Assembly: GCA_914767715.1 (NCBI GenBank)
Contig: OU612071.1
Location: 28,145,681-28,209,680 of the forward strand
DNA: 64,000 bases
Reading direction: 5' to 3'
DNA from: Membranipora membranacea
Taxonomy: Eukaryota; Bryozoa; Gymnolaemata; Cheilostomatida; Membraniporidae
Position numbers and translations under genes: made by a program. The first letter of the stretch is position 1, and each line of letters starts with the position of its first letter. The notes under the pieces are model-generated. The model was not told the origin of the DNA. It saw only the letters and a list, made by a program, of their open reading frames with translations, and made no database searches. Positions 1-64,000 of the stretch are shown here, piece after piece.

Positions 1-5
1 TTAAG

Positions 6-220
6 TTGAGAATTTGCCTTTATATGACCGCTGTGCGAATTGCAAACAACCTGTTTCCCGTTCTGTGACAGATTACAAGCCGTGCTCTGCTGCAGTCAGT
101 TTTGGTTTCCATGATGAGTCATGGAATGATGTCATAGATGAGTCAGCAGATTTCTCACAAACTCCATATCTAGTCAAGGTAAACAATAAACACACTTATA
201 ATCCTGAGTCTGTGACTGAG

Positions 221-258
<38 letters not shown>

Positions 259-1956
259 TTCGTGAGAACGGAAAGGTTGGGTGTGAGGTCACATCATGGT
301 TTTCAACCAATATTCGACACATTTTGTATATGGAAAATCTGCAAAAATCTCTTTCAATTTTTCGCTTTCGCTTAATCTCTATGATGACAAGAGCTACGTT
401 GGATTACAACTCATTTCATCCAATTGTGTTGAAACTATATGAGTCCGAAGTTTCTAATGGTAGACATATACACAAAATGTACGTTTATGACATCATATCC
501 CCCTACACAAGGCTCGGTTTGGTTAGTCGTAACTTCAGTCCTAGTTGAGCTGTTCTTGGGCTCCTTGCCAAGCATATAAGCAGCTAGAGCAGATCCTTGG
601 ATTACTTTAAGTTTTATTTCATGGACAGTTTTTTCTAAAAATGCTTTTTAACTTAGATACATTGCACAAGGACTTATTCTAGTGGATCTAGAGGTTGTCG
701 TTGCATTGAGTTATGTTTGTGGGCATTAAATCACCGCTTGACATGTAGACTGCTATTTGGGTGATGTGATTTGTGTGGTAATATCATCTGTGTTCCCATC
801 ATGATCCTTCTTCTTTCAGTCGATCCCATATGAGAAGTTAGTTGATGATACAAATCTGAGGATTAAATACTCAGCATATACCGGGATATATGTGTTATCT
901 GACTCAGCTACATACTGTGGAAGGTGGTAAGTGAAAACTCAATTAGTCCTGTGATCCTAAGTCCTGACATGCACTCTGTAATTTGATTCTGCTAGCAGGG
1001 GTGATGAATCTTTTGGTGGGCCGATTGGATTGTTTGATCTAGGTAGTTATTGACAGGGCTGATTCATTGTTAACTGCTCCAGGCTTTAGGCTAGGCACAT
1101 AAAGATCAATATTTATGGAGGCAGTCTAGAAATAAATATTTTCAGAGGTCTCCCTATCCAGATTTTTAATGTGACAACCTCTCCTATGTCTAAGTCCCAA
1201 GCTCACACAACTAAATCATTTTGTAACAACCGAATATTGTTTTGTTTTTCGCGAGATCAAAGACAGTCACTCAAGAATCTATTAAATACAGTGTTGAAGT
1301 TTTTACTTAACCTTGACCCTTTGGCCAAGTACAACTTGTGCTCTCTTTGTCTAGGTATATAGCGATTAATGGCACAGAGTGTAGTCCTAAAGTAGACTAC
1401 ATTATACGTGCTAGTAGCACAACGTACTGGGAAAATCAAATGAGGACCAGAACATGTGAGTGGCGTAACGTTACTTGATTACATAATTCACTTAACATCA
1501 AATGAACCTCAACATTCATAGTACATAATATTGTGTCAACCATTTTAATTGATTGAGGTTTAGAAATATAAAACCATAGTTTTGTCATTGTTACATCACG
1601 ATAGTAGTTGTAGTTCCCCCCCCCCCCCCCGACACACAGAGCTTGTCAAGACAGGCTACACCATGGCTAAGAAGGATTGTTAAGGCATACGCTAAATACG
1701 ATCTTTTATATTACGAAAAATGTTTATGCTCATGATATTTTTATGCGCAAGGCATTATTTCACTTAATACAAATTCTAGTGGAAGGTATATGCCTGGACT
1801 CACTAGCCGCTGGTCCTTACAGTATAGATATATATATGGGAGCCTGTAGTGATTACTTCTCACCATCACCCCTGTCCAGACTACAGACAGGAGACAGCTC
1901 CGTACCGTCTCAGATAACTATCGAGGAAGTCCGGCCCAACTCTTCTGTGGATTCTG
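6..1956 (+). CDS. First CTHRC1-type domain (exons 1-4 of the view)
   Basis: Four exons (6-178, 820-926, 1355-1455, 1780-1956) encode one domain. The first is Cys-containing (RCANCK) and ends in TPYLVK with a phase 0 donor. The second ends at CGR plus two bases of a Trp codon. The third supplies the NGTEC segment and ends in phase 1. The fourth runs from EGICLDSLAAG to ITIEEVRPN and ends in phase 1 at attctg before gtaaag. The intron phases (2 after the Arg-Trp, 1 before the GIC segment) recur in the second domain, so the gene probably grew by duplication of a domain cassette. Confidence 0.72.
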
Positions 1957-4900
1957 GTAAAGATCTACCTCTAACATTAAGAGCGGTTCAGCAAATCTTA
2001 TAATCACTTTGCAAACTGCTCAGATCACACTTTTGATAGTAACTGATTCAAATTTTGTCAAAATAGGACTCTTATTTTTAGCCTACATCACAGTGGCTTC
2101 TTAGTCAAAATAGGCCCCCTCCCTCTCCTAATCAATCAAGCATTAAGATCACTTTAGTTGTAGATATTTTGGACACTTCTGCTCGTGCAAAGGTCCAATA
2201 ATTCACTATAATAAGTCTCTCTCTCTGTTTAGTTCTGAGTAACAATGGACGGCTGCACAGGAGCTTTATAGGGAACTTACAGTACTGGAGCTGGTATAGT
2301 CTGAATGCAGACAATGATGACTCGACCATCCTAACAGTACAGTTTACTAAGCAGTATGAGGAAACGGCACTAAGGCTCACATCCAGCGGAGACCATAGGC
2401 ATCGATATACAGGGGGAGATAACAAGTGTACAAGATGGTAAGTATGAGGAGACAGCACTAAGGCTCAACTACAGCGGAGACCACAGGCATAGATATACAG
2501 GTGGAGATAACAAGTGTACAAGATGGTAAGTATGAGGAGACAGCACTAAAGCTCACCTCCAGCGGGGACCATAGGCATAGATATACAGGGGGAGATAACA
2601 AGTGTACAAGATGGTAAGTATGAGGAGACAGCACTAAGGCTCACCTCCAGCGGAGACCATAGGCATAGATATACAGGGGGAGATAACAAGTGTACACGGT
2701 GGTAAGTATGAGGAGACAGCACTAAGGCTCACCTCCAGCGGGGACCATAGGCATAGATATACAGGGGGAGATAACAAGTGTAAAAGATGGTAAGTATGAG
2801 GAGACAGCACTAAGGCTCACCTCCAGCGGGGACCATAGGCATAGATATACAGGGGGAGATAACAAGTGTACACGGTGGTAAGTATGAGGAGACAGCACTA
2901 AGGCTCACCTCCAGCGGGGACCATAGGCATAGATATACAGGGGGAGATAACAAGTGTAAAAGATGGTAAGTATGAGGAGACAGCACTAAGGCTCACATCC
3001 AGTGGAGACCACAGGCATAGATATACAGGGGGAGATAACAAGTGTACACGGTGGTAAGTATGAGGAGACAGCACTAAAGCTCACCTCCAGCGGGGACCAT
3101 AGGCATAGATATACAGGGGGAGATAACAAGTGTACAAGATGGTAAGTATGAGGAGACAGCACTAAGGCTCACCTCCAGCGGGGACCATAGGCATAGATAT
3201 ACAGGGGGAGATAACAAGTGTACAAGGTGGTAAGTATGAGGAGACAGCACTAAGGCTCACCTCCAGAGGTGACCATAGGCATAGATATACAGGGGGAGAT
3301 AACAAGTGTACAAGGTGGTAAGTATGAGGAGACAGCACTAAGGCTCACCTCCAGCGGGGACCATAGGCATAGATATACAGGGGGAGATAACAAGTGTACA
3401 AGATGGTAAGTATGAGGAGACAGCACTAAGGCTCACCTCCAGAGGTGACCATAGGCATAGATATACAGGGGGAGATAACAAGTGTACTAGGTGGTAAGTA
3501 TGAGGAGACAGCACTAAGGCTCACCTCCAGCGGGGACCATAGGCATAGATATACAGGGGGAGATAACAAGTGTACAAGGTGGTAAGTATGAGGAGACAGC
3601 ACTAAGGCTCACCTCCAGCGGGGACCATAGGCATAGATATACAGGGGGAGATAACAAGTGTACAAGATGGTAAGTATGAGGAGACAGCACTAAGGCTCAC
3701 ATCCAGCGGGGACCATAGGCATAGATATACAGGGGGAGATAACAAGTGTACACGGTGGTAAGTATGAGGAGACAGCACTAAGGCTCACATCCAGTGGAGA
3801 TCATAGGCATAGATATACAGGGGGAGATAACAAGTGTACAAGATGGTAAGTATGAGGAGACAGCACTAAGGCTCACCTCCAGCGGGGACCATAGGCATAG
3901 ATATACAGGAGGAGATAACAAGTGTACAAGATGGTAAGTATGAGGAGACAGCACTAAGGCTCACTTCCAGTGGAGACCATAGGCATAGATATACAGGGGG
4001 AGATAACAAGTGTACAAGGTGGTAAGTATGAGGAGACAGCACTAAGGCTCACCTCCAGCGGGGACCATAGGCATAGATATACTGGGGGAGATAACAAGTG
4101 TACACGGTGGTAAGTATGAGGAGACAGCACTAAGGCTCACCTCCAGTGGAGACCATAGGCATAGATATACAGGGGGAGATAACAAGTGTACAAGGTGGTA
4201 AGTATGAGGAGACAGCACTAAGGCTCACCTCCAGTGGAGACCATAGGCATAGATATACAGGGGGAGATAACAAGTGTACAAGGTGGTAAGTATGAGGAGA
4301 CAGCACTAAAGCTCACCTCCAGCGGGGACCATAGGCATAGATATACAGGGGGAGATAACAAGTGTACAAGATGGTAAGTATGAGGAGACAGCACTAAGGC
4401 TCACATCCAGCGGAGACCATAGGCATAGATATACAGGGGAGATAACAAGTGTACAAGATGGTAAGTATGAGGAGACAGCACTAAGGCTCACCTCCAGCGG
4501 GGACCATAGGCATAGATATACAGGGGGAGATAACAAGTGTACAAGGTGGTAAGTATGAGGGGACAGCACTAAGGCTCACCTCCAGCGGAGACCACAGGCA
4601 TAGATATACAGGGGAGATAACAAGTGTACAAGGTGGTAAGTATGAGGGGACAGCACTAAGGCTCACCTCCAGCGGAGACCACAGGCATAGATATACAGGG
4701 GGAGATAACAAGTGTACAAGGTGGTAAGTATGAGGGGACAGCACTAAGGCTCACCTCCAGCGGAGACCACAGGCATAGATATACAGGGGAGATAACAAGT
4801 GTACACGGTGGTAAGTATGAGGAGACAGCACTAAAGCTCACCTCCAGCGGGGACCATAGGCATAGATATACAGGGGGAGATAACAAGTGTACAAGGTGGT

Positions 4901-7900
4901 AAGTATGAGGAGACAGCACTAAGGCTCACCTCCAGCGGGGACCATAGGCATAGATATACAGGGGGAGATAACAAGTGTACACGGTGGTAAGTATGAGGAG
5001 ACAGCACTAAAGCTCACCTCCAGCGGGGACCATAGGCATAGATATACAGGGGGAGATAACAAGTGTACAAGATGGTAAGTATGAGGAGACAGCACTAAGG
5101 CTCACCTCCAGCGGAGACCACAGGCATAGATATACAGGGGAGATAACAAGTGTACACGGTGGTAAGTATGAGGAGACAGCACTAAAGCTCACCTCCAGCG
5201 GAGACCATAGGCATAGATATACAGGGGGAGATAACAAGTGTACAAGATGGTAAGTATGAGGGGACAGCACTAAGGCTCACCTCCAGCGGAGACCACAGGC
5301 ATAGATATACAGGGGAGATAACAAGTGTACACGGTGGTAAGTATGAGGAGACAGCACTAAAGCTCACTTCCAGCGGTGACCATATGCATAGATATACAGG
5401 GGAGATAACAAGTGTACACGGTGGTAAGTATGAGGAGACAGCACTAAAGCTCACCTCCAGCGGGGACCATAGGCATAGATATACAGGGGGAGATAACAAG
5501 TGTACAAGATGGTAAGTATGAGGAGACAGCACTAAAGCTCACCTCCAGCGGGGACCATAGGCATAGATATACAGGGGGAGATAACAAGTGTACAAGATGG
5601 TAAGTATGAGGAGACAGCACTAAAGCTCACCTCCAGCGGAGACCATAGGCATAGATATACAGGGGGAGATAACAAGTGTACAAGATGGTAAGTATGAGGA
5701 GACAGCACTAAGGCTCACATCCAGCGGGGACCATAGGCATAGATATACAGGGGAGATAAGAAGTGTACACGGTGGTAAGTATGAGGAGACAGCACTAAGG
5801 CTCACATCCAGCGGAGACCATAGGCATAGATATACAGGGGGAGATAACAAGTGTACACGGTGGTAAGTATGAGGAGACAGCACTAAGGCTCACATCCAGC
5901 GGAGACCATAGGCATAGATATACAGGGGGAGATAACAAATGTACACGGTGGTAAGTATGAGGAGACAGCACTAAGGCTCACATCCAGCGGAGACCATAGG
6001 CATAGATATACAGGGGGAGATAACAAGTGTACACGGTGGTAAGTATGAGGAGACAGCACTAAGGCTCACATCCAGCGGAGACCATAGGCATAGATATACA
6101 GGGGGAGATAACAAGTGTACACGGTGGTAAGTATGAGGAGACAGCACTAAGGCTCACCTCCAGCGGGGACCATAGGCATAGATATACAGGGGAGATAACA
6201 AGTGTACACGGTGGTAAGTATGAGGAGACAGCACTAAGGCTCACCTCCAGCGGGGACCATAGGCATAGATATACTGGGGGAGATAACAAGTGTACACGGT
6301 GGTAAGTATGAGGAGACAGCACTAAAGCTCACCTCCAGCGGAGACCATAGGCATAGATATACAGGGGGAGATAACAAGTGTACACGGTGGTAAGTATGAG
6401 GAGACAGCACTAAGGCTCACCTCCAGCGGGGACCATAGACATAGATATACAGGGGGAGATAACAAGTGTACAAGATGGTAAGTATGAGGAGACAGCACTA
6501 AGGCTCACATCCAGCGGAGACCACAGGCATAGATATACAGGGGGAGATAACAAGTGTACAAGATGGTAAGTATGAGGAGACAGCACTAAGGCTCACCTCC
6601 AGCGGGGACCATAGGCATAGATATACAGGGGGAGATAACAAGTGTACAAGGTGGTAAGTATGAGGAGACAGCACTAAAGCTCACCTCCAGCGGGGACCAT
6701 AGACATAGATATACAGGGGGAGATAACAAGTGTACACGATGGTAAGTATGAGGAGACAGCACTAAGGCTCACTTCCAGTGGAGACCATAGGCATAGATAT
6801 ACAGGGGGAGATAACAAGTGTACACGGTGGTAAGTATGAGGAGACAGCACTAAGGCTCACCTCCAGTGGAGACCACAGGCATAGATATACAGGGGGAGAT
6901 AACAAGTGTACAAGATGGTAAGTATGAGGAGACAGCACTAAGGCTCACCTCCAGCGGGGACCATAGGCATAGATATACAGGGGGAGATAACAAGTGTACA
7001 CGGTGGTAAGTATGAGGAGACAGCACTAAGGCTCACCTCCAGCGGAGACCATAGGCATAGATATACAGGGGGAGATAACAAGTGTACACGGTGGTAAGTA
7101 TGAGGAGACAGCACTAAGGCTCACCTCCAGCGGGGACCATAGGCATAGATATACAGGGGGAGATAACAAGTGTACACGGTGGTAAGTATGAGGAGACAGC
7201 ACTAAAGCTCACCTCCAGTGGAGACCACAGGCATAGATATACAGGGGGAGATAACAAGTGTACAAGATGGTAAGTATGAGGAGACAGCACTAAGGCTCAC
7301 CTCCAGCGGGGACCATAGGCATAGATATACAGGGGGAGATAACAAGTGTACACGGTGGTAAGTATGAGGAGACAGCACTAAGGCTCACCTCCAGTGGAGA
7401 CCACAGGCATAGATATACAGGGGGAGATAACAAGTGTACAAGATGGTAAGTATGAGGAGACAGCACTAAGGCTCACCTCCAGCGGAGACCACAGGCATAG
7501 ATATACAGGGGGAGATAACAAGTGTACAAGATGGTAAGTATGAGGAGACAGCACTAAGGCTCACCTCCAGCGGAGACCACAGGCATAGATATACAGGGGG
7601 AGATAACAAGTGTACAAGATGGTAAGTATGAGGAGACAGCACTAAGGCTCACCTCCAGCGGAGACCACAGGCATAGATATACAGGGGGAGATAACAAGTG
7701 TACAAGGTGGTAAGTATGAGGAGACGGCACTAAGGCTCACCTCCAGCGGAGACCACAGGCATAGATATACAGGGGGAGATAACAAGTGTACAAGATGGTA
7801 AGTATGAGGAGACAGCACTAAGGCTCACCTCCAGTGGAGACCACAGGCATATATATACAGGGGGAGATAACAAGTGTACAAGATGGTAAGTATGAGGAGA

Positions 7901-10900
7901 CAGCACTAAGGCTCACCTCCAGCGGAGACCACAGGCATAGATATACAGGGGGAGATAACAAGTGTACAAGGTGGTAAGTATGAGGAGACAGCACTAAGGC
8001 TCACCTCCAGCGGAGACCACAGGCATAGATATACAGGGGGAGATAACAAGTGTACAAGATGGTAAGTATGAGGAGACAGCACTAAGGCTCACCTCCAGCG
8101 GGGACCACAGGCATAGATATACAGGGGGAGATAACAAGTGTACAAGATGGTAAGTATGAGGAGACAGCACTAAGGCTCACCTCCAGCGGGGACCATAGAC
8201 ATAGATATACAGGGGGAGATAACAAGTGTACACGGTGGTAAGTATGAGGAGACAGCACTAAGGCTCACATCCAGCGGGGACCATAGGCATAGATATACAG
8301 GGGGAGATAACAAGTGTACACGGTGGTAAGTATGAGGAGACAGCACTAAGGCTCACCTCCAGCGGGGACCATAGGCATAGATATACAGGGGGAGATAACA
8401 AGTGTACACGGTGGTAAGTATGAGGAGACAGCACTAAAGCTCACCTCCAGCGGGGACCATAGGCATAGATATACAGGGGGAGATAACAAGTGTACAAGGT
8501 GGTAAGTATGAGGAGACAGCACTAAAGCTCACCTCCAGCGGGGACCATAGGCATAGATATACAGGGGGAGATAACAAGTGTACACGGTGGTAAGTATGAG
8601 GAGACAGCACTAAAGCTCACCTCCAGCGGGGACCATAGGCATAGATATACAGGGGGAGATAACAAGTGTACAAGATGGTAAGTATGAGGAGACAGCACTA
8701 AGGCTCACCTCCAGCGGAGACCATAGGCATAGATATACAGGGGAGATAACAAGTGTACACGGTGGTAAGTATGAGGAGACAGCACTAAAGCTCACCTCCA
8801 GCGGGGACCATAGGCATAGATATACAGGGGGAGATAACAAGTGTACAAGATGGTAAGTATGAGGAGACAGCACTAAGGCTCACCTCCAGCGGAGACCATA
8901 GGCATAGATATACAGGGGAGATAACAAGTGTACACGGTGGTAAGTATGAGGAGACAGCACTAAAGCTCACCTCCAGCGGGGACCATAGGCATAGATATAC
9001 AGGGGGAGATAACAAGTGTACAAGATGGTAAGTATGAGGAGACAGCACTAAGGCTCACCTCCAGCGGAGACCATAGGCATAGATATACAGGGGAGATAAC
9101 AAGTGTACACGGTGGTAAGTATGAGGAGACAGCACTAAAGCTCACCTCCAGCGGGGACCATAGGTATAGATATACAGGGGGAGATAACAAGTGTACACGG
9201 TGGTAAGTATGAGGAGACAGCACTAAAGCTCACCTCCAGCGGGGACCATAGGCATAGATATACAGGGGGAGATAACAAGTGTACAAGATGGTAAGTATGA
9301 GGAGACAGCACTAAGGCTCACCTCAAGCGGAGACCATAGGCATAGATATACAGGGGAGATAACAAGTGTACACGGTGGTAAGTATGAGGAGACAGCACTA
9401 AAGCTCACCTCCAGCGGGGACCATAGGCATAGATATACAGGGGGAGATAACAAGTGTACAAGATGGTAAGTATGAGGAGACAGCACTAAAGCTCACATCC
9501 AGAGGTGACCATAGGCATAGATATACAGGGGAGATAACAAGTGTACACGGTGGTAAGTATGAGGAGACAGCACTAAAGCTCACCTCCAGCGGGGACCATA
9601 GGCATAGATATACAGGGGGAGATAACAAGTGTACAAGATGGTAAGTATGAGGAGACAGCACTAAGGCTCACCTCCAGCGGAGACCATAGGCATAGATATA
9701 CAGGGGGAGATAACAAGTGTACAAGATGGTAAGTATGAGGAGACAGCACTAAAGCTCACCTCCAGCGGAGACCATAGGCATAGATATACAGGGGGAGATA
9801 ACAAGTGTACACGGTGGTAAGTATGAGGAGACAGCACTAAGGCTCACATCCAGAGGTGACCATAGACATAGATATACAGGGGGAGATAACAAGTGTACAA
9901 GATGGTAAGTATGAGGAGACGGCACTAAGGCTCACCTCCAGCGGGGACCACAGGCATAGATATACAGGGGGAGATAACAAGTGTACACGGTGGTAAGTAT
10001 GAGGAGACAGCACTAAGGCTCACCTCCAGCGGAGACCATAGGCATAGATATACAGGGGGAGATAACAAGTGTACAAGATGGTAAGTATGAGGAGACAGCA
10101 CTAAGGCTCACCTCCAGCGGAGACCATAGGCATAGATATACAGGGGGAGATAACAAGTGTACACGGTGGTAAGTATGAGGAGACAGCACTAAAGCTCACC
10201 TCCAGCGGGGACCATAGGCATAGATATACAGGGGGAGATAACAAGTGTACACGGTGGTAAGTATGAGGAGACAGCACTAAGGCTCACCTCCAGCGGGGAC
10301 CATAGGCATAGATATACAGGGGGAGATAACAAGTGTACACGGTGGTAAGTATGAGGAGACAGCACTAAGGCTCACATCCAGAGGTGACCATAGGCATAGA
10401 TATACAGGGGGAGATAACAAGTGTACAAGGTGGTAAGTATGAGGAGACGGCACTAAGGCTCACCTCCAGCGGGGACCACAGGCATAGATATACAGGGGGA
10501 GATAACAAGTGTACACGGTGGTAAGTATGAGGAGACAGCACTAAGGCTCACCTCCAGCGGAGACCACAGGCATAGATATACAGGGGGAGATAACAAGTGT
10601 ACAAGGTGGTAAGTATGAGGAGACAGCACTAAGGCTCACCTCCAGAGGTGACCATAGACATAGATATACAGGGGGAGATAACAAGTGTACAAGGTGGTAA
10701 GTATGAGGAGACAGCACTAAGGCTCACCTCCAGCGGAGACCATAGGCATAGATATACAGGGGGAGATAACAAGTGTACAAGATGGTAAGTATGAGGAGAC
10801 AGCACTAAGGCTCACCTCCAGCGGAGACCATAGGCATAGATATACAGGGGGAGATAACAAGTGTACACGGTGGTAAGTATGAGGAGACAGCACTAAAGCT

Positions 10901-13900
10901 CACCTCCAGCGGGGACCATAGGCATAGATATACAGGGGGAGATAACAAGTGTACACGGTGGTAAGTATGAGGAGACAGCACTAAGGCTCACCTCCAGCGG
11001 GGACCATAGGCATAGATATACAGGGGGAGATAACAAGTGTACACGGTGGTAAGTATGAGGAGACAGCACTAAGGCTCACATCCAGAGGTGACCATAGGCA
11101 TAGATATACAGGGGGAGATAACAAGTGTACAAGGTGGTAAGTATGAGGAGACAGCACTAAAGCTCACCTCCAGCGGGGACCATAGACATAGATATACAGG
11201 GGGAGATAACAAGTGTACACGGTGGTAAGTATGAGGAGACAGCACTAAGGCTCACCTCCAGCGGGGACCATAGGCATAGATATACAGGGGGAGATAACAA
11301 GTGTACAAGGTGGTAAGTATGAGGAGACGGCACTAAGGCTCACCTCCAGCGGGGACCACAGGCATAGATATACAGGGGGAGATAACAAGTGTACACGGTG
11401 GTAAGTATGAGGAGACAGCACTAAGGCTCACCTCCAGCGGGGACCACAGGCATAGATATACAGGGGGAGATAACAAGTGTACAAGGTGGTAAGTATGAGG
11501 AGACAGCACTAAGGCTCACCTCCAGAGGTGACCATAGGCATAGATATACAGGGGGAGATAACAAGTGTACACGGTGGTAAGTATGAGGAGACAGCACTAA
11601 GGCTCACCTCCAGAGGTGACCATAGGCATAGATATACAGGGGGAGATAACAAGTGTACAAGATGGTAAGTATGAGGAGACAGCACTAAGGCTCACCTCCA
11701 GCGGAGACCATAGACATAGATATACAGGGGGAGATAACAAGTGTACAAGATGGTAAGTATGAGGAGACAGCACTAAGGCTCACCTCCAGCGGAGACCATA
11801 GGCATAGATATACAGGGGGAGATAACAAGTGTACAAGGTGGTAAGTATGAGGAGACAGCACTAAGGCTCACCTCCAGCGGAGACCATAGGCATAGATATA
11901 CAGGGGGAGATAACAAGTGTACAAGGTGGTAAGTATGAGGAGACAGCACTAAGGCTCACCTCCAGCGGGGACCATAGGCATAGATATACAGGGGGAGATA
12001 ACAAGTGTACACGGTGGTAAGTATGAGGAGACAGCACTAAGGCTCACCTCCAGCGGAGACCATAGGCATAGATATACAGGGGGAGATAACAAGTGTACAA
12101 GGTGGTAAGTATGAGGAGACAGCACTAAGGCTCACCTCCAGCGGAGACCATAGACATAGATATACAGGGGGAGATAACAAGTGTACAAGATGGTAAGTAT
12201 GAGGAGACAGCACTAAGGCTCACCTCCAGCGGAGACCATAGGCATAGATATACAGGGGGAGATAACAAGTGTACAAGGTGGTAAGTATGAGGAGACAGCA
12301 CTAAGGCTCACCTCCAGCGGGGACCATAGGCATAGATATACAGGGGGAGATAACAAGTGTACAAGGTGGTAAGTATGAGGAGACAGCACTAAGGCTCACC
12401 TCCAGCGGGGACCATAGACATAGATATACAGGGGGAGATAACAAGTGTACACGGTGGTAAGTATGAGGAGACAGCACTAAGGCTCACCTCCAGCGGGGAC
12501 CATAGGCATAGATATACAGGGGGAGATAACAAGTGTACACGGTGGTAAGTATGAGGAGACAGCACTAAAGCTCACCTCCAGCGGGGACCATAGGCATAGA
12601 TATACAGGGGGAGATAACAAGTGTACACGGTGGTAAGTATGAGGAGACAGCACTAAGGCTCACCTCCAGCGGAGACCATAGGCATAGATATACAGGGGGA
12701 GATAACAAGTGTACAAGGTGGTAAGTATGAGGAGACAGCACTAAGGCTCACCTCCAGCGGGGACCATAGGCATAGATATACAGGGGGAGATAACAAGTGT
12801 ACAAGGTGGTAAGTATGAGGAGACAGCACTAAGGCTCACCTCCAGCGGGGACCACAGGCATAGATATACAGGGGGAGATAACAAGTGTACACGGTGGTAA
12901 GTATGAGGAGACAGCACTAAGGCTCACCTCCAGAGGTGACCATAGGCATAGATATACAGGGGGAGATAACAAGTGTACAAGATGGTAAGTATGAGGAGAC
13001 AGCACTAAGGCTCACCTCCAGAGGTGACCACAGACATAGATATACTGGGGGAGATAACAAGTGTACAAGGTGGTAAGTATGAGGAGACGGCACTAAGGCT
13101 CACCTCCAGCGGGGACCACAGGCATAGATATACAGGGGGAGATAACAAGTGTACACGGTGGTAAGTATGAGGAGACAGCACTAAGGCTCACCTCCAGCGG
13201 GGACCACAGGCATAGATATACAGGGGGAGATAACAAGTGTACACGGTGGTAAGTATGAGGAGACAGCACTAAGGCTCACCTCCAGAGGTGACCATAGGCA
13301 TAGATATACAGGGGGAGATAACAAGTGTACAAGATGGTAAGTATGAGGAGACAGCACTAAGGCTCACATCCAGCGGAGACCATAGGCATAGATATACAGG
13401 GGGAGATAACAAGTGTACACGGTGGTAAGTATGAGGAGACAGCACTAAGGCTCACCTCCAGAGGTGACCATAGGCATAGATATACAGGGGGAGATAACAA
13501 GTGTACAAGATGGTAAGTATGAGGAGACAGCACTAAGGCTCACCTCCAGCGGAGACCATAGACATAGATATACAGGGGGAGATAACAAGTGTACAAGATG
13601 GTAAGTATGAGGAGACAGCACTAAGGCTCACATCCAGCGGAGACCATAGGCATAGATCTACAGGGGAGATAACAAGTGTACACGGTGGTAAGTATGAGGA
13701 GACAGCACTAAAGCTCACCTCCAGCGGGGACCATAGGCATAGATATACAGGGGGAGATAACAAGTGTACAAGGTGGTAAGTATGAGGGGACAGCACTAAG
13801 GCTCACCTCCAGCGGAGACCACAGGCATAGATATACAGGGGAGATAACAAGTGTACACGGTGGTAAGTATGAGGAGACAGCACTAAAGCTCACCTCCAGC

Positions 13901-16900
13901 GGGGACCATAGGCATAGATATACAGGGGGAGATAACAAGTGTACACGGTGGTAAGTATGAGGAGACAGCACTAAAGCTCACCTCCAGCGGAGACCATAGG
14001 CATAGATATACAGGGGGAGATAACAAGTGTACAAGGTGGTAAGTATGAGGAGACAGCACTAAGGCTCACCTCCAGCGGAGACCACAGGCATAGATATACA
14101 GGGGGAGATAACAATTGTACAAGGTGGTAAGTATGAGGAGACAGCACTAAGGCTCACCTCCAGCGGGGACCATAGGCATAGATATACAGGGGGAGATAAC
14201 AAGTGTACAAGGTGGTAAGTATGAGGAGACAGCACTAAAGCTCACCTCCAGCGGGGACCATAGGCATAGATATACAGGGGGAGATAACAAGTGTACACGG
14301 TGGTAAGTATGAGGAGACAGCACTAAAGCTCACCTCCAGCGGAGACCATAGGCATAGATATACAGGGGGAGATAACAAGTGTACAAGGTGGTAAGTATGA
14401 GGAGACAGCACTAAGGCTCACCTCCAGTGGAGACCATAGGCATAGATATACTGGGGGAGATAACAAGTGTACACGGTGGTAAGTATGAGGAGACAGCACT
14501 AAAGCTCACCTCCAGCGGGGACCATAGGCATAGATATACAGGGGGAGATAACAAGTGTACAAGGTGGTAAGTATGAGGAGACAGCACTAAGGCTCACCTC
14601 CAGCGGGGACCATAGACATAGATATACTGGGGGAGATAACAAGTGTACAAGATGGTAAGTATGAGGAGACAGCACTAAGGCTCACCTCCAGCGGGGACCA
14701 TAGGCATAGATATACTGGGGGAGATAACAAGTGTACACGGTGGTAAGTATGAGGAGACAGCACTAAAGCTCACCTCCAGCGGAGACCATAGGCATAGATA
14801 TACAGGGGGAGATAACAAGTGTACACGGTGGTAAGTATGAGGAGACAGCACTAAGGCTCACCTCCAGCGGGGACCATAGGCATAGATATACAGGGGGAGA
14901 TAACAAGTGTACACGGTGGTAAGTATGAGGAGACAGCACTAAAGCTCACCTCCAGCGGAGACCATAGGCATAGATATACAGGGGGAGATAACAAGTGTAC
15001 AAGATGGTAAGTATGAGGAGACAGCACTAAGGCTCACCTCCAGCGGAGACCATAGGCATAGATATACAGGGGAGATAACAAGTGTACAAGGTGGTAAGTA
15101 TGAGGAGACAGCACTAAAGCTCACCTCCAGCGGGGACCATAGGCATAGATATACAGGGGGAGATAACAAGTGTACAAGATGGTAAGTATGAGGAGACAGC
15201 ACTAAGGCTCACCTCCAGCGGAGACCATAGGCATAGATATACAGGGGAGATAACAAGTGTACAAGGTGGTAAGTATGAGGAGACAGCACTAAGGCTCACC
15301 TCCAGCGGAGACCATAGGCATAGATATACAGGGGAGATAACAAGTGTACAAGGTGGTAAGTATGAGGAGACAGCACTAAGGCTCACCTCCAGCGGGGACC
15401 ATAGGCATAGATATACAGGGGAGATAACAAGTGTACAAGATGGTAAGTATGAGGAGACAGCACTAAGGCTCACCTCCAGCGGGGACCATAGGCATAGATA
15501 TACAGGGGGAGATAACAAGTGTACAAGATGGTAAGTATGAGGAGACAGCACTAAGGCTCACCTCCAGCGGAGACCATAGGCATAGATATACAGGGGAGAT
15601 AACAAGTGTACAAGGTGGTAAGTATGAGGAGACAGCACTAAAGCTCACCTCCAGCGGGGACCATAGGCATGGATATACAGGGGGAGATAACAAGTGTACA
15701 AGGTGGTAAGTATGAGGAGACAGCACTAAGGCTCACCTCCAGCGGAGACCATAGGCATAGATATACAGGGGGAGATAACAAGTGTACACGGTGGTAAGTA
15801 TGAGGAGACAGCACTAAAGCTCACCTCCAGCGGAGACCATAGGCATAGATATACAGGGGGAGATAACAAGTGTACAAGATGGTAAGTATGAGGAGACAGC
15901 ACTAAGGCTCACCTCCAGCGGTGACCACAGGCATAGATATACAGGGGGAGATAACAAGTGTACACGGTGGTAAGTATGAGGAGACAGCACTAAAGCTCAC
16001 CTCCAGCGGAGACCATAGGCATAGATATACAGGGGGAGATAACAAGTGTACAAGATGGTAAGTATGAGGAGACAGCACTAAGGCTCACCTCCAGCTGAGA
16101 CCATAGGCATAGATATACAGGGGGAGATAACAAGTGTACAAGATGGTAAGTATGAGGAGACAGCACTAAGGCTCACCTCCAGCGGAGACCATAGGCATAG
16201 ATATACAGGGGGAGATAACAAGTGTACACGGTGGTAAGTATGAGGAGACAGCACTAAGGCTCACCTCCAGCGGGGACCATAGGCATAGATATACAGGGGG
16301 AGATAACAAGTGTACACGGTGGTAAGTATGAGGAGACAGCACTAAGGCTCACCTCCAGAGGTGACCATAGGCATAGATATACAGGGGGAGATAACAAGTG
16401 TACACGGTGGTAAGTATGAGGAGACAGCACTAAGGCTCACCTCCAGCGGGGACCATAGGCATAGATATACAGGGGGAGATAACAAGTGTACACGGTGGTA
16501 AGTATGAGGAGACAGCACTAAGGCTCACCTCCAGCGGAGACCATAGGCATAGATATACAGGGGAGATAACAAGTGTACACGGTGGTAAGTATGAGGAGAC
16601 AGCACTAAAGCTCACCTCCAGCGGAGACCATAGGCATAGATATACAGGGGGAGATAACAAGTGTACACGGTGGTAAGTATGAGGAGACAGCACTAAGGCT
16701 CACCTCCAGTGGAGACCACAGGCATAGATATACAGGGGGAGATAACAAGTGTACAAGATGGTAAGTATGAGGAGACAGCACTAAAGCTCACCTCCAGCGG
16801 AGACCATAGGCATAGATATACAGGGGGAGATAACAAGTGTACAAGATGGTAAGTATGAGGAGACAGCACTAAAGCTCACCTCCAGCGGAGACCATAGGCA

Positions 16901-19900
16901 TAGATATACAGGGGAGATAACAAGTGTACACGGTGGTAAGTATGAGGAGACAGCACTAAGGCTCACATCCAGCGGAGACCATAGGTATAGATATACAGGG
17001 GGAGATAGCAAGTGTACACGGTGGTAAGTATGAGGAGACAGCACTAAAGCTCACCTCCAGCGGAGACCATAGGCATAGATATACAGGGGGAGATAACAAG
17101 TGTACAAGATGGTAAGTATGAGGAGACAGCACTAAGGCTCACCTCCAGCGGAGACCATAGGCATAGATATACAGGGGGAGATAACAAGTGTACACGGTGG
17201 TAAGTATGAGGAGACAGCACTAAGGCTCACATCCAGCGGAGACCATAGGTATAGATATACAGGGGGAGATAACAAGTGTACACGGTGGTAAGTATGAGGA
17301 GACAGCACTAAAGCTCACCTCCAGCGGAGACCATAGGCATAGATATACAGGGGGAGATAACAAGTGTACAAGATGGTAAGTATGAGGAGACAGCACTAAG
17401 GCTCACCTCCAGCGGAGACCATAGGCATAGATATACAGGGGGAGATAACAAGTGTACACGGTGGTAAGTATGAGGAGACAGCACTAAGGCTCACCTCCAG
17501 CGGGGACCACAGGCATAGATATACAGGGGGAGATAACAAGTGTACACGGTGGTAAGTATGAGGAGACAGCACTAAAGCTCACCTCCAGCGGGGACCATAG
17601 GCATAGATATACAGGGGGAGATAACAAGTGTACACGGTGGTAAGTATGAGGAGACAGCACTAAAGCTCACCTCCAGCGGAGACCACAGGCATAGATATAC
17701 AGGGGGAGATAACAAGTGTACACGGTGGTAAGTATGAGGAGACAGCACTAAGGCTCACCTCCAGCAGTGACCATAGGCATAGATATACAGGGGGAGATAA
17801 CAAGTGTACACGGTGGTAAGTATGAGGAGACAGCACTAAGGCTCACCTCCAGCGGGGACCATAGGCATAGATATACAGGGGGAGATAACAAGTGTACACG
17901 GTGGTAAGTATGAGGAGACAGCACTAAAGCTCACCTCCAGCGGGGACCATAGGCATAGATATACAGGGGGAGATAACAAGTGTACAAGGTGGTAAGTATG
18001 AGGAGACAGCACTAAAGCTCACCTCCAGCGGAGACCATAGGCATAGATATACAGGGGAGATAACAAGTGTACACGGTGGTAAGTATGAGGAGACAGCACT
18101 AAAGCTCACCTCCAGCGGAGACCATAGGCATAGATATACAGGGGAGATAACAAGTGTACACGGTGGTAAGTATGAGGAGACAGCACTAAGGCTCACCTCC
18201 AGCGGGGACCATAGGCATAGATATACAGGGGAGATAACAAGTGTACACGGTGGTAAGTATGAGGAGACAGCACTAAGGCTCACCTCCAGCGGGGACCATA
18301 GGCATAGATATACAGGGGGAGATAACAAGTGTACAAGATGGTAAGTATGAGGAGACAGCACTAAGGCTCACCTCCAGCGGGGACCATAGGCATAGATATA
18401 CAGGGGGAGATAACAAGTGTACAAGGTTGTAAGTATGAGGAGACAGCACTAAGGCTCACCTCCAGCTGAGACCATAGACATAGATATACAGGGGGAGATA
18501 ACAAGTGTACAAGGTGGTAAGTATGAGGAGACAGCACTAAGGCTCACTTCCAGTGGAGACCACAGACATAGATATACAGGGGAGATAACAAGTGTACACG
18601 GTGGTAAGTATGAGGAGACAGCACTAAGGCTCACCTCCAGCGGGGACCACAGGCATAGATATACAGGGGGAGATAACAAGTGTACACGGTGGTAAGTATG
18701 AGGAGACAGCACTAAAGCTCACCTCCAGCGGAGACCATAGGCATAGATATACAGGGGGAGATAACAAGTGTACAAGATGGTAAGTATGAGGAGACAGCAC
18801 TAAGGCTCACCTCCAGCGGAGACCATAGGTATAGATATACAGGGGGAGATAACAAGTGTACACGGTGGTAAGTATGAGGAGACAGCACTAAGGCTCACCT
18901 CCAGCGGAGACCATAGGTATAGATATACAGGGGGAGATAACAAGTGTACACGGTGGTAAGTATGAGGAGACAGCACTAAAGCTCACCTCCAGCGGAGACC
19001 ATAGGTATAGATATACAGGGGGAGATAACAAGTGTACACGGTGGTAAGTATGAGGAGACAGCACTAAAGCTCACCTCCAGCGGGGACCATAGGCATAGAT
19101 ATACTGGGGGAGATAACAAGTGTACACGGTGGTAAGTATGAGGAGACAGCACTAAAGCTCACATCCAGCGGAGACCATAGGTATAGATATACAGGGGGAG
19201 ATAACAAGTGTACACGGTGGTAAGTATGAGGAGACAGCACTAAAGCTCACCTCCAGCGGAGACCATAGACATAGATATACAGGGGGAGATAACAAGTGTA
19301 CAAGGTGGTAAGTATGAGGAGACAGCACTAAGGCTCACTTCCAGTGGAGACCACAGACATAGATATACAGGGGAGATAACAAGTGTACACGGTGGTAAGT
19401 ATGAGGAGACAGCACTAAGGCTCACTTCCAGTGGAGACCACAGACATAGATATACAGGGGGAGATAACAAGTGTACAAGGTGGTAAGTATGAGGAGACAG
19501 CACTAAGGCTCACCTCCAGCGGAGACCATAGGTATAGATATACAGGGGGAGATAACAAGTGTACACGGTGGTAAGTATGAGGAGACAGCACTAAAGCTCA
19601 CATCCAGCGGGGACCATAGGCATAGATATACTGGGGGAGATAACAAGTGTACACGGTGGTAAGTATGAGGAGACAGCACTAAAGCTCACATCCAGCGGAG
19701 ACCATAGGTATAGATATACAGGGGGAGATAACAAGTGTACACGGTGGTAAGTATGAGGAGACAGCACTAAAGCTCACCTCCAGCGGGGACCATAGGCATA
19801 GATATACAGGGGGAGATAACAAGTGTACAAGGTGGTAAGTATGAGGAGACAGCACTAAGGCTCACCTCCAGCGGAGACCACAGGCATAGATATACAGGGG

Positions 19901-22900
19901 GAGATAACAAGTGTACAAGGTGGTAAGTATGAGGAGACAGCACTAAAGCTCACCTCCAGCGGAGACCATAGGTATAGATATACAGGGGGAGATAACAAGT
20001 GTACACGGTGGTAAGTATGAGGAGACAGCACTAAAGCTCACCTCCAGCGGGGACCATAGGCATAGATATACAGGGGGAGATAACAAGTGTACAAGGTGGT
20101 AAGTATGAGGAGACAGCACTAAAGCTCACATCCAGCGGAGACCATAGGTATAGATATACAGGGGGAGATAACAAGTGTACACGGTGGTAAGTATGAGGAG
20201 ACAGCACTAAAGCTCACCTCCAGCGGAGACCATAGGCATAGATATACTGGGGGAGATAACAAGTGTACAAGGTGGTAAGTATGAGGAGACAGCACTAAGG
20301 CTCACCTCCAGCGCGGACCATAGGCATAGATATACAGGGGGAGATAACAAGTGTACAAGATGGTAAGTATGAGGAGACAGCACTAAGGCTCACCTCCAGC
20401 GGTGACCACAGGCATAGATATACAGGGGGAGATAACAAGTGTACACGGTGGTAAGTATGAGGAGACAGCACTAAAGCTCACCTCCAGCGGGGACCATAGG
20501 CATAGATATACAGGGGGAGATAACAAGTGTACAAGGTGGTAAGTATGAGGAGACAGCACTAAAGCTCACCTCCAGCGGAGACCATAGGCATAGATATACA
20601 GGGGGAGATAACAAGTGTACAAGATGGTAAGTATGAGGAGACAGCACTAAGGCTCACCTCCAGCGGGGACCATAGGCATAGATATACAGGGGGAGATAAC
20701 AAGTGTACAAGATGGTAAGTATGAGGAGACAGCACTAAGGCTCACCTCCAGCGGGGACCATAGGCATAGATATACAGGGGGAGATAACAAGTGTACACGG
20801 TGGTAAGTATGAGGAGACAGCACTAAGGCTCACATCCAGCGGAGACCACAGGCATAGATATACAGGGGGAGATAACAAGTGTACAAGATGGTAAGTATGA
20901 GGAGACAGCACTAAGGCTCACCTCCAGAGGTGACCATAGGCATAGATATACAGGGGGAGATAACAAGTGTACAAGATGGTAAGTATGAGGAGACAGCACT
21001 AAAGCTCACCTCCAGCGGAGACCATAGGCATAGATATACAGGGGGAGATAACAAGTGTACAAGATGGTAAGTATGAGGAGACAGCACTAAGGCTCACTTC
21101 CAGAGGTGACCATAGACATAGATATACAGGGGGAGATAACAAGTGTACACGATGGTAAGTATGAGGAGACAGCACTAAGGCTCACCTCCAGCGGGGACCA
21201 TAGGCATAGATATACAGGGGGAGATAACAAGTGTACACGGTGGTAAGTATGAGGAGACAGCACTAAAGCTCACCTCCAGCGGGGACCATAGGCATCGATA
21301 TACAGGGGGAGATAACAAGTGTACAAGATGGTAAGTATGAGGAGACAGCACTAAGGCTCACCTCCAGCGGGGACCATAGGCATAGATATACAGGGGGAGA
21401 TAACAAGTGTACACGGTGGTAAGTATGAGGAGACAGCACTAAGGCTCACCTCCAGCGGGGACCATAGGCATAGATATACAGGGGAGATAAGAAGTGTACA
21501 AGATGGTAAGTATGAGGAGACAGCACTAAGGCTCACCTCCAGCGGGGACCATAGGCATAGATATACAGGGGGAGATAACAAGTGTACACGGTGGTAAGTA
21601 TGAGGAGACAGCACTAAAGCTCACCTCCAGCGGAGACCATAGGCATAGATATACAGGGGGAGATAACAAGTGTACAAGATGGTAAGTATGAGGAGACAGC
21701 ACTAAGGCTCACTTCCAGAGGTGACCATAGACATAGATATACAGGGGGAGATAACAAGTGTACACGATGGTAAGTATGAGGAGACAGCACTAAGGCTCAC
21801 CTCCAGCGGGGACCATAGGCATAGATATACAGGGGGAGATAACAAGTGTACACGGTGGTAAGTATGAGGAGACAGCACTAAAGCTCACCTCCAGCGGAGA
21901 CCATAGGCATAGATATACAGGGGGAGATAACAAGTGTACAAGATGGTAAGTATGAGGAGACAGCACTAAGGCTCACTTCCAGCGGGGACCATAGACATAG
22001 ATATACAGGGGGAGATAACAAGTGTACACGGTGGTAAGTATGAGGAGACAGCACTAAGGCTCACCTCCAGCGGGGACCATAGGCATAGATATACAGGGGG
22101 AGATAACAAGTGTACAAGGTGGTAAGTATGAGGAGACAGCACTAAGGCTCACCTCCAGAGGTGACCATAGACATAGATATACAGGGGGAGATAACAAGTG
22201 TACACGGTGGTAAGTATGAGGAGACAGCACTAAGGCTCACTTCCAGCGGAGATCATAGGCATCGATATACATGGGGAGATAACAAGTGTACACGGTGGTA
22301 AGTATGAGGAGACGGTACTAAGGCTCACCTCCAGCGGTGACCATAGGCATAGATATACAGGGGGAGATAACAAGTGTACAAGGTGGTAAGTATGAGGAGA
22401 CAGCACTAAAGCTCACCTCCAGCGGGGACCATAGGCATAGATATACAGGGGGAGATAACAAGTGTACAAGGTGGTAAGTATGAGGAGACAGCACTAAGGC
22501 TCACCTCCAGAGGTGACCATAGACATAGATATACAGGGGGAGATAACAAGTGTACACGGTGGTAAGTATGAGGAGACAGCACTAAGGCTCACCTCCAGCG
22601 GGGACCATAGGCATAGATATACAGGGGGAGATAACAAGTGTACAAGGTGGTAAGTATGAGGAGACAGCACTAAGGCTCACCTCCAGAGGTGACCATAGAC
22701 ATAGATATACAGGGGGAGATAACAAGTGTACACGGTGGTAAGTATGAGGAGACAGCACTAAGGCTAACCTCCAGAGGTGACCATAGACATAGATATACAG
22801 GGGGAGATAACAAGTGTACACGGTGGTAAGTATGAGGAGACAGCACTAAGGCTCACATCCAGTGGAGACCATAGACATAGATATACAGGGGGAGATAACA

Positions 22901-25900
22901 AGTGTACAAGATGGTAAGTATGAGGAGACAGCACTAAAGCTCACCTCCAGCGGAGACCATAGGCATAGATATACTGGGGGAGATAACAAGTGTACAAGAT
23001 GGTAAGTATGAGGAGACAGCACTAAGGCTCACCTCCAGCGGGGACCATAGGCATAGATATACAGGGGGAGATAACAAGTGTACACGGTGGTAAGTATGAG
23101 GAGACAGCACTAAGGCTCACATCCAGTGGAGACCATAGACATAGATATACAGGGGGAGATAACAAGTGTACAAGATGGTAAGTATGAGGAGACAGCACTA
23201 AAGCTCACCTCCAGCGGAGACCATAGGCATAGATATACAGGGGGAGATAACAAGTGTACACGGTGGTAAGTATGAGGAGACAGCACTAAGGCTCACATCC
23301 AGCGGAGACCATAGGCATAGATATACAGGGGGAGATAACAAGTGTACAAGATGGTAAGTATGAGGAGACAGCACTAAGGCTCACATCCAGCGGAGACCAT
23401 AGGCATAGATATACAGGGGGAGATAACAAGTGTACACGGTGGTAAGTATGAGGAGACAGCACTAAGGCTCACCTCCAGCGGGGACCATAGGCATAGATAT
23501 ACAGGGGGAGATAACAAGTGTACACGGTGGTAAGTATGAGGAGACAGCACTAAAGCTCACCTCCAGCGGAGACCATAGGCATAGATATACAGGGGGAGAT
23601 AACAAGTGTACAAGATGGTAAGTATGAGGAGACAGCACTAAGGCTCACTTCCAGAGGTGACCATAGACATAGATATACAGGGGGAGATAACAAGTGTACA
23701 CGATGGTAAGTATGAGGAGACAGCACTAAGGCTCACCTCCAGCGGGGACCATAGGCATAGATATACAGGGGGAGATAACAAGTGTACACGGTGGTAAGTA
23801 TGAGGAGACAGCACTAAAGCTCACCTCCAGCGGAGACCATAGGCATAGATATACAGGGGGAGATAACAAGTGTACAAGATGGTAAGTATGAGGAGACAGC
23901 ACTAAGGCTCACTTCCAGCGGGGACCATAGACATAGATATACAGGGGGAGATAACAAGTGTACACGGTGGTAAGTATGAGGAGACAGCACTAAGGCTCAC
24001 ATCCAGCGGAGACCATAGGCATAGATATACAGGGGGAGATAACAAGTGTACAAGATGGTAAGTATGAGGAGACAGCACTAAGGCTCACATCCAGCGGAGA
24101 CCACAGGCATAGATATACAGGGGGAGATAACAAGTGTACACGGTGGTAAGTATGAGGAGACAGCACTAAAGCTCACCTCCAGCGGGGACCATAGACATAG
24201 ATATACTGGGGGAGATAACAAGTGTACACGGTGGTAAGTATGAGGAGACAGCACTAAGGCTCACCTCCAGCGGGGACCATAGGCATAGATATACTGGGGG
24301 AGATAACAAGTGTACACGGTGGTAAGTATGAGGAGACAGCACTAAGGCTCACCTCCAGCGGAGACCATAGGCATAGATATACAGGGGGAGATAACAAGTG
24401 TACAAGGTGGTAAGTATGAGGAGACAGCACTAAGGCTCACCTCCAGCGGGGACCATAGGCATAGATATACTGGGGGAGATAACAAGTGTACACGGTGGTA
24501 AGTATGAGGAGACAGCACTAAGGCTCACCTCCAGCGGAGACCATAGGCATAGATATACAGGGGGAGATAACAAGTGTACAAGGTGGTAAGTATGAGGAGA
24601 CAGCACTAAGGCTCACCTCCAGAGGTGACCATAGGCATAGATATACAGGGGGAGATAACAAGTGTACAAGGTGGTAAGTATGAGGAGACAGCACTAAGGC
24701 TCACCTCCAGCGGGGACCATAGGCATAGATATACAGGGGGAGATAACAAGTGTACACGGTGGTAAGTATGAGGAGACAGCACTAAAGCTCACCTCCAGCG
24801 GGGACCATAGGCATAGATATACAGGGGGAGATAACAAGTGTATACGGCGCTGTTTGTGACAAAACAGAGGGTGGGCTGCCCCTAAAGAGGGACGCAAGTT
24901 GCCCGGAGTCCTCATACTGAGAGTGTGATACATCCTAGCAAGCTAGAATGCATACTAGAGGTGAGGCCATGGTGGACCTCCTAATCATGAGTGTGCAGCA
25001 AGCTGCCAGAAACTGAAACAGGCACTAATCAGCCATTAACTATGACACTTTGATCTTAGCCAACAGGCCAAGAGGCTCGTACTTCATACCCATAACAAGT
25101 GTACACAATGGTATGTTGGGAAAATCAAATGGATTTTTGCCTCGTTGCCTGATTCTTACTGCACAAAAACTTAGCAAAACTACTGAGAAAATTAAATGAG
25201 AAAAATGCTCACACAGTAAATATCACTTTCTGCTGTTTTACAGTGTAACTCTCCACTTATGGATCCCTGATAAGTCAGGCTGTTACCAAATTTAATTTTT
25301 TTTTTTATGAAAATTCTCTGTCTAAGAAGCAACCTTATCAATGATACAACCGATTTAACATCTGGCATACCACTACATCAATGCCTATGTCTTAGTTCTT
25401 AATTTGTCATGCAGCATATAGCGCCAAAAGGACCCTAGAGCTCCAACTTCAATCAACCGAACAGATGTGATCGGTAATGTTAAGGTCGCTGAGCTTAGGT
25501 GCAATGTTTATAATGTTTCAAGTGTATTTTAGTTTAGTTTATTATCAGATCCAATATTACCGTGTGATTATAATAATGGATATTGTTCTGACTTTGCAGG
25601 CATTTCGAGATAAATGATGAGGAGTGTAGTGACCCGGGTAGTATTGAGGGTGTCATACATTTCCACCCTGCTACAGATGCACATATGCCTATGCAAGGTG
25701 AGTTTGGGGAATCTATGGGTTTGCCAGCCTGTTTGTTTTGTGCTGAATGATTGATTTTTGGTTAATTACATTACTAATTTATTGCATTACTTATTTAGTA
25801 TTATTATTTTTATATTCTGGTTTAACTAAACGCGATCAACTAAACTGAACCCAATAAAAACCAACAACAATAGAGGTGGAAGGTCCTTGTTGTGTAGTGG

Positions 25901-28900
25901 TATAGAACTATACAACAGGTACCAGTTTGGATCGGAGTTCGCTTCTCTGCCTGTTGCCATGGTAGGTCTTGCGGGATGGCTGTGGGTGGCGGCATAGGCT
26001 TGTGTGTAGGGCCGTGTGGTAGGGGAGAAGAACATGACCAGGGCAGCCTTCACACTAGCCTTTAGATGGCTATCTGGTTGTCCCTTTGCCTTTCATAACG
26101 AACTATATTTGCAATAATCATCTTAGTATATTAATTTAGTGCAATAAAACTATAAAAAAAACTTGTTGACCCACAAATTGCAATAAAAAAGCCTCTACAA
26201 CGGCTAGAAACAAAAAAATTTTTATTAAAAAGAAACATGAAAAAGGGCAATTGGTTAAGTCAAGGAGTTAGAAACAACGGACTTTAACTCCTTGACTTCC
26301 GGGTTGACAGACTACATAATATATACATAGCATACATAGCTTTGTCACATACCAAAGTCATATCTATATTTCAGTGAGCGGAGTCTGAGCTTTGTCACAT
26401 ACCAAAGTCCTATCTATATTACAGTGAGCGGAGTCTGAGCTTTGTCACATACCAAAGTCATATCTATATTTCAGTGAGCGGAGTCTGAGCTTTGTCACAT
26501 ACCAAAGTCCTATCTATATTTAGTGAGCGGAGTCTGAGCTTTGTCACATACCAAAGTCATATCTATATTACAGTGAGCGGAGTCTGCCTTTGTCACATAC
26601 CAAAGTCCTATTTATATTTAGTGAGCGGAGTCTGAGCTTTGTCACATACTAAAGTCCTATCTATATTTCAGTGAGCGGAGTCTGAGCTTTGTCACATACC
26701 AAAGTCATATCTATATTACAGTGAGCGGAGTCTGCCTTTGTCACATACCAAAGTTCTATCTATATTTCAGTGAGCGGAGACTGCCTTTGTCACATACCAA
26801 ACTCCTATCTATATTTCAGTGAGCGGAGTCTGCCTTTGTCACATACCAAAGTCATATCTATATTACAGTGAGCGGAGTCTGAGCTTTGTCACATACCAAA
26901 GTCCTATCTATATTTTAGTGAGCGGAGTCTGAGCTTTGTCACATACCAAAGTCATATCTATATTTCAGTGAGCGGAGTCTGAGCTTTGTCACATACCAAA
27001 GTCCTATCTATATTTTAGTGAGCCGAGTCTGAGCTTTGTCACATACCAAAGTCATATCTATATTTCAGTGAGCGGAGTCTGAGCTTTGTCACATACCAAA
27101 GTCCAATCTATATTTCAGTGAGCGGAGTCTGAGCTTTGTCACATACCAAAGTCCTATCTATATTTCAGTGAGGGGAGTCTGAGCTTTGTCACATACCAAA
27201 GTCATATCTATATTACAGTGAGCGGAGTCTGAGCTTTGTCACATACCAAAGTCCTATCTATATTTAGTGAGCGGAGTCTGAGCTTTGTCACATACCAAAG
27301 TCCTATCTATATTTTAGTGAGCGGAGTCTGAGCTTTGTCACATACCAAAGTCCTATCTATATTACAGTGAGCGGAGTCTGAGCTTTGTCACATACCAAAG
27401 TCCTATCTATATTACAGTGAGCGGAGTCTGAGCTTTGTCACATACCAAAGTCCTATCTATATTTTAGTGAGCGGAGTCTGAGCTTTGTCACATACCAAAG
27501 TCCTATCTATATTACAGTGAGCGGAGTCTGAGCTTTGTCACATACCAAAGTCATATCTATATTTCAGTGAGCGGAGTCTGAGCTTTGTCACATACCAAAG
27601 TCCTATCTATATTTAGTGAGCGGAGTCTGAGCTTTGTCACATACCAAAGTCATATCTATATTTCAGTGAGCGGAGTCTGAGCTTTGTCACATACCAAAGT
27701 CATATCTATATTTTAGTGAGCGGAGTCTGAGCTTTGTCACATACCAAAGTCTCATCTATATTTCAGTGAGCGGAGTCTGAGCTTTGTCACATACCAAAGT
27801 CCTATCTATATTTAGTGAGCGGAGTCTGAGCTTTGTCACATACCAAAGTCATATCTATATTTCAGTGAGCGGAGTCTGAGCTTTGTCACATACCAAAGTC
27901 ATATCTATATTTTAGTGAGCGGAGTCTGAGCTTTGTCACATACCAAAGTCTTATCTATATTTCAGTGAGCGGACTCTGCCATGGATTATCACGGGGGTAC
28001 CACACTATACAGTACAAGGTCGGCCTCTGTCAGGGTTACACAGCACTGGCTGACGGACAGACGGGTTATGACTCATCTTTTCATATATTCGCCGAGGAGT
28101 TGAGAGTCGAACTGAAGCAAAATTTTTATTAAAAAGAAACATGAAAAAGGGCAATTGGTTAAGTCAAGGAGTTAGAAACAACGGACTTTAACTCCTTGAC
28201 TTCCGGGTTGACAGACTACATAATATATACATAGCATACATAGCTTTGTCACATACCAAAGTCATATCTATATTTCAGTGAGCGGAGTCTGAGCTTTGTC
28301 ACATACCAAAGTCCTATCTATATTACAGTGAGCGGAGTCTGAGCTTTGTCACATACCAAAGTCATATCTATATTTCAGTGAGCGGAGTCTGAGCTTTGTC
28401 ACATACCAAAGTCCTATCTATATTTAGTGAGCGGAGTCTGAGCTTTGTCACATACCAAAGTCATATCTATATTACAGTGAGCGGAGTCTGCCTTTGTCAC
28501 ATACCAAAGTCCTATTTATATTTAGTGAGCGGAGTCTGAGCTTTGTCACATACTAAAGTCCTATCTATATTTCAGTGAGCGGAGTCTGAGCTTTGTCACA
28601 TACCAAAGTCATATCTATATTACAGTGAGCGGAGTCTGCCTTTGTCACATACCAAAGTTCTATCTATATTTCAGTGAGCGGAGACTGCCTTTGTCACATA
28701 CCAAACTCCTATCTATATTTCAGTGAGCGGAGTCTGCCTTTGTCACATACCAAAGTCATATCTATATTACAGTGAGCGGAGTCTGAGCTTTGTCACATAC
28801 CAAAGTCCTATCTATATTTTAGTGAGCGGAGTCTGAGCTTTGTCACATACCAAAGTCATATCTATATTTCAGTGAGCGGAGTCTGAGCTTTGTCACATAC

Positions 28901-30066
28901 CAAAGTCCTATCTATATTTTAGTGAGCCGAGTCTGAGCTTTGTCACATACCAAAGTCATATCTATATTTCAGTGAGCGGAGTCTGAGCTTTGTCACATAC
29001 CAAAGTCCAATCTATATTTCAGTGAGCGGAGTCTGAGCTTTGTCACATACCAAAGTCCTATCTATATTTCAGTGAGGGGAGTCTGAGCTTTGTCACATAC
29101 CAAAGTCATATCTATATTACAGTGAGCGGAGTCTGAGCTTTGTCACATACCAAAGTCCTATCTATATTTAGTGAGCGGAGTCTGAGCTTTGTCACATACC
29201 AAAGTCCTATCTATATTTTAGTGAGCGGAGTCTGAGCTTTGTCACATACCAAAGTCCTATCTATATTACAGTGAGCGGAGTCTGAGCTTTGTCACATACC
29301 AAAGTCCTATCTATATTACAGTGAGCGGAGTCTGAGCTTTGTCACATACCAAAGTCCTATCTATATTTTAGTGAGCGGAGTCTGAGCTTTGTCACATACC
29401 AAAGTCCTATCTATATTACAGTGAGCGGAGTCTGAGCTTTGTCACATACCAAAGTCATATCTATATTTCAGTGAGCGGAGTCTGAGCTTTGTCACATACC
29501 AAAGTCCTATCTATATTTAGTGAGCGGAGTCTGAGCTTTGTCACATACCAAAGTCATATCTATATTTCAGTGAGCGGAGTCTGAGCTTTGTCACATACCA
29601 AAGTCATATCTATATTTTAGTGAGCGGAGTCTGAGCTTTGTCACATACCAAAGTCTCATCTATATTTCAGTGAGCGGAGTCTGAGCTTTGTCACATACCA
29701 AAGTCCTATCTATATTTAGTGAGCGGAGTCTGAGCTTTGTCACATACCAAAGTCATATCTATATTTCAGTGAGCGGAGTCTGAGCTTTGTCACATACCAA
29801 AGTCATATCTATATTTTAGTGAGCGGAGTCTGAGCTTTGTCACATACCAAAGTCTTATCTATATTTCAGTGAGCGGACTCTGCCATGGATTATCACGGGG
29901 GTACCACACTATACAGTACAAGGTCGGCCTCTGTCAGGGTTACACAGCACTGGCTGACGGACAGACGGGTTATGACTCATCTTTTCATATATTCGCCGAG
30001 GAGTTGAGAGTCGAACTGAAGCATGTCTGTGATAGCAGCTCTACTCCTGTAGACTGTGGACCTTAA
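6..30066 (+). CDS. CTHRC1-like protein with two tandem domains (5' partial, 7 exons in view)
   Basis: Exons read as 6-178, 820-926, 1355-1455, 1780-1956, 2233-2437, 25600-25697 and 29870-30066; every junction keeps phase and has GT donors and AG acceptors. The protein contains two diverged copies of the domain found at the C-terminus of collagen triple helix repeat-containing protein 1. Copy 1 shows CGRW-YIAINGTECS, then LEGICL and IDIYMGACSDYF, then SQITIEEV. Copy 2 shows CTRW-HFEINDEECS, IEGVIHFHPATD, then GLCHGLS, YKVGLCQGY and AEELRVELK before the stop at 30064-30066. The paired Cys positions and the Arg-Trp before each intron match between copies and with the family. CTHRC1 relatives are secreted and modulate matrix and Wnt signalling in vertebrates; the role here is inferred only from the family. 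No collagen triplets are visible, and the N-terminus lies outside the window. The start of the first exon (6 or 11) is uncertain. Confidence 0.8.
223..255. repeat. (CT)n microsatellite
   Basis: About 16 CT dinucleotides lie in intron 1 of the CTHRC1-like gene, 45 bases after the donor. The rest of this intron (to 819) shows nothing else I can name. Confidence 0.95.
1616..1630. repeat. Poly-C tract (15 C)
   Basis: A run of 15 cytosines in intron 3 of the CTHRC1-like gene. Length may be unreliable, as for any homopolymer. Confidence 0.9.
2233..30066 (+). CDS. Second CTHRC1-type domain (exons 5-7)
   Basis: Exon 5 (2233-2437) starts in phase 1 and carries WSWYSLN, LTVQFTK and TALRLTSSGDHRH, ending at KCTR plus TG of a Trp codon. 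Exon 6 (25600-25697) carries HFEINDEECSDPG and IEGVIHF and ends in phase 1. Exon 7 (29870-30066) carries GLCHGLSRGYH, VGLCQGY, AEELRVELK and a Cys-containing tail DSSSTPVDCGP. Copy 2 merges the region that copy 1 splits over two exons. The two introns inside this domain are both hugely expanded by tandem arrays that copy its own splice sites. Confidence 0.75.
2355..24842 (+). repeat. 88-bp minisatellite, about 255 copies, built from the exon 5 donor junction
   Basis: The unit is the last 83 bases of exon 5 (from TATGAGG to AAGATG) plus the first five intron bases GTAAG. The first copy is the real exon end, so the array starts inside coding sequence and fills most of the roughly 23-kb intron 5. 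About 255 copies fit in the span; some are 87 bp because one G is missing from the GGGGG run. Nearly every copy keeps a strong GGTAAGTAT donor. Copies differ at a limited set of sites: AAGG or AAAG, CACCTCC, CACATCC or CACTTCC, GCGGGG, GCGGAG, GAGGTG or GTGGAG, and ACAAGATGG, ACACGGTGG or ACAAGGTGG. Blocks of units recur in the same order, which indicates higher-order duplication. The + strand is purine-rich. Confidence 0.97.
24843..25091 (-). mobile_element. Inserted element with U2 snRNA-like head (possible snRNA-derived SINE)
   Basis: About 249 bp interrupt the end of the 88-bp array. Both flanks carry ATAACAAGTGTA (24831-24842 and 25092-25103), and the right flank resumes array-like sequence with a diverged donor GGTATGTT. 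On the minus strand the element begins near 25078 with a stretch resembling the conserved 5' end of U2 snRNA: CTCTTGGCCTGTTGGCTAAG, then ATCAAAGTGT. Downstream similarity to U2 is weak, with a possible CTGTTTCAGTTTCTG segment. The flanks could be a target-site duplication or simply adjacent repeat units. No A-rich tail is seen. Confidence 0.45.
25885..25950 (+). mobile_element. Degenerate tRNA-like SINE head
   Basis: The segment holds an A-box-like TGTGTAGTGGTA and a B-box-like GAGTTCGCTTC about 35 bases later, in intron 6 of the CTHRC1-like gene. It does not fold as a full tRNA by eye. The stretch around 26165-26205 resembles one near 32955-32982 (shared CACAAA, TGCAAT and AGCCTC pieces), which fits a dispersed repeat tail. 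Confidence 0.33.
26257..26298. repeat. Perfect hairpin, 14-bp stem
   Basis: AAGTCAAGGAGTTA and its exact reverse complement are separated by 14 bases. It lies about 40 bases inside the left breakpoint of the 1,904-bp duplication and occurs again at 28161-28202. Confidence 0.85.
26339..27978 (+). repeat. 50-bp minisatellite, first array, built from the exon 7 acceptor junction
   Basis: About 33 units of 48-50 bp. Each reads GCTTTGTCACATACC, then CAAAGTC, then CTATCTATATTTCAG, then TGAGCGGAGTCTG. The end of the unit matches the real acceptor and the first bases of exon 7 (TGAGCGGACTCTG), so every unit carries a copy of the splice acceptor plus 12-13 exon bases. Acceptor variants are TTTCAG, TTACAG, TTTAG and TTTTAG. 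Entering the exon at a typical array copy gives V-S-G-V and then TGA. Confidence 0.95.
27966..28132 (+). pseudogene. Truncated duplicate of the last CTHRC1-like exon, possible alternative terminal exon
   Basis: This is copy 1 of the duplicated last exon. The acceptor and reading frame are intact through AEELRVELK. The 1,904-bp duplication then cuts the exon and the frame continues as QNFY to a TAA at 28130-28132, replacing the Cys-containing tail HVCDSSSTPVDCGP of the full exon at 29870. An ATTAAA, a known variant polyadenylation signal, overlaps the stop region. It is either a dead duplicate or an alternative 3' end lacking the last two Cys; transcripts would decide. Confidence 0.6.
28243..29882 (+). 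repeat. 50-bp acceptor minisatellite, second array
   Basis: This is the duplicated copy of the array at 26339-27978, at an offset of 1,904 bp with the same order of variant units. Its last unit runs straight into the full-length exon 7 at 29870. Confidence 0.95.
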
Positions 30067-30294
30067 CAAGGGAGGGCAACTTCCAATATGTGGAACACAA
30101 TAACTTAGCCCACTTATAGCCATTATACCACAATCATCATTATAACGACTGCCAACAATAATTAAGGAGTAGATCTGCTCTTTCTCCAAATATATTGTCT
30201 ACTAATCTGCTCACGCTAAAAAGCCAAATGGTAATCTACTTTTTGTAAAGTTTGAACTGATCTCATGCCTACTATTTTTATTCCCCCCATCCCC

Positions 30295-30300
30295 AATAAA
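30295..30300 (+). terminator. AATAAA polyadenylation signal of the CTHRC1-like gene
   Basis: A canonical AATAAA lies about 230 bases after the stop codon at 30064-30066. No earlier AATAAA is seen in that 3' UTR. Confidence 0.6.
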
Positions 30301-31117
30301 TACATTTTTCTATTTAAGCTTCCAAGATGTGATTACAATTAAATATTACATTTGCTCATTGGTGTATGGTGTATGAGTACATCCCAGCGCCTTGAATAAT
30401 CCCAATCTGCATAATATATCTTAAACAAAATCTACTCTTTTTGCAAAAAAATGATTGGCGGCCATGATCATCATAAGAATGTGATATCAGATAGAGAAAA
30501 GAAACTGCAAACTCCTGTGAGAAAACTATTAATCATTTCAGAACAAAACACAACACAGCATATGTTTGGTTATCTCCACATGATCTGGGTATGTGGGGGG
30601 GTCGTGAGTTTATTCAACCAAATATGGAATACATTCTCCATGTTTTTTAACGTAACAATGAATTTTGATTTTTTTTCTGTGTAACCTTTTATTATCCTCA
30701 ACTTACTGGTGATGTTGAAATATCCTTCTATTAGCAAGAGAGGCCATTATAAGACACTATATTAATTTCATTAGAAGCAACAACAATACAAACAGCAAAT
30801 TTTTAGTTTGTGAGATACAGCATACATTGGTGTGCATACCTATGCACAATTCACGGGTCTTTAGCTAGAAACTTTGAGTTCAGCGCTGTTTTGAGGCTTT
30901 CCCTAGTACAACCTCCTCATGGCCGGCCTCAAAAGCATGACGCCACCCCTGTGTGTTGACGAGCATCTCGATCCTTCACTCCTAGCCCTCAGTGCATATT
31001 GCCAGGGAGGCTGCCAACTCTTCATTTTTAACTGCAAAAATGGCGGCCCATCACATTGGCCTACTTTTACTGTAAGCTAAACCAGCGAAAGGAGGTTTTC
31101 TTCCTATGAACTCATTG
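30301..31117. other. Intergenic stretch without a recognised gene
   Basis: AT-rich sequence with only short chance reading frames. I see no coding pattern, splice-consistent exon series or repeat structure here. Confidence 0.6.
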
Positions 31118-31125
31118 TCATCAGC

Positions 31126-32177
31126 TAGTGATGGCAAATTGTCAGATTTTGGCGAGACGGGACGAGACCGAGACAGCAAGAAAATTCGGGACGAGACCGG
31201 GACGAGACCGAGACATATAACGATGCCGATAAAACATTCTTCAGATATCACAATTTAAAAGAATGGCGGATATTCATTCACTATCACTAGTGCAATCAGC
31301 TTATAGTACATTTCATTCAAGTTGTAACTTATGATCTATAGCAATAAGGATCTATGTTGAAACCAAGTTTCATCAAATTCTGTCAAGTATTTATTGAATT
31401 ATAGAAAGCCACACGCTCGTGCAGATTTCCACTAATTCTTGCAAATTAAATTTTGTATGAGTATCAGCCTGCCACACATGATTGTCATTGCCCAAATTTA
31501 TACTCATGATTTATGGGTGTAATCCTACTGTAATCCTCCTCAGCCAATCTAAAACATAGGCCTATCTATAGTGATAACTAAATATAATAGTAAAACCAAG
31601 GAGAAGCTGTTTCTTCTTGTTTATTATACCAACCAGTCAAGTGATTCAGCTTCTGGATATGCTTAGGCTCAACTATCTCCTCATATTTATACACTTTGAT
31701 ACCCCATTAGTCATTGTATACTTTCTCCCTCTTGCCCCAGGTCCAAATCAATGAGAAAGCTCCACATTGATCATCCATTCCGTCTTTTTAACAGAAGTTG
31801 TTTACATAGATATGGCCTTGACTTATCAATCAAAACAGACAGCCAATCAATCAAATCTGACAGCCAATCAGATAACATTTCCGTTAAATAATTGCAGCAA
31901 AAGCATGACTAATAACTATCATTCCATTATATCATAGTCAGAATTACATGTGACATCATATAATAACCGTGGTGTAGTGGGTAAGAGCATGAACTGCTGA
32001 TCACTAGGTCACTGGTTCGAGTCTGGGTGAAGGCAATGTTTTGACCAGCTACTACCATTTACAATGCCAGTGGTCTCGACCTGTAGTAAGAGTTGTCTGT
32101 CTCGACGAGACGAGATACTGTCCCGAGGAGACAAGTCTCGCGAGACCGGGAATTGTCCCGTCTCGTTGCCATCACTA
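31126..32177. mobile_element. Non-autonomous hAT-like DNA transposon
   Basis: The ends are inverted repeats, TAGTGATGGCAA at the left and TTGCCATCACTA at the right. They are flanked by a perfect 8-bp duplication TCATCAGC (31118-31125 and 32178-32185), the target-site length typical of hAT elements. Sub-terminal GAGACGGGACGAGAC-type motifs occur near both ends in opposite orientation. At about 1,052 bp with no long reading frame it has no transposase and would depend on one in trans. A tRNA-like promoter segment sits inside it. Confidence 0.8.
31965..32040 (+). mobile_element. tRNA-like (SINE head) inside the hAT-like element
   Basis: An A-box match TGGTGTAGTGGG (31970-31981) and a B-box GGTTCGAGTCT (32014-32024) have tRNA-like spacing. 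The expected acceptor arms do not pair, so this is a SINE-type tRNA relic and not a tRNA gene. Confidence 0.5.
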
Positions 32178-32983
32178 TCATCAGCATAAAGTCGCAATCA
32201 TCAATACAAATCTGGAGTCAAAGATGGAATTACAGTGAAATACCGTTTAGTAATACTCGAACGGTTATATTCATATAAGTTTTGGAATAATAGTTCTCAG
32301 ATTATGAAATTGGGTTTGAAAGAGTCGTCCACTCTTAATTTGAGATAAGGTAACTCTAATCGTTGTGATAATTAATTCAACATTCGGTATAATATATTCA
32401 ATAAAGCTGCTATTAAAAGTGATCGCAGACTGCCCCTCCTAAATTTGGATTTAAGTCTCTATCTGATTTAACGTTACGCTAAGAGGCCAATGATTTTGAT
32501 AAACCACAGTCCTGCAGGCACTATACGGAGATCAAGTAGGGCCTCAATATTTAATTAGTCATTAAGTTAAGATCAAAATATCAAACACACCAGAACACGA
32601 TCAACACTCATAATTGCGAATGTTATCAAATAAGAATTTAGAATCACCTTTGATTCTAAATTGGTCTTCATGATTGCGACTCTGCGCTGATGGTTTCTAT
32701 TTAAAATTGTGCGTCTTCCTCACAGAAAACAGTAAATTGTTAAGATAACAAGAACCAGGTGAAATAGGATTAGCATATTCTCATATATAGCTGAGGCATA
32801 CACTCTTGAAACCCAAAGATCATCCACCCTCCGTCAATTCTATCAATTTAAAATCCAATGATCATTTCTTTAACATGGACATCATTATTGTTATGATTAG
32901 TAATTAAATCAATTATGAAAACAGGACCGCAGTTGACTCAACTCATTAACTCACAAACTGCAATCAAAGAGCCTCGCTAACGT

Positions 32984-33320
32984 GGGGGGGGGGGGGAGCG
33001 AGGGGCAAAGTCTGGGGGGCTCAGACTAGGCTAACGGCTGACAACAAGATTTCTTTATTGTGTATTAAAAATGAGAAGGGACTAATGAAACAAAACATAA
33101 CAGATATTTCACAATCGGCCAAAAAGGCCAACAGAAGACTTAATATAATTTTATAATTTATCATTGTTATCAGGAGATTTTCTTCAGATATTGACTTTAT
33201 TTCACTGGTGCACAGCACAGTATGATTAGTTTTCTCAACTTCATCCTTTCCCTCGTCGGGGGGGGGGGGGGGATGGGGTTATCGGGCGGGGTGCAAAAGT
33301 CCGGGGGCTCAGACTAATCA
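32984..33320. repeat. Two related G-tract blocks
   Basis: A run of 13 G at 32984-32996 and one of 15 G at 33258-33272 are each followed by a similar tail (GCAAAGTC or GCAAAAGTCC, then GGGGGCTCAGACTA). They look like an imperfect local duplication about 270 bp apart and are G-quadruplex-prone on the + strand. The remaining 32186-33750 sequence shows no gene. Confidence 0.6.
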
Positions 33321-33752
33321 CCACCTAATGTATCCAATGATACTAATAGCTGTTATAGTTGAGGCTAGGGGTTTAAGGATAACCAATACAACTCAACTCA
33401 ATACAATCGATAAATCAATAGAGCAGGCTCACCTGAAATCACGGTTACCAACATCTAACTAGCTCAAGCAAGATCATCTCAGTACATAGTGGAGTTTCCT
33501 CTCTACAATCCGCTAGCCTTAAGGGAGACTCTACAAGTAATATAATCCTCATATGAGTCATCAAGAAATTCTGGCGAGTACACATGGATGGGGTACAGTA
33601 AACAGCCTAAGTAGAATCCATTTTCCAATATTTCATTCTTGGTTTGGGTCCATTTTTTGTTGTTGTGGCGTCCTCCATTCTTTTTTCATGTTTATGGATA
33701 CATAATTTGGTTTATTCATTAGGAATATAATATTTTAGTAGATGCAAAGGTA

Positions 33753-34100
33753 TACCGTAATCCCTCACCTATAAGTCACCGGACTTATAAGTGAATCACC
33801 CCCCTCAGAAAAAATAAAAATGCTCCAGCTATAAGACACCCCACAGCTATAAGACACCCCACCGCTCTAAGACACTCACTACACTACACTCACTACAAAT
33901 GAACTAAGTAGTTTCGAACTCACAACTCCATGTTTACCAGTCACGCTCTACCACTGAGCTATTCATCTTCGGTGATTGTAAGAGGTTTTGGCCCAAACTA
34001 AATATAATAATGCTTCAAATGATAGTCGCGTCTATATACTACTCTCTTATAGCCGCCTTCACTTATACATCGCGCGATCTATAGGTGAGGGATTACGGTA
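33753..34100. mobile_element. MITE with TA target site
   Basis: A 348-bp element bounded by perfect inverted repeats of about 19 bp (CCGTAATCCCTCACC at the left, its complement at the right), with TA on each side as expected for Tc1/mariner-type targets. There is no reading frame of note, so it is non-autonomous. The interior includes short direct repeats of CTATAAGACACCCC and a tRNA-like block on the minus strand. Confidence 0.82.
33905..33972 (-). mobile_element. tRNA-like segment inside the MITE
   Basis: On the minus strand the A-box TAGCTCAGTGGT (33950-33961) is a near-perfect match and the B-box AGTTCGAAACT (33910-33920) a good one. Possible acceptor arms pair only partly and the T-arm pairing is poor, so this is a tRNA-derived relic and not a functional tRNA. 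Confidence 0.5.
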
Positions 34101-34750
34101 GTATGATTCCTCAGTACATATGTGATAGTAGCCTCCAGTATCTGGTTCTGGTTGCCCGTATGGTATATCCCACCCTCCCTGCCGCCGCTATGTGGCTTAC
34201 TGGTATCTGGCTAAGTATCTATTTATCATTATTACGACATGAGAGTTGCCTTTCATTGATGTGAGGCTGGGTAACTCCGAGGTACTATTTGACTGCAATC
34301 AGAATTTTGCTAACAAGGTAACAATAGCGAACGGGATACATATGTTTCATGCTAGTCAGTGACTGGGTGTAAAAGAAAAACAGAACAGATGCACATGATT
34401 TTTTGATTCGGTTCCAATTTGAATTTGACACAGGGATGCATATTAACCCACTAGATTCTTGTGAGCAGAAACAATAAGCCAACAAGACTCCCCAAATAGG
34501 ACTCATTCCTAGCCTGGGCAGGCTTATTCATACCAATGGCACCAGTCGCCTGGCGGTGAAAAGCATGTACGTTGCCGGATTGCAATCTCACTATCCGTAG
34601 TAAAAAAGACTGGGTCGATGGTGACGGCAAAGAGTAACAGTTACTCCGCGGTATCGGCATGTCTTAGAAAAATGGATTCGAATTCGAAAACACAGCAACT
34701 TTAAATCTTAAGCCACTTATCATATGTCTTATTCTGTTTCAACACTCAAT
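34101..34750. other. Intergenic stretch upstream of EDEM3
   Basis: Only short reading frames occur on either strand, with no family resemblance, splice-consistent exons or repeats. It may hold distal regulatory sequence of EDEM3. Confidence 0.5.
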
Positions 34751-34896
34751 TGAGATAACCTTTATTTCGCAGCGGTGCAGCGCCAGCGTGGTGCAGCGCA
34801 TGTGCAACACTGTGACTCCCTGCCTGATTTCAACAAAATTTTCAAACTTGAAGTTGTCTTCTCCTCTGCCAAAAATGTAAACAAACTTCCCGCGCC

Positions 34897-34904
34897 TGAC
34901 GTCA
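34897..34904. promoter_or_regulatory. Palindromic CRE/ATF site TGACGTCA in the EDEM3 promoter
   Basis: A perfect TGACGTCA lies 108 bases before the EDEM3 start codon, in a small GC-richer patch (CCCGCGCC just upstream). ATF/CREB-family bZIP factors bind this octamer, and its ACGT core is shared with elements bound by ATF6 and XBP1. Known EDEM genes are induced by the unfolded protein response, so the placement is plausible. The transcription start is not known from sequence. Confidence 0.5.
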
Positions 34905-34924
34905 TATCTAAGGTCAGTGACAAC

Positions 34925-35006
34925 ATGGCAGCCTCCACAGTAATTTGTTGAGTTGTGTTGTTGCTCAGCATTTAGTGTTGTATTCATGGTTTATACTCGA
35001 CTATAA
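34925..35006 (+). promoter_or_regulatory. Two candidate uORFs before EDEM3
   Basis: uORF1 (34925-34951, MAASTVIC) has a strong start context, A at -3 and G at +4. uORF2 (34986-35006, MVYTRL) ends six bases before the EDEM3 ATG at 35012. They matter only if transcription begins upstream of 34925. AACATGGCAGC at 34922 also resembles a YY1-type start-site element, so the first one may instead mark the promoter. Confidence 0.35.
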
Positions 35007-35011
35007 GCACC

Positions 35012-35100
35012 ATGATGAAGTTCATGGATTCCTTGGTGATCTTGCCATTACTGGTGACTGTATGTGGTGCTCTCGGACACAATGGGACTAAAGATTTGAG
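35012..35100 (+). CDS. EDEM3: EDEM3 exon 1: signal peptide
   Basis: The start at 35012 gives [20 protein letters not shown], a charged start followed by a hydrophobic core and a small-residue cleavage region, as expected for ER entry. A second Met one codon later is an alternative start. The exon ends in phase 2 before a GTAGGA donor. Confidence 0.85.
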
Positions 35101-38100
35101 GTAGGATTTTTTATATTGAATTGATTGATTATTATTATATATATTAGTAATTAGTTAGTTAGTAGTTATAGTTTACTAGTAAAGCAAGTTATGTTAGTTA
35201 GGTAGTAACTTAAGGTGTCGGTGAATGTCTACAGACAGTTAATGCCTTGTGCTACATGGCAAAGAGAAATTGATCAGTCGAAGAAAGTGAAAGTAGAAGT
35301 CCTAAGTTCGTTGAGTGAACTTTACTTTGTAAAAAAAAGGATGTAAGTAAGTCAACTATACACACAATTAGGCCTACTACTTTCACTTTCTTTGACTTAT
35401 CACTCTCTCTTTGCCATTTATCATGTAGCACAAGGCAATAACAGTCTGTAGACCTTCACCAACACCTAGATTTGCCAGTAGAGTATTCAGTTCTTCTGAC
35501 AACAGTACTAGGAGGATGTTCTGACAGAATGAAAACACATCAATCCCCTCATACCCGCACCACTCATAGTGCTGGGTCACCACACCACTCATAGTGCTGG
35601 GTCATACAATTAGAATGTTGGTGTGAGGGATCCAAATTGTATGTCTTCTTGTCAGTGCACCACAATTCTTTGGGTAAACAGATCGATCGATCGGTAGTAC
35701 CTGGCTGTGTCCTCTGGTGACCAAAGCAAGCGGGCTCCTGCCACCTTGTCGGCGGAAAAGTCTCAAATATTAGAGCCGGTGTCGGTCAGATTTTTGGTAT
35801 TTGAATGCTACAGGCCTACAATGTCATCTGCTTGTTCTGTGTAGCCTAAGACTATATTTGATCCATATTTTGTTACAGAGACAAAGCGCTGGAGATGTTT
35901 GACTTTGCCTACAGCTCTTACATGGTGAGTGGACCGTCACATCAGGGAGGGGGGGGGGTATATCCCACCCTCCTTGATCACATTGTGTGTTTATGATTCA
36001 TGCTGTCTTAACAATGAATCAATCACATCATCTACCTGTTGGTCATGGAGATATCCTAAGGAATAAATACTAGCTAGAGCTCGGTAAGCTAGTTTTGGGT
36101 GAAATCACTTATGCTTGCTAGCACAGCACGGACATTGGATAGCTGTTGGGGCGTAGCCTTGTGACGCGGCTACTTTCTTTTTTTGGGTGGTACCTAGTCC
36201 TAACCTACCACCAAAACAAGAAAGTAGCCGATTGACAAGGCTAGTTGAGGCGGGGTAAGCTAGCCATAGACTTCACTACATCAAGTCTGTGTGAAAAGCC
36301 AAACTATTCCTCCTGCAAATATTGTGCTCCACTAGTGTAGATGCTGTGTGTCAAACGTTTCCTTTGCTGATAGTGACTTTCAATTTATCGAAAAGAGGCG
36401 ACGATTATAAACGATAACAAAGTGCTACTCTCAACCCAAAATAAAGATTTCACACTCAGACAGAACTTGATAGTTTGACCTAAGACTAAGATTTTAGGAT
36501 GTTTAGGTCACACATAAATAAGCTCGGATGATCTGTGAGATTTCTTTTATTATGATCAATATTATGTGTAGCTTAAGCTCAATGATGATATGTGAGGAAA
36601 TATGGGCTGGGGATTAACCCTCCCTCACCAGCTTAGCTGATGACAGTTTGATGTTTCTTATGTTTGGATGATTTGACTTCACATTCTTCAGTGTTTTAAC
36701 AATTGAACGCATGTGGAAAACACCAGGGTACTGGTATATTCAAATGATCTGACACATAAACAATATATATAACCACTATTACTGTTATATATGAAACCAT
36801 CGCCTCCATAGGCCTACTAATAATGTTACAACAGCATCTTAAAATCAAGATTCTGAAAATTGGACGAGCTTCAAGTCTGTTAAAATGGTAGTAGAAGCAT
36901 AATTAATGATTTGCAAATGTATTACATGTTGTGTCACCACTGTATTACATGTGTCACCACTGTATTACATGTGTCACCACTGCAGCTACTCATGTTATCT
37001 TTGGTGTCCTGTTTGTAGCAACATGCGTTTCCTGCTGATGAGCTGATGCCTCTAACGTGTCAAGGTCGTTTCCGTGGTAACAGACCAAGCAGAGGTGATG
37101 TCGATGACTCCTTAGGAAAGTAAGTAATAGAGCACCCTGCTGACTTCTATGACCATGTTGTTGTACCGTAGAGGAAAATAATTACTTGTGTGATTTAGTT
37201 AACGTTAATGTTGACCAGCCAACTCTTGCTGCTGAGAATAGTTTAATCCTCCAGGGTATGATGTCAGGCCATTCCACTAAGATGATGTATTGCCCAATTT
37301 TCCAAAAGTTTGCTGAAGTATTCTGTCTATAATCTACCTGACATCGAGTACTCTATTCATATCGTCATTTAGTTTTGTGATATATAACGCTGCTGTAGCA
37401 GACAGGGGTAGGAGTAAGAGTAAGCGTAGAATGTTCACCGACCGATGAATCAGGATAATATGGCTCACCACAATCAGCGCAATGATGAAGCTGTTATTTT
37501 ATTTATGAGATATCAGAATATAACTCCACTGTTAATTATTTATAGCATGAAAAGAGTAATCAGCGGTCTCAAGCTAAAAAAATCCAGTCATCATTCGTTC
37601 TGTTTACATTGAATGATTTTATATTGTTTTCGGTATCAAAACTTAAATGATAAAATAAAGCGATGACAAAATAGAGCGCTGACATGACATGAGATAAAAA
37701 AAAATAACGGAGGGAGAGCAGAGGTTGTTGAATTGTGTCAAACAAACTCGTGTGGCACATTTCTGAGACTGACTGACAGTCTAAGTTGGGAGTTTCTGAG
37801 ACTGACTGACTGACAGTCTAAGTTGGGAGTTTCTGAGACTGACTGACTGACAGTCTAAGTTGGGAGTTGCTGTTTAGAGAGCAAATAATGGCTTTGTTCT
37901 CAATGACTGCATGCATGCTGCTGACCATCAGATCCGCTAATAAAACGACCCTTTGATATCTCAAAAATGTAACTATATATCTATTTTTAATTTATGTTTT
38001 TATATCTCTAAATAGGCCCCTTTGTATATATGTAATATGGGTATGTATGATGTATGTATGTATGGGTATGTATGTAATATGGGTATGTATATTTGGTTAC

Positions 38101-41100
38101 AGCTTCACGTTGACGCTAGTAGACACATTGGACACACTAGCTATACTAGGACGGTATGAGGAGTTTGAGGAGGGGATCAGACTAGTCCTACTTCACACTC
38201 ACTTTGATACAGACGTAGTTGTGTCCGTGTTTGAGACTAATATACGTATGCTCGGGTAAGTGAGACTAATATACGTATGCTCGGGTAAGTGAGACTAATA
38301 TACGTATGCTCGGGTAAGTGAGACTAATATACGTATGCTCGGGTAAGTGAGACTAATATACGTATGCTCGGGTAAGTGAGACTAATATACGTATGCTCGG
38401 GTAAGTGAGACTAATATACGTATGCTCGGGTAAGTGAGACTAATATACGTATGCTCGGGTAAGTGAGACTAATATACGTATGCTCGGGTAAGTGAGACTA
38501 ATATACGTATGCTCGGGTAAGGAACACCAGATCATAGTCATAGTCATATCACACACTCTGCCTGGGTCGCTGTTAGTGCAATTCCGTCAACAACCACATC
38601 CGGTAGGGATTGAGCAATATATGGTGGGCCTATATTCCCTACATTTCTTATTACCATACATTACAGAATTTGCTTATGACTGTGAAGTGAGTTCGATTCT
38701 TGGCCGCTTCATTATGTAGGCCTATGCGCTCAGTGCTCTTAGATCTATCTCTGATATTGTATATAAATTCTCTGCCGTTCACTCTGCCGGACTGTCATAG
38801 TTAGGCAGTACTAGTATGTGTCATTGTGTAATATTTATCGTTAATCTAAGAAATGTGGGCTCTATGTTAAATCTACAGTGGATGCCAAAATCTGTCATCA
38901 AATCTAAGGGTTACTATGTACCTGCATCGGTATTTAGAATAGCCTGCTGTAAAATTCTCAGTGTTAGATGTGGGGTCCACTACCGCCCCCCCCCCCCCCT
39001 TTCTCCAAGAAAGCTTGGTAATGTATTTTCTACAGAATTGATATATATATGATGGTAGTTAGTGCATGTTGACATATTCCTGTTATATAATTGTAGAGGG
39101 TTACTGGGTGGTCATGTGGCGGCTATAGACCTCAAATCTCAGGGTAAATGCTGCGGCTGGTATAATAATGAGTTACTAGATAAAGCCTTAGAGATAGGAG
39201 AGCGTCTTCTACCAGCATTCAACACGTCGTCAGGTATCCCCTATCCTAAGGTTGGTTTGGTGTGTGGGTCACACGCTAACAATACTTCATTGGATATGAA
39301 TATTCAAAGCTAATCACACACACGAAATTTAACAAAGAGACCTTTCATCTTTGAAAATCCTGGAAGTGACATCATCATTCATCAGGCAGAAGTTTATTCA
39401 CATATTCATAGAGACTTTTTAGAAAATTTAAACATTAATTAATAAAATGAACAGCTTTGATGGGAAGGTGTTCTTGGCAGCATTTAATAATTGGATAATT
39501 GGACATAATACTTTTATACAGATATATGTATATAATATGCATATGTTGGTGAACTAATAATATATGACATTGTTTTGAATGTAAATGTGTACATAGTATA
39601 CTAAGGGCGTATACACCTTGTACATAGTATACTAAGGGCGTATACACCGTGTACATAGTATACTAAGGGCGTATACACCTTGTACATAGTATACTAAGGG
39701 CGTATACACCTTGTACATAGTATACTAAGGGCGTATACACCGTGTACATAGTATACTAAGGGCGTATACACCGTGTACATAGTATACTAAGGGCGTATAC
39801 ACCTTGTACATAGTATACTAAGGGCGTATACACCGTGTACATAGTATACTAAGGGCGTATACACCTTGTACATAGTATACTAAGGGCGTATACACCGTGT
39901 ACATAGTATACTAAGGGCGTATACACCGTGTACATAGTATACTAAGGGCGTATACACCGTGTACATAGTATACTAAGGGCGTATACACCGTGTACATAGT
40001 ATACTAAGGGCGTATACACCTTGTACATAGTATACTAAGGGCGTATACACCGTGTACATAGTATACTAAGGGCGTATACACCTTGTACATAGTATACTAA
40101 GGGCGTATACACCGTGTACATAGTATACTAAGGGCGTATACACCGTGTACATAGTATACTAAGGGCGTATACACCGTGTACATAGTATACTAAGGGCGTA
40201 TACACCGTGTACATAGTATACTAAGGGCGTATACACCTTGTACATAGTATACTAAGGGCGTATACACCTTGTACATAGTATACTAAGGGCGTATACACCT
40301 TGTACATAGTATACTAAGGGCGTATACACCTTGTACATAGTATACTTAGGGCGTATACACCTTGTACATAGTATACTAAGGGCGTATACACCGTGTACAT
40401 AGTATACTAAGGGCGTATACACCTTGTACACTTGGTGATTTCCCTCCTTTACACTCCATTGGGGTTTGAAGATCGTCCATCAATGCTTCACTTTATATCA
40501 GATATATCGATATTCAATATTTAAATACTTGAAATTGATTTCACTGCTTATTAGATTTAAAGATTTTAATAGTATGACTGATATCATACTCAGTACATGG
40601 AGCCCTGTTCAGTATACCCTTTATTTTGTAATAGATTGTCTAGAGTTATCCTCTCTCTGATATTAGGGGGACAACTTCTCTATACATATTATTATATATT
40701 TATTCCGTTAGGTTAATCTGCGGACTGGTATGAGGAATCTTAAGATGAGAGACACGTGTACAGCGTGTGCCGGCTCTATGGTGCTCGAGTTCGCCGCTCT
40801 AAGTCGTCTTACTGGAGACGCAAGGTAAGAATATACTAACAGTGATACAGTGTGATATCATAGAGGAATTATAATATGAGCATTCAGGTCATAAAGATAA
40901 ATTCTGTTGGAAACTTGAAATGATAAGCGATTAAAACGGTGGCTCAATGTTTGTAAGTCACAAACATTATAAGCATGCTCCAGAGTAGCACCTACTTTGG
41001 CAAGCTAAGGTGGGAGGAGCTTGCATAAAGACCAGAGCAGCTAGCAGTAAATTTCACCATCTCAAGCCTGCGCAAAAAGGCGAACGTTTCCACCTGCTTA

Positions 41101-44100
41101 TACGTTTCTTTTCTCGGATAGTCCCTATATTACTTTATTAAAATATTCCAGTGAATGTTTGCTTGACGTTAGCTTAGGGGTGTCTCTATATTAGTTAGTA
41201 ATAAATTTATTCTGTCTGAGGTGAAAGTCTATACAATGTAAAGTGTGTGAGTAATTGTTAGCTAGAATTAAAATTCACCATCTCAAGCCCGTTAGAGAAT
41301 ACCTTACACCTTATGACTATGTTACAATATGACATCTATATGGCAGCGTTATGTTGTACGTTATGTTGTATGTTATGTTGTACGTTATGTTGTACGTTAT
41401 GTTGTACATTATGTTGTACGTTATGTTTGGCGTTATGTTGTAGATTTGAGGAGGCAGCACATAAGGCTATGGACTTTTTATGGGACCAGAGAAATGTACA
41501 CAGTAATCTAATGGGTACTGTGATCAATGTACATAACGGGGACTGGGTTAGGAGAGGTATGTCTATGTTATAATGTATATATAACACACATATCATATTA
41601 TCTAGGCCTATATAAATAAATGTATATATTTAATTATGTACTTTGCCTTCCAACATTTGAGCATATTTGTACCTTTTGTTTATTCATTGAAAGCAGAAAA
41701 GCAATGTCATGGTACCTCCAAAATCACTAATGATACACCAATACACAATTTTAGCTTCTGATAATTGGTAACAAAAAATTTGTTTGAGTCGTATCCCTCC
41801 TTCAATTCACCATTTGCCATCGCTGTGTGCGGCGATATGACAGCAATGAACTCTATCTCCTTTGAGAAGGAGTTCATTGGTGACAGCGTTTTAGGAAAAC
41901 TTCGAGGCTAAATCAATGCAGATTTTAACAGAGACCATCAGTATTCCCCAGTTCCTTGGTTTGTATTTTCTCTATAATATATATACTAATATTGAATTAT
42001 AGAGAGTAGTATAGGAGCAGGTATTGACTCATATTATGAATATGTACTCAAAGCTTATATACTACTAGGAGATGAAGTCTATCTTACTAGGTAATAATAA
42101 TATACTACAAACTGTCCTACCCTCTCAAAGCTCAACTCTCATATGTTTTATCTTACCTTCATGTGCATATATCTGACTTTTGACCTTAGTATTCACATTA
42201 GACTGATGACATCTGTTGGAATACATTTATGCAGTTATGCTCAAAAAGACCATAATGCAACAGCCTTCATTCAGCCCCATGTTGTATCAGATTGCGGAGA
42301 TTCAGTCTGGATATGAAACCCGCTGCGAATAGACTGTCCCTTTCATATACATACATCATCATCTGATATCATTACTTTGCAGTTAAATCTATATCAAATA
42401 CCATCAGCAGAAAATTCACCTGTGGTTATTTTATGGAGAGATGGGTTGAAAATGAGGAATATTTATAAACGGCACATACTTCTTTCCGTAGGAAGTACTC
42501 AGTGATTCAGTGACACTTCAATGACACTTCATTTTCTTCCTTTTATTCATACAGGTTTAATAAACACTATGACGCTATAATGACATATATAAGTCAGGGG
42601 CACCTGATGCTTAGTGTCGACATGCACAAACCGACATCTGGCAGCAGAAATATAATGGATGCTCTACTCGCCTTCTGGCCTGGGCTACAGGTCAGTGTGT
42701 AGGGAGCATTGTGATGTCATCATGTACTGTGTGTGATGTCATAATGTACTGTGGTCTGTTTGTGATGTTATCAAGCTGTTTTCTGATGTCTGTGATGTCG
42801 TTGTGTTTGTGTTGATCTTTGTTTTTCCGTGTTTATATGGCCTTTGAGCTTCTTGTTTAGTTGCTTCCAGGTTTCCCCCTAAAATAAGTTATACAGTTTG
42901 AGAGCACATTTACTTCTCGGTACATTGTCAGATTAAATATCAATAGCTGTGATGCAGGGAAAAACACTGCTATGTGAAGATAAGATTCAGCATTGCAGTG
43001 ACAGACGCTTACTGAAAGCAATCCCATATTGGGAGGCATCTAGTCTGCTCTCTAGGACGTTCCTTTTGCTCTGGGAAGTTTGCCTCTTTTATATCTAGAC
43101 AGAATATAAGACAAACTACAAGGTTATACTCACTATCTGTGTGAATTATTCGCATTTACAGGTTCTGAAGGGAGATTTGAAGTCAGCTATAGAAATGCAT
43201 GAGGTTTTATATCAGATAACACAACGTCATAACTTCCTACCCGAGGCTGTCACTGCTGACTTTCATGTACACTGGGGTCAGCATCCGCTCAGGCCTGAGT
43301 TTGTAGAGTCTACTTACTTCTTATATAAGGTAAGTTATCACTACTTACTTCTTATATAAGGTAAGTTATCACCACTTACTCTCTATATAAGGTAAGTTAT
43401 CACTACTTACTCTCTATATAAGGTAAGTTATCACCACTTACTTCCTATACAAGGTAAGTTATCACTACTTACTCTCTATATAAGGTAAGTTATCACTACT
43501 TACTCGCTATATAAGGTAAGTTATCACTTACTCTCTATATAAGGTAAGTTATCACTACTTACTCTCTATATAAGGTAAGTTATCACTACTTACTCGCTAT
43601 ATAAGGTAAGTTATCACTTACTCTCTATATAAGGTAAGTTATCACTACTTACTCTCTATATAAGGTAAGCCATCACTACTTACTCTCTATATAAGGAAGG
43701 TCATGCATGACTCCGAATGAGTCACCAGGGCATTAGCTTTCTAGTCAGCTCATCGCAATTAACGGTGCAACAGCTTGACCCATCAGGCTCCAGGCTATGA
43801 ATTATTGTACAGCTATTTCTGTATCATCCAGTTCAGAACTGGTATAATTATCATCATCAATCTTCTTACATTTGCATTGTATACTGTAAGCTGTCATTAT
43901 GAAAGAATAGGATGACTTTGAGGGTGCCAATAGCCACTGGTTTTACACAATTGTCTGCCGTATGCGGCGGGACACCCCTGACCTACACCCTCTCCCTACA
44001 CTGATTGACTGTTGTGTATATTGACAGGCTACAGGAGATCCCCACTATCGAGACGTCGGACGTACCGTATTAGAGAACCTGGAGAAGCATGCTAGAGTTA

Positions 44101-47100
44101 AGTGTGGATTCGCTGCTATAAAAGATGTGAGAGGAGGTACTCATGAGGATCAGTAAGTTCTTATCTATAGTAAATCTGATAGTAGAGTCACGTCATAAAG
44201 GCCTGAGCTACCTCTGGTACATCTACCACAGATAGTAGGAGGGAGATAACAAGATATTCTCTCAACCTCTACCTCACAATTATCAGCTCATTCATATTAT
44301 GGTAGAGAAAAGCTTCACCTCTATCATGTTGTTTTCATCCTCTGTCCATATCTTGCTGGTTCCGATTAAATGGTTGCATTGTCAATACTGCAGTAAACTG
44401 GGAAGTAGTAGTGTCAAGATTCTGATTGATTTGGCACGTTTTGTTGGCGTCATTTGGGCTCCTCTTGGCAGTACTTGTCTCAACGAAAAACCACAGATCT
44501 AATGATCCCCAATTGTAAACATGACAAATAAGTCGTATCATAAATTATGTAATATCTGGAAACATGACATTGTTGACATGTTACACTTTCCTGTTTGCAG
44601 AATGGACTCCTTTGTGTTAGCCGAGACATTCAAGTATCTATACTTGTTATTTGAGGAAGAAGAGAATTTATCTATAGATTTATCACAGTATATATTCACT
44701 ACAGAGGCCCATATATTACCTCTATCATTAGCCAATCACTCAGCTGGTGGCAGACCGCAGGTTAGTATCATCTACTCACTGATTGGTTGGTTAGTATCAT
44801 CTATTCACTGATTGGTCGGTTAGTATACTCTAATCACTGATCGGTCGGTTAGTATTATCTACTCACTGATTGGTCAGTTAGTATCATCTACTCACTGATT
44901 GGTCGGTTAGTATACTCTAATCACTGATTGGTCGGTTAGTATCATCTACTCACTGATTGGTCGGTTAGTATTTACTACTTTTGGCAGTCAATGTACTCAT
45001 CTCAGAGAGTAGTCAGTTAAAATATTCTGCTCACTGATTTGTTTGTTGCTTAGTGTACTCTACTCTTTTATTGTCATATTCGATGACTTAGCTTAAGATT
45101 GTGTAATGATTGGACATAGTGGTCAAACGAATGAGTGATGGATGGTGGTTAAGATTCTCAGGTTGATAGATATCAACTTGCTTTGCGACTGAAATAGAAT
45201 CATGTGCTGCTGTGCACTCAGTAATGGAGCACTGATTATCTCTGTATGTAATACTTTGTTATTCTCTCACACTCTTATCTGTGTTATGATTGTAGGAGGA
45301 TAGCCTGACCGGAGGTAACAGTAAATCTTCTCGTATACATCATGATCACTCCTGTCCTAATATCAGAGAGATCACAAGTATGTCTCTAATCAGATACGCT
45401 CAAACTGTCAGATCTCCACTCAAAAACTTTGTAGAGCTCAAATGTCCCAAACCTAAAGCCAGGTGAGTCCCTAATATAAATGAACTTATAGCTTTTCATG
45501 TACTTTGCACAGTAATTATACACAATTTTACCAAATGATTTGGAGCGCACAAATTTTGGCCAGTTCAACTTAAAACACTATGTTTTCCAAAACCTAATGA
45601 TCGGCAGAATAATTACTTGGCAAATTCGTGATACGTGAAAATATTTCTAATCATTCACTGAAATTGTTCCTCCTGAAGGACATCAAAAGTCTTATTTATA
45701 AAGATAGCACAAACAAAGTAGGCTGGCTTTACATCCATCCATGTTGTGTCCCAAACTCACTAGTTCCAGCAATCCCTGCAGCAATTTCCAAATAGTTATT
45801 ATTTTGGAGTTGTCCTCTTTAAATCAGAGAGAGGACAACTTTCACTTTTGTAAAATATTTCAATACTTGTAATACTAATAATATTGCTGATATATAATAT
45901 TGACAGTTGGACATACTGGTTATATGAGATATCACGGCTAGTACACAGCTGCTCTGTACTCAGCAGCTCTTATATATTATTGTTCTGCTCCAGTCTTATT
46001 TTCAGTCTTATTTCAGGTTTTCTGTTCTTATTGTACCTGATATCTGATTACTTCAGCGTCTCTTAGTACTAATCAATGTTCTGTGTTAGTAAATAGATAA
46101 TATCAACTTCAGTTTAAGTGCTCTAACTCGCCAACCATCCTGTTTGGGATGTGTCCACCACCAGTGTCCTGGGCAGAATTTGAGCACTGAAACTTTTCAA
46201 ACTTGTACATTAATGTGTCTCTGAATTTCATGACTACGTAATTTGTTCATCATATGGGAATTGAATTCATACGCCGCCCAGACCAGACCTCAGCAGCCGT
46301 AGAAATATAACATTATTTTTATCTTTCCTTAAGAGGCCCGTAATTGATGATTCAATAGACAATGATTGACGCAAACATATTTTAACCATCACTCCCTTCT
46401 CTCAAATGATCTTGACTCCTCATCTCAGCGTGTGACCTCTGACCCTGTGACCTCTGACTCTGTGACCCTGTGACAGAGATGATAATCATGTTTATGTATG
46501 TTACTCTCGCAGCGGGACACCCAGACTAAGAGCTGCTGAGTTCTCAGCCACAGATAATAAGCACACTGAGACGTTACTTAGTATGGGAGTAGAGCTACAT
46601 TATACTACAGATGGGAGACTACAGCTAACTCACGCTCCTACTAAGGTTAGTACTGAGGCTACGGCTAACTCATGCTCCTACTAAAGTAAGTACTGAGGCT
46701 ACAGCTAACTCACACTCCTACTAAGGTTAGTACTGAGGCTACAGCTAACTCACGCTCCTACTAAGGTTAGTACTCAGGCTACAGCTAACTCACGCTCCTA
46801 CTAAGGTTAGTACTGAGGCTACGGCTAACTCACGCTCCTACTAAAGTAAGTACTGAGGCTACAGCTAACTCACACTCCTACTAAGGTTAGTACTGAGGCT
46901 ACAGCTAACTCACGCTCCTACTAAGGTTAGTACTGAGGCTACGGCTAACTCACGCTCCTACTAAGGTTAGTACTGAGGCTACAGCTAACTCACGCTCCTA
47001 CTAAGGTTAGTACTGAGGCTACAGCTAACTCACGCTCCTACTAAGGTTAGTACTGAGGCTACAGCTAACTCACGCTCCTACTAAGGTTAGTACTGAGGCT

Positions 47101-50100
47101 ACAGCTAACTCACGCTCCTACTAAGGTTAGTACTGAGGCTACAGCTAACTCACGCTCCTACTAAGGTTAGTACTGAGGCTACAGCTAACTCACGCTCCTA
47201 CTAAGGTTAGTACTGAGGCTACAGCTAACTCACGCTCCTACTAAGGTTAGTACTGAGGCTACGGCTAACTCACACTCCTACTAAGGTTAGTACTGAGGCT
47301 ACAGCTAACTCACGCTCCTACTAAGGTTAGTACTGAGGCTACAGCTAACTCACGCTCCTACTAAGGTTAGTACTGAGGCTACAGCTAACTCACGCTCCTA
47401 CTAAGGTTAGTACTGAGGCTACAGCTAACTCACGCTCCTACTAAGGTTAGTACTGAGGCTACAGCTAACTCACGCTCCTACTAAGGTTAGCACTGAGGCT
47501 ACAGCTAACTCACGCTCCTACTAAGGTTAGTACTGAGGCTACAGCTAACTCACGCTCCTACTAAGGTTAGTACTGAGGCTACAGCTAACTCACACTCCTA
47601 CTAAGGTTAGCACTGAGGCTACAGCTAACTCACGCTCCTACTAAGGTTAGTACTGAGGCTACAGCTAACTCACGCTCCTACTAAGGTTAGTACTGAGGCT
47701 ACAGCTAACTCACGCTCCTACTAAGGTTAGTACTGAGGCTACAGCTAACTCACGCTCCTACTAAGGTTAGTACTGAGGCTACAGCTAACTCACGCTCCTA
47801 CTAAGGTTAGTACTGAGGCTACGGCTAACTCACACTCCTACTAAGGTTAGTACTGAGGCTACAGCTAACTCACGCTCCTACTAAGGTTAGTACTGAGGCT
47901 ACAGCTAACTCACGCTCCTACTAAGGTTAGTACTGAGGCTACAGCTAACTCACGCTCCTACTAAGGTTAGTACTGAGGCTACAGCTAACTCACGCTCCTA
48001 CTAAGGTTAGCACTGAGGCTACAGCTAACTCACGCTCCTACTAAGGTTAGTACTGAGGCTACAGCTAACTCACGCTCCTACTAAGGTTAGTACTGAGGCT
48101 ACAGCTAACTCACACTCCTACTAAGGTTAGTACTGAGGCTACAGCTAACTCACGCTCCTACTAAGGTTAGTACTGAGGCTACAGCTAACTCACGCTCCTA
48201 CTAAGGTTAGTACTGAGGCTACAGCTAACTCACGCTCCTACTAAGGTTAGTACTGAGGCTACAGCTAACTCACGCTCCTACTAAGGTTAGTACTGAGGCT
48301 ACAGCTAACTCACGCTCCTACTAAGGTTAGTACTGAGGCTACAGCTAACTCACGCTCCTACTAAGGTTAGTACTGAGGCTACAGCTAACTCACGCTCCTA
48401 CTAAGGTTAGTACTGAGGCTACAGCTAACTCACGCTCCTACTAAGGTTAGTACTGAGGCTACAGCTAACTCACGCTCCTACTAAGGTTAGTACTGAGGCT
48501 ACAGCTAACTCACGCTCCTACTAAGGTTAGTACTGAGGCTACAGCTAACTCACACTCCTACTAAGGTTAGTACTGAGGCTACGGCTAACTCACGCTCCTA
48601 CTAAGGTTAGTACTGAGGCTACGGCTAACTCACGCTCCTACTAAGGTTAGTACTGAGGCTACAGCTAACTCACGCTCCTACTAAGGTTAGTACTGAGGCT
48701 ACAGCTAACTCACGCTCCTACTAAGGTTAGTACTGAGGCTACAGCTAACTCACGCTCCTACTAAGGTTAGTACTGAGGCTACGGCTAACTCACGCTCCTA
48801 CTAAGGTTAGTACTGAGGCTACAGCTAACTCACGCTCCTACTAAGGTTAGTACTGAGGCTACAGCTAACTCACGCTCCTACTAAGGTTAGTACTGAGGCT
48901 ACAGCTAACTCACGCTCCTACTAAGGTTAGTACTGAGGCTACAGCTAACTCACGCTCCTACTAAGGTTAGTACTGAGGCTACAGCTAACTCACGCTCCTA
49001 CTAAGGTTAGTACTGAGGCTACAGCTAACTCACGCTCCTACTAAGGTTAGTACTGAGGCTACAGCTAACTCACGCTCCTACTAAGGTTAGTACTGAGGCT
49101 ACGGCTAACTCACGCTCCTACTAAGGTTAGTACTGAGGCTACAGCTAACTCACGCTCCTACTAAGGTTAGTACTGAGGCTACAGCTAACTCACGCTCCTA
49201 CTAAGGTTAGTACTGAGGCTACAGCTAACTCACGCTCCTACTAAGGTTAGTACTGAGGCTACAGCTAACTCACGCTCCTACTAAGGTTAGTACTGAGGCT
49301 ACAGCTAACTCACGCTCCTACTAAGGTTAGTACTGAGGCTACAGCTAACTCACGCTCCTACTAAGGTTAGTACTGAGGCTACAGCTAACTCACGCTCCTA
49401 CTAAGGTTAGTACTGAGGCTACAGCTAACTCACGCTCCTACTAAGGTTAGTACTGAGGCTACAGCTAACTCACGCTCCTACTAAGGTTAGTACTGAGGCT
49501 ACAGCTAACTCACGCTCCTACTAAGGTTAGTACTGAGGCTACAGCTAACTCATGCTCCTACTAAGGTTAGTACTGAGGCTACAGCTAACTCACGCTCCTA
49601 CTAAGGTTAGTACTGAGGCTACAGCTAACTCACGCTCCTACTAAGGTTAGTACTGAGGCTACAGCTAACTCACGCTCCTACTAAGGTTAGTACTGAGGCT
49701 ACGGCTAACTCACGCTCCTACTAAGGTTAGTACTGAGGCTACAGCTAACTCACGCTCCTACTAAGGTTAGTACTGAGGCTACAGCTAACTCACACTCCTA
49801 CTAAGGTTAGTACTGAGGCTACAGCTAACTCACGCTCCTACTAAGGTTAGTACTGAGGCTACAGCTAACTCACGCTCCTACTAAGGTTAGTACTGAGGCT
49901 ACAGCTAACTCATGCTCCTACTAAGGTTAGTACTGAGGCTACAGCTAACTCACGCTCCTACTAAGGTTAGTACTGAGGCTACAGCTAACTCACGCTCCTA
50001 CTAAGGTTAGTACTGAGGCTACGGCTAACTCACGCTCCTACTAAGGTTAGTACTGAGGCTACGGCTAACTCACGCCCCTACTAAGGTTAGTACTGAGGCT

Positions 50101-53100
50101 ACAGCTAACTCACGCTCCTACTAAGGTTAGTACTGAGGCTACAGCTAACTCACACTCCTACTAAGGTTAGTACTGAGGCTACGGCTAACTCACGCTCCTA
50201 CTAAGGTTAGTACTGAGGCTACGGCTAACTCACGCTCCTACTAAGGTTAGTACTGAGGCTACAGCTAACTCACGCTCCTACTAAGGTTAGTACTGAGGCT
50301 ACAGCTAACTCACGCTCCTACTAAGGTTAGTACTGAGGCTACAGCTAACTCACGCTCCTACTAAGGTTAGTACTGAGGCTACAGCTAACTCACGCTCCTA
50401 CTAAGGTTAGTACTGAGGCTACGGCTAACTCACGCTCCTACTAAGGTTAGTACTGAGGCTACAGCTAACTCACGCTCCTACTAAGGTTAGTACTGAGGCT
50501 ACAGCTAACTCACGCTCCTACTAAGGTTAGTACTGAGGCTACAGCTAACTCATGCTCCTACTAAGGTTAGTACTGAGGCTACAGCTAACTCACGCTCCTA
50601 CTAAGGTTAGTACTGAGGCTACAGCTAACTCACGCTCCTACTAAGGTTAGTACTGAGGCTACAGCTAACTCACGCTCCTACTAAGGTTAGTACTGAGGCT
50701 ACAGCTAACTCACGCTCCTACTAAGGTTAGTACTGAGGCTACAGCTAACTCACGCTCCTACTAAGGTTAGTACTGAGGCTACAGCTAACTCACGCTCCTA
50801 CTAAGGTTAGTACTGAGGCTACAGCTAACTCACGCTCCTACTAAGGTTAGTACTGAGGCTACAGCTAACTCACACTCCTACTAAGGTTAGTACTGAGGCT
50901 ACAGCTAACTCACACTCCTACTAAGGTTAGTACTGAGGCTACAGCTAACTCACACTCCTACTAAGGTTAGTACTGAGGCTACAGCTAACTCACGCTCCTA
51001 CTAAGGTTAGTACTGAGGCTACGGCTAACTCACGCTCCTACTAAGGTTAGTACTGAGGCTACAGCTAACTCACGCTCCTACTAAGGTTAGTACTGAGGCT
51101 ACAGCTAACTCACGCTCCTACTAAGGTTAGTACTGAGGCTACAGCTAACTCACGCTCCTACTAAGGTTAGTACTGAGGCTACAGCTAACTCACGCTCCTA
51201 CTAAGGTTAGTACTGAGGCTACAGCTAACTCACGCTCCTACTAAGGTTAGTACTGAGGCTACAGCTAACTCACGCTCCTACTAAGGTTAGTACTGAGGCT
51301 ACGGCTAACTCACGCTCCTACTAAGGTTAGTACTGAGGCTACAGCTAACTCACGCTCCTACTAAGGTTAGTACTGAGGCTACAGCTAACTCACGCTCCTA
51401 CTAAGGTTAGTACTGAGGCTACAGCTAACTCACGCTCCTACTAAGGTTAGTACTGAGGCTACAGCTAACTCACGCTCCTACTAAGGTTAGTACTGAGGCT
51501 ACAGCTAACTCACGCTCCTACTAAGGTTAGTACAGAGGCTACAGCTAACTCACGCTCCTACTAAGGTTAGTACTGAGGCTACAGCTAACTCACGCTCCTA
51601 CTAAGGTTAGTACTGAGGCTACAGCTAACTCACGCTCCTACTAAGGTTAGTACTGAGGCTACAGCTAACTCACACTCCTACTAAGGTTAGTACTGAGGCT
51701 ACGGCTAACTCACGCTCCTACTAAGGTTAGTACTGAGGCTACGGCTAACTCACGCTCCTACTAAGGTTAGTACTGAGGCTACAGCTAACTCACGCTCCTA
51801 CTAAGGTTAGTACTGAGGCTACAGCTAACTCACGCTCCTACTAAGGTTAGTACTGAGGCTACAGCTAACTCACGCTCCTACTAAGGTTAGTACTGAGGCT
51901 ACAGCTAACTCACGCTCCTACTAAGGTTAGTACTGAGGCTACGGCTAACTCACGCTCCTACTAAGGTTAGTACTGAGGCTACAGCTAACTCACGCTCCTA
52001 CTAAGGTTAGTACTGAGGCTACAGCTAACTCACGCTCCTACTAGGGTTAGTACTGAGGCTACAGCTAACTCACGCTCCTACTAAGGTTAGTACTGAGGCT
52101 ACAGCTAACTCACGCTCCTACTAAGGTTAGTACTGAGGCTACGGCTAACTCACGCTCCTACTAAGGTTAGTACTGAGGCTACAGCTAACTCACGCTCCTA
52201 CTAAGGTTAGTACTGAGGCTACAGCTAACTCACGCTCCTACTAAGGTTAGTACTGAGGCTACAGCTAACTCACACTCCTACTAAGGTTAGTACTGAGGCT
52301 ACAGCTAACTCACACTCCTACTAAGGTTAGCACTGAGGCTACAGCTAACTCACGCTCCTACTAAGGTTAGTACTGAGGCTACGGCTAACTCACGCTCCTA
52401 CTAAGGTTAGTACTGAGGCTACAGCTAACTCACACTCCTACTAAGGTTAGTACTGAGGCTACAGCTAACTCACACTCCTACTAAGGTTAGCACTGAGGCT
52501 ACAGCTAACTCACGCTCCTACTAAGGTTAGTACTGAGGCTACAGCTAACTCACGCTCCTACTAAGGTTAGTACTGAGGCTACAGCTAACTCACGCTCCTA
52601 CTAAGGTTAGTACTGAGGCTACAGCTAACTCACACTCCTACTAAGGTTAGTACTGAGGCTACAGCTAACTCACGCTCCTACTAAGGTTAGTACTGAGGCT
52701 ACAGCTAACTCACGCTCCTACTAAGGTTAGTACTGAGGCTACGGCTAACTCACGCTCCTACTAAGGTTAGTACTGAGGCTACAGCTAACTCACACCCCTA
52801 CTAAGGTTAGTACTGAGGCTACAGCTAACTCACACCCCTACTAAGGTTAGTACTGAGGCTACAGCTAACTCACGCTCCTACTAAGGTTAGTACTGAGGCT
52901 ACGGCTAACTCACGCTCCTACTAAGGTTAGTACTGAGGCTACAGCTAACTCACGCTCCTACTAAGGTTAGTACTGCCCCACCTCAGGCAGGCTGTATGTA
53001 GGTAAAGATACGTGGCAGCACGTATTGTCTCAATGTTCACCATTGGAAGGTGTTGAGTTACTGAGTATGATCATTACTTTTTTCATCTGACTGATAAAAA

Positions 53101-56100
53101 AAAAGATTAAAGACTTTGTTTGAGGCTGCTCTTATGTATCACATCTTATTCTCCATATTTTATTCTATCATGTGAGCGATTTTCAGCTTTAGAATCCAAA
53201 TATTGAGGAATTTATGGCCTCTCAAACTTCCAGGGTGATTGCCTTCAATCGGCATTGGGAATAAGCGGATGTTTCCCCTGGGGTATGTCACAACCATAGA
53301 CATGTGACATAGACATTATGAGTTATTAGTTAATACACTAATAATCACAAAGATAAGATGATGATCAAAATTCACACCTGCGTGGGAATCGAACCCAGGT
53401 CCCCATACCTATGGGCAATGACGCTACAATCACGCCACTTGGACCAACTAGGTTAGCTGGTTGTGACGTACCCTAGGGATTGCCGGCTGATTCTTACTGC
53501 CGATAAATTGCCGTCACCTTGGAAGTTTGAGAGGCCATAACTTCCTCAATATTTGGATTCTAAAGCTGAAAATCGCTCACATGATAGAATAAAATATGGA
53601 GAATAAGATGTGATACAAAAGAGCAGCCTCAAACAAAGTCTTTAACAAGGGCTGTACCTATCAGATTGCAGATGGAGAGCATAACCAGAGCTTCAAAGTC
53701 ACTTTTACATGTGATAAAACACATAAGTGGCAATGTGTAGTTTGTTAGCCTTCAACTTTGATAATAATTATATGCTCGATGACACAATGCAATCTAACAA
53801 TGCTGACTATGAGCTCTAACTTACAGCTATATGTACATGTATATTATTATTATATATGTATATGTATATTATTATTATTATACACTTTGTTGAATTATAT
53901 TTGAGAGGAACTGACTTTAATGTACGTTTGTGTATTAATTTTTAATTTAAATTTTTTGAGGCTCATGCTTCTGGCTTATCTCAAAGTTGCAGGTGTTCTA
54001 GTCTAGAAATTCAGTCAATACTTAAATCTAGAAAGGTCACATTAAGTGACATTATAGACCTCAACAAAAATCTGATCAAAATTGTATAACCGACCAATCT
54101 AAAGCAGGCCGTTTTGCTATCCATGTCGCAGATGTATGACAATTAAGTTGTGTTTGGCCTTAGCTTTGTCTGTATTGTTAACCGTTCTGTTCTATAGGCA
54201 GAGAGTACAGCACTAGCAGAGGAAGGTTTAGCCTTCATGAAGGAGATGTTAGAATTAGCTCAGAATCAGCCTGATAGTCCAGCAGATCCCCGGATCATAC
54301 AAATACTCACTAATGGTAAATATATTGTGTCTCGATCTTTACTCTAATACAGTGAGCATGACAGATAAGCGGTTTGATTGGTCTGGAAGCCCGACGTAGT
54401 GATAAAATTCCTCAACAGTACAGGGTTATTAACTGCTGGATGGTGTTTTGTCCTGAGATGGCAATTATTCATCAATATCTTCATGAGCTGGCGTTTCTAC
54501 TGTTTGCTCCATGTGAATCATAGCATTGGAAAAAACCATTACATACAAGAATAACCTACTCTATTTATTGCGCTAAACTTGGTGGTCCCCTTTACTTAGT
54601 CATAAACTGTTGAAGATATCAATACTAGTCTTAACATCGAATTATATTCTAAGTTTACTCAGCATGACATCTGAGGCTGCATGGACCAGTCATAGTTTAT
54701 GTTGTGTCAGGGTTTGTGACATCACTAGGCTGCCTGGACCAGTCATAGTTTATGTTGCGTCAGGGTTTGTGACATCACTAGGCTGCATGGACCAGTCATA
54801 GTTTATGTTGCGTCAGGGTTTGTGACATCACTAGGTTACCATCTGAAGGAACTCCTGCCTCACCAAAGACATTTACCAAGCGTTGGTTAGTGGATAGACG
54901 CTGCCCGTGGTGGTGGTGGTTAGTGGATAGACGCTGCCTGTGGTGGTGGTTAGTGGATAGACGCTGCCCGTGGCTCTCTAACTCCCCTAACTGATGTGCC
55001 TAGATATCGTCACTGTGATGTCAGTGTCAGTTTTCTTCTTCCTCTATTAACAGACCACACAGACGACACTATTAAGCTGGACGCCGGCCCCGCCCAGTTC
55101 GGCTGGGATTTTGTCAAGTTCCCCTCAGCACCTCACCCTGAGAAGCTGATAACTGGTCACGGATACATAGCTAAAGGGAGCAGAGCTAACCCTACACAAG
55201 CGTGTAACCTCGCTCAGGTATATAATCTACCTGTCATATGTTCACTTGTTTGCAGAAAAGACCAAACCAAAATATATTTTTATCTTGTAAGGGCCTTTAC
55301 TAAAATATAAATATTTACATGTATATCAAGTATGATCCAATTTTCCTGCATTTAGAGTTGCTCGGAATGTGGGTAAATTAGATCTAACTTGATCTACTTA
55401 TCGAAGTAGATAATAATTTGTTGTTTTATATGATCTTTATTTTATACACAATTTAAATTGTAGCTGCGAGACCCTGAGTCCCTAGTAGGTCGGTACTGTA
55501 TAGTGAGACGAGGATCGTGTACCTTCGTAGAGAAGGCTCGTGTCTGTGAGCAGGCTGGGGCTGTCGGAGTTATTGTCCTGGGCTAGTATTGTTTATATAC
55601 CTGAGAATGATAAACCTTTTTATTACTATAAAATCCATGGTGTTATCAATTACTTGCCATTTAATCAGTAAGCGTTATAAATTGACACTGCATTTCCTGT
55701 TTATGACTATAATATTGCGAAGAATGGCTGGCTGAGTTAGCAAGTTAACTTGTGGTCAATAGAACTTCACTTGTGTCAGGACACAAAGTCATCCCCCAGT
55801 CAATTATATCTGTTTACGCTCGACACACCATTAGAACTGATGATATTTATTGTTGGTATTCTGTATACTGCTCAGGTCACCATAATGCGTATGATTGATT
55901 ATAATTTGTGATATTACCTTTTACAGATAATCAAGCAGATTCTAGCGGAGAAAACTCTCAGTTTTTCCAGATGTCAGGGGACGGTACGAGTGACGTCACA
56001 ATCCCTGTAATATTCCTGTTCAGCTCTGAGGCTAACCAGCTTATTAAAGCCATGAATGCAGATCCAGATGTTAAACTTTTCATGGGAAAGTCTTCTCTTC

Positions 56101-59100
56101 CAGGTTAGTGAGGACATGTATAGCAGATTGGACCAACATCTTAGCAGTTGAATAAAGAGAGCTTAGGAATTTGTATGGCTCTTGTCAGGGGTGTCTGTAG
56201 GGGTGTCTGTAGGGGTGTCTGTACGGGTGTCTGTAGGGGTGTCTGTAGGGGTGTCTGTGGATCAAGCGACCAAAATTACACAAACTCTCCATACTGTTTA
56301 TTTAGTGGGAAACGTTCTCAGAACTGGTGCTGTTTGGTGTCTGTGAAAGCGCTGATAGCGATCGAATTTCCTTATTCCAAGAATATTAACTTTTGCCTGC
56401 ACCTGTAGTACCATATAATTTTCAGCACCTGTGTCGCCTATGCTGCAACAGCTTAAATGAACCGAGCAATCAATTTTGAAGTTTGGATGGTTCTTGATTT
56501 CAATGTATTTCTCTTCTCCAAAAATAATTATAATTATTAATATGCTTACTAAATTACATCGTTGGCAAAGAGAGTTCTAGAACTCATGCGATTCTCTCTA
56601 CCAGGAGCCACCACAAAACTGATTATTACGTTGACCTTCCTTGAGAGGATTTCACCAGATTGTCAGTCTATTATTGTGTTGATCGTTTAAATGTTTGATA
56701 TTTATTATACAGCTGACAGAGAGTTAGTAGGAGATAATAGATTAGAAGTTGCCTATCCCCGATCCTTTATAACTAGGATAGACTCTATACTAAGTCTGTA
56801 TGTGGAGGAGAGGGAGTTCTCTATATCAGCCTCTGTACAGAATATGATACCTAAAGATAAAGGGCTACTTCTCACTGATACTGTTAATGTAAGTCTGCTG
56901 TATCCAAGGGAGGATATATCAGCTGGAGTTTAGTTTAGCTAGTTAGTGGCTGAGTTTATGTTAGCTAGCTCCGATTTTAGCTAATTTACGTTGGAGTATA
57001 TGAGTCAGGCAATAAGATCGTTGTCAGTGTCAGCTATCCATAAATATCATGATTCCAAGTGTGTGCAAACTGGTAATCCTGTGAAAATTTAAACCCTGAC
57101 TTATAGCTTAAGTTGAGCAGTATTTATGTATCTTCTTATGGATATATGAAATATAACCCAAGTACTTCATGTGTTGTATTGCACCGAATTCTAAACAAAT
57201 TTATCATTTCAGTACAATGCCGGGCTCATCAAATTATTTTAAACAAAGAACAGACTTACATTTCTTTAAACTGATTTCAAAAACATTTTGATTAGCCCCT
57301 ACTAAATCAAACTGCAGGTACATTAGTTGGGCATTATGATAATGCGCACTACAATTTCGAGTTGTCCTCTCATTGTAGTAAAAGCTCAGAGAGGCAACAA
57401 CCCTTACTTTTTCCGAAGAAAGTTCTGTATTGGTAATAAACTAAAGTACATAATGTTTTTGATGCAGTTTATCAATGACTTGTGCTTGGAACCCTTCATA
57501 TTATTAATGAATTATCACATCAAACTACTGAGAGGCACACTAAAGTTATATGTGTGCAGCACCAAACATACGCTCACTTATATAAATGATAACACTGATG
57601 ATATAATCACTCTTTCCCAGGTTGAGATATTGGATGATAAGCTTTCTATAACTATAGCTCCAGCTCGACTTATAGACTTTACAGATACAGTGCTACCTAA
57701 TAAGGGCATTCTATATGAGGTCATGTTAGATCTACTCGTCAAATATACGGTAAGTGAAGGTCACTAAAAATATATCTGCACATCATAAAATGAATGGCAT
57801 GAAATCAAAAGTTTTTTTTGAGGAAATTTTTGTTTGTTTGGGTAAAAATGATCTCAGACCCAAACAATATTAGACAGAAATATATCAATATTACCTTATT
57901 ACCTAGGTCTGATGGATTTTAATGGCCGTACCAGCATATGATGTAGGTTAGCTCAAGCTGTTCGCTTATTCAATATCTAATAATGTTCTCACCTGGAATT
58001 TCCTGTGAAATCAGGAAGTAATTTATTTACAACAGCAAGAGTCGCAGTACATGACCGAGAGTGTGTCTTTGGAATTTTGCCGGATTGCTCGATATGCAAT
58101 GCTTACTTGTATGATATGACACTATTCAACTCTTTTATTTTGAAAAGACATAACAAAATAATCTTACAAATCTCACTGATATATCTATGTAACTGCATTG
58201 TGGGATATTTAGCTCATTTTTCATAAATCTTTTCTTATATTACAGAATCAGTGTATGCACATCATACCTAACCCTAACACAGTGATACCACATATCACCA
58301 GCCTGATAGGTTATGTATATAATACATACAGTAACAGGGACAGACCCACACAGCGAGACACTGAGCTTACACTGGAGCTGATAAGGACTCTACATCAGTG
58401 TCTCCAGGCTGAGGATATGGGTATGTATATATATATGTATGTCTCTCTCTATGTCTATATACTGAATCAAACTAAATTTATGGCAAAAAATTTTTATTTA
58501 TCCTGATCTACACAGCTGATGTTGACACTGACCATGTAAAGGCCACACGTATTCAAACATGGGCAAATTGAATTTTCAGTTTGGGAGCCAAGTTAAATTG
58601 AGTGTCACTGTGGCAAGGTAACCATCCACCCGGAGTCGCTCGTCGCAGGCGGTGGGTGATTAATTTTCAGACCTTCCACTCGCCTCTCATTACAGAGGAC
58701 TTACACTTACTTACACTTTATACAGAAGACTTACACTTTATACAGAAGACTTACACTTACTTACACTTTATACAGAAGACTTACACTTTATACAGAAGAC
58801 TTACACTTACTTACACTTTATACAGAAGACTTACACTTACTTACACTTTATACAGAAGACTTACACTTACTTACACTTTATTACAGAAGACTTACACTTA
58901 CTTACACTTTATACAGAAGACTTACACTTTAAAGTCATTGCGCAAACATAGAAGTGTGCAGAACAATCTTCATTGAATATCTGAATGATTGTTTTGGCCA
59001 TTTTTCCCGCATTCAAGGTCAAGGTCAGGTCATGAGATACTACCATTGAAATGATTATATATCAGCGGTATCAACATATTCTCTGTCCAAAAATAAACTA

Positions 59101-59739
59101 CACCTTACTTTTACTCAGTCAATGACTTGTAGCAGTAATACAGGTATAAGTTATAAAAGGCTCAGTAATTCAAGTCTCAACGGTCTTTATTTAATTTCAG
59201 AAGAAGATAGCGACACACAAAATGTAGTAACAGATTTGGACACTCCCCATGTAGGAGAATTACCACAATTCTATACTCAACCAGCCATCCCACAGGCTAG
59301 TATACATCATCAACAAACAGACCAATCAGAGCAGGCCTCTCAACAAACTCACCAATCAAACTCTCATAATAATATAGGTCAAAACATCAAACCCGAAATC
59401 CCCCAGCCTGACATTATAAGTAAGGCGTCCAGCAGCCAATCAAACAGTGACCCTGCCAACCGAGACAATCTAAATATAGAACCCCAGGTGCCCACTCCTG
59501 ACATGGCAGAGTATCTGGATGACTCAGAAACTATACGGCACATTGAGTCTATAGCCCCAGATAATGAGCGGGCAGGTAATTATGAAAAATATAGTGAGTC
59601 ATCACATAGTCAACCTGCAGAGGAAGTGACAGAAAACTCTGCAGATGAACCTTCATCTCAGCAGGGGAAATCTGCAGATATAAAGATTGCTAAATCTAGA
59701 GTAGTCAGAAGTGGTAGTAAGGGTAAAGATGAATTATAG
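35012..59739 (+). CDS. EDEM3: ER degradation-enhancing alpha-mannosidase-like protein 3 (EDEM3), 22 coding exons
   Basis: Exons: 35012-35100, 35879-35924, 37019-37119, 38103-38255, 39097-39250, 40712-40824, 41444-41556, 42003-42090, 42555-42690, 43162-43329, 44028-44152, 44601-44760, 45296-45462, 46513-46645, 54198-54315, 55054-55217, 55464-55581, 55927-56103, 56713-56888, 57621-57749, 58246-58420, 59201-59739. They total 3,342 bases, 1,113 residues, with unbroken phase. EDEM3 trims mannose from misfolded glycoproteins in the ER lumen, marking them for ER-associated degradation. Visible in order: a hydrophobic signal peptide, a GH47 domain (about 37-500) with acidic residues in FETNIR (Glu123), RPEFVES (Glu377, Glu380) and [13 protein letters not shown] (Glu437) plus FTTEAH, a PA domain (about 630-765), a polar acidic tail and C-terminal KDEL. 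GH47 plus PA plus KDEL is the EDEM3 architecture. The family is usually somewhat shorter (human about 930 residues). One intron has a GC donor; several are expanded by splice-site minisatellites. Confidence 0.95.
35879..44760 (+). CDS. EDEM3: EDEM3 exons 2-12: GH47 mannosidase domain
   Basis: These exons encode the (alpha/alpha)-type GH47 fold from [15 protein letters not shown] to the Ca-site motif [16 protein letters not shown]. Recognisable blocks are [106 protein letters not shown] and [17 protein letters not shown]. All acidic residues expected for catalysis in the family are present, so the enzyme looks intact. Cys pairs such as GKCCGW and TCTACAGSM fit an oxidising ER environment. Confidence 0.92.
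36152..36244. repeat. Inverted repeat, roughly 38-bp arms
   Basis: The left arm (TAGCCTTGTGACGCGGCTAC, then TTTCTT) and right arm (AAGAAAGTAGCCG, then ACAAGGCTA) pair with a few mismatches around a 13-base centre. It lies in EDEM3 intron 2 and may be a small foldback element; no clear target duplication is seen. The adjacent sequence near 36270-36330 weakly resembles 41040-41100 in intron 6, suggesting an old dispersed repeat. Confidence 0.6.
36918..36982. repeat. 20-bp repeat, 3 copies
   Basis: TGTATTACATGTGTCACCAC repeats three times about 40 bases before the acceptor of EDEM3 exon 3. Confidence 0.9.
37760..37866. repeat. 33-37-bp repeat, 3 copies
   Basis: Three units of TTTCTGAGACTGACTGAC followed by AGTCTAAGTTGGGAG; the first lacks one GACT. 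Located in EDEM3 intron 3. Confidence 0.9.
38026..38092. repeat. (GTAT)n-type microsatellite
   Basis: Imperfect ATGTATGT and GGTATGTAT repeats lie immediately before the acceptor of EDEM3 exon 4 at 38101-38102. Confidence 0.85.
38233..38521 (+). repeat. 29-bp minisatellite, 10 perfect copies, built from the EDEM3 exon 4 donor junction
   Basis: The unit is GAGACTAATATACGTATGC followed by TCGG and GTAAGT. The first copy is the real exon end, coding E-T-N-I-R-M-L-G with the catalytic Glu123, plus the donor. Nine further identical copies follow, and the last donor is GTAAGG. Using any later donor reads CTC GGG TAA, an immediate stop. Exact identity of the copies implies recent expansion. Confidence 0.97.
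38986..38999. repeat. Poly-C tract
   Basis: A run of about 14 C in EDEM3 intron 4. Its length may be imprecise. Confidence 0.85.
39589..40430. repeat. 31-bp minisatellite, about 27 copies, EDEM3 intron 5
   Basis: The unit is GTACATAGTATACTAAGGGC then GTATACACC then GT or TT. It sits mid-intron, more than 300 bases from the donor and about 280 from the acceptor, and does not copy a splice site. Each unit holds two GTATAC palindromes around CTAAGGGC, plus a GTAC. Units differ mainly at one position (CCGTG or CCTTG). Confidence 0.96.
41346..41443 (+). repeat. 12-bp repeat, about 8 copies, ending in the exon 7 acceptor
   Basis: ACGTTATGTTGT repeats until the last unit becomes GTTATGTTGTAG, whose AG is the acceptor of EDEM3 exon 7 (exon starts 41444). 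The array therefore replaces the usual pyrimidine tract with a T/G-rich repeat. Confidence 0.9.
43311..43697 (+). repeat. 31-bp minisatellite, about 12 copies, built from the EDEM3 exon 10 donor junction
   Basis: The unit is TACTTACTTCTTATATAAG then GTAAGTTATCAC, combining the last 19 bases of exon 10 (coding T-Y-F-L-Y-K) with the first 12 intron bases. Later copies carry CTCTCTATATAAG or CTCGCTATATAAG, and the last has lost its donor (AAGGAAGG). Using a later donor would read on through V-S-Y-H to a stop within the unit. Confidence 0.95.
44761..44985 (+). repeat. 29-bp repeat, about 7-8 copies, starting at the EDEM3 exon 12 donor
   Basis: The unit GTTAGTATCATCTACTCAC then TGATTGGTCG begins exactly at the first intron base, so each unit repeats the GTTAGT donor, but with intron sequence (GGTCG) in place of exon sequence before it. 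Divergence is higher than in the other donor arrays. Confidence 0.9.
45296..46645 (+). CDS. EDEM3: EDEM3 exons 13-14: linker between GH47 and PA domains
   Basis: Exon 13 (45296-45462) encodes a Ser/His-rich stretch with CPN and then [23 protein letters not shown]. Exon 14 (46513-46645) encodes [18 protein letters not shown] to [20 protein letters not shown]. Both join their neighbours in frame. This region is variable in the family. Exon 14 is the source of the largest array in this gene. Confidence 0.85.
46621..52975 (+). repeat. 40-bp minisatellite, about 159 copies, built from the EDEM3 exon 14 donor junction
   Basis: The unit is ACAGCTAACTCACGCTCC then TACTAAG (exon end, coding Q-L-T-H-A-P-T-K) followed by GTTAGTACTGAGGCT (intron start). 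The first copy is the true exon end and donor at 46645/46646. Copies are very homogeneous; variation is mainly ACAGCT or ACGGCT, CACGCT, CACACT or CATGCT, and a few GTTAGC. A run of about 6.4 kb thus repeats the AAG/GTTAGT donor about 159 times. Each unit also holds CTACAG and branch-point-like GCTAAC and TACTAAG. Confidence 0.97.
53107..53645. mobile_element. Foldback DNA element with TTAA ends and a tRNA-like loop
   Basis: Long inverted repeats of about 190 bp (roughly 53111-53297 and 53455-53641) are near-identical over their outer 130 bases and decay inward. The tips read AGACTTTG and CAAAGTCT and are flanked on both sides by TTAA, the target site of piggyBac-type elements, although the tips do not look like typical piggyBac ends. 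The loop carries a tRNA-like segment on the minus strand. No transposase is present. It lies in EDEM3 intron 14, just after the 40-bp array. Confidence 0.8.
53375..53445 (-). mobile_element. tRNA-like segment in the foldback loop
   Basis: On the minus strand there is a perfect B-box GGTTCGATTCC (53385-53395) with an A-box-like TGGCGTGATTGT (53426-53437) about 31 bases upstream. The ends do not form an acceptor stem, so it is a SINE-type relic. Confidence 0.5.
53646..54197. other. Rest of EDEM3 intron 14
   Basis: AT-rich intron sequence with a short (TAT)n/(ATT)n patch near 53840-53880. The acceptor CTATAG ends at 54197. Confidence 0.6.
54676..54834. repeat. 53-bp repeat, 3 copies
   Basis: Three near-identical units beginning GCTGCATGGACCAGTCATAG, in EDEM3 intron 15. 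Confidence 0.93.
54885..54973. repeat. 30-33-bp repeat, 3 copies
   Basis: Units of GGTTAGTGGATAGACGCTGC followed by CCGTGG or CTGTGG and GGTGGT runs, in EDEM3 intron 15. Confidence 0.9.
55054..56103 (+). CDS. EDEM3: EDEM3 exons 16-18: protease-associated (PA) domain
   Basis: Exons 55054-55217, 55464-55581 and 55927-56103 encode the PA domain, about residues 630-765. Blocks are [72 protein letters not shown] and [17 protein letters not shown] domains in this family are thought to contact substrates or partners and are not catalytic. Exons 17 and 18 join across a GC-AG intron to give the expected VLDN sequence. Confidence 0.92.
55582..55926 (+). other. GC-AG intron 17 of EDEM3
   Basis: Exon 17 must end at 55581 to give VLD-N in frame with exon 18, and the intron then starts GCTAGT, not GT. 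No nearby GT keeps both phase and the family sequence. GC donors are a known minority class. Confidence 0.7.
56188..56260. repeat. 12-bp repeat, about 6 copies
   Basis: AGGGGTGTCTGT repeats in EDEM3 intron 18, about 85 bases after the donor. One unit reads ACGGGTGTCTGT. Confidence 0.92.
56713..58420 (+). CDS. EDEM3: EDEM3 exons 19-21: region after the PA domain
   Basis: Exons 56713-56888, 57621-57749 and 58246-58420 encode [19 protein letters not shown], an [13 protein letters not shown] stretch, [14 protein letters not shown], and an [18 protein letters not shown] helix-like segment with two Cys. Phase is consistent throughout. I know of no named domain for this region in the family. Introns 19 and 20 (about 730 and 500 bp) show nothing else. 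Confidence 0.85.
58698..58930. repeat. About 30-bp compound repeat in EDEM3 intron 21
   Basis: TTACACTTTATACAGAAGAC alternates with ACTTACACTTACT units. Each TTATACAG/AAGAC resembles the real exon 22 junction (TTTCAG/AAGAAGAT), but the real acceptor at 59200 is about 270 bases downstream, so a link is uncertain. Confidence 0.88.
59201..59739 (+). CDS. EDEM3: EDEM3 exon 22: polar tail with KDEL ER-retention signal
   Basis: The last exon encodes residues 935-1113. It opens with acidic EEDSDTQN, continues as a Gln/Ser/Asn/Pro-rich, low-complexity and probably disordered tail, turns basic ([14 protein letters not shown]) and ends KDEL before the TAG at 59737-59739. KDEL is the classical retrieval signal for soluble ER-lumen proteins and also ends EDEM3 in vertebrates. 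The tail appears longer than in vertebrate family members. Confidence 0.93.
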
Positions 59740-62700
59740 TAGAGAGTTATCTGACTAGGTTTTTGCGGGGGAGGGTGGAGTAGTCCGATGTTTGTTATGG
59801 TGTCAGGAATATTTCAGGCTTTTCTGTCTGTTGGCTCACAAGCTATATCAGACATCGTTGTCTTCGACCTGTTATAAAACTCGAGCTAAGTTCCGAAGTT
59901 GGTAGCTTACTATAAGAAACCAACTTCTGTGTACAAGTCTTATCTAACCATGCGACGCTATCCAATAGTAGAGTTGAGCACAAAGCATTGTCTCCGCAAT
60001 CACTCAAGTAAATGTTTTAATATCAGAGATTGTCAGTATTTGTCAAGAAAGGCACTTTTTTTCCTATGTTACCCTGTTTAGGGGGGGGTCGTAATTTCTC
60101 AAGGTTAAGGGTACTTCAGACAGACAAACTGCTAGACACAACGTAAAACCGAACAAAACTTATTGTCCCCACCTGCCATTTATCGTTTACTAACTTCGAA
60201 TTTTGTTATCGTTACGCTATGCATTATCTAGTCATGTTGCATTTGACTTTTTTGCCAAGTTCTTCTCTTAAAAAAACAAAAAATTTAAATAGACAAAATG
60301 TATTCCTGTTTTTTGGTCACAAGTTAAATTTGTTGATCACTGGCGGCGGCCATATTTGTTGCTAACTGACAAAAATAATATAAAATTTATTTTTTTACTG
60401 TTTGCGCTGATTGGGGCTTATTGATTTTTTTTATATTCTTGAAAGTATTAAAACTGAAACAATCTGAGTTGCTGTATATCGCATTTCTTCTATAGTTTGA
60501 TTCTAACTTGAAATTGTTAAACATAAAGTAGATGATATTTATCTTGGAGCAGTTCCACTTTTCAAACTTAACTGCACTCGTGTGATTTGAAAACTTGACT
60601 CTGTGAAATCTAACTGAATTCATGCGGTGAATACATAAAGATATTGGATTAGATTGTAGAAAAAAATTAGAGAATCAATTTCGTAGGGTTTCTCTCAGGT
60701 TAACAACCCTCCCGGCCATAACCACGATTCTCATCCAGCTGTCTGATTGCCACATAATTAGGGCTATCAACCTGCCCACCCAACCTGCCAGTATTATTTC
60801 ACTATGAATGGTTCTCAGTGTTTACCTATGCTAGGTATAGCACAGCATAAACTGATAATTTACATAACTTAATTATGGAATTAATATTAGTGTTATTTAT
60901 TAAATTTTGTTTAGATTAGACAGAAATTTGTGAATTCTCATATTAGCTCATTATAAGTGATTGTAGGCTAGAAAAGTGTAAACATTCTGTCAGTGTAAGT
61001 TTGCTGCTGCTGACTCTCACAGGGGTGTATATGAGAGGGTAGTGTGCTGATTTTTCAGACTGAGGATCTGATGCTTATCATCTTTGAGGTGAGGAGCGAG
61101 TCATTTGTTTAGAAACTACGGAAGTATAAGAGAGAATAACACAGTAGACAGGAGAGAGACACAGATACTTTAATGCAACATTGTGAAGTTGATATATTAC
61201 CTTATAATATCTGATAATAGGCCTGAGTAGGATGTGCATCTATTTGGATTTGTTGACGTGTTACATCACAACAAGCTTCTTTTATTCAACCCTCAGCAAA
61301 CTATTATTGTAATAGTTAGCCGGTATTTGAGGCTTCTGTTTATGACAAGATTCTTCTTGGGAAAGAAAGTAAAGTAAACATCGATGAATTTTAGAAAAAA
61401 AGTGCCCCATAGTAGTAGAATTAGCCCGATTTTAGTTTAGCTAGTTGTGGGTGGCTCAATGTAAGGGTGAGATGGGAGTTTATATTAGTTACTGAGTTTC
61501 CATTTCAAGTATGTGTGAAACAACACTAGGTTTCCCCAGACCAACACTTTTCTCTTCTAGAGTACATGCACGTCCAGTGAGGAGAGGCCAGTGACGCAGA
61601 TAATGTGATGACGTCAGCATCTAAAAGTGCTCATAGAATATTTTGTCTCAAGTAGTTGGGCCATTTTCTATATGATCCATATGATTTCATCTTCAGTCTG
61701 GTGATATCATAATATACGGGCCCCTGCTGCCCATTGATAAGCTGTCATTAGTCTCTCAATCTTATAAACAAGAGGATAGTGTATAGTTTTAGACGCTTTT
61801 CAATCATTGTGGGCCATGCACTCGCACTATATGCCATAGCTTCACCATAAACAGGACATTATTTTGCTTTAACTCTTAATTTAGTGATGCATATTTATAT
61901 GCCCCCCTTGTTTATATATCCACCCCTTATATTTAAGGCGTTATATGTTGGTAGTTATACGATAAGTGGTGATAATCCCTCTTGTATGATTGTATCCTAT
62001 ATTATAGTCTAGCTCTTATCAGATCCTCCTTCCTGCTGAACCAGTAATACAGACGGCCGCTGACTATACTTAGTGCTGACTATACCTTACACTGATCACT
62101 CTCTCTCTACTTTCTCTCCTGATAACATATCCGGTGAGGTCATCAGAGCTTTACTAACAGAACATATCGTGTGTATTGAGGTTTCTGCATTGTACCTTTT
62201 ATCTTGACTCATCTTAACAGAGTTTGATGCCACAGACTAAAGTGTTGCTGCCTCAATTCTGTGTCCGGTGAGATCATCAGGACTATTCTAACAAAAAGCA
62301 TATTTAGGTTATTGCAGCATATCCTGAATCCCTCTCACAATGAGCCAAGGTTGTTTAGTTGGAAATGTGTTAGTACCAATTTCTCGTGAAGACATCTTGA
62401 TCACCTTATCATTCAGGTGAAGTCTTTTGGTTCTGTTTCCGGTCATCAGGGCTGTACAAGTACACAAGTGCACAGTATACTGGACATGTACCCTGAGGCC
62501 TGAACCCTCCTTCAAGCGAAGCTTGTCAAGACAGACTAAGATAAGTTGTGTGTAAGGAAACATCGCCAACTAAGGTTAGTGTGCAAATCTCGGGTATTCA
62601 CCTGGATTATCGGTCAAAAACGTTAATTTGAAGTTTTTCAGTCTTTTGGGCAATCACTGCTGTGAATGCAAAGGGAAGGTGAACTTTTGTCTCCAAGTGG

Positions 62701-63794
62701 AGTTTGTCATCAGATTCTAAGCGCTGTTATTGTGATGTTAGGATATAGTTTGAGTGATCGCGCGGAGATGGTGCCTTGTACTGTCATGTTCAATGCTTCC
62801 AAACTCTTCGTTGCGTAAAACTTTCTGAGAAAAGTAGCCTTATTGTTCCTCTGTGGAGCTATACAGAGATAGTATAAGTGTCATACAAGGCAGGGTTACA
62901 CCGTCATACACTGACTGAGTGAAGTGCTAGCTGAGGGCTCTCCACTGCTTGTGTGACGCAGTGATTAGCTCATTTTTTGGTCAGTTCTATTTTTGTCCAT
63001 CTAGTTATGTGTAAATATAGCTGTGTGCTTCCGGCAGCCCGCTCTCTACTGATAGAGATCCCCCAAACATCTACTCCTGTTTGTGGCAGTTGCTGCGAAG
63101 TTCTCAGTCTAAGTGCTGCCATCATTCATTTCACAACTGCTCCTAATTTTCTCAGCAACATCTTGCTTAGCTCTACAGTAGGAATTTCAACCCAGGGAGC
63201 AGCCTGCCTACCATCAATGCAAACCTAAACCCGAAAGAAGATAACAACACAGACATCCAGAAGACCCGTCTACTGTCTGAGCGCATGTCTAGACCACTAG
63301 CGGGTCGGATTACAAAAGTAATCTTATACCAACTCATCTTACGCTGCCGGATTTACACTTGCAGCACACCAGGTCAGCTTGATTAACAAGTACTCTCTTA
63401 TTCAAATACTGTGGTAACAACATAGTTCTGAATTTTGCAATTTTAGAAACAAATTGATACAAATATATTATCCGTATCTCCTGCTCAGATTCTAGTTTGG
63501 TGTTCCGTCTGATTGATGACTGCATCACAACCAGAAAGTTACTGATATCAGCAGCTGCTAAATGGTGAAACAACCGAAAATCAGCTTCTATATTCTAACT
63601 GTGGGACCCCCATCGAGACCAGTTGTAGAAGGATTTCTACCATGCTTTTGCTTTTTGGGCTTTGTGAGCTTCCCGAACCTTAGATTAAATTAGGGGAGTT
63701 TGTTACATTTTGGAGTCCGTGAACACAGAATAATACTCAATATGACTGACAATGTTGTTTTGTTTCATTCTCACTTACACTTATATTATTGTAG
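59740..63794. other. EDEM3 3' UTR and intergenic region, no gene recognised
   Basis: Only short frames without family resemblance occur on either strand. No AATAAA was found soon after the EDEM3 stop; TATAAA near 59874 and ATTAAA near 60446 are the nearest weak candidates. Partly similar phrases around 62130, 62264 and 62440 (CCGGTGAGGTCATCAG, CCGGTGAGATCATCAG, CCGGTCATCAG) suggest a decayed repeat. A second TGACGTCA lies at 61609-61616. Confidence 0.55.
59895..59927 (+). other. Hairpin in the presumed EDEM3 3' UTR
   Basis: GAAGTTGGT and ACCAACTTC form a perfect 9-bp stem with a 15-base loop, about 155 bases after the stop codon. No function is implied. Confidence 0.4.
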
Positions 63795-63848
63795 TACTTG
63801 GTGTATACTGGTGAGGTCGGATACTCGGTGTATACTGGTGAGGTCGGA
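63795..63848. repeat. 27-bp repeat, 2 copies
   Basis: TACTTGGTGTATACTGGTGA followed by GGTCGGA occurs twice (TACTTGG, then TACTCGG), just upstream of the next start codon. Confidence 0.9.
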
Positions 63849-63880
63849 TAGGTACCAGATAGTGTATATCTATATATGAC

Positions 63881-64000
63881 ATGTCTGATCGGGGAAGGAG
63901 CGTAGCCTCAGACTCTCCCAGCTCAGTACTAGAGGAGTGTGTGGGGGCCGCCTCTAGTGATGATGACTTCAGCTCTCACAGTCACCAGAACTCGACCTTC
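63881..64000 (+). CDS. Probable first exon of an unidentified gene (3' partial)
   Basis: From the ATG at 63881 the frame stays open for 40 codons to the window end. It begins MSDRGRSVASDSPSSV, then LEECVGAASSDDDFSSHSHQ. The product is Ser/Asp-rich and polar with no signal peptide, like the disordered N-terminus of an intracellular, possibly nuclear, protein. I do not recognise a family. Start context is ordinary (GACATGT). No splice donor is evident before the edge. The call rests on open frame and biased composition only. Confidence 0.45.
   Translation, partial: MSDRGRSVASDSPSSVLEECVGAASSDDDFSSHSHQNSTF

Follow-up and report, generated by a model that had tools for sequence, protein, structure and literature searches.

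Tandem arrays spanning exon-intron junctions of two neighbouring genes in the bryozoan Membranipora membranacea

Six tandem arrays within a window of 64,000 nucleotides of contig OU612071.1 of Membranipora membranacea (the whole stretch of DNA that was analysed) copy the exon-intron border at which they lie, and their placement in this window is far from random. Judged by their sequence, they belong to the class described in lancelets as mirages, in which the unit spans the border and many copies carry the splice signal. The best reading, to which we give a probability of roughly 0.82, is that such arrays would have arisen by duplication at pre-existing junctions, been tolerated there and grown by unequal exchange, with the 88-bp array also trading sequence with its exon.

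The two genes that contain the arrays were modelled as follows.

6..30066, forward strand: CTHRC1_C-domain gene in a single open frame, with 7 exons in the window (6-178, 820-926, 1355-1455, 1780-1956, 2233-2437, 25600-25697 and 29870-30066)
35012..59739, forward strand: EDEM3-type gene (gene model), 22 exons, 1,113 aa, C-terminal KDEL

Pfam matches the CTHRC1_C domain in two stretches of the first gene, the best at residues 196-328 (E 2e-43); the 5' end of this gene falls outside the window. In the product of the second gene, GH47 (residues 36-469) and PA domains are matched by Pfam and EDEM1 is the best solved relative; from the domain order and the KDEL end we take it to be EDEM3. Four of the six array junctions fall within the CTHRC1_C (196-328) or GH47 (36-469) match, the residue positions being obtained by arithmetic, while only GT/AG signals and the reading frame place those of EDEM3 exons 12 and 14. 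Scanning 30000-35100 for bacterial promoters and terminators gave nothing useful.

All six arrays of the original prediction were placed by TRF where it had put them, with a junction of one of the two genes inside each, and units of 88, 50, 29, 31, 29 and 40 bp straddle these junctions. They are listed here with two further arrays of the EDEM3-type gene.

2353..24842, forward strand: 88-bp junction-spanning array at the exon 5 donor of the CTHRC1_C gene, 255.9 copies (256 units, the last one cut)
26338..29882, forward strand: 50-bp array spanning the exon 7 acceptor of the CTHRC1_C gene, in two blocks of 33 copies
38232..38521, forward strand: 29-bp array of 10 identical units, each the last 24 bp of EDEM3 exon 4 plus GTAAG
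43310..43696, forward strand: 31-bp array, the last 20 bp of EDEM3 exon 10 plus 11 bp of intron
44760..44971, forward strand: 29-bp array, the last base of EDEM3 exon 12 plus 28 bp of intron
46615..52975, forward strand: 40-bp array of 159 copies, the last 31 bp of EDEM3 exon 14 plus GTTAGTACT
41347..41442, forward strand: 12-bp array adjoining the EDEM3 exon 7 acceptor (junction 41443|41444), acceptor not copied
39587..40430, forward strand: purely intronic 31-bp array of 27 copies, the longest non-junction array in the window

The 88-bp array is 22.5 kb long, and its unit consists of the last 85 bp of exon 5 and the GTA of the donor, so that the join between units creates GTAAGT. The exon frame is free of stops in 225 of the 255 full units (the exon copy counted); 28 units are frameshifted and 2 contain a stop. 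Among the 227 units without deletions, again with the exon copy, 119 encode the exact 27 residues of the exon. Likeness to the exon copy shows no gradient along the array (Spearman -0.10, P = 0.10). Translation of the copies as one long exon is ruled out, since read-through meets a stop 4 nt beyond the first donor.

The 50-bp unit combines the last 37 bp of intron 6 with the first 13 bp of exon 7, and AG|TGAGC sites occur 64 times in the array. It spans the acceptor as predicted, but forms two blocks and not one array, because of an exact tandem duplication.

26215..30022, forward strand: exact 1,904-bp tandem duplication, copies at 26215-28118 and 28119-30022

Both the 50-bp array and the greater part of exon 7 lie within the duplication, 1,905 bases being identical at offset 1,904, and between the two blocks the start of exon 7 occurs a second time.

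In the EDEM3-type gene, donor-like copies number 10 in the array at 38232, 12 in that at 43310 and 8 in that at 44760. The last of these does span the exon 12 junction, but the exon contributes only one base to its unit; by eye, degenerate further copies seem to extend to about 45058. The 12-bp array had been thought to end in the exon 7 acceptor and was found to stop one base short of it.

In both genes the frame is continuous when the first donor or the last acceptor of an array is used, and every one of the six arrays retains a single frame-keeping junction, in agreement with the expectation that an intact junction survives. Read-through from the five array donors ends at a stop after 4 to 51 nt, which is ordinary, since all 27 donors have such a stop within 93 nt. 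The full-length protein would require the exon-proximal copy. These features are consistent with a scheme that starts with tandem duplication of a short segment spanning an existing border; the duplication would have survived selection, acting as a filter, because the exon-proximal site stayed usable and still gave the correct splice site and frame. The array may then have expanded and contracted within the intron by unequal exchange. In the CTHRC1_C gene, introns 5 and 6 agree in phase with introns 2 and 3 and, by eye, lie at the matching place in the other copy of the domain, which argues that their borders predate the arrays.

For the placement statistics, 37 TRF rows were merged by hand into 24 loci, and one locus of 2-base period was dropped to leave 23. 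A junction is straddled by 6 of the 23 loci against 1.23 expected (P = 0.0009), or 1.62 expected when only the 20 loci in gene bodies are considered (P = 0.003). Among loci with at least 5 copies the figure is 6 of 9 against 0.58 expected (nominal P about 5e-6) or, inside gene bodies, 0.84 (P = 2e-5), so that, for the window, the original claim that chance would rarely hit boundaries this often is upheld. Placing exon 7 of the CTHRC1_C gene at its first copy gives P values of 2e-6 and, for gene bodies, 2.6e-5; counting the mixed array at 58691 as 30-bp units (8.6 copies) gives 6 of 10 (P = 7e-6; gene bodies 6e-5). All these P values are nominal because the window was chosen for this very feature.

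Loci of lower copy number never straddle a junction (0 of 14; Fisher P = 8e-4 against 6 of 9, or P = 0.002 for 6 of 10 against 0 of 13 with the 58691 array counted as expanded). This contrast is compatible with preferential expansion at junctions or with longer survival there. It also speaks for a reading in which breaks linked to transcription or splicing, such as those from R-loops or stalled splicing complexes, led to tandem duplication preferentially at borders, as does the occurrence of five donor arrays with one acceptor array. However, the donor units contain 3, 5, 11, 28 and 9 bp of intron and 85, 24, 20, 1 and 31 bp of exon, and since the breakpoints are so spread no fixed one is seen at the junction. 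Nor was local duplication seen at the 47 non-array junctions (best 24-base match 15, control 95% quantile 16), in a scan of limited reach, as it recovered just 5 of the 7 array-touching junctions and missed those at 44760 and 41443. We regard initiation by the junctions themselves as unlikely.

The choice of the window also bears on the view that chance is at work, in which arrays are common in the genome and the window was picked where some happen to hit borders; the P values over all 23 loci and the 20 gene-body loci are only 0.0009 and 0.003. That six distinct units occur in two genes, and that several lancelet genes provide published cases (PMC3087553, PMC3902484; as far as the available excerpts go), makes this coincidence very improbable.

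It could also be supposed that the hundreds of consensus donors are selectively kept because they bind U1 and shield a long intron against premature polyadenylation, or because they slow splicing. The donors are indeed nearly all intact: TGGTAAGT occurs 254 times in the 256 units of the 88-bp array, and the 40-bp array (6.4 kb) has 159 donor-like matches. But the arrays are homogeneous overall, so that the donors do not clearly stand out, donor positions +3 and +6 vary in the 40-bp array, and the introns are long largely owing to the arrays themselves, which leaves such a function very improbable. Misassembly or mixed haplotypes as the source of the array lengths or of the 1,904-bp duplication, which the identity of its 1,905 bases (50-bp array included) might suggest, is hardly credible: 100 different sequences occur among the full units of the 88-bp array, with near-equal likeness at every spacing examined, and a simple misassembly is thus an unlikely source for it, and that units span junctions is independent of the array length assumed.

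Returning to duplication at pre-existing junctions followed by exchange, the sequence of the 88-bp array provides a further line of evidence. Read in the exon frame, the 16 variants present in at least 3 units comprise 12 synonymous ones and 4 that change a residue, against 5.1 synonymous expected under a null preserving the type of change (P = 2e-4). The other two forward frames give 2 and 3 synonymous variants out of 16, and variants found in one or two units are synonymous in 8 of 23 cases (4.6 expected, P = 0.05). Removal of the variants carried by the exon copy, which were sorted out by hand, leaves 8 synonymous against 4 not (P = 0.003), or 8 against 5 with a one-base deletion included (P = 0.006). 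Between the two arrays compared, the imprint is confined to the 88-bp array; in the 40-bp array 2 of 4 common and 2 of 3 rare variants are synonymous.

Crude toy simulations of exchange were set against the observed synonymous fraction of 0.75 among common variants. One-way schemes reach only 0.28 to 0.38 overall. Simply shielding an exon copy from loss gives 0.28 to 0.30, seeding biased to the exon gives 0.33 to 0.38 by itself, and conversion in a single direction gives 0.29 and 0.36 (exon to array) or 0.30 and 0.29 (array to exon); all of these were rejected as falling short. Biased seeding with array-to-exon conversion gives 0.48 and 0.60, the latter with 1.3 common variants per run. Two-way conversion comes nearest to the data, with 0.62 among common and 0.24 among rare variants, but it yields only some 4 common variants in each run, where the array has 16. 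Since the 88-bp unit is almost wholly exonic, sequence may have been traded between exon and array copies, and such exchange would account for the coding imprint on older array variation. We tentatively propose that the array could be a reserve of coding-competent copies of the exon end within its own intron, with copies entering and leaving the exon's place again and again, in soma or germ line, through unequal exchange or conversion. About 250 intronic copies would in this way come under the purifying selection that acts on the exon, and their older differences would stay mostly synonymous. No report of such exon-array exchange was found in the literature searched, which was available in part. 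The synonymous excess offers a simple sequence test for joint evolution of exon and intronic copies, applicable wherever a genome contains arrays of this type, and is relevant to how intron growth, the choice of splice site and repeat arrays influence one another.

The original prediction held that no class of this kind had been described. The lancelet mirages are the same class: tandem duplications across exon-intron borders in Adh3, BflGb6, BflGb9, TnC and PGBD5, with AG/GT signals in many copies and splicing reported or thought to be undisturbed (PMC3087553, PMC3902484; from the excerpts available). Here too tandem units span a donor or acceptor border and repeat its signal. The published mirages examined all come from cephalochordates. 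The lancelet cases with figures in those excerpts are small (copy numbers of 2-7 in PGBD5 and of 3 or 6 in BflGb6, units of 10-72 bp in Adh3; PMC3087553, PMC3902484), whereas the present arrays reach 256 units and 22.5 kb, six of them lie in two neighbouring genes, and one shows a synonymous excess. Junction-copying arrays are a rare arrangement, and their size here is unusually large. Relative to the published cases compared, in the parts accessible, the present ones add scale (256 units over 22.5 kb; 159 copies over 6.4 kb), a nested exact 1,904-bp duplication and the coding imprint. Such arrays can therefore attain tens of kilobases, and several can fit one small region with the reading frame unbroken.

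Related arrangements are known, again from partly available sources. Whole exons or parts of them, splice sites included in some, lie in introns of lancelet VCBP3 and closely resemble the adjoining coding exons (PMC2632668; data not shown there); exon copies with splice sites thus lie inside introns as in our arrays, but in the available text they are not described as tandem. Human genes have minisatellites at exon-intron boundaries that can alter introns, with units of about 30 bp and 4 copies on average (PMC2812944); they share the border position, but are short and often retained in transcripts, whereas read-through here meets early stops. In IFI6 (6-16) a minisatellite supplies multiple splice donors (PMC4526556, PMC2572611); repeat units offer donor sites in both cases, but there downstream units serve as donors, while here the predicted frame is kept by the first donor only. 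Intron gain through tandem genomic duplication (PMC4974935) likewise copies sequence carrying splice signals, but introns 5 and 6 here, both in the CTHRC1_C gene, appear to predate the arrays they contain. Tandem repeats are also mentioned for lancelet huntingtin, in the text available not at borders (PMC2206037). The literature searched, seen in part, yielded no genome-wide survey of junction-spanning arrays.

The last unit of the 88-bp array is interrupted.

24843-25091 (24831..25103 with flanking repeats), reverse strand: U2-snRNA-like insertion
25104..25119, forward strand: remainder of the interrupted unit (by eye)

The Rfam U2 match (24947-25079, minus strand; 33.9 bits, E 2.9e-5) lies under the gathering score of 46, and Rfam at gathering scores gave no match over the window. 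By eye, direct repeats of 12 bp, ATAACAAGTGTA, flank the insertion at 24831-24842 and 25092-25103. Beyond it, ATG|GTATGT (25110|25111) is likely to be the pre-array donor, because it resembles the 88-bp unit.

The 88-bp array in the CTHRC1_C-domain gene of the Membranipora window carries what looks like an imprint of coding constraint. All of the arrays listed in the original prediction were recovered by TRF, and six of them cross splice junctions of two genes. Summed TRF spans of the six amount to ~33 kb, half of the window, the span of the 50-bp array taking in a short non-array stretch.

Genes and junction-crossing arrays (window positions; unit composition from gene-model boundaries and repeat units)
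6-30066: CTHRC1_C-domain gene, 3' part, 7 exons, two CTHRC1_C stretches (one-frame model, Pfam CTHRC1_C)
2353-24842: 88-bp unit, 85 exon + 3 intron, donor
26338-29882: 50-bp unit, 37 intron + 13 exon, acceptor
35012-59739: EDEM3-type gene, complete, 22 exons, 1,113 aa, KDEL at end (one-frame model, Pfam GH47 and PA)
38232-38521: first 29-bp unit, 24 exon + 5 intron, donor
43310-43696: 31-bp unit, 20 exon + 11 intron, donor
44760-44971: second 29-bp unit, 1 exon + 28 intron, donor
46615-52975: 40-bp unit, 31 exon + 9 intron, donor

The best solved relative of the EDEM3-type protein is EDEM1; exon 17 of its gene model seems to end in a GC donor (GCTAGT, 55581-55582). In the 88-bp and first 29-bp arrays, the GTAAGT donor is created by the head-to-tail join itself, and the far-end donors, GTATGT (25111) and GTAAGG (38517) respectively, are likely the original ones. 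A further 12-bp array was said to end in an acceptor; it does adjoin the acceptor, stopping one base before it, but holds no copy of it.

The 88-bp array consists of 256 units, with 100 distinct sequences among the 255 full ones. Across the 27 full codons of the unit, 39 kinds of substitution against the consensus were found, apart from a one-base deletion (28 units) kept outside these counts. Under a null preserving the type of change, 20/39 are synonymous in the exon frame (9.8 expected, P = 6e-5). The excess is strongest among variants present in at least 3 units (12/16; 5.1 expected, P = 2e-4) as compared with those in 1 or 2 units (8/23; 4.6 expected, P = 0.05; common versus rare, Fisher P = 0.015). 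The other two forward frames give 2/16 and 3/16, two reverse frames give 2/16 each, and the third reverse frame, which shares wobble positions, gives 10/16. Without the variants present in the exon copy, the real coding copy at the end of exon 5, 8/12 are synonymous (P = 0.003), or 8/13 with the deletion added (P = 0.006). The frame is kept in 225 of the 255 full units and a stop occurs in 2. The 40-bp array, where variants are few, has no synonymous bias.

Had the copies always been intronic, codon position should be irrelevant to them. We therefore infer that the forebears of many of these copies passed a coding-sequence filter. Crude toy simulations were compared by the synonymous share among common variants. 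Plain protection of the edge copy gave only 0.28 to 0.30 and fell short, as did one-way exchange, which reached at most 0.38. Two-way conversion gave 0.62 (0.24 among rare variants), with ~4 common variants per run. Likeness to the exon copy shows no clear fall with distance along the 88-bp array, a pattern more in keeping with long-range exchange than with edge growth. The Adh3 mirage, a lancelet tandem repeat across an exon-intron border, is somatically unstable according to work cited in a passage of PMC3087553, making exchange within such arrays plausible.

At the arrays, the reading frame is kept only if the first of the donors, or the last of the acceptors, is used. On read-through, a stop lies 4 to 51 nt beyond each of the five array donors; such early stops are ordinary, all 27 donors of both genes reaching one within 93 nt. 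The 50-bp region contains 64 AG|TGAGC sites, of which two, at the two copies of exon 7, lead into exon 7 sequence; each of the remaining 62 runs into a stop no more than 38 codons on, in 52 cases after VSGV. The spliceosome presumably chooses the exon-proximal site. Normal splicing is reported or thought for lancelet mirages in passages of PMC3087553 and PMC3902484.

The original prediction held that no class of junction-anchored arrays had been described, which is wrong going by passages of several papers. Intron-exon borders duplicated in a minisatellite-like manner are described for two globin genes and termed "mirages", after Adh3, with references to further genes (PMC3087553); PGBD5 is added and TnC mentioned in part of PMC3902484, and a section of PMC2812944 describes human exon-intron boundaries with internal tandem repeats. 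Parts of two other papers report introns with exon copies in a lancelet VCBP gene (PMC2632668) and an IFI6 minisatellite whose units offer splice donors (PMC4526556).

The expectation that chance would rarely place arrays so well was borne out within the window. Hand merging reduced 37 TRF rows to 24 loci, or 23 after excluding one of 2-base period; collapsing each array to a single unit left 54 junctions within ~29.3 kb. Among loci with at least 5 copies, 6/9 lie across a junction where 0.58 were expected (P = 5e-6; 0.84 expected and P = 2e-5 with placement confined to gene bodies), all placement P values being nominal because the window was selected for this feature. Loci with fewer than 5 copies gave 0/14 (0.65 expected). 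The excess has P = 0.0009 over all 23 loci and P = 0.003 over the 20 in gene bodies. If a mixed array at 58691 is scored on its 30-bp unit, of which it has 8.6 copies, the counts become 6/10 versus 0/13 (P = 7e-6; gene bodies, 6e-5). Local duplication above control was not detected at 47 array-free junctions, in a scan that overlooked 2 of 7 array-touching ones.

The two arrays of the CTHRC1_C-domain gene lie at introns 5 and 6, whose phases are those of introns 2 and 3 and which, by eye, occupy the equivalent place in their domain copy. From this correspondence the borders look older than their arrays, so the arrays probably did not create these introns. An exact 1,904-bp tandem duplication (26215-30022), joined with a one-base overlap, leaves two copies of the 50-bp array and of most of exon 7 and also crosses the intron 6-exon 7 border; it may have arisen recently or may reflect misassembly. 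Its upstream exon 7 copy would finish with a different tail and stop. A minus-strand U2-snRNA-like insertion (24831-25103), flanked by 12-bp direct repeats and with no poly(A) seen by eye, interrupts the last 88-bp unit; it may be read as a copy of U2 that was retrotransposed or as a short element derived from U2.

Other elements were also observed. A wholly intronic 31-bp array (39587-40430, 27 copies) shows just 3 different sequences among its full units, and its unit is partly palindromic. EDEM3 intron 21 contains, away from junctions, the mixed array (10/20/30/50 bp, 58691-58929), which is built of TTACACTT-type units. By eye, an element at 33744-34100 whose ends are long inverted repeats (ACCGTAATCCCTCACCTATA...) resembles a small DNA transposon, and a ~1-kb stretch between inverted AGTGATGGCAA-like ends (31121-32180) holds GAGACGAGAC-type repeats and, near 31965, a tRNA-like SINE. 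Also by eye, a long inverted repeat flanks a tRNA-like stretch in EDEM3 intron 14 (53161-53600), and an ATG-started open frame reaching the window end (63881-64000) may mark the beginning of a third gene.
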